A stretch of 64,000 nt of DNA from Tieghemostelium lacteum (taxonomy: Eukaryota > Evosea > Eumycetozoa > Dictyosteliales > Raperosteliaceae), in NCBI GenBank assembly GCA_001606155.1, contig LODT01000029.1:124001-188000 (forward strand), written 5' to 3'. Positions 1-64,000 of this stretch are shown one piece after another. The position numbers and the translations under genes are program-made. Position 1 is the stretch's first letter. Every line of letters begins with the position of its first letter. The notes beneath the pieces are model-generated. The model ran no database searches, had not been told where the DNA came from, and was given only the letters and a program-made list of their open reading frames with translations.

Positions 1-81
1 CTAGCTCGTGATACTCTTCAAGTGAAAAAACAAATTAGAATTGATGAATTAAAACTACTCTTTAGTGACCACATTAATTAA
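1..81 (+). CDS. 3' end of an unidentified protein gene (cut by the window edge)
   Basis: Frame 1 is open from the first base to a TAA at 79-81. It encodes about 26 charged residues ending KKQIRIDELKLLFSDHIN. Codon use looks like the real genes here, and the sequence turns into AT-rich non-coding DNA directly after the stop. The fragment is too short to identify. It could also be chance, since the left part is not visible. Confidence 0.35.
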   Translation, partial: LARDTLQVKKQIRIDELKLLFSDHIN

Positions 82-664
82 TATGAATATATAACCACCA
101 CATAATAAAATAATAAATTATATTATTTCACTTGAACCTCCCTATCAATATATCAAATTCTTAAGAAACGAAATTAACTGCCAGTCTATTGTAAACAATT
201 TTTTAAAAAATTAATTACAAAAAAGATATATTAAAATTTTAAAAAAATTCTAAATTTGGAAATACACGACAAATGACAAATGTTAGATGAAATCAAAAAG
301 AATAAGATTTTTTTTTTTTTTTTAAAATATATTTATATGTAGCCCATATTTTAAATACAGAATAATATTGTATTTTATTTGTGTTTATTTTTTGATTATT
401 AGTTATCACCAAAAAGAATAAGAAATCAATCTTTGATAAAATTGTATTCTATTGTTATTCTAATATATTGTAATAATAAATTTTATACTTTAGAATTTAA
501 TATATTCTTTATATTCTATTCTGGATTAAAATTTAAATTAAAAATTTTTTTTATCAGTTTTTGTAATTTCATACCCAATTGTATCTACATTTTGAAAAAT
601 TTTTTTTTTGTCTTCTCTCGCATCATTTTTGTGATCTGGAATTCCATTTGTTAAAAAGGACACA
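82..664. other. AT-rich intergenic region
   Basis: No credible coding sequence on either strand. It contains homopolymer T/A runs, for example near 309-322 and 600-610. The right part should hold the promoter and 5' leader of the DUF1206 gene. I see no other structure. Confidence 0.6.
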
Positions 665-2621
665 ATGGAAGAGAATAATGGATTACACACTGATTTAAAT
701 TCAGAACCAATTATCGAAGGTGTCATTGATATTAGTACCAGCACCAACACCAAACAACACAGAAATAATAGTAAAGATAAAATAGATAAAGAATTACTAC
801 TACAAAAGCAACCGAGTAATAATAACATCAGTGGCAGCGAAGGAGATAGTCTGTCGGATGAAATTGAAACTCCTCCATCTAATCCATTAAACCTTAAAAA
901 AAGTATAACCAAAATTTTACAAAATATAGACACCGACCCACTTTCATCGTCTTCTATTAGTACATCCCATAATAACAATAATAATAAAAGTGATAAACTA
1001 TCAAATACAAGTACACCTAAACAAATGGATTCATCTTTAAAATCAAATATCAGTAGTTCTAGTACCAGTAATTCTATACCTAATTCACCATTCCCCAATG
1101 ATGATCCAAAAGATAGTACCAATACAAACAACCCTATTGTAAATTTAAACAAATCTACCATAGATTCAGATAAAAGTAAATTCTATATACCTATAATTGT
1201 TATTAAAAATTTTAATTATTTCCTTTATTATTATAATAATTATATTTCAAATATTTGTTTATATATCCCCAATTTGGAAAAATTATTTGAAATACTAATA
1301 CTCGAAATTAAATACAATAGTTATAGTAAATAATCAGCAATATGAAGAAATTATAAAAAATTCACCTTTAGTTAGCAGTACACAGAATAAATCAAATTCA
1401 GTTGGAATTGATAGATCAACAGATGATTTGGAAAAATCACAGATTGCTCTTAACGAATCCAATCCATATTACGACAGAAACCTTTATTTTGAATATAGAG
1501 ATTCACATAGAGATCAAAATGATAATCATAAAATACCACATCCAACCATAGAAATTGATGTTGAAGATCAACATAAAGCACATGATATCAATGAGGTCTA
1601 TGACGAAATTAAAGAAAGAAAACAACTAAAAGACACCAGTAAATTCCGATACTTTAAATACCTATTTGACAAAAACAAGTACAGGTGGGATCCAATACAA
1701 AACCGTCGATTTTATCTAGCAGCACAGATTATAACACGTTTTGGTTTCTTAGCTAAAACCATCTTGTATGGATGTTTGGGTATAATGTCAATAGCAGCAG
1801 CTGTCGATAAAAAGAGAGCTGTAAAAGGTCCAGACGGTGTATTTGAGGAATTGGAAGAGATTTTCTCTTCAGGTATCATTATAGTCTTTGTACTAGGTTT
1901 GTGGTGTTATGGCAGTTGGGGTCTTTTTTACACCATTTTTGATATAGATCAATTGGGTCATGGATCAGCTGGAGCTATTCTCAAACGATTTGGTAGAGTA
2001 TTCTCTGCTGGTTTCTATTTTGTATTGGGTGTAGATGCAACTCGTGTATTGGTACATCAAAAGAAGCAGCAGAGTGGTACCTCACAGATTTTGGGTATAC
2101 TGTACAGTCACATTCTTGGAAAGATTGTAGTTTGTATATTAGGTGTCACATTTTTTGTAGTTTGTATAGTCTATCTTTTATATGCCATCAAACCTGGTAA
2201 ATTCAAGAGAGAGCTGTCAACAGAAAGAATGACTAAACCTTTCTATTGGACTGCATTGGGTTTTGCACGGTTGGGTGCCTTAGGAAGATCCATGTTCTTT
2301 GGTGCCTTTGGTTCGGTATTGATTAAGGCTATTGCAGATATTTCAAAAGGAAAGGAACCAGATACAAGTTTATTAGGTTTTCAAGGTGTTTTTCAACAAA
2401 TTGCCCTATATAGTGCCACTTTATTATTTATTATCGCCATTTTGGTAGTTTTCTATGCACTTTGGTGTTGTTGGTTAATGTTTTTTAGAAGACTACCTGC
2501 ACACAGTGATGAAGTCTATGCTAAACGTGTTTTAGGTACAATGGTAGATCCAAATTACAGATTTAATGGTATGATATTTAGAATACCAAGACGTAATAGA
2601 AATATTCCAAATGAGTTATAA
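665..2621 (+). CDS. DUF1206-type multi-pass membrane protein
   Basis: Two exons, 665-1175 and 1321-2621, give about 603 residues. The intron starts GTAAAT and ends TAG; a second in-frame acceptor lies 6 nt downstream. The first ~270 residues are hydrophilic, Ser/Asn-rich and probably disordered. The rest holds three copies of a helix-pair module, each opening with a basic-x-x-Gly segment (ITRFGFLAKTILYG, LKRFGRVFSAGFYF, FARLGALGRSMFFG) and followed by a second hydrophobic helix, so about six membrane segments. Three such pairs per protein is the hallmark of the DUF1206 family, which I know mainly from bacteria. No catalytic residues are evident and the function is unknown; membrane location is inferred from hydrophobicity. 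Confidence 0.8.
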
Positions 2622-2786
2622 TTAAAATAAATTATTATAATTCTCAATTTCGATCAATTATTACTTCTTTAAGGTTTATACTAAAAGAACTAAAAATTAT
2701 ATTTAAAATATTTTAATGTACAATCTATGGTTATATTTAAATTTGGTTCTTCATTCTAATTTACAATTCTCAATAACTCTAAAACT

Positions 2787-3014
2787 TTACTTTTTTTCAA
2801 ATAATTTACAATTAACTGAATCTTCTGTATTATCAATGAGTTTAATAGTTTTTGGAGGTGAATTTAGTTTAGGAGAAGGAGGTAATTTTAAAAATTTAGA
2901 ATAAGGAGTAGGAGGTGTTATATTGCTAATCAAATAAGGATTATCATATGGTGCCTCTTTAAGTTTGATACCTGGTGTTTTAATTGGTGATTCTAATGTT
3001 GGTGTTTTATCCAT
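2787..3014 (-). CDS. Small proline-rich hypothetical protein (75 aa)
   Basis: A single exon of 75 codons with an ATG in good amoeba context (A-rich before the start). The protein is Pro/Ser/Lys-rich with repeated short motifs (TPTLESP, SPIKTPG, LPPSPKLNSPP) that look like proline-directed phosphorylation or SH3/WW-type sites. It has no hydrophobic core and is probably disordered. It is convergent with the DUF1206 gene, whose stop lies 165 nt away. No family is recognised; the compositional bias and clean boundaries favour a real gene. Confidence 0.5.
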   Translation of the reverse strand: MDKTPTLESPIKTPGIKLKEAPYDNPYLISNITPPTPYSKFLKLPPSPKLNSPPKTIKLIDNTEDSVNCKLFEKK

Positions 3015-3225
3015 TCTTTAATTTAATATAATAATTTCTTTAATTATATTTCTCAAACAAGTTTATAATTGTAAAATTTTTCAAAGTAGAATTCTCTTTA
3101 TCAACGTGTGCAAAATGAATTAAAATTGAAAAATCAAGAAAAAATTTTTTTATTTATGTTTTTTGCTAGTGTTGACTCATTTATAATAATTTCAAAATAT
3201 AATAATAATATAAAATTTCAATATA

Positions 3226-3828
3226 ATGCATGTTTATTCGATATCAATATTTAAAGTGGAACCTGGTCAAAATGCTATTTTATTGAATATAGTTTATGAT
3301 GTTTCGAGTTTTAGTTTTTGGTATAGAAATGAAGTTAGAGGAGTACTGTTGTTTGTCAGTAGAGAGACAGCAGGTAGAACCAGTGTAGGAGAACGTGTAT
3401 CAATGGAACATGCACAAAAAGTGTGTCATACAACTGTAGGTTCTAATGGATTGTCAGCTGCAGTTACAACAGATTCAGAATATCCCAGTAGGGTTGCACA
3501 TAATCTCGTTAGAATGGTTATGGAGAAATTTCAAATTGCACATCAGGAAGCAAAATGGAAATCTGTTCAGAAAGATACTGAATTCCCTCTACCTGAACTA
3601 GAAGGAATCTTACTAAAATACCAAAATCCACAAGAAGCTGACCCCATGTTGAATCTTCAAAAGAATCTTGAAGAGACTATGGGTATTGTAAAGAAAACTG
3701 TAGAACAACTAGGACAAAGAGGAGAGAGACTAGAAGATATAGCAGCAAAATCAAATGATTTAAATTTTCAATCTAAAGCATTTATGCAGAATTCTGAAAG
3801 ACTGAATAAATGTTGTAGTTATATGTAA
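3226..3828 (+). CDS. ykt6: R-SNARE YKT6
   Basis: An intronless 200-residue protein, the usual length for Ykt6. Residues 1-~125 form the longin domain, with the family-typical segment VSSFSFWYRNEVRG and the following FVSRETAGRT. Residues ~138-192 form the SNARE helix. The C-terminus is CCSYM: tandem cysteines in a CaaX box, matching the known dual palmitoyl/farnesyl attachment, and there is no transmembrane helix. Ykt6 acts in ER-Golgi, vacuolar and autophagosome fusion. In other eukaryotes it works with the HOPS complex, whose VPS39 subunit is encoded 3 kb downstream on the same strand. Confidence 0.93.
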   Translation: MHVYSISIFKVEPGQNAILLNIVYDVSSFSFWYRNEVRGVLLFVSRETAGRTSVGERVSMEHAQKVCHTTVGSNGLSAAVTTDSEYPSRVAHNLVRMVMEKFQIAHQEAKWKSVQKDTEFPLPELEGILLKYQNPQEADPMLNLQKNLEETMGIVKKTVEQLGQRGERLEDIAAKSNDLNFQSKAFMQNSERLNKCCSYM

Positions 3829-3921
3829 TAAATATTTATATATATATATATATTTATAGATTTGTACACAAAATCTAAAATTTTAGATTTATAATTTTAG
3901 AGATATATCTAGATATCTAGA

Positions 3922-4926
3922 TTAGAATAAAAATTTATCATTTAGGTAATCAACTATACTGACTACAGTTTGTAGTTGATTAAATTCTGATTTTTCATTT
4001 CTGTTGAGGTAATTGTATAGCATGTACATTAAATGTCTGTGAAATATAACTGGTGACAGACTACCAAATTGTGCATAGAGATTAATGAAATCTTTAATGA
4101 CTTCTAGAGGTGGTTGGTCATTTCCACTGTACATTGCAGGGTTCATTAACAGACCTCTTGCAGCCATAACCCCATTCACACCGGTTCTCTCTCGAATTTC
4201 ATTGGCTTGTTGTAATGTAAATACATCACCATTTGCAAATACAGGTAGAGTCGTACTTTCTTTAACTAACTTTATTGCATTGTAATTGACGGGATGAGAT
4301 GACCTCTGGTTATGTGTTCTACCATGAACAGTAATCCAACTAATTCCACAATGTTCAGCTCTCTTTACCAATTCCACAGTCTTTTGAAGATCAGGTTGAA
4401 TACGAATCTTTATAGAACATGGTAAATTACCTATTCTATTGTTCAATTGTTTTGTCATATCCATTATCAACTCTGGATTCGATAATAATTTAGCTCCATA
4501 TCCTTCACGCATTACCCAACCTTGAGGACATCCACAATTCAAATCCACACCTTGACAATGTTTGGCAACCTTCTCAGCAGCACTCACCAACTCTTCAGCT
4601 GATTTTGCACCAAATTGAACTACCATAGGTTGATCATACTGATTTGTTGTGAAATCCGAATCTCTACATGACGAACTTCTATTGAATTCATATGCCATAA
4701 TCATTGGCGTATAAGTTATATCACAACCCCACAATGAGCACAGTAATCTAAATGGTAATCTTGAGAATCTAACCATAGGTGCTTGTATCTTCATAAATTC
4801 ACCTGAATGTATTCTTTCCATTAATGTCTGTTTAGGTCTTTGATCTCTTAGATTATATAATTTTACTAATGTATCATTGCTTGTGTATTCTCCATTTTGA
4901 TCAACAATATCATCTAAAGGGGTCAT
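3922..4926 (-). CDS. dus4l: tRNA-dihydrouridine synthase, DUS4-like
   Basis: A 334-residue single-exon protein. It has the FMN-binding TIM barrel of Dus enzymes: QAPMVRFSRLPFR near residue 49, the NCGCPQ motif at 130-135 with the likely catalytic cysteine, GYGAKLL, ITVHGRT, the glycine-rich FANGDV strand end, and GVMAARGLL near the FMN phosphate site. Dus4-type enzymes reduce uridines 20a/20b of the tRNA D-loop with NAD(P)H. The length and lack of extra RNA-binding domains fit Dus4 rather than Dus2 or Dus3. It is convergent with ykt6, with 93 nt between the stops. Confidence 0.88.
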   Translation of the reverse strand: MTPLDDIVDQNGEYTSNDTLVKLYNLRDQRPKQTLMERIHSGEFMKIQAPMVRFSRLPFRLLCSLWGCDITYTPMIMAYEFNRSSSCRDSDFTTNQYDQPMVVQFGAKSAEELVSAAEKVAKHCQGVDLNCGCPQGWVMREGYGAKLLSNPELIMDMTKQLNNRIGNLPCSIKIRIQPDLQKTVELVKRAEHCGISWITVHGRTHNQRSSHPVNYNAIKLVKESTTLPVFANGDVFTLQQANEIRERTGVNGVMAARGLLMNPAMYSGNDQPPLEVIKDFINLYAQFGSLSPVIFHRHLMYMLYNYLNRNEKSEFNQLQTVVSIVDYLNDKFLF

Positions 4927-5243
4927 TTTTACATTTCGTTCGTTATCTCAAAACAATAAACTTGAAAATAAAAAATTCAAAAAATTCACTACAACCTCTT
5001 TTTGATTTATATATTATTTAAAAAATATCCTTTATTTTGAATTTCAAAGTACCACTTTATTAAATAATTCTAAAAATGTATTTCCTCAACAAACACTAAA
5101 GAGTTGTTTCAAAGTGTGTTATTATAAAGGTTATTATTATAAAATTGTTATATTATTTGTATTGTTATAAGAAGTATTGATACTAATTAATTATTATTGT
5201 GTTTCTATATATATTATTATTATTATTTATATTATTTGAAATT
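4927..5243. other. AT-rich spacer
   Basis: 317 nt between two minus-strand genes. It should contain the dus4l leader and the 3' end of the FNIP gene. Only short TA-rich runs are visible, such as the TATTATTATTATTTATATTA stretch near 5211-5230. Confidence 0.5.
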
Positions 5244-6347
5244 TTAAATTGGCATATATTTTGATAATTCCGAAGAATTAATTTTGAATAATTGTATGGA
5301 ATTAAAGATTGGGTCTCTAAAGATTGTCTGATATAGAGATAATTTAGTAAAGATGATTCTCTTTAGATTTGGTGGTATATAGTTTTTGAAAATATTAATT
5401 TCACCATCATAGTATATATGAGTGATGGTGGATGGTATACATTCAGGAGTCAGAGGTTGATTGAAAGTGAATCCTAGACCTAGACATGTGAGATTAGAAG
5501 GTAAGATACCCGGTGTCAGTCTATGATTATACTTGAATCCCAGTAAAAGTATCTTACAACTCTTTGGTATAGAACCAGGTTGCAAAGGTTGATTATAATC
5601 AATACCCAAAAACACACTTTCTACACCCATTGGTATAGTACCTTCTTCCAAAACCTGATCGAATCTAGAAGAAAACGTCAGTTTCTTTATAGTTGATGGA
5701 ATGATATCTGGGGTTATAGGTTTCTTGTATATAGTAGCAACACTGCCTATAGTCAAATCTGTAACTGAGTTCGGTATGCATCCTGGTAATAGAGGTTGTA
5801 TAAAGTTACCTCCTATAACTAGTCTTTGTACTCCAGTTGGTATGATTCCCGGTACCAGTGCATGGCTATTGTAGAACAGTTGTAAGTCTGTCAAACCTGA
5901 TGGTAGACACCCAACAGTCAATGGTTTCTTGTAGTTATAGGATATAACTAAATCCTGTAACTGCTCTGGAAGTAAGCCAGGAACCAGTGGTTGAGAACAA
6001 TCTACAAACAATAACTGTTTCAGTGAGTTGTTTGTAAATTGGAAAAAATCTTTTTTGGTAAGTGTGGTTTTTAGAGGGAAGTTAAAACGAATGTATTTTA
6101 CATCGATTCTATTGAGAATCTTCTTATAGGACTTAAGTTGATTTTCATTGGATAAAACTAATCTTTGATATTTTACTGGAATTTTAGATTTGTTGTTCTT
6201 GTGATAGTATTCCATAGGAAAGTTTATAAATCGAACAGAATTCAAATAGGAATAATTATTTTTACATATATACAATAGATTTAAAATATCACGATCTTTG
6301 TCTAATAATTTAACAATTTCATCTAATATAAAATAATTTACCACCAT
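5244..6347 (-). CDS. FNIP-repeat protein
   Basis: A 367-residue single-exon protein. From about residue 125 to 330 it has roughly nine tandem repeats of ~20-23 residues on the pattern FNQPL-x-PG-x-IP-x-x-(V/I)-x-x-L, for example FNQPLTPECIPSTITHI. These are the FNIP (IP22) repeats expanded in dictyostelids and some giant viruses. They form a leucine-rich-repeat-like solenoid, presumably for protein binding. The first ~60 residues (DEIVKLLDKDRDILNLLYIC) resemble the degenerate F-box-like heads often found on FNIP proteins, so a ubiquitin-ligase adaptor role is possible but not shown. Confidence 0.85.
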   Translation of the reverse strand: MVVNYFILDEIVKLLDKDRDILNLLYICKNNYSYLNSVRFINFPMEYYHKNNKSKIPVKYQRLVLSNENQLKSYKKILNRIDVKYIRFNFPLKTTLTKKDFFQFTNNSLKQLLFVDCSQPLVPGLLPEQLQDLVISYNYKKPLTVGCLPSGLTDLQLFYNSHALVPGIIPTGVQRLVIGGNFIQPLLPGCIPNSVTDLTIGSVATIYKKPITPDIIPSTIKKLTFSSRFDQVLEEGTIPMGVESVFLGIDYNQPLQPGSIPKSCKILLLGFKYNHRLTPGILPSNLTCLGLGFTFNQPLTPECIPSTITHIYYDGEINIFKNYIPPNLKRIIFTKLSLYQTIFRDPIFNSIQLFKINSSELSKYMPI

Positions 6348-6955
6348 TGCATGTGTGATATTTGATGTATTTTACTAAAATGGTATAATATATATATAGA
6401 ATAGGTGTGAGTGTAGGGAGGGGGTGTGTCTTTATATGTGAATTGTGCTTTCAAAGAGAGCACTTCAGTGAATATCAATAAAAATAAAAAGAAAATTTTC
6501 AAAAGAAAAAGTTTATAAAAAATAAGGACTTATAGATGTTGATGGTGTTATGTGATAAAAATATCTTTTTTTGTAAAATTTAATTAATCAAAATCTAGAT
6601 CACTTAAAATAATTTTTATTATAAAATATATTCTGTACAATTGTTCTGATTGGTTAATATTTAAAGTATTATCTTAATCCTTATCAAGATATTTTCTTTT
6701 TATCTTCAATCACATAATACCATTTCTTTATTTCATTAAACATGTAATAACTTTATTTTAATATATTTTTAGTGATTACCCTTGTGTATTAAATTGTATT
6801 TATATTGGAATTGAATGTTCATTTGAATTCTTTGATTTTAGGGCAAAGATTTTTATAATTTTTTTTTTTTATTAAAATTTGGATAAATTGTCGATACACA
6901 TCATTTTATTTCTTTAGTTTAGAGTTTATAAAACTAAACACACTAAATTAAAAAA
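6348..6955. other. Divergent intergenic region between the FNIP gene and vps39
   Basis: 608 nt shared by two divergent genes, so it should hold both promoters. There is a G-rich run at 6416-6424 and a small perfect-loop hairpin at 6445-6463 (stem GTGCTTTC/GAGAGCAC with one G-T pair, loop AAA). T-rich tracts lie before the vps39 start. No gene is seen. Confidence 0.5.
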
Positions 6956-9550
6956 ATGAACTCCTTTACATCTCATAATTTACTGTCAATCAATCAAAAG
7001 ATTGAATGTATTGATACATGGGAATTTAGAGGTAAAAAATCATTATTTTTAGGTACAGCAGAAGGATATCTATTGGTATATGAAGTCACAGAGAATGTGT
7101 CACCTCAAGGTAATGTGACATTTTCACTAAATTTAAAAGACACCAAGACCATATCTAAAAAACCAATAACACAAATGAACTTGTTTGAACACTACAATAT
7201 CATTGTGATTCTGACGGATAACGAGATTCGTGTATATAATCTCATAACATGGGCATTGATATCCAATTTGGTGAAAGCCAAAGGATGTAATGTCTATGCT
7301 ACTAGTTATCAGCCTGGAATATCACTGAGTTTGGCAGCAGCTGTAAAGAAGAAGGTTATAACATACATGTATGATGGAATGGAGTTTATAGAATCAAAGG
7401 AATTCAATATACCAGATGTAGCAAAGAATATTGACTATCGATTGGATAGCATTGTTGTGTGTTTTAAAAAGTCCTATGTCATTATAGATACTCAGACTGG
7501 ACAGTCTATAAATAAGGATGCCGATAAACTCTCTTTTATCACTTTTATACAAGATGAAGAGTTTCTGATTGTTCGTTCAAATATGGCATTCTTTATAGGT
7601 TTAGAAGGACAACCTAACAGAAAGTTTTCATTAACTTGGTCTGATAGTCCTATTAGTATGGCTATTCAGTATCCATTTGCAATCTCACTCGAAGCTAAAC
7701 ATGTGGAAATTCAAATTGTACCTGAAGTCAATAGTAAACCCATCACACAGACTCTTATGCTACCAGGTTGCAAAAGCATAACTTCCAAAAAGGATATATA
7801 CATTAGCAGTGCTTCAACAGTTTGGAGGTTGGAACCTTTACCAATTCTAGAACTTGTCGATCAACTAGTAAGCAAACACGAATATGAGATTGCTATAGGT
7901 CTATTAAGTAAACAGCAGAATCAAGATGCACAAACACCTCCAGGTACTATAACAATTCGAGAGAAAACCACACAGATTAAATCATCAGCTGCCTACTATC
8001 TCTTTAGTAAAGAACAGTTTGGATCTGCAATGGAATATTTCATTAGTGCACAGGTTGACCCTATTAAAGTTGTCAGTCTATTTCCTGCACTCTTACCACA
8101 GATTCTTCAAGACAAACTCTCTGTACCTTTTCATGTCAGAGAAATTGAAAAAAACATGCAGGCTATAAGAGAATTTCAATTGTATCTCACTAGTATCAGA
8201 AAGGAGTTACAAGCACCTAAACCTCCTTACAATTTCCAACCTCCAGAACTACTAAACAGTGGATACGATTTACCAACTCTTATAGATACCACACTCCTAA
8301 AAGTCTACATTAAAACCAACCCCAATCTCATCAGTAATTTAGTAAACTTAAAAAAACATTTTTGCCACATTGAAGAGTCACAAAGAGTGTTGTTGGAGGA
8401 GAAGAAGATTATAGAGTTGGTCTATCTTTATAAATCTAAAGGAATGCATAGAGAGGCATTGACACTTTTAGCTCAATACTATCCACCAAATGATACTATA
8501 CAGTATCTATGTTCACTGGGTAAACAATATATAAGTATCATTTTGGAGCATTCTCGTTGGGTTTTGCAAAAGTGTCCTAAAGATGCTTTGGCAATTTTCA
8601 CAACAGAGAGAAGAGATGATCCATTGCCACCTGACCAGATTATTCAGCATCTAAGGACACTGGCACCAACCTATTTACTAGACTATCTAGAGTATATTAT
8701 AAATGACCCAATGTACCCTGATAAGACACCTGAGATTCACAATGACCTGGTATTTGAGTATCTAAATAGTATTCGACCTCTCATTGAGTCACCAATGTTT
8801 CCAAGAGTTCCTGGAGAAATTCAAGCAGGTCAGGAACCAGGTTTACTTGGAACTCTCAGAACTAAACTCATTAATTTCCTTCAAACTTCAAAATTCTATC
8901 AACCTGAAAAAATGCTTTCTAGATTCCCAAATAACGATCTATTTGAAGAGAGAGCAATTCTCCTATCAAAAATTGGTAGACACGAACAAGCATTAGCAAT
9001 CTATGCTCACAGATTAAAGAATTTTGCAATGGCTGAAGAATATTGTGATAAACATTACAATAAGGATTCTGAAGAAGCTAGAGATGTTTATCTGTCGCTT
9101 TTAAATGTCTATCTCAAACAACAACCTTTATCAGGAGCACCCTCTAGTACAAGTGGTCCAGAACAACTTATAGGACCAGCAATGAATCTCTTGTATAAAC
9201 ACTATCGTTCTATTAACATTTCCAAGGCACTGCAATTGTTACCAACCAATATACCAATAGATCAATTGTATCCATTTTTTGAATCAGTTATCAGAGACAA
9301 TACCAAAACCAAAAGAGATAATCAAATTGTAAAGAATCTCTTCAAGAGTGAACACTATAAAATCAAAGAGGAACTCATTCACTTGCAATCTGGTATCATT
9401 AAGATTACAGATGATTTAAATTGTCCAGTTTGTGGTAAAAAATTCCTTGGTACTCAAGCTTTTGCTGCACTTCCAACTGGTGTAGCTGTACATTATGTTT
9501 GTTTTAAACAAGATATTCAAAGATCAACTTCAAATACAAATTTTAAATAA
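6956..9550 (+). CDS. vps39: HOPS/CORVET tethering subunit VPS39 (VAM6)
   Basis: An intronless 864-residue protein, close to the human length. The N-terminal ~290 residues form a citron-homology-type beta-propeller (IDTWEFRGKKSLFLGTAEG, ITQMNLFEHYNIIVILTDN). The middle is alpha-solenoid of clathrin-repeat type, with the segment KKIIELVYLYKSKGMHREAL typical of Vps39 domain 1. The C-terminus carries the zinc-binding Vps39 domain 2: CPVCGKKFLG, then VAVHYVCFKQ. Vps39 binds Rab7 in HOPS and tethers late endosomes to vacuoles. Absence of a full RING and the ending CPVC...HYVC distinguish it from VPS11, VPS18 and VPS41. Confidence 0.9.
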   Translation: MNSFTSHNLLSINQKIECIDTWEFRGKKSLFLGTAEGYLLVYEVTENVSPQGNVTFSLNLKDTKTISKKPITQMNLFEHYNIIVILTDNEIRVYNLITWALISNLVKAKGCNVYATSYQPGISLSLAAAVKKKVITYMYDGMEFIESKEFNIPDVAKNIDYRLDSIVVCFKKSYVIIDTQTGQSINKDADKLSFITFIQDEEFLIVRSNMAFFIGLEGQPNRKFSLTWSDSPISMAIQYPFAISLEAKHVEIQIVPEVNSKPITQTLMLPGCKSITSKKDIYISSASTVWRLEPLPILELVDQLVSKHEYEIAIGLLSKQQNQDAQTPPGTITIREKTTQIKSSAAYYLFSKEQFGSAMEYFISAQVDPIKVVSLFPALLPQILQDKLSVPFHVREIEKNMQAIREFQLYLTSIRKELQAPKPPYNFQPPELLNSGYDLPTLIDTTLLKVYIKTNPNLISNLVNLKKHFCHIEESQRVLLEEKKIIELVYLYKSKGMHREALTLLAQYYPPNDTIQYLCSLGKQYISIILEHSRWVLQKCPKDALAIFTTERRDDPLPPDQIIQHLRTLAPTYLLDYLEYIINDPMYPDKTPEIHNDLVFEYLNSIRPLIESPMFPRVPGEIQAGQEPGLLGTLRTKLINFLQTSKFYQPEKMLSRFPNNDLFEERAILLSKIGRHEQALAIYAHRLKNFAMAEEYCDKHYNKDSEEARDVYLSLLNVYLKQQPLSGAPSSTSGPEQLIGPAMNLLYKHYRSINISKALQLLPTNIPIDQLYPFFESVIRDNTKTKRDNQIVKNLFKSEHYKIKEELIHLQSGIIKITDDLNCPVCGKKFLGTQAFAALPTGVAVHYVCFKQDIQRSTSNTNFK

Positions 9551-9717
9551 TAAAATTATAAATTAAAACTACATTATAATATTAATAGAGGAATGGGATA
9601 AATTATCTCATCCTAAACAAAGTAATTGGTTATCCTGTTTGTTTTCAATTTTGTTTTGTAAAAAATTTTCAAATTTTTCCAGAAAAACAGAATTTTAGTT
9701 AGTTTTTGTTTAACACA

Positions 9718-11364
9718 ATGTCATTGACCAAAAATAAATCAATTACCATTCCACGTAGAAAAAAAGATGCAACTATTGCTGTCATTAAACAAACTGAAAT
9801 TGAATTAAAAGCAGTTGAAGAACAAACACCAAAATTATCAACAGAGGATAGTGATATTTCTAATCTAACTAAAGAAGAATGTATAAAGAAATCTGATGAA
9901 TTCAAAACTGAGGCTAATAGATATTTTACAGGTATGTTATCTTTATTATTTCCATTTAGTGATATGTATAGAATAGTGATAGATTAATCATTAAAATTTC
10001 AAATAGATCAAAAGTATGAATTTGCAATTGAACTTTATAGTAAAGCAATTAAATATCATCCAACAGCTATATTATATGCCAATAGATCATTTTCAAATTT
10101 TAAAAGAGAGTTATTTATAGATGCACTTCAAGATGCACAGAAATCCAATGAATTGGATCCAAACTATTTGAAGGCATATTATAGATTAGGATCAGCACAT
10201 TTGGCATTGGGTAATTATGAGGAGGCAAAGAATAACTTTATGGCACTACTTAAAAAGTCACCAAACGATTTAGAGGGCAGAGCTAAATTGAAATTATGCA
10301 ATAATTTGATTAATGCTAAATTGTTTGAGGATGCAATTTCTGTGACTACTGAATCGGCATTTAAAGATATTGAATCTAAAATACAGTCAATGGTTGTAGA
10401 GGACACTTACAAAGGACCACATTTACACGGTGACCAAGTCACTAAGGAATTTGTAAAAGAGTTGGTGTTGTATATGAAAGATCAGAAATTCCTACACAAG
10501 AAATATGTTATGAAACTTCTCATGCTTTCTTTTAATCTCTTTAAGACATTACCAACATTGGTGGATATTGATCATGAGACAACAATGAAAATTACCATTT
10601 GTGGTGATACTCATGGTCAGTATTATGATCTATTGAATATATTTGAAATCAATGGTTATCCATCTCCAGATAAACCATACCTTTTCAATGGTGATTTTGT
10701 AGATCGTGGTTCATTTAGTTTTGAAGTTATGCTATGTCTTCTTGCCTATAAACTACTCTACCCCAACCACATGCATCTCACCAGAGGTAACCACGAGTCA
10801 CATGACTTGAATAAATTCTATGGCTTCCAAGGTGAGGTACTCCACAAGTACTCTGAAACTATTTACTCTCAATTTACTGAACTCTTTACATGGTTCCCAT
10901 TGGCATTCATTCTCGACAATGATTTCATGGTTGTCCATGGAGGTCTACCAGGAAAAGAAGGTGTAACCTTAGATGACATTAGAAAAATCAATAGAAATTC
11001 ACCATCTGGCGCCGACATTGAACTTCTTCAATGTCTACTCTGGTCTGATCCTCAACAAACTCCAGGTGTAGCTCCATCATCCAGAGGTGTTGGAGTATAT
11101 TTTGGACCAGATGTCACCAGAAAATTCCTCAAAAATAATAACCTCTCAACTATTATACGTTCACACGAAGTCAAAGAAAATGGATATCAAATTGATGACG
11201 ATGGTACCCTTATCACTGTATTCTCTGCACCCAATTATTGCGATCAATCTGGTAATTTGGGTTCATTTATCAATATTGATAAAGAAAATATTAAAATTAC
11301 TACATTTACTGCTGTACCTCATCCAAATATTGGTCCAATGGCTTATGCTAAAAATTATTTCTAA
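9718..11364 (+). CDS. ppp5c: Serine/threonine protein phosphatase 5 (TPR-PP5)
   Basis: Exons 9718-9931 and 10007-11364 give 523 residues; the intron is GTATGT...ATAG. The start is the ATG at 9718, as upstream there is only a TTG. After a basic head, residues ~55-175 hold three TPR units (KSDEFKTEANRYF; KYEFAIELYSKAIKYHP; NYLKAYYRLGSAHLALGNYEEA). The PPP catalytic domain has the full signature: GDTHGQ near 270, GDFVDRG, RGNHES, VVHGGL, RSHEVK and SAPNYCD. All metal ligands appear present. PP5 dephosphorylates Hsp90 clients and Cdc37 and docks Hsp90 through its TPRs. STI1, another Hsp90 TPR co-chaperone, lies 4.6 kb away. Confidence 0.95.
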
Positions 11365-11439
11365 ACTATAGAAAAAAATCAGTCGACATTTATATATAGA
11401 AGATAATTATATAGTTTGAAAAACAACAAAGAGGTGCTT

Positions 11440-14400
11440 TTATTTTTCAAAAGGTAATAAAGAGTTTATATTCTGATCGAGATTATCAATAAAATATAAA
11501 ATATAGGAATTGATATCAGAGAGTGATTGTTGAGGTTGATCAATATTGGTTATAGATGGTTGGAAATTACTTGATGCAGTTGTTGCTGTTTGATCTATAA
11601 TTTGAATTTTTTGTGATTCGATTGGATCTTGTGTAAGAGTGATGGCTGAAGCACTACTTTGTTGTAATTGGTTGGGGAAAGGTTCTAGTTTATTCCAATA
11701 GTTCATCAGACGTTGACTGTAGTTGTATTTCAAAGGAATATCAATGAAATTGTTGTTTTGAACATTGATAAATCTTACAATGAAATAGATGGTTGTAGTC
11801 TTTTCACTGTGATGGAATGTCTCCTTGTTGGCTGTATTCCATATAGAGGTATTGGTAGTTAGATCTCTTGCATATCTACACTGAGGTGGTTTAGTTTTAC
11901 AAGATGCAATAACTTTACAAAGTTCAACAAATAGCAGTGGTGGTAGAGTTAGCATTTGAATGAGTGATCCAATAGTCTGAGACTTATAGCTCTGTTGATT
12001 TACCTTTCTATGAAAGAATTCAGTTAGAAGTTTTAAATCTTCAACAGGTACCAAAGCTTTAATTCCATTTTGTTCCTTATTCATCATTTCCAATTCAATT
12101 GATGGCTCCTTAATGATCAAATTGAAAAAGAAATATTTATTCTCCCATTTGATAATGGAGATATTTTGAATAATCTTGTAGTGAGTTCCAAAGATATTAC
12201 AAATGAATATAGTAGCCTGTCTAAAGACATACAATGATGAGATATAAATGAAGATTTTTGTCAGAATTTTTGATATATTCGCAATGGGTACCATCCAAGA
12301 TGTACGGTTATTCAATGGATTATCAAGTGCTGGTAAATTTAGTTTTTGTTCCATTAGCTGATAGAATGAGTTAATCATATTCAATTTTATACCCTCTTTT
12401 GCTTTCTGAGCTGCTGCTGCAGCTGATGCACCACCAGTTGCAGGAGTTTGTGTATTAGTTGGAGTAGTATTACCAGGTTGTTGAGTAGTACCACCAGTAG
12501 TAGTAGTATTAGTTGGATTATTGAGTGTTGAATAATAACTATCTTCAATATCACAATATTCCTGAGATAGTATCTTAATGTCAATACCAAAATGATTTTT
12601 ATAGATTAACCTAATTTGTTGAGTTGATCTAGGTACTACTAAAAGGTCAAGTGGATTGAATACTAATGATGTTGGTTGTTGAGTTTGGTGATTGGATATT
12701 GTACTTCCTATTGAAGTTGAAGGTGGTTGGGTAGCTCCATTAGATTGTAATTGTAATAGTCTATGTTGGGGTGGTACTAATAGATTATGAATTGCGAATG
12801 ATATATCATTGGAGTTTATGATTGATTTTAGGAAATGTGATATATTTTGATGATAAGATGGCTGTTGATCGTTATTTAATTCCTTTTCAAGGAAAGGTAC
12901 TAATGGATTCGGTGATGGTTGGAAAAGTAATGAAACTTCTTTTTTCTTTTGTGGATCTTTAATATAGATGTGCAATAGATTTCTAGTTTCTTTCTGTGGA
13001 AATAGTAGTAATTGTATTTCCATTGGTTGAATACTCACAACTTGAATGACAGATGGTGGATATTGGTCAGGTTGAGATTTAATTTCCTTTAATATCAAAC
13101 TGGTAATATTTGCCATACAATTTATAGAAATTAAATCATTATTAAATCTAGTCAACCAATCTTGACTGGAACTTGATGATGAATATCTAAATTTCCATTG
13201 ACCATCCTGATAGTGAAAATTCAATCTCTCACTATCCAATTTCATCAAGGAGTTATCATAGTTTAGTAACCTTGGACACTGGAATGATATCTCATAATAG
13301 TAATTAAAACTACCAACTTTAGTACTACAACCATTGTTACTAATGTGACTGTGAGGAATATCATTTAGAATTCTAATCAACATCTTATCAGTATTGAGAA
13401 GATAGTGTTTGGGGTTTATAGGTTGAGGTGGTTGAGATGGATTAGTTAGGTGTGGTACGGTTGGAGTATACACAAACTGAATCTTATCCGATTGATAAAT
13501 TTCAAAAGGTATAGATTGTTTCTGTAAATGTTGAGTTATATTCAAAAAATGAATTTTCTCTTTGGCTACCGATATAATCTGACTTAATAGATTTTGTATT
13601 CTGAATTGGAATTGGCTGTTATTGCAATCACATGATTTTAAGAGACTCTGAAGTGACTCATTCTCCAGTCTGATGATACTCTCTGCATAGAGAATTGATG
13701 ATTTGGTATTGGTACGACAAGTAATCAGATAAAATGTCGGAATAAAAGTTTGTGGTTGTATATTGATAATTAGATAGTAATTATCAACCTCTTGTGGCAG
13801 ACGAGTGTATATATAGTTACTATCAGCTTGAAGTATCTCTGAAATGGTTGGAATGTTACTAAAGGTAATTGGTAGTTTATAGAAACTTTCTATACCCAAA
13901 AACAAAGATGCTTCTTCAAAACATGATAACAATGATCGATGTTTAAATATATTTACAATAGATCTGATTTCGTTAGGGTCACTATTCAATTTCAGTTCCT
14001 GTTGTTGGCTTATCTCCTGTATGGATTGAAAGTAACTTGAAGAACTACTGCTACTACTGGATTTTAGTAGATTATATCTACCATTTTGAAAGTTTACTGA
14101 GACATCCAAGTACTTTGACCCGTATAACTTAATTCTCAATACTGTTGGTAATGTTCCTTCCTGTACAGATATATCACCATTCATGTTTGCATCCGAACTG
14201 AATTTACTACTATGTACTAATTTTATATCATTTAAATGAAATGATCTATTATTTATAGCATTAAATTGTGTTGATAGTAGTATAGATGATGGGTTACTTA
14301 TGCTGGGACCAGTTGAAGTACTTGATGAAGTTGGAGGATTACTATTGGATTTTGATAATAGTATATTGAATAATGCCAATACTTTATGATAGCTATTGAG

Positions 14401-15672
14401 TTCAATAGTTTTTAATAATAGAGTTTCTAAATTTAAATTTACATTTAAATTGAAATAATTTTCATTCTTTGGGTGATGAATATTGGGGTAGTGTGTAACT
14501 TTTAATTTTAGAGTTTCATCTATTGAAATTCTAAAATTTGTATTTTTCATTATATTTAGGTTACCTAATGATGTTGGTCCTGCACTAGCAATATTCATTT
14601 CCTCAGGTATCCAATAGAATACAGTCAAAGACTGATCTTTACCTTGTACACATTTTATATTATTCTTTATCATTGTTTTCTTTAAACCATCAATTTGTGA
14701 TATTAATATATCAAGTTGAGATGTAATACATAAATGATCTAATAATATATAAATTAGTACTCATCTACTAGGTTTAACTGATAAAGCTAACTAATATACT
14801 TACGAACTATATTATGAAGTTCAAATAAAGGTGAAGAAGATGAACTTATTCTATTTTGAATACGATCCTGTACATATTTCATTTTGTTCTCGTATGCTAC
14901 TTTAATTGGACCTTCACCATTCTGATCTTTTTGAGAGTATATATAGAGGTTAAGTGAAGTCAATACCCAATTTGACTTTTCAGTACCACCATCTATAGAC
15001 AGTGTAGCAGAGTACTCATTAGGTACTACAATATGTGCTATACCATTCTCTACTCTTATAGGTTCAAATTCCTTTGGTATATCAGTTATAAATAATTTAT
15101 ATTTTATAATATCATTTAGTTTTTCCATTGCTGAATCAATCTCTATACTAGTTAAAGGAGGTGGTGGAATAACCTTCTTTATATCAGTAGGCATTCTCTG
15201 GTAACTACCAGTAGTCAATACATCAATAGCTGTAGGTATATCATATATAGGTGCTCTGGCATTAATCAAATTAAATTTTGTCATTATTAATTCATCTGCT
15301 GTATCTCTAAAATATGAATCCTCTTGATTCAATAAATGCATTATTTGCTATTATATATAACATGCATGTTAGTTAGTATGTATAAATGTAATTTAAGGAT
15401 GGTATGTAAATCCGACATACATTTGCTTTAGTTAATGTTGATACATGATCAGACCATTTCATTAATACTAATAGTCTTAGGAACTTTTCTCTAGTTGAAT
15501 CTAAATAGTCTATAATTGCTTTCTTTCTATCCTGATCATTGTGATTTGGTAATTTCTCAGTTAGAGATAATAGGTTATTATAAGAGTTTTCAACTAATCT
15601 ATGAATGACTAATGATAATGAAACATTATTATTATTAGGATCTGGTGGTGGTGATTGACCTTGATTATTCAT
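11440..15672 (-). CDS. med14: Mediator complex subunit MED14 (RGR1)
   Basis: Three exons on the minus strand: 15672-15421, 15347-14804 and 14738-11440. Both introns are consistent in phase and the product is 1364 residues. The N-terminal ~200 residues match MED14: VSLSLVIHRLVENSYNNLLS, then KFLRLLVLMKWSDH, then HIVVPNEYSATLSIDG. The large C-terminal part is mostly beta-rich with Ser, Gln and Asn/Thr tracts (polySer near 14050 and 13170; a Thr/Gly/Ala tract at 12400-12520). MED14 is the backbone linking the head, middle and tail of Mediator and contacts RNA polymerase II. Its 3' end is convergent with PP5, with 75 nt between stops. Confidence 0.9.
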
Positions 15673-15956
15673 TCATTCAATTTAGAAGTTTGTGTGAACT
15701 CACTAATAGTTTTACAAAAAACAAAAAAAAATTTTTAAATTAAAAACACTCACTACCACATTTCATTGAAATTTTGATCGATTGATTTATCAAAATCAAT
15801 TATTTAGCAATTACTTTGTTTTAATACTAAATATTACTAAAAAAATCTATAAAATTAAATGAAATTTGGAGTGAATTTCAAATTTGAGAAAAAGGTTATT
15901 TTCAAAAAAAATTTTTTTAGCATTCATTGTCTAATTTGAAATATTAGTTTATAGAA

Positions 15957-17690
15957 ATGTCAGATCCAGTTAAAGTAAGTTTATCTATTAACTTTTATTA
16001 TAAATTCAGTTGATATTAATACATTTGAATTATAATAAAGTCATTAGAAGCCAAAAATAAAGGAAATAAAGCATTTTCAGATAAAAACTTTGAAGAAGCA
16101 GTTAAACATTTCACAGAGGCAATTCAATATGATGAAACCAATCATATTCTGTACAGTAACAGATCAGCATGTTATGCAGCATTGGATAAATATAAAGAGG
16201 CATTAGTAGATGCACAAAAAACAGTTCAATTGAAACCAGATTGGTCTAAAGGTTATCTCAGAGAAGGTAATGCTTTATTTGGACTATTGAAATACAAAGA
16301 GACTGCAGAGGCTTGTGAAAAAGGTTTAAAACTCGAACCTAATAACGAACAGTTAAAGAGTCTTTTGGAAGATGCAAAAATGTATGAAAACAGACCTGCA
16401 GGAGGCACAGGTAATCCAATGGCCAGTTTGTTCTCTGCTGAAAATATCCTAAAATTGAGAATGAATCCAAAGACAGCAGGTTTACTTAACCAACCTGATT
16501 TTATGAGAATGATTCAAGAAATTCAAGTTAATCCTGATAAATTAAATCAATATATTCAAGATCCTAGAATTATGCAGGCTTTTGGTGTGATTTTGGGTAT
16601 ACCTGAGGCTACTGGTGAAAGTGAGGAGAGATCTACTACATCTCCTCCACCTAGACAACCTGAACCTGTAAAGAAACCACAAGAACAACCAAAGAAACCT
16701 GAACCTGTTCCAATGACTGAATCTCAAAAGGAGAGAGACCTAGGTAACAAGTACTACAAGGAAAAGCAATTTGAATTGGCAATTCAACACTATGATAAAG
16801 CTGTTGAATTGGATTCATCTGATATATTAGCTATGAACAATAAGGCTGCTGTTTTTGTTGAGTTGAATAAACTAGATGAAGCCATTCAGATTTGTAAACA
16901 AGCTTTGGAGAAGGCCATGGAAACTAAAGCTGATTATAAGATTAAATCTAAGGTTTACACTAGAATTGGTAATATCTACTTGAAACAAGAGAATGTCATC
17001 GAAGCCTACAAAGCCTATAATAACGCAGTTTTGGAAGACAAGAATCCAGAGACCTCTGCCAATATGCAAAAGATTGAAAAACTAAAGAGACAATACGACG
17101 AGAAGATGTATCAAGATCCACAGAAATCTCTAGAGGCTAAGGAGCAGGGAATTAAGTTGTTTAAAGAAGGTCAATATCCAGAGGCTATTAAAGCATTTGA
17201 AGAGGCTATTAAAAGAAATCCATTGGACCATACTATTTATAGTAACCGTTCTGCATCCTATCAGAAATTGGGTGAGTACCCTTACGCTGTAAAGGATGCT
17301 GAGAAATGCATAGAACTGTGTCCATCATTTATTAAAGGGTATATTAGAAAGGGAAGTGCACTGTTCTCAATGAGAGAATATCAAAAGGCTTTGGTTGCCT
17401 ATGACCAAGGTTTGCACTTCGAACCTAACAATGCAGAGTTACTCGAACTCTCTAGAAAGGCTGTTCAAACTCTCAATCAACAACAAGCCAATCTCACTGA
17501 TGAGGAAAGACTTGAACAAGCTGCTAAAGATCCTGAAGTTCAAGAAATACTTTCTGATCCAGTTATGAATCAAATTCTTAAAGACATGCAATCTAATCCA
17601 GCTGCCATTCAAAACCATCTCAAAAACCCATCTGTTGCCAGAAAGTTCCAAAAACTTGTTGATGCTGGTATCGTTAAAGTTGGTAGATAA
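15957..17690 (+). CDS. sti1: Hsp70-Hsp90 organising protein STI1/Hop
   Basis: A six-codon first exon (15957-15974) joins 16041-17690 across a GTAAGT...AAAG intron, giving 555 residues. Order of parts: TPR1 (SLEAKNKGNKAFSDKNFEEA...), DP1 (NPMASLFSAENILKLRMNP, FMRMIQEIQVNPDKLNQ), a Pro/Glu/Lys linker, TPR2A, TPR2B and a C-terminal DP2 (DPEVQEILSDPVMNQILKDM). This is the complete classic Sti1 layout. TPR1 and TPR2A should bind the EEVD tails of Hsp70 and Hsp90. Without the tiny first exon the protein would lose its start and first helix. Confidence 0.95.
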
Positions 17691-17814
17691 ATACTTTCTA
17701 CCCCCATCCACCCAAATATTTGATCCATTAATAAACTTTTCTTTCTATAGAACTTTATTAATTTAATAGTCTATTAATATAAAATTGTATTAAAATTAAT
17801 TTTCATAATAATCT

Positions 17815-18136
17815 TATACATTGGGATATGATGATATACAAACGGATATATCATTATACTAACGTATAAGTCAATTTTATCCTAAAAGTAGACCATTCGG
17901 ATAAAAAATTTTATACAAAAGGATAAATTTAAAATAGTTATCCTATTGTATAAACACATATCCCTTCTTATATAAACTTATCCTTCCGTATAAAATATTA
18001 TCCGTTGGTATTACCCCCTATCCTTACGTATTAAATCATTATCCGTTAGTATTAAAAACTATCCATTCGTATAAAAATTTTATCCTCTCGTATTAAAACC
18101 TTATCCATAGGTATATTATTCCTATCCGTCCGGATA
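17815..18136. repeat. Phased tandem array of 14-bp dyad units
   Basis: Ten units begin TATCC at 17939, 17959, 17979, 17999, 18019, 18040, 18060, 18081, 18102 and 18123, spaced 20 or 21 bp. Each reads TATCC, four variable bases, then GTATA/GTATT or a close variant. Upstream, units at 17815, 17835 and 17912 read TATAC-N4-GGATA, the reverse complement of that pattern. The unit at 17855 (TATAC-TAAC-GTATA) and the last one (TATCC-GTCC-GGATA) are fully symmetric. Two poorer units lie near 17878 and 17890. The four central bases vary freely while the arms and spacing are kept, so this is not a simple satellite. Confidence 0.8.
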
Positions 18137-18688
18137 AAATAGTTTATTTTCTTATTTTATACTAAAAATTTCTACATAGGAATGCACCTTGATATGAAAA
18201 TTGGCATGGTAATCCAACTTTGGTGACACTATTTACAGTTTAAGAAGATTTGGTTTATTTATTCACTGATCACAACTCTTGAGAATTATATTCAAAATTC
18301 TGTCAATTTAATAGTTTTCTTTTTCACATTAATTGGAGAATAAAAATGAAATAAATAGATTTGTAGAATTAGAAATGATTTATAAAATTATTGTGAAAAT
18401 TTATATTAATCATAAAATGATTGAGTTTGAGAAGTACGATTTTTTGCACACTCTTCTTCATTGCAGATTGATTATGATGTTTCTGGCTATAATCAGAACT
18501 ATCATCCACTTGCAAAGTTCTAGATCTTCAAAACAAATAAACAGAATGCCATAATAATCCATTCACTTTTAAGAAATTTATTTTTCTAGAAAAATTTCGT
18601 TTTTGACAAAAATGGTTTAATCGAGTTTGCGATTTTTATTTTTATTTTTTTTTTTCTGATTAACTTTGAACAACAATATATATTCAAA
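18137..18688. other. Intergenic region with a possible gene remnant
   Basis: Mostly AT-rich. A short coding-like stretch at about 18467-18520 follows an acceptor-like TTGCAG and reads IDYDVSGYNQNYHPLAKF then a stop. I find no matching upstream exon. The region next to 18689 should hold the metallopeptidase promoter, with a T-run at 18640-18656. Confidence 0.35.
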
Positions 18689-20122
18689 ATGATAAAATAC
18701 ATTTTATTATTAATTATATTCTGTACTGTGATTATTGAAGGTGCAAAAAACAGAAAACAAGAGTATCAACAGTTTCGTTACCCTACTCTAAATGGAAAAG
18801 AAAAAAGAATTGAAAAAATGGAAGAGATTAGATCTGCTGAAAGATCAAATCTTATTTCTAGACTTAGAGAATCAGTTCAAGTGGAGATTACAATTGGATA
18901 TAGAATTCCTCGGGGAAGTGTAAAGCAAGCTAAAGAAAATGAATTACTTCCTGCTTCAAAGGCATTTGTAGAAATCGACTATCCCAATGATAATATTATT
19001 AAATATGTAGAACCAGTTAAACAGTTGGATATGGAAGGTAGATGGATTGCCAAAGTTCAAATTAAAGGAACTTCAAAATTAACTTTACAAGTTTATATGT
19101 CTGGACCTTTTGCGTATATTTCCAATTCCTATTCCCTTGCAACTGTGCCTGATGATTTAAGGACTGACAAAAATGTTATAATATATGAAATTGGTATTGA
19201 TATTCATTCTGGTGTTAGAAGAATCCAGAGATCAATAATTTTTGAAGGATCTGCATTACCAGAGGGTGTATCAATGGATCCTAGAAGGGCTATTGACAAC
19301 CCTGGATCAGACCGTAGTTTGGATAATAGATATATGTTGACCTATTGTGTAATGTCAAAGTTAGCTAAAATGACAATGGAAAAATTAGAACTAACAAATG
19401 TTGGTAAAGTTAAAGTTTTGGTAAATTCGAGATTGCCAACGAATTGTGTTCCTTATGATGCCATGATTAAAATTGGAGATGAATTAATGTGGCAACCAAT
19501 GATAATGTCACATGAATATGGTCATTATGTGCAATATCTTGCCTATAAAAGTCATGGGGTTAATTATATAGCAGGTGGAATTCCAGGTCACACCATTTGT
19601 AAATCTATATCTGAGGAACAAGGATGGAGTGAAGGTTATGCAAATGCATTCGGTGCTACCATCGGAACATTATCCAATCTTATAACAAGTAAAACATTTC
19701 ATGCTAAAGATTGGAGAAATGATGGAACTAAGATATTTATAGATTCCGAGTATTATGCATGCACTAATCTTGATTTAAAGATGGAGACTGATGAAGGTAG
19801 AATAATGGCTATGATCTATGATTTGGTAGATTCTGGAAATGATCCAACTGAATTTCCAGATTTTTATAAAAGTGTCCCAAATATCTATTCAAGTCAGACA
19901 TTTAATCAAAATTGGTTTGGTAATACCAACTTTGGTGATACAAATAAAGATTGTAAATTTACAGTTAAAGAAGCTTTGGTTGATTTATTAGCTGGTGGTC
20001 AAACAAATCTTAAGAGTTATGTTCAAAATGCTCTCAATTTTAATAGTAATAGTAATTGTAACAAGAAAGATTATGTAGAATCCATCGTAAGATACAATTA
20101 CGGTGAAAAAAGTTTATCATAA
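18689..20122 (+). CDS. Secreted zinc metallopeptidase (HEYGH type)
   Basis: An intronless 477-residue protein. Residues 1-~18 (MIKYILLLIIFCTVIIEG) are a clear signal peptide. The central catalytic motif MSHEYGHYVQ at about residue 273-282 is the HExxH zinc site. About 30 residues on, EEQGWSEGYANAFGA supplies the likely third ligand (Glu), as in gluzincin-type enzymes. The first ~200 residues are beta-rich, suggesting a pro-region or adhesive module. There is no C-terminal membrane anchor. It is probably released or vacuolar. The family is not one I can name precisely; substrates are unknown. Confidence 0.8.
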   Translation: MIKYILLLIIFCTVIIEGAKNRKQEYQQFRYPTLNGKEKRIEKMEEIRSAERSNLISRLRESVQVEITIGYRIPRGSVKQAKENELLPASKAFVEIDYPNDNIIKYVEPVKQLDMEGRWIAKVQIKGTSKLTLQVYMSGPFAYISNSYSLATVPDDLRTDKNVIIYEIGIDIHSGVRRIQRSIIFEGSALPEGVSMDPRRAIDNPGSDRSLDNRYMLTYCVMSKLAKMTMEKLELTNVGKVKVLVNSRLPTNCVPYDAMIKIGDELMWQPMIMSHEYGHYVQYLAYKSHGVNYIAGGIPGHTICKSISEEQGWSEGYANAFGATIGTLSNLITSKTFHAKDWRNDGTKIFIDSEYYACTNLDLKMETDEGRIMAMIYDLVDSGNDPTEFPDFYKSVPNIYSSQTFNQNWFGNTNFGDTNKDCKFTVKEALVDLLAGGQTNLKSYVQNALNFNSNSNCNKKDYVESIVRYNYGEKSLS

Positions 20123-20290
20123 ACTATATCAATAAAATAATATAATAAAATGATATTATATCAAGTTTATTTGAAAAACTATTTTCTTATGAATGTAATG
20201 TTAATTGTTAGTTTATAGGCAAATTGCATTTGGGAGAAGTAAAATGAAAAATAAAAAAAAAATTTAAATAAATCATTTTGTCATAAATTG

Positions 20291-21042
20291 ATGGTGTTAG
20301 ATAAAACAACTAGATATTTTAGTTTACAAGTACCAACACAAGAGGTTCTCTATGAGAACTTAAAAAAAATCAATGTTGTTGATGTTAAAGAACTTTCAAA
20401 ATTTCTACATAATATTATAGATAAATTGAGTGGTAAATTAATAACACCACAAACTACCTCTATAACTAACGAAAAAGATAGAAAAGATTTAGTTGATATT
20501 TATATATTCTTTATCAACAAAGTAGTAGGAAGAGAACTAAAAAAAGAAAATGTATGTCAAGATATATATTCAATTTAGTATTATGTATAAAGATGATCTA
20601 ATAAGATTGACTCACGTATATTAAATAATTATAAAGATTATTGAAGATTTAACAGTTGCAGAGGTATTATCACAACATATAACTATAATTACAGATACAA
20701 TTTTATCAAGATTTCAAGATATTAAAAAAGAATTGACAGAGAAACTAACAGCTATCAGTTCAAATTATCTATCAGATTTTGATTGGAAACTTAATCAAAT
20801 TCTATCGAGTGATCATATCAATATTGTACAAGAAAACACATTATTTTTAAATCTAACAATCAAACAAAATCAAAATGATTCCAAACAATTACTAATTGAA
20901 TTGAGTAAAAAGGAATTGGATCATCTTTTAGAAACATTTGAAACTATCAATAATGTATGTATACACTATCCAACCTCTATCCAACTTAAGTACTAATACT
21001 AATATTCATTCAATACAGACTGTACAATCACTTAAAATCTAA
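20291..21042 (+). CDS. commd8: COMM domain-containing protein 8
   Basis: Three exons, 20291-20551, 20637-20954 and 21019-21042, all phase 0, give 200 residues. The C-terminal COMM domain reads YLSDFDWKLNQILSSDHI..., ELSKKELDHLLETFETIN, then TVQSLKI encoded by the last eight-codon exon. The DFDW...LSSD block and the helical N-terminus (FLHNIIDKLSGKL; FINKVVGREL) resemble human COMMD8 more than other paralogues as I recall them. COMMD proteins form the ten-member Commander ring with CCDC22/CCDC93 and work with Retriever in endosomal recycling. Its stop lies 50 nt from the convergent TRAPPC2L stop. Confidence 0.82.
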
Positions 21043-21092
21043 AATAAATCTATCTATCCATGGTTTACTATTTTACTACTATATAAATATAT

Positions 21093-21715
21093 TTACAATG
21101 AAGGTGCTAAATTTATTACTTCTTGAAGGAATTTAGTTGATTCAATCTTAGTATTTGGTTTATAAAATGGATTACTAGTTGTATTGATATAGAGATTTTG
21201 TAATCTTTTGAAAAACTGTCATGATAAAGAGGTATTAGTATATTATTTTCATTGTATGGTGTATGTTTCCTCTTCTTACAATTTTGAAATCTGAATCTTT
21301 AATATCAGAGGTATCTAAAACTACAACAAAGAATTTGATTTTTGAATTGGTTATATAACCATATACTTTGTAATCTTCGGTTGGATATAATAATCCTAAA
21401 TATAATTCACTAGATAGTTTTTTGGTATTTCCAGCTATGTTTGTTGATATCAATGTTAATATATCATTATTCATAAATATACTATAAATGTAGATGATAT
21501 ATACGTTTATCTTCAATTATATCCAATGAACAATGTACTATATAATGTAATTTTAATTTATTTTCATCTGTCAATCCTGTTGCAAACTCTTGAATAAATA
21601 ATGGATTATTCTATATGATTAAAAGAATGTTAGGGAAGCTATTACAATAATAATAAATAAAAATTAGTTAACATACTCCTTTACCAATAATAGCAACACA
21701 AACTACTTTTTTCAT
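21093..21715 (-). CDS. trappc2l: TRAPP complex subunit TRAPPC2L
   Basis: Four small exons on the minus strand, 21715-21677, 21610-21505, 21434-21280 and 21215-21093, with consistent phases. They give exactly 140 residues, the human length. Exon 3 encodes [18 protein letters not shown], nearly invariant in this family. Exon 1 starts [14 protein letters not shown], as in the longin-like fold of sedlin relatives. Exon 4 contains [10 protein letters not shown], matching the family NPFYNPG segment. TRAPPC2L is a core subunit of the TRAPP Rab-activating complexes at the Golgi. Three introns in 140 codons is intron-rich for this window. Confidence 0.9.
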
Positions 21716-21850
21716 TGAATTTCACTTTTCTATCAATATGAGGTTAACAGGAAATGAAAAAAATCAAAAATAATGAAAATCAAAATTCAGATGATATGTA
21801 AAGATGAAAATGCAAATGAGGGTTTATATAATTTTATGTACATATGAATA

Positions 21851-23707
21851 TTAAAGATTATCATTTAATTCGTCATCGGATGTATTAATTTCTTGGTTTG
21901 GTAGGGTATTGAGTATTGGATCAGAGTTATTATTTTCATTGTTATCTAATAGGTTATAAGTTCTATTGTATCTCTTGGCAACTTTCTTCTTGGGGAAGAT
22001 TTTTCGTTTAAGTCTCTTAAAGAGTGATGGTTTATCATTCTTTGGTTTGGTTACACATGCAAATATACATATAGCAGATGTAGCTAAAAATCCTAGACCT
22101 CCTCCAATGATAACGACAGTCCAATCAAAATGAAAATTACAGTTACTTCCAAAATAACCTTTTCTACAAACTGAGCAAGTGTCACCTGTGTAACCTGTTG
22201 TAGGATCACATATACACGACCCATCATCAGAACACACACCATTTCCACTACAGGTTTGTGATGGGTTACAAAAGGTGTCGCAGATGGATGATGGGTAGTA
22301 GAAAGGTGCACATATACATTCTCCAATTCCACAGGTGAAATTGGTAGGACATAGATCAAGACATACCGAATCTATAGCCTTCATTGATATTATATCACCT
22401 AGTGTTGATATAGATGATATAGATATAGAGTTCTCTCCAACTGACATTTCACATTGCATCAGTATGGTGTCAGGTGCATAGGATATAGTCTTTGTAGTTC
22501 TAGATGTTACATTGTATAAACTTAACAATGAGTCTTGGCAAATATATATACTATATTGATTTGTAGATACAAAATCTAAAAGTGGGTGATTTTGCTGATT
22601 TTGAATAACCCAATGCATTGATAGTCTACTAAGACTAACAAGACCTAGAAATGATATAGTTTCATTGTTTTCCAATATTGTAAACATTACCACTACTGTA
22701 GTATGATCTTGAAGTAGACCAATCTTGCTTTGTGTTACTGTTGAACAGTTTAAATCATTAGCTAGAAATTGACTGTACAATGGTGTACCATCAGGTTGAT
22801 ACGTATCCAGATACAATGAATTACCATCTACACATACAAGTAGAGATATAGTCTCCAAATCCGTTGCAACAACTACACCATTCAACTGATTTACTATATA
22901 CTGAGATATACCATTATGATATGAAGGTACCCAAACTGATATATCATCTTGATCTACTATAGAAATCATGGATATCAAACCTGTATTATTAAACTTATAG
23001 TCAACGTGAACAAAGGTTTCATTGTAAGTTTGAATGAATGCTAAGAGTTCTCTATCATATACCGGTGATTGTAAATCTACTGTGTCATCTTGCAAATCAC
23101 CATAAATCAACCAATCTAAAGGTACAATAGCTGTCCAAGTATTTTCAAATTCATATAAATATAAAGACACTTTTCCATTGGTTCCATTCTGACATATAGA
23201 ATATCCTTGAAAATTGTATGAAATAATCTGGGGTGTTGAACAATTAAAAAAAGTTTTTTCAGATAACCACAAAATATCACCATTTTCTATTGAAATTGTC
23301 TGAAATTGTCCAATTTCAAATAAATAGATTAGAATAATTCCATGATATTCATTGCCTATTAGTTCAGTTGAGGTAATGGTGGTATTTAGTACTATTGGTT
23401 GAGACCATTGTGGTTGACCTTGAAAAGTGATTTTAGAGATTGTAATTAATGTACTGTTACTACTACTAACAAATATCATTGACTGGTCAGAAAGAACAAT
23501 AATATTAGAGTATATAGTGCTATTAACTAAAGTATCTCTAAATTTCCATTGCATATCATTTATAATTGGGTTACTGAGGCTATTAGAAGTGTGTGCATTA
23601 TCATGATTTCTCTCAACCCATGCATCAAAATTAAATGTAGATAATGCTCCACTGTAACTCTGTATTAATAGAAATATAGTTATATATGATATTATTATAT
23701 TCTTCAT
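21851..23707 (-). CDS. Type I membrane protein with beta-propeller-like ectodomain and EGF modules
   Basis: The first ATG in the frame is at 23707, giving 618 residues. Residues 1-~20 (MKNIIISYITIFLLIQSYSG) are a signal peptide. The ectodomain to about residue 460 has repeated hydrophobic strands and many N-glycosylation sites, and looks like a PQQ/WD-type propeller (DMQWKFRDTLVNSTIYSN). Two cysteine-rich EGF-like modules follow (CGIGECICAPFYYPSSIC; CSGNGVCSDDGSCICDP...). Then comes one membrane helix (VVIIGGGLGFLATSAICIFA) and a basic cytoplasmic tail of ~70 residues. Dictyostelids have many such surface proteins. A role in adhesion or recognition is inference. Confidence 0.75.
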   Translation of the reverse strand: MKNIIISYITIFLLIQSYSGALSTFNFDAWVERNHDNAHTSNSLSNPIINDMQWKFRDTLVNSTIYSNIIVLSDQSMIFVSSSNSTLITISKITFQGQPQWSQPIVLNTTITSTELIGNEYHGIILIYLFEIGQFQTISIENGDILWLSEKTFFNCSTPQIISYNFQGYSICQNGTNGKVSLYLYEFENTWTAIVPLDWLIYGDLQDDTVDLQSPVYDRELLAFIQTYNETFVHVDYKFNNTGLISMISIVDQDDISVWVPSYHNGISQYIVNQLNGVVVATDLETISLLVCVDGNSLYLDTYQPDGTPLYSQFLANDLNCSTVTQSKIGLLQDHTTVVVMFTILENNETISFLGLVSLSRLSMHWVIQNQQNHPLLDFVSTNQYSIYICQDSLLSLYNVTSRTTKTISYAPDTILMQCEMSVGENSISISSISTLGDIISMKAIDSVCLDLCPTNFTCGIGECICAPFYYPSSICDTFCNPSQTCSGNGVCSDDGSCICDPTTGYTGDTCSVCRKGYFGSNCNFHFDWTVVIIGGGLGFLATSAICIFACVTKPKNDKPSLFKRLKRKIFPKKKVAKRYNRTYNLLDNNENNNSDPILNTLPNQEINTSDDELNDNL

Positions 23708-23814
23708 ATTTTCTTTCAAGGAATATAAAATAACTATAATTTACATATTCAAAACCACATGAATCTTCACCAGGTTAATTTAAAAAATAAAAAAATTTTT
23801 TTTTAATTTAATAT

Positions 23815-24140
23815 TATCATTCAAATGAATAAGGAAACTGATCTATGCAATGAAAGAGAATTGAACTTGAATCATTATATTCATTTATTGAAATATATTC
23901 AATGATATAATTTAAAAATAAAGAATATAAATTAAAATAATTAAATTTCAAATTAATTCTGATTATGTATATATTTGAATAACTCTTATTTACAAGAATA
24001 AAAATATTGAATTGATATTAATAAAAAAAGAGTGACATTCGTTATTGGCGATCTACCGATGCTACTCTCGATTGTCTAACTATTTTCCACTCTTTAAAAT
24101 TTTACTCACTTGAATTTTATTTTAAAAAACAACAATAAAT
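23815..24140 (-). repeat. Dispersed repeat, copy 1
   Basis: About 320 bp homologous to four other segments in this window. It contains block B (ACTGATCTATGCAATGAAAG, 23839-23858, followed by GAGAATTGAAC) and the 69-nt hairpin core at 24027-24095. On the minus strand the core follows a conserved TTCAAGTGAGT segment. This is the most divergent core of the five. No terminal inverted repeats or target duplications are evident. Confidence 0.8.
24027..24095 (-). ncRNA. 69-nt hairpin-closed element, copy 1
   Basis: On the minus strand it begins AAAGAGTGG and ends TCACTCTTT, pairing over 9 positions with one G-U. A run of seven Ts on that strand follows the stem directly, like a Pol III terminator. 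The interior GACAATCGAGAGTAGCATCG is identical to the other copies. There is no meaningful open reading frame. Transcription is inferred only from structure and conservation. Confidence 0.55.
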
Positions 24141-24165
24141 ATGGGGGGGCGAAAAAAGAGTAAAT

Positions 24166-24285
24166 GGTTCATCTGGTGGTGTAATTCCAGAGATCAGAGA
24201 AACTATTGAGTTTACTGGTTATTTCATTGCACCATTTGACCATTCAGAAGAACTCAAATTCTCAGAATGTAAATAACCGTAATTT
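24166..24285 (+). pseudogene. Fragment of the 241-aa secreted-protein family
   Basis: About 120 bp matching the middle of the gene at 36924-37649 and of the minus-strand gene at 61206-61917. It covers the stretch encoding PEIRETIEFTGYFI and the following FDHS segment, then a shortened version of the QILRIVDANN region. It has neither the start nor the end of the gene and the frame is damaged. It abuts the next gene fragment with no spacer, so it is a duplication remnant. Confidence 0.75.
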
Positions 24286-25691
24286 TGAATGGTAAATCAT
24301 TGTTTTTAATCATATTCGAAATTTCATCTCTTTTGATTTCGATACAATAATTTAAACGTTCTAAACAACTTTTGAAGGAGTTATAGATTATACTAACATG
24401 AAATTCACAATGATTTTGGTAGAGGTACTGGACTTGATCCCGTTTACAAAACCTTAATGCCTTTTCCATTGATTTGTATGTAATTTTAATTCTTTCAGGA
24501 TAGAAGTGACATTTTATATAGATAGTCAAGTATTTCCAAACTGTGATAACCATATAGTAAATAAACATCTTCAATAATTACTGAAGTTTCAGTTAATGCA
24601 AGTTCCACCATCTCCAATGATGTGCTATTTATCAAACTATGGCAACCATATATTTTAATGATAGGAAGACAAAGCTTAAATAGCTCCAAATCTTTAACTA
24701 ATTTTGGATTTATAACAATTAAATCATATTGTTGTTCCACCAATTGATTTGATATGATATATTTCAAAGAAGGTATTGATATAAAGGTACTAACCCAAGC
24801 TGCTTTTAATAATTCATCTCTGAAATTTTCAAAAGTACTTAAATATTCAAGTACATTGGTATCTATTGAACTGAGAATAAATGTAATTGAATAGATGGAA
24901 TAGTAGGTTTTGATATTGAAGTGTTGATGAAATAGTTTTACTATTTCAAAATGATCATTAGTGAAGGCATTTCTAGATTCAACACGCTTTGGAAAGAATT
25001 CAATGTTTTTTCCTGGTTGAGTTAGCATATAAACCCATTCATTCTTTGATATTTCATTTCCAATTCCTGTGCCCTCCAATAACCCAAATATATATTTAAG
25101 GTTTTGAGCTGATGAAGAAAGTAATGATCATCCTAATATTTGTACCAAATTCAATTCATATTTGGGATGAAAGAAAGTATGTTGATGTTTCTTTAGAAAC
25201 TGTTCAAAGTTCAAGTCAGGATGTATATTTTCTTCCATTAGATTAAATGGTTCAAATGATGATAGAATCCTATTCTCTAGAATATATTCAATAATTCTAT
25301 AACTAGGTGATGAAAAAATAATATATTTCACTGTATGTTTAACTATAAACCTATTATGTCTAAGTACTGGTAGTAGTAACACAAATGTCTCTAAATCTGT
25401 ATTATTTCTATAGAAAGCTTTTACTTCTTCATTACTGTAATCCATTATACCATTTATATCACCTCTAATGTACCATTCATTATGTGATTTTACTTTATCT
25501 TTTAATAGAGACAATTTAGAAGTATTTACATTTTCAGATTTCTGGATAAAATAAGATAAAGGTATCTTATTATAACTAAAAGAATTCAAATAGTTATCTC
25601 TATAATATTTCTTTACATAAGAAAATATCTTTCCACATAGATATTTATTTTTGAATACTTGTTGATACAATATATATGACTTTGCAATCAT
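24286..25691 (-). pseudogene. Broken copy of the ankyrin-like/solenoid family gene seen at the right edge
   Basis: The 5' end looks original: ATG at 25691, MIAKSYILYQQVFKNKYLCG, the usual head of this amoeba family. From about 25250 to 24290 the DNA is close to that of 62990-63999. Relative to that copy it has an in-frame TGA near 25132 where the other has an Arg codon. It also lacks about 27 codons after YMLT (near 25020), has a frame change near 24500-24570, and is truncated at 24286. Helical repeats of ~30 residues suggest an ankyrin-like solenoid that is too diverged to be certain. This host gene copy is dead or recently dying. Confidence 0.75.
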
Positions 25692-25878
25692 TTAGACCTA
25701 AATGAAAAAATCTTAAAAAAAAGTTTACATTCCTCATAAATTACAGGTAGTGAGTATTCTCACAAAGTATAAGATAAAATTTAAACAATAAAATATTAAT
25801 CAATTAACTATATATTATCAGTAATATCACTGACCTCTGAAAATATAATAGTACTTTCCGAAAAAATTGTAACTCGAG

Positions 25879-26097
25879 TCAGATATTTCTTTTTGGAAAT
25901 ATTTCATTATAGGTCAATAACACTGACTTGTTTAAATCGTTTGATGACATTGGTAATTGTTCAAAGGATAAATTTATCCTTTTCTTTAATAAATAGGTAA
26001 AAAAAATAACATTAATATCTTTTTCATCCAAAACCTCAAAAAGATCTTGAATTTTTGCTAATATGTTTCCATCTGTTTTGTGCTTGAACTGCATCAT
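25879..26097 (-). CDS. Small hypothetical ORF (72 aa), possibly a gene fragment
   Basis: A 72-codon frame starting MMQFKHKTDGNILAKIQDLF. Part of it (about 25905-25985) recurs as a diverged fragment at 30310-30400, so the sequence has been duplicated. No domain is recognised. It may be the 5' exon or a remnant of a larger family protein rather than a complete gene. Confidence 0.35.
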   Translation of the reverse strand: MMQFKHKTDGNILAKIQDLFEVLDEKDINVIFFTYLLKKRINLSFEQLPMSSNDLNKSVLLTYNEIFPKRNI

Positions 26098-26358
26098 AAA
26101 TATTGGAAAGCAGTCATAAATTTATATTTTGATATATTTCAAACAAAATTGAAAAAATAATCAAATCACTAACTTAATGCTTTTAAATTTTATTTAGTTT
26201 TTTTTTGAAAAAAAATAAAAATAATGAAAGATTAAAATATAAAATGAAAATATAGATGTTCAAACATTTTGAGATGTGAATACTAATAAAAAGATATTCG
26301 AAATGTATATAAATTTTATATCATAACAATTTAAAGTTTTTTTTGGAAAAAAAAAAAA

Positions 26359-26382
26359 ATTTGTTTAATAGGTGAAACAAAT
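26359..26382 (-). terminator. 3' hairpin of family copy A
   Basis: Arms ATTTGTTT/AAACAAAT around an 8-base loop lie about 20 nt beyond the last codon, with a homopolymer A run (T on the sense strand) next to them. The same hairpin and T-run follow both other copies, so the 3' flank was duplicated with the gene. A role in 3'-end formation is inference. Confidence 0.45.
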
Positions 26383-26403
26383 AAACCATTTGTAATATAT
26401 CAA

Positions 26404-28104
26404 CTATTTAGTAACAGTACCATTAACAACACTAAATTCTAAATAACCTAATTTTGAATATTCAGCCCTAAATGGATCATAATCACGGGATCCACAAAAT
26501 TGAACTCTATTTAACATATTATAAGAGGTTTCAATGGTAATGATTCCATAGAAAGAATTTGGGAAATGAATTAATGGAATTGTGATTTTTCCACCTCTAA
26601 CACCTCCATAATTAGGGTATTCTTTGAATCCTTGAGAATTTTTACTTTCCTCTCTATCAGTATTTGGTACATTGATTGCAGTATCATGTGCAATTCTTTT
26701 GTTTTTATCAGTTTCATAAACAACGGTTGATATATGATTTGGGAAATTAAGTTTATCTTTACATATGTTATAGAGTATTAATTTAACATCTGCATCTTCT
26801 TTAACTTCTTCTTTCTTTTTTAATGGATTATCAAATATGGAATTTTCTCAGGGTATTTTGATTGTAACTCCTGCAATTTTTCTTCATCCAAACCATAATT
26901 AATTAGGTCTAGGAAATCATTAGATGATATTGATTGAAAATAAAGCTCTTTCTCAGTAAATGAACTAATAGGTGGAATCTCATCAAATAATTTTTCAATT
27001 TTAACAGAATAGTGATTAACCATGATACAAGAGAGAACGTGGAAACTTAATGAAAATACTTTGGCTCCTGTATTTTTGAAAAATAATCTTGTATCTGTTT
27101 GTAGTGCATCAAATCCAATTGTTATTCCTCTACAACCAGAATAAATATCAACTTTATCACTATACTCTGATGTTGATCTATAATTATGAGATTCCCATTG
27201 ATGTTGTGGATCATATCTAAGAATGTAATTATATTCTTTTTCATCTAATGGAATTATTTTATCTTTTGGCATGACTGGTGGAATTGGATAAACTGTTGGA
27301 TCAAGATCAGTAAAACAATGCCATAATGGTTCTTTAATCTTTTTACTGATTTCAACTTTAGAGAGGTTTTCATAAGATTCAGCAAGTACATCAGAACAAC
27401 GTTGTTTTGCTGATTTATAAGATTTACTTCCTTTAATCTGTTTAGTATTAAATCCCCAACTTTCTCCACATCTATCAAGTTCAGTATAGAAATAAGCAAA
27501 TGCAAATGTTATACCAATGTAGAGTTTACTACATTTTCTAACATAGGTAGGATGAGCACAGAATATTAACAATTCATTGAAACCATTAATAATATTGGTA
27601 ACTCTACTTTTAATAGCTCTTTTACACTCTTTAATATCTTCTTCTGGGTCTTTATCATCAATGGTATCTTGTAATAATCCTAATTCTTTCTTTAGTTCAG
27701 TTAAATTACTCCATACTACTTCAGTTTTCTTTTGACAAAGTTCTAACCAATTTTCTTGGAATAATTCATCCATTTTCTTGTAGACTTCATTAATTCTTTC
27801 ATTTAGCTTGTCAATTTGCTTTTTCAATTGATCAGTTTCAGATTCAAATATTCTACCCAAAACAACTTAATTTAAATCAAATCAAATTTGAATTAGTAAT
27901 TTTAATAAATTTTAAACTAGTGAATAATTAAGTATACATACTTCCAACAACACTTTGTAAAAGTGGACCAATAATTGGAACCATACCAATCAAACCATTT
28001 TGAAGTTGATACCATTCATTGGCTGATATGACCTGAGATTTGATTAAGAAACCTCCTAATCCTGGAGCCATTAAGAATGCCCAGTTATCCTCACCAATTC
28101 CCAT
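26404..28104 (-). pseudogene. Two-exon 'GRIFESETD' family, copy A (broken)
   Basis: Third member of the family whose intact copies are at 41720-43464 and 46409-48169. It keeps the small first exon (27942-28104 visible), the GTATGT...AAG intron and nearly the whole second exon. It also keeps the 3' hairpin seen after the other copies. The first dozen codons of exon 1 found in the paralogues are absent, so translation could only begin at an internal Met. The second exon looks broken about once. Nucleotide similarity to the intact copies is high, so the damage is probably recent. See copy B for the protein description. Confidence 0.75.
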
Positions 28105-28682
28105 ATCTTTATTTTTTATTTTTTTATCTACTTATCTTACCAAATCAAGAGTTGTATTGGATCAATACAAAACAATTTGGATATGTTTTGGGTTAAATGA
28201 GTTTTTGTTATAAAATTTGTACCACAAATTAATCATATAGTTTCTTAGATTTTAAAAGATTTGGAATTAATAATTTTTTATTATTTTTTATTACAGTTTA
28301 TATATTTAGATTTGTGAGTGTTGAATTTGAAGTCGTTGTTTCTTTTCCCATATCAAACAATGGTTGGTTTAAAGTCATACTATGATGTGATATATTATTA
28401 TCATATCATATTAACACCTCCCTTCTTTCATAGAACCTTGAAGATAATTTGGTACTTTGATACCTTTAACTACAAATAGTTTTTCAACTAACCTTCCATT
28501 GTAACTATTATATCTAATAGTCTAGAGATAATATATATAAATAGAATTATATGTAATAAGAATGATGTTTATTTAATTTATTATATGTTTTTATATTTGT
28601 TTGTTGTGTGTTGCCAACGAATTTGTAATAATGTTTGTTCTACAAATTCGTTGTTATATTTAACCGGGTTTTAATACTTCAT

Positions 28683-28710
28683 ACTATGATGTTATATGTA
28701 TTATCATAGT
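28683..28710. repeat. Inverted repeat downstream of a minus-strand stop codon
   Basis: Perfect 8-bp arms ACTATGAT and ATCATAGT around a 12-nt loop, just 3' of the stop at 28724 on the minus strand. A diverged copy at about 28380-28410 sits just 3' of the stop at 28411. Both probably arose with duplicated terminal exons and may act in 3'-end formation. Confidence 0.4.
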
Positions 28711-29189
28711 AACATTCCATCTATCATTTGTTAGAATGCACTTTAAAACCATTCTTAGCTTGATCATTCTATAATATAAAAGAAGTTGGTGTGCTCATAT
28801 ACTTATACTATTAATATATACATCCACCAATTCTTTGGCATCCCTTGGTACTCTTTCTCCCATCTCTTTATATCTTTCTGACACTGAGCTTTGGGTCTGT
28901 TGGTATCCCTCATGTCTAGACTATCCATCTGCCAAAACTGTATTTTTCTTTGAATCCTCATATGAGACTACGATCCTTCTTCAAATGTTCATCTAATTTT
29001 TCTCTCGGCTTCTGAACGTGCATAGATTTTGGTTCATCTTTAATCTATTCATTTTCACTTCTTTTTTCTTTACTATCTTCAACTTTTCCTGTACGATCAA
29101 AAGCCTCTACAAATCTTCTTGAACCTAATCTCCTCCACAAGGGCTTGGGCATGATTTCGCACGTTTTTATTTTGTTTTCCTGTTAATTA

Positions 29190-29325
29190 AAAAACTACTT
29201 CTACTTCTACTTCTACTTCTACTTCTACTTCTACTTCTACTTCTACTTCTACTTCTACTTCTACTTCTACTTCTACTTCTACTTCTACTTCTACTTCTAC
29301 TTCTACTTCTACTTCTACTTCTGCT
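29190..29325 (-). repeat. Hexanucleotide (AGAAGT)n microsatellite coding (Arg-Ser)n
   Basis: Roughly 22 tandem ACTTCT units, that is AGAAGT on the minus strand. They are nearly perfect and in frame as alternating Arg-Ser, preceded by NRHSRSRS. RS tracts are typical of splicing factors. The purity at DNA level points to recent slippage expansion rather than selection on the protein alone. Confidence 0.85.
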
Positions 29326-30189
29326 GTGTCTATTTGGTATGGGTTCTCTATCTCTGTGGTTATTATTATTATTAATATTATTTTGAGCTTGTTGAAATAA
29401 TCTCATTAAATTATCATAATTGATACTATTATTAATATCCAATTCTTCATCTGATTTTTCTTCAATAATAACAGCTGTGCACTTTTGAAATCTAGAAGAT
29501 TCAAGATTCTCAACTGTTGTGTATTTTAAAGAAGGTTTAAGTTAGGTAAAACATACTATATTTTAAAGATGATTAGTTTGACTTATAACATTAATATTAA
29601 AGGTTACAATACATACACAATATTTTTCAATGGTACTATGCAATGGAAGACCAGAGACTATATTGATCAACCTGAATATCTACCTCGGTGTATGAAGAGT
29701 GTTCTGCTTGGATGTAGAGTCTTTGAGTTGTACCATCTGCATTTGAAATAGTTTTCAATTCCTTTGTCCAAAAATTCACAAACTTTTTCCCTGGTGTTGG
29801 TAAATATGAACACTATCATATGAGGGTTTTAATTACTAATGGTTTACCAAAATGGGTAGGTTGACCAATACAATATAAACTTCAGCTTTCTTTTTTTGGT
29901 ATTTAGAATTCTTTCAATAGCTGATAATTCTGGTGAATTTCTAGAGTCAGGTTTGGAAGAGAGTAAATGAGATCTTTTGGAACTACTATTTTTATTTTCC
30001 TAATATTTTAATTAATATTAATATTTACAGATTGACATTATTATTTTCAATACTTCTATACATACCTGAGCATTATTTAATTTTTTGGAATACCCAGACA
30101 GACTTTGCATTGCTGTAGCACCTTATCAGAGCTTGTGTTGGCTCGACATTCTTCAATTAGTTTAAAAATGGTCTCATCTATGATTAGAT

Positions 30190-30410
30190 CTCTCTCATTT
30201 CTCTAAAGCAATTGGTTCAGGAGTTACACAATAAACAAAGTAGATCCTTCAAAAACAGTGTGATTATTCTAATAAATGGATCACCACCAGTATCTATTCT
30301 GGATTTCATTATAGGTCATAACACTGACTTGTCTAAATCGTTTGACGTTGTTTGTGCCAACATTGGTAATTGTTCAAAGAATTTATCCTTTATTATATTA
30401 CTAAATGAAA
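30190..30410. pseudogene. Chimaeric fragment: secreted-protein 5' part fused to a small-ORF fragment
   Basis: Positions 30190-30305 match the plus-strand text of 61720-61840, the 5' part of the minus-strand secreted-protein gene, with several damaging changes. Directly after it, 30310-30400 matches 25905-25985, part of the 72-aa ORF. Neither parental neighbour is kept. It joins pieces of two accessory genes immediately upstream of the SPT16 gene, which starts at 30496. Confidence 0.7.
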
Positions 30411-30495
30411 TGTTTTTCCCTGAAAAAATGATGGCGGTCTTTTTTTAAATTTTTTTTTAAATTTTTTTTATTATTTTGAATATTCACTCTAAGGA

Positions 30496-33400
30496 ATGGA
30501 TACAACTGCACCTGTAAAGTCAAATTTTAAATTTGACTCTAAAACATTATATAAAAGATTAAATTTACTATATGATAGTTGGGGTAATCCAGATAATGAG
30601 GTATATTGGAAATCACCAGATAGCATTTTATTATCATTAGGTTCACCAGACGAAGATAATCCATATCAAAAGACTGTATCTATTCAGACTTGGCTATTTG
30701 GTTATGAACTCAGAGATACTGTTGTTTTATTTTTAAAAAATGAAATAATAATATTATCAACACCAAAAAAGAGTAATATCTGATTACCTATAGGTACATC
30801 GAAAATGTGTTAAAAATACTAATATTCTATTATATTTAGTATCTCTATTTGAAGGATTAGATAAAAATGAAAATAAATATCCAGAACATAAAGCATTGGG
30901 TAATATCAGATTGTTGACTAGTAACAAAACGGATCAGAATAAGGATAATTTTGAAAAACTCATTGAAGAGGCCAAAAAGATGGGTAACAACATTGGTTGT
31001 ATGATTAAAGAGAAGTTATTTGGTGAGTTTGGAAAAGCATGGGATGAACAATTGACTGCATCTGGATTGAATAAAGTGGATTCTACAGTAGGATTCTCAT
31101 CCCTATTGTGGGTAAAGGACGAACAGGAAAAGAAATATTTAGCAGCATCGGCATTAATCAGTGACAAAGTACTCAAGAACCATGTTTTGACAAAGATTGT
31201 CACCATTATTGATAATGAACAAACTGAAAGTCACAGTAAATTAGCTGAATACGCCTTGGAAATCTATGATACTCCTGAGAAGATCAGTAAGAAACTTTCA
31301 AAGGATAATGTAGATTTTGCCTACATGCCTATTATTCAGTCTGGTGGAAACTATGATTTGAAACTTTCAGCCAACAGTAACGATGATAAATTGCATTTTG
31401 GTACCATTATCATTTCTCTGGGTTCTAGATATAAAGAGTACTGTTCCAATATTGCTCGTACCTATTTTATCGATCCTAACAGTGTTCAACAGAAAAACTA
31501 TCAGATTCTATTAGGTGTACAACAGGCAGTTATCAACACTCTAGTAGCAGGAGTGAAAATACAAACAGTCTATGAAAAGGCTGTAGATTACATTAACCAA
31601 CACAACCCAGATTTACTCAAATATTTCCTAAAGAACTGTGGTTATGGTATTGGTATTGAGTTCCAAGAGGCACAGTTGATTATCAATCAAGCCAATCAAA
31701 AGATTGTCAAGCCTGGAATGCACTTTAATTTGGTTATTGGGTTCTTGAATATCCCCAACGAGAATGCACGTGATGAACAATCTAAAATCTACAGTATGCT
31801 CATTTCAGATATTGTAGTAATCAATGCAGAGGGTACACCTACCACTGTTCTCACTAAAGAGACTGGAAAAGGAATTAGTGATAGTTTCTATTTTCTCGGT
31901 GATGAAGTTCAAATTGTGGACCCATCATTGAAATTGGAGTTACCTGAAGAGATGAAACCTCTGACCTCCAAAAGAGAAAACAAGGATAAACAAAAGGAAG
32001 AGAAACTGTTGGCACATCAAAAGATGTTAGCTCAAAAGAATAAAATTGAAGTTGAAAACAAGGTTAGAGAGATGGAACGAAAGAATGGAAATGGAAAGAA
32101 TATTCAACCTGAGATTGACTATACAAGTCTCACTCAAAAACTACCAAATATCTATCCAAATATATCATCCTATCCATTGAATGCTGTAAAGAATAAGATT
32201 ATAGTCGATGGAAAGAAAGAATGTGTCTTGTTACCAATTCACGGGTACATTGTACCATTCCATATTTCCACTATAAAAAATGCATCAAAATATGATGAGT
32301 TCATTCGTATCAATTTCAATCATCCTTCTGGTTACAGTAAGGAGCAAATTGATGCTGGGTTGGTTCCAAATTTCTTAATGTACATTAGAGAGTGTACATT
32401 TAAGATTCCAGATTCTAATACACTCACTAATATCCTCAAACAGATTAAGGATCTTAGAAAGAGTGTGACTGCCAAAGAGGCTGAAGATAGAGATAAAAGA
32501 AATCTGGTTACTCAGGAGAAACTCATTATGATTCGTGGAAAGTGTCCTAGAATCTCTGATATTCACAGTAGACCTACATTGTCAGGTAGCAGAAGAACTA
32601 TTGGTACTTTGGAGGCACATGAAAATGGTTTGAGATTTACACCAAATACCGGAAAGGACAAGACACCAATTGATATCTTGTATAAGAATATCAGACATAG
32701 TATATTCCAACCTGCCGATATGGAGTCTATGGTTATCATTCATTTCCATCTACACGATGCTTTAATGATTGGTAAGAAGAAGACTAAAGACGTTCAGTTT
32801 TACAATGAGCTCTCTGAGATGTCTCAGTCTTTGGATAGCGGTGGAAGATCATTTAACGATGAGGAGGAAGATGAAAAACGTGATAGAGAACTAAAGAGAA
32901 AAGTCAATGCAGAGTATAAAGATTTCATCAAGAAGATTGAAGCTCAAGCCGGTTTGAAAGTAGATGTACCCTATAGAGACTTGGGTTTCTATGGTGTACC
33001 TTACACATCCAATGTTTTTATTCAACCAAGTCTTCATTGTCTTTCCAGTGTCTTTGAGACACCATTCTTTGTATTGTCTCTTGACGAGATTGAAATTGCA
33101 TGTTTTGAAAGACTTATTCGTTCACTTAGAAACTTTGATTTGGTATTCATCTTTAAGGATTACAGTAAGATACCAATTCGTATAAATACCATTCCAAGAG
33201 AACACTATGAGGGTATTAAAGAGTGGTTGGATTCTGCCGATATTAAATTTTACACCACCGAAAAGAATTATGCTTGGAAAAAAGTTATGGAAAATGTTCG
33301 TGCTGATATTAGAAAATTCCACGAAGATGGCGGTTGGTCATTTTTAGATCCAATCTCTGGTGATGAAGAGGAACATGATGAAGACGATGATGATGATGAT

Positions 33401-33910
33401 TATAAATCTGATTCTGAAGACGATTATTCATCTGATTATATTTCATCCATGTCTTCTGGTTCCGAATCTGAAGATGAATATGATGATGGAAGTGAATCTG
33501 AAGATGATTGGGAAACTCTTGCTGAAAAGGCTGAAAAAGAGGATACTAGTCATAAACGTAAAAGAGAGGATTTAAACAAAAAACCTTCAACATCATCATC
33601 ATCATCATCCTCTTCAAAATCTACATCTAATGGTAGTAGTACAAAGAAAACAACCACAACTACAACAACATCAAGTTCTAAATCCTCCTCTTCAGATAAA
33701 TCAAAATCATCTTCATCATCAGATAAAAAGAAACCCTCATCTTCTGATAAAGATAAAGAAAAATCAAAATCAAAATCATCCTCATCAGATAAATCAAAAT
33801 CAAAATCATCATCATCGGATAAAAAGAAATCCTCATCTTCCGATAAAGATAAATCAAAATCAAAATCATCCTCATCAGATAAAAAGAAATCATCGTCCTC
33901 TGATAAATAA
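30496..33910 (+). CDS. spt16: FACT complex subunit SPT16
   Basis: Exons 30496-30772 and 30840-33910 give 1115 residues. The intron GTAATA...TTTAG restores the frame (TPKK then ISLFEGL). Parts in order: the N-terminal pita-bread aminopeptidase-like domain (IQTWLFGYELRDTVVLF; YMPIIQSGGNYDLKLS; GYGIGIEFQEAQLIIN), a charged linker, the dimerisation and PH-like middle domain (TIGTLEAHENGLRFTP; YKNIRHSIFQPAD; DLGFYGVPYTSNVF), then an acidic tail (~33360-33500). Unusually, about 110 further residues are Ser/Lys-rich with (S)nDK repeats. SPT16 pairs with SSRP1/POB3 to handle H2A-H2B during transcription and replication. Confidence 0.95.
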
Positions 33911-33974
33911 TAAATATTCAATATTATTATAATTTTATTATTTTAATTAATATTTCATACAATTATAAAAGGTT

Positions 33975-35043
33975 TTATTTTGATTGTTGTTGTTTTAATT
34001 GTGATTGATCTTTTGCTTTTTGAACTAATGGTAAGAGTTTATCCTTCTCAGCAAGAGATTGAATTAAATTTAAAATAAATGGTAAAAAGTTATGCTTTCT
34101 TCTGATATTTTCTTCTTTGTAGTTTCTAAATTTCTCTTGTTCCATTAGAATTTCGTTGTTGGCTGTATCAATTTCATTATCAATACTATCCAATTTCAAT
34201 TTAATTTTAGACTTTTCTTCATCTGATGTTGAGGTTTCAGATTGTTTGCTTGTCAATTCAACTTTTTCCTTTTCTAATTTTTCAATTTTCTCTTGTAGAG
34301 TTGTAGAACGATTCTTTATCACAGCCATCAAATTAAATCTAATCTCACCTTGACTGTACTTGTCCATACGTTTCTGAATAAATGGTGTAACTTTTTCTAA
34401 CCAATTCTCAGGAGTACAATCATCTAATGAAATGGGTCCCTTTTGAAGTCCATCCAATTCATAAACTTTTCCTTCAAATGGTATATAACTGATAAAATGA
34501 AATGGTTCTTCTTTTTTTCCCTTTTTCTTTGAGATGATAAAAGAATCAGGTACTGAAAAACTATTGTGTGTCTCTCTAATCAAATCACTATTACCAATTG
34601 CCTCTCCTTTCATAAGTGGTGGGAATTCCTTTGTAAATGATTTAAAATTACCAAGTTCCTCACCTAACTCTATAGTTTCATTATTCATCAGAATTGATAG
34701 AATAGCTTGTGTTGCACATGCATTATTTATAACTTGATAGGCAAAAAATAAATTATCATTCTCACTTACTACCTTTTCTTCTTTATCTTGCATCCATTTA
34801 AATAAAAATATTAATCCATATATTTCTCTACATTATTAATAACTATAGTTAGTTATGGTCTACCTTTTTAACCTATTATATCAAATGTCTTAAACTTCCA
34901 TACCCTAACCTATTGTATTCACTTGGATCTAATGTATATAATTCTTCAACTTGTATATTTTTAACACCAATTTGTTGAATTAATTCAGTAAATACACCTG
35001 GATCACTTTCAATTGTACACCAACCTTCATAATTATCACCCAT
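33975..35043 (-). CDS. uchl5: Ubiquitin C-terminal hydrolase UCHL5/UCH37
   Basis: Exon 1 (35043-34904) and exon 2 (34827-33975) give 330 residues, matching human UCHL5 (329). Exon 1 encodes [20 protein letters not shown]. Exon 2 has GLIFLFKW, the catalytic cysteine in NNACATQAI (about Cys84), the histidine in PFHFISY and the aspartate in VYELDGL. After the UCH domain comes a long charged coiled coil and the ULD-like C-terminus ([28 protein letters not shown]), where family members bind RPN13 or INO80. It should trim or debranch ubiquitin chains at the proteasome. Confidence 0.94.
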
Positions 35044-35176
35044 CTTTCAACTTCACAAATTTTAATAAAAAAACTAATAAAAAAAAAAAATTCATTTCAA
35101 ATCAAAATAAATTAATTAAATAAATTACATTTATTTCAAAAAATTAGATTGATTGATTCATTTATATAGGTGAGTT

Positions 35177-35515
35177 TTGTATAGGTCTAATATCTTGGTT
35201 AAAAGTTCGTATACTAACAATAGATCTTATAGGTCTTTACTAATAAAAATAGCCGAGAATCTAAATACCTTACAATTACATATAGCAGAGAGTATTTATG
35301 AAGTTTTAGAGGAAATTTTTTGTTCTGTTATCTCCCTATCTGATCTCAGTATCAGTAAATTTGAAACATATTTCTCAGATTTTACAATATTATAATTTCT
35401 TCCTCTTCATTTAAATACTATAGACACTAATCCTGACACTAGTGACCACAACTATCCTTGGAAAGATACAGAAAAACAATCACAAACTTATGATATTATT
35501 AGTATATATTTGTAA
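35177..35515 (+). CDS. Possible small gene or 3' remnant, two exons
   Basis: 35177-35354 and 35424-35515 can be joined across GTAAAT...TATAG in consistent phase. The product contains IAENLNTLQLHIAESIYEV and, after the splice, NTNPDTSDHNYPWKDTEKQS, ending at TAA 35513-35515. Codon use is gene-like. No in-frame ATG is visible at the 5' end, so a first exon is missing from my reading or the gene is truncated. The family is not recognised. It lies in the 740-nt gap between uchl5 and ap5s1. Confidence 0.35.
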
Positions 35516-35783
35516 TTTCCTATAAATAAAGTACCTAACTTCAATTTAATATTATTTATATAAATTGGTCAAATATTTTTTGATTTTTAGTTGAATTTGG
35601 TATAGTTTCTGTTGAAAAAATATAACTTTAAAAAAATATTTATGTGTGAATAAAAAAAAAATTAAATACCAGTGGATAAATAAATTCATTAAATCTAAAA
35701 AGAATTTCCAAATTTGATAAAGTCTAATGAAATATTTTTTTTTACATTTTTATTCTTTTAAATTTTTTTTTTCGGATTATCAG

Positions 35784-36670
35784 ATGGTTTGCGGGTTTCT
35801 GATTCACACTATTGATCAACAACAGCAACAGCAACAACAACAACAGGCTAATAGTACAAATAATATTATATATTTATCACAATTCTATACATCAGAAGGT
35901 AATAATCAAGATTTTCAAAAACGTCAGAATGCAGTAATATCTAAAGTGATGAAAGATTACTCATTTAAATTACAATGTGAGAACTTTAAACCTGATGAGA
36001 AGTTGTACCCAGATTGGATAAATATATACAGTGGAAAGACTCAATCTATAATGGTTGATAATATGAATAAGAGTGATCAGTTACAAGGTATATCAGGTAC
36101 CGGTACTATAAGTAGTACCCAACAACAACTGATTCAACAGCAACAACAGTTACAGCAGCAACAGTTTCCACAACATATTGGTATAGGATCTAAAGAAGGA
36201 ATCTTTAGAATTCTACCAAAACCTAAACCATCAACACTTTCCCAGTTAACTACCAACACCGACTCCGAAACACAAATCCTACAAGACCCTTCCTATTATT
36301 TTCAAACTAGTAAATATGTAATTTGGAAAAAACTTCTAGGTGTATGTTTCACTATTATCTGCGAAGAAGATGAAAACAGATTATTAGTATCCAATTTCTT
36401 AAATATGTTCAGTAACATTGCTTCTGATCATTTTAAAAATACTCTCTCAAAAGCAACTCCAACTCAAGATGTATGTAATTTCTATAAACCATTAAATATA
36501 AATTTGAATTTATTGACACTTTATAATCTCTTTTATCTTAGATATTCCCAAAAACTGACGAATTACTAGTACTTTTAAATAGTTATTTACCAAATGGACA
36601 ATTATTATTCATTTCGAATCAATTTTCAAAACACATCAAAACAACTATACCAAATATTTTGTCTTCATAA
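35784..36670 (+). CDS. ap5s1: AP-5 adaptor complex sigma subunit (AP5S1)
   Basis: Exons 35784-36470 and 36542-36670 give 271 residues; the intron is GTATGT...CTTAG. It starts MVCGFLIHTIDQ, like the human MVHAFLIHTL start. The conserved ends match too: KEGIFRILPKP, YVIWKKLLGVCFTIICEEDE, then LLVLLNSYLPNGQLLFISNQ in exon 2. Amoeba-specific poly-Gln inserts (35818-35846 and 36120-36170) lengthen it over the ~200-residue human protein. AP-5 acts with SPG11/SPG15 on late endosomes. The second exon is essential for the C-terminal sigma fold. Confidence 0.82.
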
Positions 36671-36923
36671 ATGTATATAAATCATCATAATGCTTATTTA
36701 TTTGTGTAAATTTCACTTATCCTACCACAAAATGTTTTTAGAACTGTGCATCCAGATTTTGTGTTTTCTAATTTTAAAAGAAAATTTTAATTAATTTTTT
36801 TAGATATTCAACAACAATTCCATCAATGCTATTCTTAAATTCAAGAAAATTTTAAATCAAAAATCTAATTTATTCAACTATAAATAATGTCTGATTTTTT
36901 TATATTTATAAATTAATTTAAAA

Positions 36924-37649
36924 ATGAATAGAATATACAGTATAGTTGTAATATTGGTTTTAGTTTCTTCGTTGGTTAGTAGTCAAATTGACAGTGGAAT
37001 GAATATTGGGTATAGAATTGAAAGAACTGAAGCAGGGGACTACGGTATAAGAATTTATCCAGAAATTGATTTTGAAGGTATATATTTCGTTTATGGTATT
37101 ACAACAAACCCTATAACTTTGGAAAGAAACAATAGAATTCCAATGAATGATTGGATTCCATTGAATAGATTTGATTTAAGAGCTGGTGAAATGTATATTG
37201 TCATTCAACAAAATGAAAGAGAAAATGTAACTTCTCAATCCACAAAGTTTATTCCAAATGCTTTTGCAATCAGTCAATACAGTTATCCAGCAAGTCAATG
37301 TGCACTAACTGTAAAAATTACAATTGTTGGTTCAACTGGTGTTATTGATTCACTTTATAGAGAGAGAGTACAATTCACTGGTTATTTCATTGCACCATTT
37401 GATCATTCAGGAAGAACTCAAATTCTCAGAATTGTAGATGCAAATAACGGTGATTTTGAATGTTCGAATCCAATTGAACTCAGAGGAAATTCAGATTTCC
37501 CAAGTACAGGTTCATCTCTCAAAAGAATAAGTTGTGAATTACCACCAGGTCCATGCAGAGATACAACTTTCTTATTTGTTGGGCAAGACAGTAACTCTCG
37601 TGGAACACCTTTCAATTTCTACTGTCAAGATCCAAATATCAAATGTTAA
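36924..37649 (+). CDS. Secreted protein, dictyostelid family (241 aa)
   Basis: An intronless 241-residue protein with a clear signal peptide (MNRIYSIVVILVLVSSLVSS). The mature part is beta-rich (IDSGMNIGYRIERTEAGDYG; RFDLRAGEMYIVIQQNE) with six cysteines, mostly near the C-terminus, so it is probably disulphide-bonded. It has no membrane anchor and no recognised domain. Relatives: a divergent gene at 61206-61917 (-) and fragments at 24166-24285, 30190-30305 and 62237-62380. Its last ~240 bp are almost identical to the 61206 gene while the first part is quite different, suggesting gene conversion. Confidence 0.75.
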   Translation: MNRIYSIVVILVLVSSLVSSQIDSGMNIGYRIERTEAGDYGIRIYPEIDFEGIYFVYGITTNPITLERNNRIPMNDWIPLNRFDLRAGEMYIVIQQNERENVTSQSTKFIPNAFAISQYSYPASQCALTVKITIVGSTGVIDSLYRERVQFTGYFIAPFDHSGRTQILRIVDANNGDFECSNPIELRGNSDFPSTGSSLKRISCELPPGPCRDTTFLFVGQDSNSRGTPFNFYCQDPNIKC

Positions 37650-37739
37650 TCATTTCATTTCATCTACTTATTTTTTAAATTAATATAATATTTATTCATA
37701 ATAAATTCATTAATTTAATACCTATTCAACCTCTTAAAA

Positions 37740-38410
37740 ACAATGCATTCGAATAATTTATATTATGTTTTAATATAACATATCAAAAAGTGATGGGATT
37801 AATGGTTTCCACCAAATTTACTTTAATACCCAAACATTTGGTTTTCAAATTAACTTGATAAATTCTATTAATTCAACAAGTCACTTGATCAATAAATTTA
37901 TATTTAAAAAAAATTAAATACTTTCTAGAATTCAATATAAACTATGGGTATATTAGTTAAATATATACTTGTTTATCTTAATAAAGGTATTAACCATTGT
38001 TCAACCATCTATAAATATTAAATCACCATTCATTAAATAAATAAAAATAAAAAAAAAACAAAAAACCATACTTAAATGATTTTTAGAAACATTTTTTATT
38101 TCTATTCTAAACTGATATATGCAATGAAAGAGAATTGAACATGAATCATTATATTCATTTAATGAGATAAATTCAATGTTATAAATTAAAAATAAAGTAT
38201 ATAAATTAAAATAATTAAATTTAAAATTAATTATTATGATGATTTTATTTTAATAACTCTGAATTACAATAATAAAAAAATTGAATTGAAATAAATAAAA
38301 AAAGAGTGGGTTTAGTTATTGGCGATCTACCGATGCTACTCTCGATTGTCTAACTATTTACCACTCTTTAAAATTATACTTACTTGAAATTTATATTTAA
38401 AAAAAAAGTT
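37740..38410 (-). repeat. Dispersed repeat, copy 2 (long form)
   Basis: Homologous to copy 3 over its full length: a peptide-coding remnant (37790-37910, plus strand), the ATTAACCATTG...ATCACCATTCATT block (37988-38036), block B (38112-38150) and the 69-nt core (38301-38369, minus strand). The peptide part and the core face each other. It lies between the secreted-protein gene and the Hsp20 gene. Confidence 0.75.
38301..38369 (-). ncRNA. 69-nt hairpin-closed element, copy 2
   Basis: On the minus strand it begins AAAGAGTGG and ends CCACTCTTT, a perfect 9-bp closing stem, followed by a T-run of seven. The upstream TTCAAGTAAGTATAATTTT segment is kept. The interior is identical to copy 5. No reading frame; transcription not proven. 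Confidence 0.6.
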
Positions 38411-38524
38411 TTGATTCTCTTTTAAGAAAAACATAGTTCAAGTCATAGAAGGGCAATCCTAGGAAATTTCAACATGAATTAAAATATTCTTATGTACATT
38501 ATTTATTTTGAATTTCTTTTAAAT

Positions 38525-39072
38525 TTACAATATATTAACTTTAAAAGAGAGTGGATCTGTTTTCAAAAGTTTAATTGATAAAATTCCATTATCAAATGCA
38601 GCTGTAATATTGTTTAAATCTAAATATTGGTTCTTGATTGAAATTACTTTTCTAAATTTACCGCTTTCAATCTCTATTGTCAAATACTGATATTTATCTG
38701 TTGGTGTAGGTGTTGTTGATTGCTTTTCGGAAACATTCAAATGATTTTTGGTTGTTTCTAAATCTTCAATTGATGGCTTTTCAGAAACATGTTGAGAGAC
38801 ATTTGAGCTTTTATTATCTACAATTGTCAATAATGTAGATTTTCTCTTATTTTCACCTGTAATGATAAGATTTGATTTTTCAATGACAATTTTTATATCA
38901 TGTTTGTTGACACCTGCCAACTGAAGCTATTGGGAAGTTCAATTATATTACTATTTGGTGTATAGAATCTCTCTTCTTTTGATTTTAACACTATTTCATT
39001 ATATAATTGTTTTTCAATATCACTAAAAAGTGATTGGTGTGGATATTGATTAAATACGCTGCAAGACATTAT
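38525..39072 (-). pseudogene. hspG-like small heat-shock protein (Hsp20) with a shifted frame
   Basis: From ATG 39072 the minus strand reads MSCSVFNQYPHQSLFSDIEK... to ...NSNIIELPNSF, the normal lead-in to an alpha-crystallin domain. The domain then continues in another frame: LAGVNKHDIKIVIEKSNLII, a ~45-residue Ser/Thr-rich insert, then KYQYLTIEIESGKFRKVISI and ISIKLLKTDP. The insert between strands is typical of dictyostelid hspG proteins. The frame change lies near 38930, with no splice signals to explain it. One missing base would account for it, so this is either a recent pseudogene or an assembly error. Without it the protein would be ~180 residues. Confidence 0.7.
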
Positions 39073-39437
39073 AATTATGATTATGATTTAACTTCTTCTG
39101 TAATATATTATTTGATATAATGATTCGAAATGAAATATCATTTTTTTAATTTATAGATCACAGTAAAGAAATACACTTGATTATTCACATTGAAGTAACC
39201 AAAAAATAAAAAAAATTTTATTGAAATAAACAAAAAAAAAAGTTGACAAGATACACAGAACTATTAACCTCACCTCCATTAAAAAAACCCTAAAACAGAC
39301 CTGTTGGTATCATTACATGCTTTGAACATGCATCAATACAAATCAAAAGAAAAATGTAATATGATTTTGAATATACTTTCCTTTTTTTATTTATATGTTC
39401 TTGGGTTAGTTTTATTTAAATATGAATACAAATTAGA

Positions 39438-40552
39438 TTAGGTATTTTGAGTTTTAGTTGCAATAATACTTGGACCTTGTTCCTCATATTCTTGTTTTGT
39501 GATCCATTGTGTGGATTGAGATGCAGCCATTTTGGAAGCACCTTTCCAGGTTGAGAGTCTACGATCTGGTAAAGATGTGAATTTAATTTTAAGTTTTTGG
39601 TTGAGTGCTATGATTTCTTTGTAGAGTCTGTATTCGAAGCCTTTAAAGAGAGTAGTACCACCAACTAGATAGACATTTTCATAGAGTCCACCTCGAATGT
39701 CTATATCACATTTAGCAATGGAATTGAAAACAGCTTTATGAATACCATTGAAATCAAAGTCTAGATATGAAGGATCAAAGAGTGATTCAGTACAACTGAA
39801 TCTTTCAGTGCCAACTTTAATATCTCTTCCATCTGGTAGAGTATAGATTTTATCTTGTGTCTGTAGATTTTGAGCATTTTTCAATTCATCATTGAAATCG
39901 TAGGCTATATAACTAACTTTTTCTTTGATATCTTTTATAGTGTGGGATTTTTCTTGTGGGGTTATCAAGGAATTTTCTTTTAGCATACGACCTAAGAAAT
40001 CAGTGATATCTCTACCACCTAATTTCAAAGATATAGTATTGGTACGGAGAGTATTTCCTTCGTATATAGGTACAACATTAGTAATGCTATCACCACAATC
40101 CACTATAACACCAGTGTTAATATCACAGGATTGTAAAGCCAATAAAGCAGAGTTGGCAATAGTCAGCGAAGGTACATTGAATTTCTCAAACATAATTTGT
40201 GCCATTTTACTTCTGTTAGCCTTCAAATTCAATGGTGAATCAGTTAACAATACAGATTGATTTTTACTTTCAACCTTAAGTTCCTTATCGTATATATAAC
40301 TCCACATCTTTTCCATTGCATCCCAATTTGTAATCAAACCACGATCAATTGGTAGTTTTAATGTTAATTGATCACTCTTATTCAATGCATCATTTCCAAT
40401 AAAATAGTCAGGACCATCAAAAACACCAGCAAATTTTGAGTAACCTACAACTGATGGTATTTCACAAACTACATTTTCATCACCTGCATATCCTACTCTT
40501 GTAGATCCTGATCCACTATCTATTACAATTGATCTATTACTCCTTTTTAATA
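39438..40552 (-). CDS. Divergent actin or actin-related protein, start unresolved
   Basis: The frame is open from about 40552 to the stop at 39438, about 370 residues. It aligns along all of actin: SIVIDSGSGSTRVGYAGDE (phosphate loop 1), LPIDRGLITNWDAMEKMWSY, LLTDSPLNLKANRSKMAQIM, GVIVDCGDSITNVVPIYEG (loop 2), YENVYLVGGTTLFKGF and STWKGASKMAAS. It is closer to conventional actin than to Arp1-3 but much diverged: no typical acidic N-terminus or C-terminal HRKCF, and a Gln/Asn-rich end. No in-frame ATG precedes RSIVIDSG. A GTATGT...TTAATAG intron at about 40552-40585 suggests a short first exon that I cannot place. Confidence 0.75.
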
Positions 40553-40566
40553 GTATACCATTAATA

Positions 40567-41719
40567 ACTATTAAATTTTATTATTTTAATGAATTACATA
40601 CATGTTTACTGACTAGTAGTAATAAATTAATAATAATGTATTTTAAAAAATCATTTAAAAGATTAATAAAAAAAAAATTCAAAAAAGATATTTATTTTCA
40701 GATTTTTCTTTGAATTATAACAAATCCGATCATAATATATTCTTAACTATTATAATAGTTTTTAGGAAAAAAGAAATTATTTAAAATTTCTAAATAAATA
40801 ATAATAATATAATAATATTTAGTTAATATATTTGAAAAAGAAAATATATAATTTTCTTTAGATTTATTTCAAAAGGGATCCCAGCATAAAAATTTAAATT
40901 TAAACAGTTTGATATAATATGGCATGAGAATAGATATTTATTTTTTATTTGGTAATAAAAGATTTTAATTTACCAAAATATTTTTCCTAATTCAATTAAC
41001 TTTTAATTAATGGTGATGTGAATAGCTCCTATTTCATTACCAAATTCATTGGAAAAACTGAAGGTAGAAGCATCTTTAAGAAATTAAAAAATATAAATAC
41101 CTCCAATGTTTAGATATTTATATTTAAAGTAGATTTTATAAATTTAAAATAGATATCTTCTTTCCAAAATATTTAAAGAAATTAACCTATGTTTTTACTA
41201 AATATTATATCTTTAAACTAGTTATCGAACAAGGTAAAATTTTTTTTTCATTTAATTAAATATGAGACTAGATGAAGATATTAAAAAAATTGAATAATAT
41301 GTTTCAAACTGTTTAAACATTAAAATTGTATATTTTTTCTTATATTAATATTTTTTCTTATATTAATATTTTTTTTTTTGATTTACAAAATAGGTATTTC
41401 ATCTTTTCATGAAACTTCTCATATCCAATACAACTGTTGATTTGGTATATTAAAAAATAATCTAATGATAAAAAAATAAAGTAATTATTATAAAATAAAA
41501 ATATTATAGTGGATATAATTTTAGTAATCTCATAACTTTAAAATTTTTCCAATGCATACATTTAAAAAAGAATTATTTAGCCAGCTGATAAAAGATGTAT
41601 CTATTTGAATTTAGTTATTTAGAGGTTGAATTAATTAATTTATAAAAAAAAATATAAATTTAAAAAAAAAGAGTTCATTTTATATTACTTACTCATATAT
41701 AGTATAGAATTTTATAAAT
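40567..41719. other. AT-rich intergenic region with duplicated promoter DNA
   Basis: No coding sequence seen. Its right part (about 41440-41719) is homologous to 46080-46408, the upstream region of the other intact family member. The shared word CCAGCTGATAAAAGATGTA (41581-41599) is the most conserved. Elsewhere long A/T runs and a repeated TTTTTTCTTATATTAATA (41333-41368). Confidence 0.6.
41581..41599 (+). promoter_or_regulatory. Conserved upstream word of the two-exon family
   Basis: CCAGCTGATAAAAGATGTA lies about 121-139 bp before the ATG at 41720. It is identical at 46265-46283, about 126-144 bp before the ATG at 46409. The surrounding DNA between the two copies is much more diverged, so this may be a regulatory site. 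It includes the palindrome CAGCTG. Confidence 0.45.
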
Positions 41720-43464
41720 ATGGATTTTGAAACAAAGTTAAAAAAGGTTTCTAAAGATATGGGAATTGGTGAGGAGAACTGGGCATTCTTAATGGCTCCA
41801 GGAATAGGAGGTTTCTTAATCAAATATAAGATCATATCAGCCAATGAATGGTATCAACTTCAAAATGGTTTGATTGGTATGGTTCCATTTATTGGTCCAC
41901 TTTTACAAAGTGTTGTTGGAAGTATGTATAATTGTTTACTAATTTTTTAAAATTAAAAAAACTAATTCAAATTTGATTTGATTTAAATTAAGTTGTTTTG
42001 GGTAGAATATTTGAATCTGAAACTGATCAATTGAAAAAGCAAATTGAAAAGTTAAATGAAAGAATTAATGAAGTCTACAAGAAAATGGATTCTTTATTCC
42101 AACAAAATTGGTTAGAACTTTGTCAAAAGAAAACTGAAGTAGTATGGAGTAATTTAACTGATCTAAAGTCAGAATTAGGATTATTACAAGATAGCATTGA
42201 TGCTGAAGACCCAGAAAATAATATTAATGAGTGTAAAAGAGTTGTTAGAAATAGAGTTGCCAATGTTATTAATGGTTTCAATGAATTGTTAATATTCTGT
42301 GCTCATCCTACCTATGTTAGAAAATGTAGTAAACTCTACATTGGTATAACATTTGCATTTGCTTATTTCTATTCAGAACTTGATAGATGTGGAGAAAGTT
42401 GGGGATTTAATCCTAGACAGATTAAAGGAAGTAAATCTTATAAATCAGCAAAACAACGTTGTTCTGATGTACTTGCAGAATCTTATGAAAACCTCTCTAA
42501 AGTTGAAATCAGTAAAAAGATTAAAGAACCATTATGGCATTGTTTTACTGATCTTGATCTAACAGTTTATCCAATTCCACCATTCATGCCAAATGATAAA
42601 ATAATTCCATTAGATGAAAAAGAATATAATTACATTCTTAGATATGATCCACAACATCAATTGGAATCTCATAATTATAGATCAACATCAGAGTATAGTG
42701 ATAAAGTTGATATTTATTCTGGTTGTAGAGGAATAACAATTGGATTAGATCGTTATAATCAACATTCAGATACAAGATTATTTTTCAAAAATACAGGAGC
42801 CAAAGTATTTTCATTAACTTTCCACGTTCTCTCTTGTATCATGGTTAGTCACTATTCTGTTAAAATTCAAAAATTATTTGATGAGATGCCAACCATTAGT
42901 TCATTTTCTGAGGGAGAGCTTTATTATTATCTAACAAGATATTCTAGTGGTTACCCAAATATACCTGGGTTGGATTTCAAAAATTTGATGGAGTTACAAT
43001 CAAAATACCCTGAAGAAAATAGAATTGGATATGGTCGTTATAATCCATATGATAAGAAAGATGTTAAAGAAGATGCAGATGTTAAATTAATACTCTATAA
43101 CCTATGTAAAGATAACCTTAATTTCCCAAATCAAAGACCAACCCTTGTTTATGAAACTGATAAAAACAAAAGAATTGCACATCATACTGCAATCAATGTG
43201 CCAAATACTGATAGAGAGGAAAGTAAAAATACTGAAGGATTCATAGAATTCCCTAATTATGGAGGTGTTAGAGGTGGAAAAATCACAATTCCATTAATTC
43301 ATTTCCCAAATTCTTTCTATGGAATCATTACCATTGAAACCTTTGATAATCAATTAAGTAGACATCAATTTGGTGCAACCTATGCACATGATCCATTTAA
43401 AGTTGAATATTCAAAATTAGGTTATTTAGAATTTAGTGTTGTTAATGGTACTGTTACTAAATAA
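41720..43464 (+). CDS. Two-exon 'GRIFESETD' family protein, copy B
   Basis: Exon 1 (41720-41921) and exon 2 (41993-43464) join across GTATGT...TTAAG to give about 557 residues. The splice makes ...LLQSVVGIVLGRIFESETDQ. Residues ~12-80 are hydrophobic and glycine-rich (WAFLMAPGIGGFLIKY; LIGMVPFIGPLLQSVVGIVL), like a membrane-active helical hairpin. Next is a heptad-type coiled coil (LKKQIEKLNERINEVYKKMD), a helical domain with several Cys (FCAHPTYVRKCSKLYIGITF) and a beta-rich C-terminal half. There is no signal peptide. I do not recognise a named family. Helical-hairpin plus coiled-coil plus beta layout is seen in some membrane-acting proteins, but this is inference only. Confidence 0.75.
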
Positions 43465-43485
43465 TTGATATATTACAAATGGTTT

Positions 43486-43509
43486 ATTTGTTTCACCTAT
43501 TAAACAAAT
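43486..43509 (+). terminator. 3' hairpin of family copy B
   Basis: ATTTGTTT/AAACAAAT arms around CACCTATT, about 20 nt after the stop and followed by a T12 run. The same structure follows the other two family copies. Confidence 0.5.
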
Positions 43510-43790
43510 TTTTTTTTTTTTACCAAAAAAAACTTAAACAAAATAAAATTTAAATTGTTATGATATAAAATTTATATTCGATATGTATCTTTTTTGAGAT
43601 GTGAATACTAAAAAAAAAGTTATTCAAAAATGTTTGAAACATCTATATTTTCATTTTATATTTTAATAGTTAATTAGATTTTCTATATATTAAGGCAATT
43701 TTCTCATTTCTGTTTTAAGATTGATAAAAATATCTAAATTCAATCAATTTTTTTTAAATTTAATTTTTTTTTTAATCATTAAATTTTAGC

Positions 43791-45188
43791 ATGAGTTATC
43801 AACAACCACCAACAAGTCAACAACCTTACCCTTATCCACAACAACCAGTGGGTCAAGTACAAGTTCCACCAACAGGTCAAGTACCACCACCAACAGGTCA
43901 ACAACCTTCTTACCCTTATCCACAACAACCAGTGGGTCAAGTACAAGTACCACCACCAAGTCAAGTTCCTCCTCCTATTTCTACTTTAGATGAACAAGGT
44001 ATCATCAATAGCTTCCTTACCAATTTTCCAGCTATTTTACAAACTGCTGATACCAATAAAGATGGTCAAATTGATAAAGTTGAATTAACAACATTATTAA
44101 GAAATTCACCTGACGTAACTACTATTGTTAATAGAGTATTTTCAATTCTAGATAAAGATAATAATGGTGTAATTAACTATGCTGATATCCAAAAATTCCA
44201 ACAGGTACCACCACTATACCCACAACAACCAACTCAACCAGGTCAACCAATTCCAAATGCAACTGGTCAACAACCTTACCCATATCCACAACAACCAGTA
44301 GGTCAAGTACCACCTACTGGTCAAGTTCCACCAACAGGTCAAGTACCACCTACTGGTCAAGTTCCACCAACAGGTCAGCAACCATATTCATACCAACAGC
44401 AACCATTAGGCCAAGTAACACCAACTGGTCAAGTACCACCAACAGGTCAACAGCCATACCCATATCCACAACAACCAGTAGGTCAAGTACCACCAACTGG
44501 TCAAGTACCTCCACAACCATATGGACAACAACAACCACAATATGGACAACAACAACCACAATATGGACAACAACCACCATATGGCCAACAACAATTACAA
44601 TACGGACAACAACCACCATATGGTCAACAATACCCACCTCAACCACAATATAACCAATACGGTCAAGTACTACAACCACAATATAATCAATACGGTCAAG
44701 TTCAACAACCACAATATAATCAATACGGTCAAGCACAACAACCACTACCAACACTTAACTCTGCTGATTTAATGATGGTACAAGGATTTGCTACTCAATG
44801 GTATTCAACTTTACAATCATGTGATTTAAATAAGGATGGTAAAATTGATAAAAATGAAATGATTCAGGTTTTAGTTCGTTCTAATCAAACCTATGCTCAG
44901 GCTCAAGAGAGTGTTAATAAATTATTTGCAATTCTAGATAAAGATAATAATGGCTATTTAGATTATGCTGATATTTCAAGATATAATCAAACTCCAAATC
45001 CATTGTCTCCAAACACTGCCACCACTACACCACCTCCATCCAATCTCATCCCCTACAATGGTTTAACTTTTGAAGGTAATCCAATCTATAAATCACAATC
45101 AATGGAATCATATTATGTAAATGTACAAGGTCAATGGAAAGAAATTAAATGGATTAATAATGCTTGGGTTAAAAACAATTGGTTTTAA
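43791..45188 (+). CDS. EF-hand protein with proline/glutamine-rich repeats
   Basis: A 465-residue single-exon protein. Residues 1-60 and ~145-325 are low-complexity repeats: GQVPPTGQVPPTGQ and YPYPQQPVGQ, then QQPQYGQ, then YNQYGQVQQPQ. Two EF-hand pairs interrupt this. The loops DTNKDGQIDKVE and DKDNNGVINYAD lie around residues 85-130, and DLNKDGKIDKNE and DKDNNGYLDYAD around 345-395. All four keep the calcium-ligand positions. The C-terminal ~60 residues end in an aromatic block (GQWKEIKWINNAWVKNNWF). Pro/Gln-rich heads with EF-hands recall penta-EF/ALG-2 proteins, but only four hands are visible. It lies between the two intact GRIFESETD genes. Confidence 0.8.
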   Translation: MSYQQPPTSQQPYPYPQQPVGQVQVPPTGQVPPPTGQQPSYPYPQQPVGQVQVPPPSQVPPPISTLDEQGIINSFLTNFPAILQTADTNKDGQIDKVELTTLLRNSPDVTTIVNRVFSILDKDNNGVINYADIQKFQQVPPLYPQQPTQPGQPIPNATGQQPYPYPQQPVGQVPPTGQVPPTGQVPPTGQVPPTGQQPYSYQQQPLGQVTPTGQVPPTGQQPYPYPQQPVGQVPPTGQVPPQPYGQQQPQYGQQQPQYGQQPPYGQQQLQYGQQPPYGQQYPPQPQYNQYGQVLQPQYNQYGQVQQPQYNQYGQAQQPLPTLNSADLMMVQGFATQWYSTLQSCDLNKDGKIDKNEMIQVLVRSNQTYAQAQESVNKLFAILDKDNNGYLDYADISRYNQTPNPLSPNTATTTPPPSNLIPYNGLTFEGNPIYKSQSMESYYVNVQGQWKEIKWINNAWVKNNWF

Positions 45189-45722
45189 TTAAATTCGATG
45201 AGTGATCTTTACTCCTTTTTATTTGATATAAATAATATCAAATAAAAATAATATGTATTGTTAATTAAATATAATTTCGAATAAATAGGAATTTAGTTAT
45301 TAATAAACCCTTAACATTGTACAACCATGTGATTGAATATCTGTTGATGTTTCTGAAAATTCTCCAATATGTTTCCATAAATTTATAACAGTTTAAATTT
45401 TATACAATTAGCACTCGAAGTTCATAAAGATTTAAGTTTATTTTTTAAAATATATATTATTTGTACTAACTCTAAATAGTTTAAAAACAATTGTTTATCT
45501 CTAGCTTATATCTTATATCAAAAATCAAGTCTTTTTTCTACTATCATTGAATATGTACAATATTATGAATTCAATGGATATACATGTTACAAGATAAGGT
45601 ATTGGACGATGAATAGGATGATGGCGTAGAGCCAAATACAAGAGATGGTGTAAAGGATGATGAAAGGGATGATTGTGTTGTACAATAAAATACTGCAATT
45701 TGATTTTATCTTTACGTTACAG

Positions 45723-45995
45723 TGAAAATGATTTTTTGGGTGAGATCAAAGTTGGTATTGAATGTCAAGGAAAGCATTTTAGTGGTGTGTTTAGAGAAAG
45801 GTGGGTAACAATATTAAAGAAGATAAATTAAATTTAGCATATAAATGATTATTTATTAAATTTTTTAGATTTAAAAAAGATTTAATACAAAAACAGAAAC
45901 CACAAATAAAGGTGGTAATGTATTATTTTAATACTACCAGAGATGAAGGTTTTTATGATGGAATAATAAATGATGAATACCACCTACAGTTTTAG
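45723..45995 (+). pseudogene. 3'-terminal exon pair of an unidentified gene
   Basis: Two plus-strand exons, 45723-45800 and 45869-45995, join in phase across GTGGGT...TTTTAG. They read ENDFLGEIKVGIECQGKHFS, GVFRER, then FKKDLIQKQKPQIKVVMYYF and ending INDEYHLQF at TAG 45993-45995. An acceptor precedes the first exon. Upstream coding-like acidic residues near 45615-45685 (EPNTRDGVKDDERDD) run into a stop. No start codon or full gene is found, so it is probably a displaced 3' end. Family not recognised. Confidence 0.45.
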
Positions 45996-46264
45996 AATTA
46001 AAAAAAAATCAAACTGTCATACCTTCATTAACTAAAAACATCTCCAAACTGTCTGTGTATTAATCCAATACAATTCTTGATTTGGTATATTAAAAAATAA
46101 TCATATGATAAAAAAATAAAAAATAAAGTACTTTATTATAAAATAAAAATATTATAGTGGGTTTAATTTAATTTTGGTGATTTCATAGCATTTACATTTT
46201 AAAAACACACCAAATTCCAAAACTGTTTACCACATTAATGTTATTTACGAGTCATATAATTTAC

Positions 46265-46283
46265 CCAGCTGATAAAAGATGTA
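46265..46283 (+). promoter_or_regulatory. Conserved upstream word of the two-exon family, second copy
   Basis: Identical to 41581-41599 (CCAGCTGATAAAAGATGTA) and at nearly the same distance from the start codon. See that entry. Confidence 0.45.
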
Positions 46284-46408
46284 ACCTTCAATTAAATGTG
46301 AAGTGGTTTAAAGGTTAAATTAATTAATAAAAAAAAATATAAATTTTAAAAAAAAGAGTTCATTTTATATATATTACTTACTCATATATATATTATAATT
46401 TTATAAAT

Positions 46409-48169
46409 ATGGATTTTGAAACAAAGTTAAGACAGGTTTCTAAAGATATGGGAATTGGTGAGGAGAACTGGGCATTCTTAATGGCTCCAGGATTAGGAGG
46501 TTTCTTAATCAAAGAAAACATCATAACAGCCAATGAGTGGTATCAACTTCAAAATGGTTTGATTGGTATGGTTCCATTTATTGGTCCACTTTTACAAAGT
46601 GTTGTTGGAAGTATGTATACTTAATTATTTAATAATTTTGTATAATTTATTAAAAAAACTAATTCAAATTAAGTTGTCTTGGGTAGAATATTTGAATCTG
46701 AAACTGATCAATTGAAAAAGCAAATTGAAAAGTTAAATGAAAGAATAAATGAAGTCTACAAGAAAATGGATGCTTTATTCCAAGAAAATTGGTTAGAACT
46801 TTGTCAAAAGAAAGCTGAAGTAGTATGGAGTAATTTAACTGAACTAAAGAAAGATTTAGGATTATTACAAGATACCATTGATGATAAAGACCCTGAAGAT
46901 GATATTAAAGAGTGTCGAAGATCTGTTAAAAATAGAGTTACCAATGTTATTAATGGTTTCAATGAATTGTTAATATTCTGTGCTCATCCTACCTATGTTA
47001 GAAAATGTAGTAAACTCTACATTGGTATAACATTAGGATTTGCTTATTTCTATACTGAACTTGATAGATGTGGAGAAAGTTGGGGATTTAATACTAAACA
47101 GATTAAAGGAAGTAAATCTTATAAATCAGCCAAACAACGTTGTTCTGATGTACTTGCTGAATCTTATGAAAACCTCTCTAAAGTTGAAATCAGTAAAAAG
47201 ATTAAAGAACCATTATGGCATTGTTTTACTGATCTTGATCCAACAGTTTATCCAATTCCACCAGTCATGCCAAATGATAAAATAATTCCATTAGATGAAA
47301 AAGAATATAATTACATTCTTAGATATGATCCACAACATCAATTGAACTCTCATAATTATAGACCAACATCAGAGTATAGTGATAAAGTTGATATTTATTC
47401 TGGTTGTAGAGGAATAACAATTGGATTAGATCAATATAGACAACATTCAGATACAACATTATTTTTCAAAAATACAGGATCCAAAGTATTTTCATTAAGT
47501 TTCCACGTTCTCTCTTGTATCATGGTTAGTCACTATTCTGTTAAAATTGAAAAATTATTTGATGAGATACCATCTATTAGTTCATTTACAGAGGCAGAGC
47601 TTTATTATTATCTATCAAGATCTGCCAGTACTACTGGTTTCTCATTAATACCTGGTTTGGATTACAAAAAATTAATGGAGTTACATTTAAAATACCCTGA
47701 AGAAAATAGAAGGGGATCCTTTGGTTATGATGATTATATGGATGGTACAACTAATAAGAAAGAAGAAGTTAAAGAAGATGCAGATGTTAAATTAATACTC
47801 TATAACATGTGTAAAGATAAACTTGATTTCCCAAATCAAAGACCAACCGTTGTTTATGAAACTGATGAAAAAAACAGAATTGCACATCATACTGCAATCA
47901 ATGTACCCAATACTGATAGAGAGGAAAGTAAAAATACTGTAGGATTCAAAGATTTCCCTAATTATGGAGGTGTTAGAGGTGGAAAAATCACAATTCCATT
48001 AATTAATTTCCCAAATTCTTTCTATGGAACTATTACCATTGAAACCTATGATAATGAATTAAGTAGACATCAATTTGGTGCAACCTATGCATATGATCCA
48101 TTTAAAGTTGAATATTCAAAATTAGGTTATTTAGAATTTAGTGTTGTTAATTATACTGTTACTAAATAG
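46409..48169 (+). CDS. Two-exon 'GRIFESETD' family protein, copy C
   Basis: Exon 1 (46409-46610) and exon 2 (46674-48169) give about 565 residues. It is closely similar to copy B, with the same splice (VVGIVLGRIF), coiled coil and C-terminus (KVEYSKLGYLEFSVVNYTVT). The greatest difference is a length-variable acidic/basic stretch around 47700-47770 (ENRRGSFGYDDYMDGTTNKK), which differs in all three copies and may be a surface loop. Exon 1 repeats the hydrophobic glycine-rich segment. Intact frame, conserved promoter word and conserved 3' hairpin suggest an active gene. Confidence 0.75.
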
Positions 48170-48823
48170 TTAATATATTACACAAATGGTTTATTTGTTT
48201 CACCTATTAAACAAATTTTTTTTTTTTTACCAAAAAAAACTAAATAAATTTAAATTGTTATGATATAAAATTGATTTATGTATATATCTAATGTCTTTTT
48301 TTAGACATCAATTTTTATTTATATTTTAATGGTTCATTAGATATTCTATGAATTAACTCAAATTTCTGATGTTGTTACATTGAAAAAAATGATTGAAGCA
48401 TTTTTTAATTTTTTTCAAAGTAAAATTAAAGTCAGTATAATTTAAAACTAGTTGGTTTTTTTCTTTGATTTTTACAATGGATCATTTTAAATCTCATTAA
48501 GTTATTGAAGATAAATTGTCGTAGGTAGATGATAAAATCTATCTTTGTAGACCTTTTAACAGATTCAAACTACACCTGATTAAACAGGTTTTGAAAATTT
48601 GAGAAAAATTGTTGTTTAATTTTTTAAACAAATTTAAAAATAAATTTTATCTATATATGGAAAAAGATAATGTCACTCAACAGAAAGTCTAAAGAATAGA
48701 AGATTTTTTTTAATGAATTATGTCAGTGTCAATAGAAATTTAAATAAAAATTTAATTTTTTTTTTTTTTTATTAGTTTTTTTTGAAAATCAAGACTTGAT
48801 CAAAAAGTTATCGGAACATTAAA
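48170..48823. other. AT-rich intergenic region
   Basis: Apart from the 3' hairpin at its left end, no gene or repeat is seen. A T-run at 48758-48770 precedes the dihydrolipoamide dehydrogenase start, as is common before genes in this genome. Confidence 0.5.
48193..48216 (+). terminator. 3' hairpin of family copy C
   Basis: ATTTGTTT/AAACAAAT arms with loop CACCTATT, 24 nt after the stop and followed by a T-run. Same as the hairpins at 43486 and 26359. Confidence 0.5.
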
Positions 48824-50362
48824 ATGTTAAAATCAATTAATAAATTAAATAAATTACATAGATTAGGTTTACGTTTTTATAGTACTGGTGGTAAGTGTCT
48901 TAGAATTTTATGGAAAAGAAGTAAATTGATGATATTGACACAGAGTACATAATGTTCAGAACAAGATGTTGTAGTTATTGGTGGAGGTCCAGGTGGATAT
49001 GTAGCCGGTATTAAAGCAGCTCAATTAGGTATGAAAGTTACAGTTGTAGAATCCAGAGGTGCATTAGGTGGTACATGTTTAAATGTTGGATGTATACCAA
49101 GTAAGGCACTTTTGAATGCATCACATCTTTATGAACAGGCAACTGAGAAGATGGCAGGATATGGTGTTAAAGCAACTGGTGTTACTTTAGACCTACCAAC
49201 CATGTTAAAATACAAAGAAAAGACAGTTGTAGGATTGACTAGTGGTATTGAACTACTATTTAAGAAAAATAAGGTTGAGTATGCTAAAGGTCACGGAAAG
49301 ATTACTTCTCCAAATCAAGTTGAAGTCACTGCACAAGATGGTACTAAAAAGACCATCCAGACAAAGAATATTGTTATTGCAACTGGTAGTGAGGTTACAT
49401 CACTCCCAGGTGTCACAATCGATGAAGAGACTATTGTCTCCTCAACTGGTGCATTGTCACTTAAACAGGTACCAAAGAAGATGATTGTCATCGGTGGTGG
49501 TGTAATTGGTTTGGAATTAGGTTCAGTATGGTCACGTTTAGGTGCTGAGACTACAGTTGTCGAATTTACACCAAGAATAGCCGCAGGAGCAGACGGAGAA
49601 GTTGCAAAAAAATTCCAAAAATCTTTGGAAAAACAACACATTAAATTCCATTTGGAGACTAAAGTCACTTCAGTTGTAAAGAAACCAACTGGTGGTGTAA
49701 CTGTAACTGTAGAGGCTGTAGGAGGATCAGGTTTCACTGGTACACTTGATGCTGATGTTGTACTTGTCAGTGTAGGCAGACGTCCAAATACCACCAATCT
49801 CGGTCTAAAAGAACAAAATATTCAAACTGACAAACAAGGTCGTGTTGAAATTAACCATAATTTCCAAACTAACGTTCCATCAGTCTATGCTATTGGTGAT
49901 GTTATTAAAGGTCCAATGTTAGCTCACAAGGCTGAAGAAGAAGGTATTGCCGTCATGGAATACCTGAAATCTGGTGGTGGTCATGTAAATTACGGTGCAA
50001 TTCCATCTGTTATCTATACTCATCCTGAAGTTGCATGGGTAGGTAAAACCGAAGAAGAACTCACTAAAGAAGGTACTCAATTCAATGTTGGTAAATTCCC
50101 ATTCATTGCAAACTCTCGTGCTAAAACCAACGACGATACTGAAGGTTTTGTTAAATTCCTTTCTGCAAAAGATACCGATAGAATTTTGGGTGTACACATT
50201 ATGGGTGCCTCTGCTGGTGAAATGATTGCTGAATCTGTTTTGGCTATGGAATATGGTGCCTCTTCTGAAGATATTGCTAGAACTTGTCATGCTCATCCAA
50301 CCCTCTCCGAAGGTGTTAAAGAAGCTGCCATGGCTGCCTACGGAAAAGCAATTCACATTTAA
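48824..50362 (+). CDS. lpd: Dihydrolipoamide dehydrogenase (E3), mitochondrial
   Basis: Exon 1 (48824-48890) and exon 2 (48960-50362) give 489 residues; intron GTAAGT...TTCAG. Exon 1 encodes a basic mitochondrial presequence ([20 protein letters not shown]). Then come the FAD fold [19 protein letters not shown], the redox disulphide [13 protein letters not shown] (Cys62/Cys67), the NAD-binding [20 protein letters not shown], the second FAD contact [20 protein letters not shown] and the active-site His-Glu in [14 protein letters not shown]. It is the E3 of pyruvate and 2-oxoglutarate dehydrogenases and of the glycine cleavage system. The exon split separates presequence from enzyme. Confidence 0.97.
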
Positions 50363-50645
50363 TCTAATTTCCCAAATTTTTTAATTATATACTGAATAAA
50401 ACAATAATATCAATTTAAATAGAAATTACAATCTTCCCTCCTTTTTTTTTTAGTTGTGCAATGTTTAAACAACTAGAATTCAAATTTTATGCATATGTTG
50501 AAAATTAGAAATTATGATCATGACAACTGGTATTAATGTTAATATTACCTGTAGTCCTAGTTAATCATTTGATATGTGTTTACAGGAGATTGGTTCAACG
50601 ATTGTATCTTTTATTTTGATTTTTATTTATTTTCTAAAAATCGCA

Positions 50646-50782
50646 TGAATAGTTTATTTATATGTTCAATAAATAATCATATAAAGTCGGTAGACATTTA
50701 TTGCAGAGATTGTAAAATTCCAATATGTGGCAAATGTATAAATGTACACAAAAATCATACAATTGTAGACATTGATGATTAA
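50646..50782 (+). pseudogene. Isolated B-box zinc-finger fragment
   Basis: From ATG 50646, 45 codons read MNSLFICSINNHIKSVDIYC, RDCKIPICGKCI, NVHKNHTIVDIDD and stop. The C-x2-C-x7-C-x2-C-H-type ligand pattern is that of B-box zinc fingers, which head large dictyostelid families. Nothing follows to make a complete protein. An acceptor-like TTACAG at 50579-50584 suggests it was once an internal exon. It is probably a remnant, less likely a tiny gene. Confidence 0.45.
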
Positions 50783-50889
50783 ATATTTTTATGTTAAATG
50801 TTTGAATGTGTATGAACAGACAGTTCTTATCCTGTAACCAGTATTTTTAGTATTTTTTTTAAAAATAAAATTCAAGTAAGTATAATTTT

Positions 50890-50958
50890 AAAGAGTGGTA
50901 AATAGTTAGACAATCGAGAGTAGCATCGGTAGATCGCCAATAACGAAAACCACTCTTT
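50890..50958 (+). ncRNA. 69-nt hairpin-closed element, copy 3
   Basis: AAAGAGTGGT pairs with ACCACTCTTT (10 bp), followed by seven Ts (50956-50962). Interior motifs: GTTAGACAATCGAGAGTAGC and ATCGGTAGATCGCCAATAAC; GTTA and TAAC could form a second inner stem. The flanks diverge faster than the core in all pairwise comparisons made by eye. Confidence 0.6.
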
Positions 50959-51342
50959 TTTTATTAATATCAATTTAATATTTTTATTATTGTAATTTAG
51001 AGTTATTCAAATAAAATCATCATAAGAATTAATTTGAAATTTAATTATTTTAATTTAAATTCTTTACTTTTAATTTAAACATTAAATTTATCTCATTAAA
51101 TGTATGTATTGATACATGTTCAATTCTCTTTCATTGCATAGATCAGTTTCCTTATTCATTTTAACAATATGAGAATAGTTTTTTATTTGTTTTTTTTTTA
51201 TTTTTTAAAAAATGAATGGTGATGTAATATTTATAGATGGTTGAAATGGTTAACATCTGTATTAAGAAGATAAACAAGTAAATAGTTAACTGACATACCA
51301 TAATATAATTTTTATTCCCAATTCTAGAGAGTATATATTTTT

Positions 51343-51672
51343 TTATTTATACATATTGATCAAGTGACATGTTGAATTAATAGAATTCATCAAGTTTATT
51401 TGATACAATTCCATTGAATGTGTATTCAAATAAATTTGCTGTAAACCATTAATTCCATCGCTTTTATAGAAACTTTTTGGAATAGTTTTATTCAAATATA
51501 AGAAAACAACAACAAGAAAAACACCCACCTATCACAACATAAATGTATCACAATCAAAACACACATCACAAAAACAAATCAATCAAAACCTAGATAAATA
51601 CCATTTAACACCAACCACAACACAATTTTAACAGATAATACCTCTCAATAAATTAAGACTTACCGTGCGCAT
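51343..51672 (-). CDS. Possible secreted 64-aa peptide gene inside repeat copy 3
   Basis: A nine-base exon (51672-51664, Met-Arg-Thr) followed by GTAAGT and an acceptor TGATAG joins 51528-51343 in phase. The 64 residues begin MRTVGVFLVVVFLYL, a good signal peptide, then TIPKSFYKSDGINGLQQIYL, NTHSMELYQINLM, NSINSTCHLINMYK. Copy 2 of the repeat has a related stretch at 37790-37905 (KSDGINGFHQIYF, INLINSINSTSHLIN). Many differences between the two are at third codon positions, which hints at past selection on the protein. Expression is unknown. Confidence 0.4.
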
Positions 51673-52194
51673 TGCTAGTTAAAGGTCCAAAAAAAAAAGT
51701 TTTATTCAATTATTAATACACTATCAACTATAATTTGAATAATAATTAATATACTTTCTTGACATTTTCATACCTGACACACTTAATTTAAATTTCTTTA
51801 AGAGTGCGAATAGTTTAGATAAACTCAATATTACTTTAGTAGTTGAGATCTCGAATTTATAATTTAATTTGTACAATGGATAATTGGTTTGATTTATCTA
51901 AAATTTAAATATTGGATACAATAGAATTTATCTATACCCGAATCTTTTAATTAAATCTAAAAACAGTTCGGTTTTACCTTTGTTATTTATAAATTTTAAA
52001 TATTAATATGAAAATATTGATTTTAGTCTTTTCATTTAAATGTTCTAAAAAATAGAAATCTCTCATATAATATTTCATGCAATGAAGCTATTGTATCTAA
52101 ACTTATATCAATACCTTGAATTCAAGAATAAATAAGTCTCTAGAATTCATTTTAAAGTTTATACTCTCTTTTAATCTATTATAAAAACCAATAT

Positions 52195-52500
52195 TTTTAG
52201 TATTTTTTTTAAAAATAAAATTCAAGTAAGTATAATTTTAAAGAGTGGTAAATAGTTAGACAATCGAGAGTAGCATCGGTAGATAGCCAATAACGAAAAC
52301 CACTCTTTTTATATTGATATTAATTCAATATTTTTATTTTTGTAATTAAAACTAATTCAAATAAAATCATCATATGAATTTAATTGAAATTAAATTATTT
52401 TGATTTATATTCTTTATTTTTAAATTATAACTTTGATTTTATCTCATAAAATGAATTTAAAGATTCATGTTCAATTCTCTTTCTTTTCATAGATTCTACC
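52195..52500 (+). repeat. Dispersed repeat, copy 4 (short form)
   Basis: From CCAATATTTTTAGTATTTTT (about 52189) through the 69-nt core to a partial block B (TGTTCAATTCTCTTTC, near 52470). It lacks the peptide part. Its left junction text is shared with copies 3 and 5, so that end of the element seems well defined. Confidence 0.75.
52240..52308 (+). ncRNA. 69-nt hairpin-closed element, copy 4
   Basis: Same 10-bp closing stem as copy 3, followed by five Ts. The interior differs from copy 3 by one visible base (AGATAGCC instead of AGATCGCC). No reading frame. Confidence 0.6.
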
Positions 52501-52983
52501 CTATACAATTTAATTGTAGATTTCAAATATTAAAATTCATATGGGGATGGTTTTTATTTTTTAAATTTATGTAAATGAAAACTTAAAATTAGAGATTTAA
52601 AGAAAATTTTGATATAATCACCAATCTTTGTTTAAAAAAAACAATTATTAAGTGTACTTTTTTAAAAAAAATTGTTTAGTGATCAAGTAATAAAAAAATA
52701 ATAACATTTCATTTACACTTTTTTTTTTTTTTTTAATTTTAAAACATTTTTTATAAAAATCAACCCTTATGAACAAATAAAACAAAGATAATAATATTAT
52801 TTCTTAGAAAATCAATAAACTAAAGAACTTCATTGAGAAAAATCTTTTTTTAATTGATTTTGTGTTGTCATTGACAAATTTCAAACAAAGCAACTGGGAT
52901 TTTCCTAGATACATGTATGTAAAAGATATTCATTTTTTAAAAATATATCCACATTATTCTAACTCTTAAAAATAGAGGAAAAA
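52501..52983. other. AT-rich intergenic region
   Basis: Only homopolymer and AT-rich DNA, with a T16 run at 52719-52734. It should contain the promoter of the following gene. Nothing else is seen. The stretch 51673-52188 is similar in character. Confidence 0.5.
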
Positions 52984-53748
52984 ATGAGCGATAAATATAG
53001 TAGTGCTAATAACAACAGTTGTGAACTATCAAGTGATAGGGAAGAAGAGGAAACAACAAATAAAATTGTATATAACAATAATAACAATAATAATAATAAT
53101 AATAATGTAAATAGTAATAATAATAATAATAGTAGCAGTAATCGTAAGAGATATAGAGATTTTGAGGAATTTGGGTCTAATACCACTTCAATAAGTAGTA
53201 ATCCTGGTACCAACACTATTGTTGAAGATACAGCAGAGCTTTTAAATAGGAGTGAAAATCTTCCAAATAAAAAGATCAAATTCTCAGTTCAGATTGAAAA
53301 TAAACAAATTCAAGAAGCAATTAACCAATTTAAAATCATATCATGTCAAGAATTAAAGAAATTGTGTAAAGAGGAGGGTTTAGATACAAAATCTGCAGTT
53401 GATAGATTAGTATATAAGATTCAAACTGATAAATCTGCATTGTTGCCACCTATACCTATACCTACAAATTCCAATAAAAAGGTACTACCATCACCACCTC
53501 TACCAACATCTATTGATAGATCTGAGATTAATTTTGTTATGGAACTAAGTGGGTTTTCTGAAGAAGAAGCCAAAAGAGTTTTAACTTTGAAAAAAGAAAT
53601 TGTAAATCTTAGAAAGAATGGTTTTGATCATACAGCTGCCATCTCTGAATTATCAAGGAGACTTAAAACAAATTCATCAACTACAACAACTGTTGATTCT
53701 CAAGCACTACAACATTCAAATTCCACTTTACTTACTGTACATAGTAAC

Positions 53749-53803
<55 letters not shown>

Positions 53804-54462
53804 GTAATAATAATAATAATATTTCACCAGTAGCCAAAAAACCCTTGTCACCCACACATAAAAGAACTCACGATAGCGAACCTATAGACAGCATTTTATT
53901 GAAAAAATTAAAAAATCAAAATAATAATGATGCTATAATAGCAAATGTAAATATACCAATTTCACCACCTCCGTCACTACCATCAACTACAACTACTACA
54001 ACAACCACTTCAACATATATTCCGCAACCTCCTATAAATATATTAAAACAACAGATTAATAATAATAATATATCACAACCTCTTCCAAAGAAAACTATAT
54101 CTTTCAAACATCATAATATAGGTAATAAATATAAATTTCATGATGATGAAGATGTGACAACTGATGAATCTTCAGATGACTTATCGTATATATATGATCA
54201 AGATGAATCAGAAGAAGAGAGTGATGATAACAAAGATCACTATATAAAGAGATTTAAAAAAGGGAAATTAGATCATGACAATAGTAATGAAACTGATAGT
54301 GACGATGATGATATTGTTGATAATGACGATGAAGATGATGATAATGATCAAGCCATTATAGATAGATCATTACTTTACTATAAAGATTCTTCAAATTCAT
54401 TTAATAATTGGACTACCACTTCAACAAAATCAAATTCGATAATTTCTCAAATAAATTTATAA
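52984..54462 (+). CDS. Acidic, poly-Asn nuclear-type protein with a SAP-like motif
   Basis: A 492-residue single-exon protein. Around residues 100-142, QIQEAINQFKIISCQELKKL...EEGLDTKSAVDRLVYKIQ resembles a SAP DNA-binding helix pair. Around 185-222, VMELSGFSEEEAKRVL...GFDHTAAISELSRRL looks like a UBA/CUE-type three-helix unit. The rest is low complexity: poly-Asn (near 53075-53130 and 53750-53815, the latter a pure AAT microsatellite), Pro/Thr-rich stretches, Lys/Arg clusters and an acidic C-terminal third (DEDVTTDESSDDL). A nuclear role is inferred. Poly-Asn is common in dictyostelid proteins and not informative. Confidence 0.65.
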
Positions 54463-54604
54463 ATTATAAACAAACAAAGTCATCCTCCAACACACTCCCA
54501 ATTAAAATATAACCTGTAAATTTCAATACCAATATGTAGTTGACAATACATGTATTTTTATATTTTTTTTAATTTTTCATTTTTTAATTTTAGGATTTTG
54601 GAAA

Positions 54605-57048
54605 ATGAGTAGCCCGAAAAACGATAAATCAACTTCAAAGAGTACTACAACTACTACTACAACACCAACTACCACTCCTGTTGGTAATGAAAAGAAAAAG
54701 AATTTTGTGGTACCAAGAAAAATTGATATAAACTCATTTATTACTGCCAGAAAGATTGAAATCTCAAAGTTTATGAGAGATTTTAAAGTTAAAAAATGTA
54801 ATTCCAGAGCATTTCAATCATTACCTAGATATCTAAGAAGAAGAACAATGAGCCATAATATCTACAGATTACCAATATATCTCAGAAAGAGAGCACAGAG
54901 AGAGATTGAAAAATCTGAAAAACAGTCTATGGCACAGGCTGAGAAGAGAAATGTTAGAAAATCACGTAGAAGACCTGCATATTTACTAAGAGATTACAAT
55001 AGAAGACAAAAACAATTTAAGTGGTTGGAAACTCATATTTGGCATGCAAAAAGAATGAAAATGATCAATTTGTGGAATTATCGTGTGGCACAGTCAATTA
55101 GTGGTAAAGGTGTTAGAGCAACTTATAGAGCCTCAAGTCATTATTCTACACTCTATGACGCATCTTATCATATTTGTATTGAGATTACAGGTTTACAAAA
55201 TTCAATAATTCAATTGTTTAAATTGATTTCACCACCTTTGAGTTCAAGTGAGACTACAATAGCTTCGAGAATTTATATTAATGGTTGTAGAGAAGGTTCT
55301 GTGAATATATATTATCCCAATAGATTTCCATTTCATTTTATATGTCCATCTAGATTTTTATGGAAACAAGAGAATAGTGGTGCATTGAATTTGGATAGTC
55401 ATCAAAGAATGTTATGGTTATGGGTACATCCTTCAGTAGTTGATCAAGTAATGTATATATTGGAATTGGAATCTATTAGATTAAGTGTCACTATAAAGTC
55501 ACTTCAAGATCATCTTTTGAGATTTGAATTAACTGGTTCAAAATCTCATCAAATTTTAAATAATGTTTTAAAACCACTAAAATCTTCAAATGCTACCAGC
55601 ACCAATAATAATAATAATTCACAATTAACATCAGAACAAGTATGGAATGTACTTGGTCAACTTAGAACCTCATCAACATTGGTTACAGGTACTGTTTTAT
55701 CATTGGATACATATGATCCAAGACTTATATGTAAAGTCTCTGAAGAGATATCTTTACAGGTTGGATCGGTATCCACACCCCCATACATGAAAAATCAAGA
55801 TAATACACCATCCAATCTATCAATGAACGATATTATAGTTAATTGGAATAAGATATGTTCACAAGTTGCTGTATCTAAATTGTGGTCTGAAAATGAACGT
55901 AAACTAATGAAATCCAATATACAAACCAACCATAGTTGTAATCAACAAAGAAAAACTACAAATCTTCCAACTCGTGAATCTTGTAAATATTCATCACCTA
56001 CTGTCATGTTGATTCAGAGAGACGGGGCATTAACACGTGGGTATGGGTCAGGATGGGACATTATCATACCCAGTGGTTGGGGAATGCAATTTTGGTTAGG
56101 TTTGATTTATTCAGGCTGTTGGGCTATTGGATTATTTGATAGAGATAGATCATTACTAGAACAAGGGTTACCTTCATTCCCAAGAGACTATCCAGATACT
56201 TTAGTCTCTAGAGATTACTATGAAACCCTAAACAAAGATCTCATTGAAAAATACAAAAGAACCCCACCTGCAAAAAAAACAAATTATCTACTTAATGGTA
56301 TCTATTTTCCATTTGAACCATGTTGGAATTGGATTCTCAATTTACCTTTAAATCAGAGTATATCATTTGATGATAATCAAACTACTACCAATACCACTAA
56401 GAAAAGTGATAAAAATGAAGAAGAAGATGAAGTTGAACAACAATTGAAAAAGAAAAAACATAAGAATCTACTTGGTGATTCTAAAGAAACTAATTTTAAA
56501 TCACAAAATTATTTTGTGTATAGAGGTAATATGGCATTAATGTTGGTGTCATCTAGTTTGGAACAGAATGTTAAACCTAATGAAAGAGGTTTAGTTAGAG
56601 TATCTATAAAAATGATGAATGGTGGTAAACCATTGCCAAATTCTGTAATTTATCAGCCATTGAACAAAGATGTAGAGATTCTAAAATCTATAAAATATCA
56701 AAAGAATTTCAGATCACGTGAAATTGAATTACCAAAGAAAATGCCAACCAATCCAATAGATTTCTATAATCAACAAGAAAGAAAACCAATTGGTTTTGTA
56801 GTTAATGGTGAACAATCTTTAGCTAGAGGTGTTGGTAGTGGTATTGGATATTGTTCTGCAATTCAATTTACAGAATTACATAAAAATGCTATAGAGTATG
56901 TAAAATATCCACAATTTTCAATAATCTAATACTAATACATTATCTATCTAATCTATTTAGAAAATCATATTCACCATCTGGATTTGCATATATTCAAAAT
57001 CCTAAATCTAAACTACTGGATCCTGTTATATTAACAATTCAACCATAA
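54605..57048 (+). CDS. pop1: RNase P/MRP protein subunit POP1
   Basis: Exon 1 (54605-56895) and exon 2 (56961-57048) give 792 residues; intron GTATGT...TTTAG. The N-terminal POP1 domain is basic (FQSLPRYLRRRTMSHNIYRL; LETHIWHAKRMKMINLWNY). The central POPLD-type region has RDGALTRGYGSGWDIIIPSG and WGMQFWLGLIYSGCWAIGL. The C-terminus has PIGFVVNGEQSLARGVGSGI and, after the splice, SGFAYIQNPKSKLLDPVIL. Reading through the intron would end the protein 12 codons later without this conserved tail. POP1 is the largest protein of RNase P and RNase MRP, scaffolding the RNA for tRNA 5' maturation and rRNA processing. Confidence 0.93.
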
Positions 57049-57294
57049 TAAAATATAGATTTTTACAAATCATATATCACCTGTATTACTGATACTATTT
57101 ATGAATTATGAATTGTCCTAAACTGTATTGAGTAGCTATTTATATGATTATCTAACAAAATTTATTGAGTCTATGGAATTAAAATTCTATATTTGTTCTT
57201 AATTAATAGATTTAAATGATAGTTAAATGATGATGCACGTCTTGTAATTTTCTATAAAAATATAAATGTTAATATCAATTTTAAAGATCTATAT

Positions 57295-57522
57295 CTATAA
57301 ATTGTAAGTGATGCATACTGCTTCTCTTTTACATTGTTCGATTTGTCTTAATTCTTCAGCACATTTTGATGGGTCAAATTCATATGAACTTAAACATTGT
57401 GCATATAATCCAAAGAAACTTGCACAATTAACTTTTTCTCTTCTTACAACTGGCATTTTATTTCTATATCTAGGTGATAATTTAAATGGATTATCATCAC
57501 GATCTTGAGTTTCTTTACCCAT
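57295..57522 (-). CDS. Twin CX9C (CHCH-domain) mitochondrial protein
   Basis: A 75-residue single-exon protein. Two helices carry the CX9C pattern exactly: CASFFGLYAQC and CAEELRQIEQC, 12 residues apart, forming a CHCH fold. The head is basic (FKLSPRYRNKMPVVRREKVN). Such proteins are imported into the intermembrane space by Mia40 and either assemble respiratory complexes or, like CHCHD1/mS37, sit in the mitoribosome. The basic head and size recall CHCHD1, but I would not assign it. Confidence 0.8.
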   Translation of the reverse strand: MGKETQDRDDNPFKLSPRYRNKMPVVRREKVNCASFFGLYAQCLSSYEFDPSKCAEELRQIEQCKREAVCITYNL

Positions 57523-57870
57523 TTTCTGATGTAGATTAACTAAATGAAAAAAAACTTTCGATTTTTTTTTTTTTAATGAAATGTAATTTATTTATCATAA
57601 TCAAATAATTCAACCCCTTTTATTCCTAAACAATGAAATAATATCAAAAAGTTTTTCCTTTCTTCATATCAATGATACTTGTATTTATCAATTGTTAAAT
57701 ATTGTTTTACAAAATTCATGTGTGGAAGTGTGTTTAATTAAAAATCATTTTTTTATTTATCTGTTGTGTATATTTTACAATAATTACTGTTACTATTATT
57801 GACTTTTTTTTATATAAATTATATATAATTCAAAACTTTTATTCAAAGTACATCAATTATTTTTTGATTG
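57523..57870. other. AT-rich divergent promoter region
   Basis: 348 nt between the divergent CHCH and spore-coat-type genes. T/A runs at 57551-57573 and AT-rich DNA near 57800-57840. No gene seen. Confidence 0.5.
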
Positions 57871-58950
57871 ATGAAAATCCATTTAAATTTAATATTGTTG
57901 TTACTACTTTTATATTATTGTTCTTGTACAATAAATTCATCGATCAGTAGTAACAGTATAGCATGTGAAGATTTATCTATATCAGAATGTCAATCTAATC
58001 CCTCTTGTAGATTACAAAAACTCAATAGTTGTTGTAAAGATGAAATTACAGTGTGTGTCAATTCAAAATTAATTGAACATACTTCTAAAACCACTTTATA
58101 CTGTCTAAAAAACAAGATTTCAAATGAAATTTATACTTTACATTCAAATAATCTGACGCATTATCAGTCGAGAAGTGATATGCAGTCATTTGATTTCTAC
58201 AGAGCTAATAGAGAGAGTTGTAAGACATTAGCTTGTGAAAAGAGGAATCTTCATTGTCAGTACACTGCAACGGAATGTGAATACGATTCACCATGTTGTC
58301 AACCTACACCTTATTGTACAGAAATTCGAAATATAAACAAATTGACAAATGTCTATCCTGCATCTGGTGTTTGTGAACTTCCTTGTCCTACAGGATATGT
58401 TTGTAGGTATCTGATAGAGAACAAAACATGTCTACCTAAGAACTGTGACTATTTAGATTGTCCACTAAATACAGAGTGTCTGGAACTTCAAGGTGTTGGT
58501 ATAGTATCATGTTTTCCAAAGTTTTTTTCAGAGTCTGAAGAAGATGAAGACCCAAATGCAACATGTGCTCATCGTGTGTGTCCTGAGAATTTTGTATGTC
58601 AGAAAGGATTACATTCAAATGCCGATTGTATTCCTGTAACTGTAGGTCTATTAGGTCAGAATTTTAATTGTAGTATATGTCCAAAAGGATGGAGGTGTGA
58701 TTCATTTGGTTGGGGTGGTTTGTGCATTGAATGGGCAGCTGAAATTGAAGAAGACTGCTACCAAGAAAAATGCCTCAAAAATCAATTTTGTAATTCAAAA
58801 ACTCAATCTTGTGAATATCAAAGATGTACAAAAACTACATGTGGTCCTGGACTCACATGTATTCAATACCAACCATCACATCCTCGTGTATGTGCCACAG
58901 ATAATATTTTACCATTTACTAATTTACCTGCAGACCTAGTGGTCTTTTAA
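57871..58950 (+). CDS. Spore-coat-type secreted cysteine-rich protein
   Basis: The start is the ATG at 57871 (359 residues). A long signal peptide (MKIHLNLILLLLLLYYCSCT) is followed by a cysteine-rich N-terminal module, CEDLSISECQSNPSCRLQKL...CC, which resembles the DSCP-N domain of dictyostelid spore coat proteins (SP96/SP70 group). A middle Cys-rich part includes CEYDSPCCQPTPYC. Three or four follistatin-like repeats follow (CPTGYVCRYLIENKTC; CPENFVCQKGLHSNADC; CPKGWRCDSFGWGGLC; CGPGLTCIQYQPSHPRVC). There is no anchor. These proteins are stored in prespore vesicles and bind cellulose or each other in the spore wall; that role here is by family. Confidence 0.8.
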   Translation: MKIHLNLILLLLLLYYCSCTINSSISSNSIACEDLSISECQSNPSCRLQKLNSCCKDEITVCVNSKLIEHTSKTTLYCLKNKISNEIYTLHSNNLTHYQSRSDMQSFDFYRANRESCKTLACEKRNLHCQYTATECEYDSPCCQPTPYCTEIRNINKLTNVYPASGVCELPCPTGYVCRYLIENKTCLPKNCDYLDCPLNTECLELQGVGIVSCFPKFFSESEEDEDPNATCAHRVCPENFVCQKGLHSNADCIPVTVGLLGQNFNCSICPKGWRCDSFGWGGLCIEWAAEIEEDCYQEKCLKNQFCNSKTQSCEYQRCTKTTCGPGLTCIQYQPSHPRVCATDNILPFTNLPADLVVF

Positions 58951-58991
58951 TAAAAACCCCCAAAATCTCGAGATTCATTAAATTCCCTCAA

Positions 58992-60402
58992 TTAGAAAGT
59001 GTATACTTTATTCTCTAATCTTGCTTTTTCAGCTTGGAATACCAAATTGTGAGATTGCAAGGTATCATCTGGACCAGACAATATCTGAGTTGGATCATTT
59101 TCTGAGACTGCATAGACAAATGATCTCATGAGATAATAATCAGCACAATTGTGACCTGTCATTTTAGTATCTTTAACCAATTCAGGTTTAAAGATTTCCT
59201 TATCACCCATTTTAAAGTCATCCCATATAATAGTGTGTCCATTACACTCCAATTGACCATGTGATCCAAAGATTTTAGTTTTTCTAACACAAATCTCTTC
59301 AGTAAAGGAGACCATGGAGAATGAGCATAGTTCACCACCTTCAAACTCCATATTCACTACTTGTTGATCTACAACATCATTATCATGTTCATAAACACAT
59401 CTACCATAGGGACCATTTTGCAGAGCTATTTTTACATTCTCTATAGTTGGATCTTGACCTGGTACAAGAACCTCTCTCTTATAGGGATAGTGTTGTAGAT
59501 AAATAGTCTTTGCAGAATAAGGACATGTATTTTGAAGTGGACATTCAAGACATCTCTTCACATCACCAGCTTCCTTAGGTTTATTCAATTTATTAAAATA
59601 ACTCTGGGATCCAAAACTACTAATCTTTGTACACTTCTTTTGCATCCAAAAATGAATTAAATCAATATCATGACATGACTTTGCCATTAACATAAATGTT
59701 GATTTATCTTTTCTATTCCAGTTACCACGTACATATGAGTGTGCAGTATGATAATATCCAACCTTTTAATAAAAACTATATTAGGAACTTTCATTTCCAT
59801 TAAATATATATAAATTTTAAAGAAATACATACTGGTTCTAAATGTTGTATATTTAATATTCTACCTATATAACCAGCATCAATAAGAGATTTAATCTTTA
59901 AATTATATGGAGTATATCTTAGAACATGACAAACTGATAGAATTATATTATTATCTTTTGCAGCTTTAACCATTCTTTTACAATCCTGTTGAGTAACAGC
60001 CATTGGTTTTTCAACTAAAAGATGATAACCAGCATTTGCAAATGCAATTGAAGGTTCACAATGTAGTTGATCAGGTGTTGCAATGAGAACTGCATCACCA
60101 ATCTTCTCTTTACTCTTTACTATATCATTCCAGTCTTCATAGATTCTCTCAGGTGGTATATCAAATGAAGCTGCCAATTTATCTCTACGATATTTAATTA
60201 CATCACACACTGCTACAATTTTTAATCTGTTAGGTCTCTCTTTTGCATAGAGTGAATATACATAACCTCTATTCCCACAACCAACAATAACCAATCTAAC
60301 TACTTTATTGTTATTATATTTTGATTCATCATCTTCTACTGATGGTTTATTTTTTTCAACAATGGTTTCCGAAGTATTCCTACCATCAATATTTATTGAC
60401 AT
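58992..60402 (-). CDS. Gfo/Idh/MocA-family oxidoreductase
   Basis: Exon 1 (60402-59833) and exon 2 (59762-58992) join in phase 0 to give 446 residues. The N-terminal Rossmann fold has VRLVIVGCGNRGYVYSLYA (GxGxxG). The family lysine lies in YHLLVEKPMAVTQQDCKRMV. After it, NIILSVCHVLRYTPYNLKIK and, across the splice, HLEP then VGYYHTAHSYVRGNWNRKD and AKSCHDIDLIHFWM, the usual catalytic Asp/His region. These enzymes oxidise or reduce sugars and inositols with NAD(P). The insert with four Cys (CLECPLQNTCPYSAKTIYL region) is found in a subset. The substrate is unknown. Confidence 0.88.
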
Positions 60403-60599
60403 CTTATATTAAAGTGAACAATGTCCAAAAAATTTTTTACTTAAGTATTTCCCTGAATAACCAGGAGATGAGCCACGTTATTGGTATCAAAAAATTAAAA
60501 TATGTCAATTTGAGAAAATATACCAACTTCAACATATTGATATAAAAATGATAGAAATGTATTTATAAATTATTCAAATTTTTTATTCTAAAATACTCT

Positions 60600-61060
60600 T
60601 CAATTTTAATTCTGGATATGCAAGTTAGATATTTATCATCTTAATAGAGATCTCTATTAACCATTGTTCAACAATCTATAAATATTACACCACCATTCAT
60701 AAAAAATTCTCATATGATTTATTTATTTCTATTCTACTGTTAAAATGAATAAGGTAACTGATCTATGCAATGAAAAAGAATTGAACACGAATCATTATAT
60801 TCATTTAATGAGATAAATTCATTTATATATATTATATATAAAGAAATAGTTTGAAATTTAATTATTTTAATATATATTCTTATGATGATTTTATTTGAAT
60901 CTGAATTACAAAAATAAAAATATTGAATTGAAATAAATAAAAAAAGAGTGGGTTTAGTTATTGGCGATCTACCGATGCTACTCTCGATTGTCTAACTATT
61001 TACCACTCTTTAAAATTATACTTACTTGAATTTTATTTTGTTAAAAAAATACTAAAAATA
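60600..61060 (-). repeat. Dispersed repeat, copy 5
   Basis: Contains the ATTAACCATTGTTCAACAAT block (60656-60675), the CACCATTCAT word (60691-60700), block B (60753-60800), the 69-nt core (60943-61011, minus strand) and the shared end text ACTAAAAATATTGG. The peptide part is missing. It lies 150 bp from the secreted-protein gene. Confidence 0.8.
60943..61011 (-). ncRNA. 69-nt hairpin-closed element, copy 5
   Basis: Perfect 9-bp closing stem AAAGAGTGG/CCACTCTTT on the minus strand, followed by a run of seven Ts. Identical by eye to copy 2 over all 69 nt, although the flanks of these two copies differ clearly. Confidence 0.6.
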
Positions 61061-61205
61061 TTGGTGTAAAGGAAATCAGGAAAGGAACAGTATACTTAAA
61101 ATTTAAAGAATGATTTATAATTTAATCAAATTTGATTATTAAAGAGTGATTAAATTCAATAATTTTGAATTTTATAATATTTATTTTAAACATGGGGATA
61201 GGTGA

Positions 61206-61917
61206 TTAACATTTGATATTTGGATCTTGACAGTAGAAATTGAAAGGTGTTCCACGAGAGTTACTGTCTTGCCCAACAAATAAGAAAGTTGTATCTCTGC
61301 ATGGACCTGGTAATTCACAACTTATTCTTTTGAGAGATGAACCTGTACTTGGGAAATCTGAGTTTCCTCTGAGTTCAATTGGATTCGAACATTCAAAATC
61401 ACGGTTATTTGCATCTACAATTCTGAGAATTTGAGTTCTTCCTGAATGGTCAAATGGTGAAATGAAATAACCAGTAAACTCAATAGTTTCTCGGATCTCT
61501 GGGATTACAGCGCCTGATGAACCATAACTTGTTCTAGTCGATACACATAATCTTGATGACCCTGGATAACTGTATTGACTGATCGCAATAGCATTGGGAG
61601 TGAACTTTGTAGACAGAGAGGTGAAATTTACGCTTTCACTTTGTTGAATTACAATATACATTTCACCAGCTCTTAAGTCATATCTACTAAGTGGAATGTA
61701 ATCATTTTCAGATTCTCTCTCGTTTCTCTCTAAAGCAATTGGTTCAGGAGTTATACCATACACAAAATATCTTCCTTCAAAAAAAGTGTCACTGATTATT
61801 CTAATTACTGGATCACCACCAGTATCTATTCTATCAATATGATAGTAAATTCTTATTGGATCAATTTGACATTGAGCTAATACTACAAATAAAAGTGCTA
61901 CAATAGTTAAAATAAAT
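61206..61917 (-). CDS. Secreted protein, second member of the 241-aa family (start unresolved)
   Basis: The frame is open from 61917 to the stop at 61206, about 237 residues. It begins with a signal-peptide core (FILTIVALLFVVLAQ) then QIDPIRIYYHIDRIDTGGD, FEGRYFVYGITPEPIALERN and RYDLRAGEMYIVIQQSES. The C-terminal ~80 residues are almost identical to the gene at 36924-37649, with one residue fewer (ELPGPCRD for ELPPGPCRD). No in-frame ATG precedes the signal core. A TTGTAG acceptor at 61918-61923 suggests a tiny first exon such as Met-Asn-Arg, as in the paralogue, but I could not find it on this strand. It is a gene with a hidden exon or one that has lost its start. Confidence 0.6.
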
Positions 61918-62236
61918 CTACAACAATCAACAACAACAAAATTAAATAACTAAAATGAATAGAAGAAAGAAATATTCTTTTAATTTGGGTTGATGTACAT
62001 ATTGAAAAAATCAAAAAATTATAAGATTCTTCGAAAATGGCAATATTACAATTAAAAATTAACAAGTTAAAAAGGATACTAAAACCTAACATACTTTAAT
62101 TTGAATTTAACAAGTATTTATACCTCTCCTTCAATACTTGGACACCTACTATTCCTACATCCATTAATGAAAATATAATATAAAATAAAGCTATACAACA
62201 TCAAATTAATTCAATAGATTTTTTTGAATAGATTGT

Positions 62237-62380
62237 AATTTTAGTATTAGTTTTATTGGCTTTGATAGGTTTCACATTGGCTCAAATTGACAAATATTAT
62301 AAAGCAACTGAAGTGGAAACCTCTATAACGAAAACCGTGATTAATACTATAATTCATTATATGTTGCTAACTAGTTTTTA
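62237..62380 (+). pseudogene. 5' fragment of the secreted-protein family
   Basis: The plus strand reads IVILVLVLLALIGFTLAQID, a signal-peptide core ending in the same AQID as its relatives, then KYYKATEVETSITK and drifts to a stop. The usual ATG position reads TTG and there is a stop just before the signal core. The rest of the gene is absent. It is a dead 5' fragment, in opposite orientation to the gene at 61206-61917. Confidence 0.55.
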
Positions 62381-62487
62381 ATTTAGGTTCTAAAAATTAA
62401 AAAGGATTTAAAATATAAATTAGAATAAATTATTCTATATTCATATAATTTTAATAATCAAATAATAAAATTTATATTTTATTATTT

Positions 62488-63999
62488 TTAATTTAACAAG
62501 TATTGATATTTTTCATAGCAATGCTTATATTTTCTATTTAAAATTGCATTGGAATGATCTCTTTGGAAATAAAGCAAAATCATTTTTATCATATCAAAAT
62601 TAAATAATCTTGTACAAGATTTGATGAATAAATGAAGATGTTTAAATTTAAAAATACCATAGCTAAACAAGAATAACACCATCTTAAAACTGTTATCTAC
62701 AACTAGAGAATCAATTAAAATACAAGACTGGTTAGTTCTAATTTGATTTTTAAGTAGAGGATGTTTTCTATTTTCCATTAGATAATGAAGTAATCCCAAG
62801 TTGTCATCTCTAATTGCTTCTTCAAGTAATAACCTATGAGCAAAAGAATGAATTCCAAAACTCTTTGGATCATCTATAGTCATTTCTATTATAGATGACT
62901 GTCTTTGAATGTAAGATGCTAATTTGTTAACTTGTTTTCTCAATTCTGGAAATACATTCATTAATTTAGCAGGATGAAATGTGCTTCGAAGATTTACTCT
63001 ATTATTTTTAATCATATTCGAAATTTCATCTCTTTTGATTCCGATACAATAATTTAATCTTTCTAAACTTCTACTATAAATGGAATTATAGATTATACCT
63101 TCAACAAATTCACAGTGATTTTGGTAGAGGTACTGGACTTGATCCAGTTTACAAAACTGGAATGCTTTTTCAATTGATTTGTATGTAATTTTAATTCTGT
63201 CAGGATAGAGTGATGACATTTTATATAGATAGTCAAGTATTTCCAAACTATGATGAGCATTTTGTAATTCATTATCATCGATAATTACTGAAGTTTCGGT
63301 TAATGCAAGTTCCAGAATCTCCAATGATGTACTGTTTACCAAACTATAACAAACATAAGTTTTGATGATAGGAAGACAAAGCTTAAATAGCTCCAAATCT
63401 GTAACTATTTTTGGATTCCTAACAATTAAACTTTGTTTTTGTCCCATCAATTGATTTGAAATGATATATTTCAAAGAAGGTATTGATATCAAGGTGCTAA
63501 GCCAAGATGTATTTAATAATAATTCATCTCTGAAAGATTCAAAAGTACTTAAATATTCAAGTACATTGGTATCTATTGAACTGAGAATAAATGTAATTGA
63601 ATAGATGGAATAGTAGGTTTTGATATTGAAGTGTTGGTGAAATAGTTTTACTATTTCAAAATGATCATTAGAGAAGGTATTTTTAGATTTAAGATCCTTT
63701 GGAAAGAATTCAATATTTTTTCCTGGTTGATTGTTTAAAAGAAGTTTAAAAACCTCAAGATTACCAATTTCCATCATTGGAGTTAGCATATAAACCCATT
63801 CATTCTTTGATATTTCATTTCCAATTCCTGTGCCCTCCAATAACCCAAATACATATTTAAGGTTTTGAGCCGATGAAGAAAGTAATGATCGTCTTAACAG
63901 TTGTACCAAATTCAATTCATATTTGGGATGAAAGAAAATGTGTTGATGTTTCTTTAGAAACTGTTCAAAGTTCAAGTCAGGATGTATATCTTTTTCCAT
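62488..63999 (-). CDS. Ankyrin-like solenoid family protein (cut by the window edge)
   Basis: 503 codons are visible, ending at 62488; the frame runs off the right edge, so the true start lies outside. The paralogue at 24286-25691 starts about 160 residues earlier. The protein is built of helix-rich ~30-35 residue units (GNLEVFKLLLNNQ; NDHFEIVKLFHQHFN; DNLGLLHYLMENRKHPLL; SFKMVLFLFSYGIF) resembling degenerate ankyrin repeats. Large families of such proteins exist in dictyostelids with unknown functions. The visible frame is intact. Confidence 0.7.
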   Translation of the reverse strand: MEKDIHPDLNFEQFLKKHQHIFFHPKYELNLVQLLRRSLLSSSAQNLKYVFGLLEGTGIGNEISKNEWVYMLTPMMEIGNLEVFKLLLNNQPGKNIEFFPKDLKSKNTFSNDHFEIVKLFHQHFNIKTYYSIYSITFILSSIDTNVLEYLSTFESFRDELLLNTSWLSTLISIPSLKYIISNQLMGQKQSLIVRNPKIVTDLELFKLCLPIIKTYVCYSLVNSTSLEILELALTETSVIIDDNELQNAHHSLEILDYLYKMSSLYPDRIKITYKSIEKAFQFCKLDQVQYLYQNHCEFVEGIIYNSIYSRSLERLNYCIGIKRDEISNMIKNNRVNLRSTFHPAKLMNVFPELRKQVNKLASYIQRQSSIIEMTIDDPKSFGIHSFAHRLLLEEAIRDDNLGLLHYLMENRKHPLLKNQIRTNQSCILIDSLVVDNSFKMVLFLFSYGIFKFKHLHLFIKSCTRLFNFDMIKMILLYFQRDHSNAILNRKYKHCYEKYQYLLN

Positions 64000-64000
64000 T

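Follow-up and report, generated by a model that had tools for sequence, protein, structure and literature searches.

Five copies of a 69-nt hairpin-closed sequence in Tieghemostelium lacteum as candidate genes for a small structured RNA

The five cores and the unit around them

The window, meaning the whole 64,000-nt stretch of T. lacteum DNA that was analysed (contig LODT01000029.1, positions 124,001 to 188,000), contains five intergenic copies of a 69-nt sequence, here called the core, which lie within 37 kb and in both orientations:

24027..24095, minus strand: copy 1 core, 69 nt, with one G-U closing pair
38301..38369, minus strand: copy 2 core, 69 nt, identical in sequence to copy 5
50890..50958, plus strand: copy 3 core, 69 nt
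52240..52308, plus strand: copy 4 core, 69 nt, differing from copy 3 by one change
60943..61011, minus strand: copy 5 core, 69 nt

These are the copies of exactly 69 nt described in a sequence-only reading of this DNA, which had coordinates and strands right in all five cases. An nhmmer search of the 64-kb window with the 69-mer gave E-values of at most 6.2e-24 for each copy, while the next match had an E-value of 11, which excludes chance as the source of the copies; a sixth copy, decayed or otherwise, was not found in the window. The closing stem was likewise as described, with AAAGAGTGG at one end and CCACTCTTT at the other in all five copies (TCACTCTTT in copy 1, where the change keeps the pairing as a single G-U pair), and the interior is nearly invariant (GACAATCGAGAGTAGCATCGGTAGAT). 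The GC content of the core is 38-39%, compared with 14-16% in the flank just downstream, and since 69-nt stretches with a GC content of at least 40% make up 7% of the window, the core is not rare in this respect alone. Coding on the sense strand is ruled out, since each of its three frames contains stops in every one of the five cores. Of the ten predicted proteins of the window that were scanned, five match Pfam, including FNIP repeats and a Dictyostelium spore-coat N-terminus.

Each 69-mer sits inside a homologous unit of about 300 nt that is common to all five copies (positions with a sign are counted from the start of the core):

23834..24131, minus strand: unit around copy 1, about -36..+262
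38108..38405, minus strand: homologous unit around copy 2
50854..51151, plus strand: homologous unit around copy 3
52204..52501, plus strand: homologous unit around copy 4
60750..61047, minus strand: homologous unit around copy 5

Pairwise alignments of the units have 82-90% identity, with 78% for copies 2 and 5, and start anywhere from -35 to -61 depending on the pair. The four pairs with copy 1, together with the pairs 2-4 and 3-4, end at about +254..+276, whereas the alignments of the pairs 4-5, 3-5, 2-5 and 2-3 run on to +318, +385, +439 and +584, respectively, the homology between copies 2 and 3 amounting to about 620 nt in all. A perfect match of 919 nt between copies 3 and 4 was discounted, as the query windows overlap and the same DNA stands on both sides. 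Beyond the unit the sequence is not conserved across all five copies on either side. By these alignments the units are duplications of an intergenic stretch, with ends that differ from pair to pair. The surrounding region is rich in further local duplications.

Conservation and predicted structure of the core

The sequence-only reading had the flanks diverging around a conserved interior, and had raised the question of whether the core mutates as fast as its surroundings. For the five copies in the window, the core changes more slowly than the downstream flank, although about 300 nt remain homologous in all five: 6 of the 69 core columns are variable. For +77..+262 the figure is 72 of 186 columns (Fisher p 1.3e-6), and for the nearer part of this flank, +77..+140, it is 21 of 64 (p 0.001); such column tests assume independent columns, and the five copies are related and share history. 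Compared with the 37 nt directly upstream (7 of 37 columns variable) the difference is not significant (p 0.21), and the upstream segment TTCAAGTAAGTATAATTTT is indeed conserved, as had been claimed, with 17 of 20 columns invariant in -19..0 and a differing sequence in copy 1 (GTGAGTAAAA). Columns 11-45 of the core form an invariant run of 35 nt, which was equalled in only 2 of 20000 column shuffles, while a second conserved block downstream was not supported (+201..+262 vs +141..+200, p 0.098). The cores of copies 2 and 5 are identical, and yet the two copies show 36 differences over 197 downstream sites, a pattern which fits selection on the core, and also fits gene conversion, which could be an alternative cause of the likeness of the cores. 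Among the informative columns, three unite copies 2 and 5, and three others unite copies 4 and 5.

A mobile element of the non-autonomous kind, or simply a segmental repeat, might also leave behind five copies that lie within 37 kb, face both ways and share a unit of about 300 nt, in a region with so many other local duplications; there would then be no RNA product, and the hairpin would be incidental or would serve transposition. We regard this as unlikely, if still worth weighing, because target-site duplications and inverted ends did not go beyond shuffles in any of the five copies (even the rarest was matched in 26 of 200 shuffles), the unit ends differ between pairs, a decayed sixth copy was not found in the window, and the core changes more slowly than the downstream flank. 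The proposal that the 69-mer is the structured core of a non-autonomous element accordingly drew no support from these termini. The open reading frame on the other strand was also considered: frame 2 has no stop across the core in any of the five copies (33-42 aa from stop to stop), as would be expected if the core were a short coding exon of an opposite-strand gene. Such an exon is very unlikely indeed, as ATG is absent from all five open frames, the variation at five of the six variable core columns alters the encoded amino acid (judged by eye), the opposite of coding constraint, and the T-run, the closing stem and the B-box match described below would all have to be coincidence.

The predicted fold of each core brings its two ends together in a stem (MFE -14.5 to -18.4 kcal/mol), and the core folds better than the dinucleotide-shuffle mean in five of five copies, which are not independent of each other (z -2.2 to -4.5); when the complete copy 3 unit was folded, the z-score was -1.7. 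The common structure has 18 pairs over four distinct sequences, 17 of which are invariant and one of which changes from G-C to G-U. As none of the 18 pairs has a compensatory change, a structure with the ends paired in a stem of 6-9 bp is plausible, but unproven. A run of five to seven T directly after the stem had also been reported; its length stands, but the count takes in the three T that end the stem itself. Counted from nt 67 the run is T7 in copies 1, 2, 3 and 5 and T5 in copy 4, and past the end of the 69-mer there are four T in four copies and two in copy 4. With the T-run beginning within the closing stem, the closing AAA/TTT may be terminator and not stem, which would leave a 6-bp stem of GAGTGG/CCACTC.

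Putative transcription signals

Features resembling signals for RNA polymerase III (Pol III) are found at similar positions in all five units:

50956..50962, plus strand: T7 terminator-like run of copy 3, overlapping the last 3 nt of the 69-mer
24115..24121, minus strand: TATA-like AATAAAA at -26 of copy 1, a weak signal, common in AT-rich DNA
38389..38395, minus strand: TATA-like TATAAAT at -26 of copy 2
50864..50870, plus strand: TATA-like AATAAAA at -26 of copy 3
52214..52220, plus strand: TATA-like AATAAAA at -26 of copy 4
61031..61037, minus strand: TATA-like AATAAAA at -26 of copy 5
23858..23866, minus strand: B-box-like GTTCAATTC at +230 of copy 1
38132..38140, minus strand: B-box-like GTTCAATTC at +230 of copy 2
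51118..51126, plus strand: B-box-like GTTCAATTC at +229 of copy 3
52469..52477, plus strand: B-box-like GTTCAATTC at +230 of copy 4
60778..60786, minus strand: B-box-like GTTCAATTC at +226 of copy 5

The TATA-like heptamer is present at -26 in all five copies, and as 293 of 1239 AT-rich control windows contain one within a span of eight positions, it is a weak signal. The sequence GTTCAATTC is a consensus match to the B-box form GWTCRANNC and is invariant, lying downstream of the T-run at 156-160 nt past the core end and on the same strand as the core in all five copies; it coincides with the longest invariant run outside -5..+71 (+229..+238, when -59..+299 was scanned). In the 60460 bases off the units there are 19 GWTCRANNC sites, which comes to 0.0006 per 10-nt window for both strands; this figure is optimistic because the match was reached after trying other motifs, and with matches in 21 of 300 AT-rich 200-nt windows the motif is unremarkable by frequency alone. 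The T-run, the TATA-like box and GTTCAATTC all point to the same strand in five of five copies. Within the cores there is no B box, and A boxes of the form TRGYNNARNNG or TRRYNNARYNG are absent from all five; the most permissive published A-box form matches only TNNNNNANNNG at +17 of all five cores, and has 2279 matches in the window.

According to an excerpt of PMC5391098, a lone B box recruits the Pol III complex poorly, which counts against Pol III transcription of the five copies. Two known systems are nevertheless comparable in layout. In the yeast U6 gene SNR6 the TATA box is at -30 and the B box lies downstream of the terminator, at 202 bp from box A (excerpt of PMC9136082). The unit described here resembles this gene, in promoter layout only, in having a T-run terminator followed by a distant B-box match, and also has a TATA-like box upstream, of a kind common by chance, but differs in the lack of a good A box and of any U6 match in the Rfam scan. 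In D. discoideum about 80% of the tRNA genes have an external B box at about 100 bp past the internal one (excerpt of PMC5911963), and here too a B-box motif lies downstream of a Pol III-type unit, although the unit has no tRNA gene or internal B box, and the distance is longer.

The same flanks carry features that would suit a hairpin which a short host transcript carries in an intron and which is released like an intronic snoRNA, namely GTAAGT (GTGAGT in copy 1) at -13 in all five copies and a pyrimidine tract ending in CATAG near +245..+249 in four of them. We consider this highly improbable, as CATAG is missing from copy 2, no common exon was seen (the sequence beyond the unit not being conserved in all five), and the T-run would be left unexplained. 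At about 265 nt such an intron would also be long; the likely candidate introns, picked by eye when nine gene starts were scanned loosely, were shorter and begin with GTATGT.

Relation to Class I RNAs and to other families

An Rfam search of the whole window at gathering score gave no match, and when E-values up to 10 were allowed for 501 bases around copy 3, four matches were obtained with E-values of 4.3-7.8, far below gathering score. There are no tRNA genes in the window according to ARAGORN. Box C/D or H/ACA snoRNAs would agree with the size and the conserved interior, but are extremely unlikely given the Rfam result and the absence of the C/D boxes TGATGA and CTGA from all five cores (H/ACA features were judged by eye only). 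No relatives were found in plasmids (171-base query), viral contigs (exact 26-mer) or bacterial and archaeal genomes (exact 21-mer), negatives which tell little as these sets are not amoebal. Strings of the core sequence were found in none of the article texts searched, and no similar RNA family was recognised there by title or abstract start, so that an earlier description elsewhere is possible. The putative RNA was thus matched to no known family.

The closest comparison is with the dictyostelid Class I RNAs, which count Rnp1A among their binding partners and for which the criteria were taken from excerpts of PMC7919456, PMC3188802 and PMC11193728. In the excerpt of PMC7919456 these RNAs are described as occurring in social amoebas alone and as linked to multicellular development, with interiors that are highly variable between loci. 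Excerpts of PMC7919456 and PMC3188802 indicate a likeness to Class I (and Class II) RNAs in the AAG start, a closing stem opened by a G-C pair, a length of about 60 nt, the GC content and the setting, with intergenic clusters and a T-run after many genes. All five copies start with AAAG, and so have AAG ahead of the stem; the ends are joined in a stem, 6 bp in its shorter form, with the 5' G paired to C (a predicted pairing without covariation); and 69 nt with 38-39% GC fits the published values of about 60 nt and 32-41%. The putative five-copy RNA differs in its 3' end, which is CTTT in all five copies and not CTGT, and in the absence of the 11-nt motif that adjoins the 5' stem in Class I: as the sequence-only reading had noted, the best candidates have at most three of the five key positions (T3, C6, C9, A10, A11), and CCTTACAGC is found nowhere in the window. 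The interior is nearly fixed among the copies, in contrast to the variable Class I interiors, although these copies are recent duplicates.

A promoter box or DUSE upstream of the copies had been suggested as a further check, and of these the TATA-like box at -26 was found, weak as it is, while the DUSE was found at chance level only. There was no strict DUSE match near any copy, where one is expected about 60 nt upstream. In a scoring without the two-C forms specific to some groups, the best score within -90..-40 was 6/8 in all five copies (at -47..-60) and 7/8 was reached once, in copy 3 at -144, which is chance level as 694 of 1239 control windows reach 6/8 and 99 of 1239 reach 7/8. Since the DUSE of some groups takes a two-C form, the sequence ACCA(A/G)TAT near -52..-54 in copies 3-5 and CCCCATAT at -51 in copy 1 might conceivably be a degenerate DUSE; copy 2 has neither. 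High-scoring Class I loci without a DUSE are reported not to be expressed (excerpt of PMC7919456), which argues against the five copies being Class I loci and, if a DUSE is generally needed, against their expression. With the 11-nt motif, the CTGT end and the DUSE missing, we do not place the putative five-copy RNA in Class I, and despite the shared start, stem, size, GC content and clustered setting we consider membership distinctly unlikely. No Class I-like genes were found elsewhere in the window by a strict rule.

On balance we lean slightly towards each copy being a gene for a small structured RNA, locally duplicated and with a Pol III-type layout. Of the earlier proposals the Pol III-type small RNA is the best-supported reading for the five copies, with Pol III "probably" the polymerase, but it comes without a good A box and with a weak TATA-like box. 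The copies, their unit, the slower core and the conserved motifs are what the sequence shows; a transcript, its polymerase, its folding in the cell and a role in RNA-protein or RNA-RNA binding are what we infer. The RNA would be small, structured and non-coding, of about 66-72 nt, its gene having been duplicated locally along with its control region. RNA polymerase III would be the most likely maker, with TFIIIB at the TATA-like box 26 nt upstream, TFIIIC at the B box about 160 nt past the end of the RNA, and transcription stopping at the T5-T7 run. A 6-9 bp stem formed between its two ends would give the RNA protection, and the stem may present the nearly invariant interior as a site binding a protein or a target RNA.

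More tentatively, and with rather less confidence than an even chance would warrant, the five copies could belong to a second dictyostelid small-RNA class apart from Class I, sharing the AAG start and the closing stem, but with a fixed interior, and with a TATA box and external B box replacing the DUSE. If the family is indeed distinct and has a promoter type of its own, this would suggest multiple origins for such RNAs, and searches based on the Class I motif and the DUSE would overlook the family; the fixed interior would then point to one conserved partner, which would be open to pull-down.

A putative secreted protein family and its B-box matches

A small protein family in the window looks secreted, judged by eye, and a closer B-box match, GTTCGAATCC, which falls within the coding part of its genes, is probably there by chance.

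36924-37649 (+), family member
61203-61706 (-), family member
24164-24247 (+), broken fragment of the family
37462 (+), GTTCGAATCC, in coding part
61390 (-), GTTCGAATCC, in coding part

The fragment has an edge directly upstream of copy 1 of the 69-nt small-RNA candidate, and a G7 run adjoins this edge.

A tiny ORF downstream of small-RNA candidates

Downstream of copies 2, 3 and 5, a tiny ORF encoding MNGDVIFIDG, or a similar peptide, is kept (read by eye).

about 38033 (-), copy 2
about 51212 (+), copy 3
about 60700 (-), copy 5

A triplicated gene and other repeats

One gene, with a product of up to about 500 aa, is present in triplicate; a Pfam scan of one of the three copies gave no match, and their DNA is 80-97% alike, by pieces.

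26820-27860 (-), gene copy
41998-43464 (+), gene copy
46679-48169 (+), gene copy
about 29195-29331, CTACTT hexamer repeat array

A further local duplication relates 24299-25239 to 63001-64000 (identity 86-95%, by pieces).
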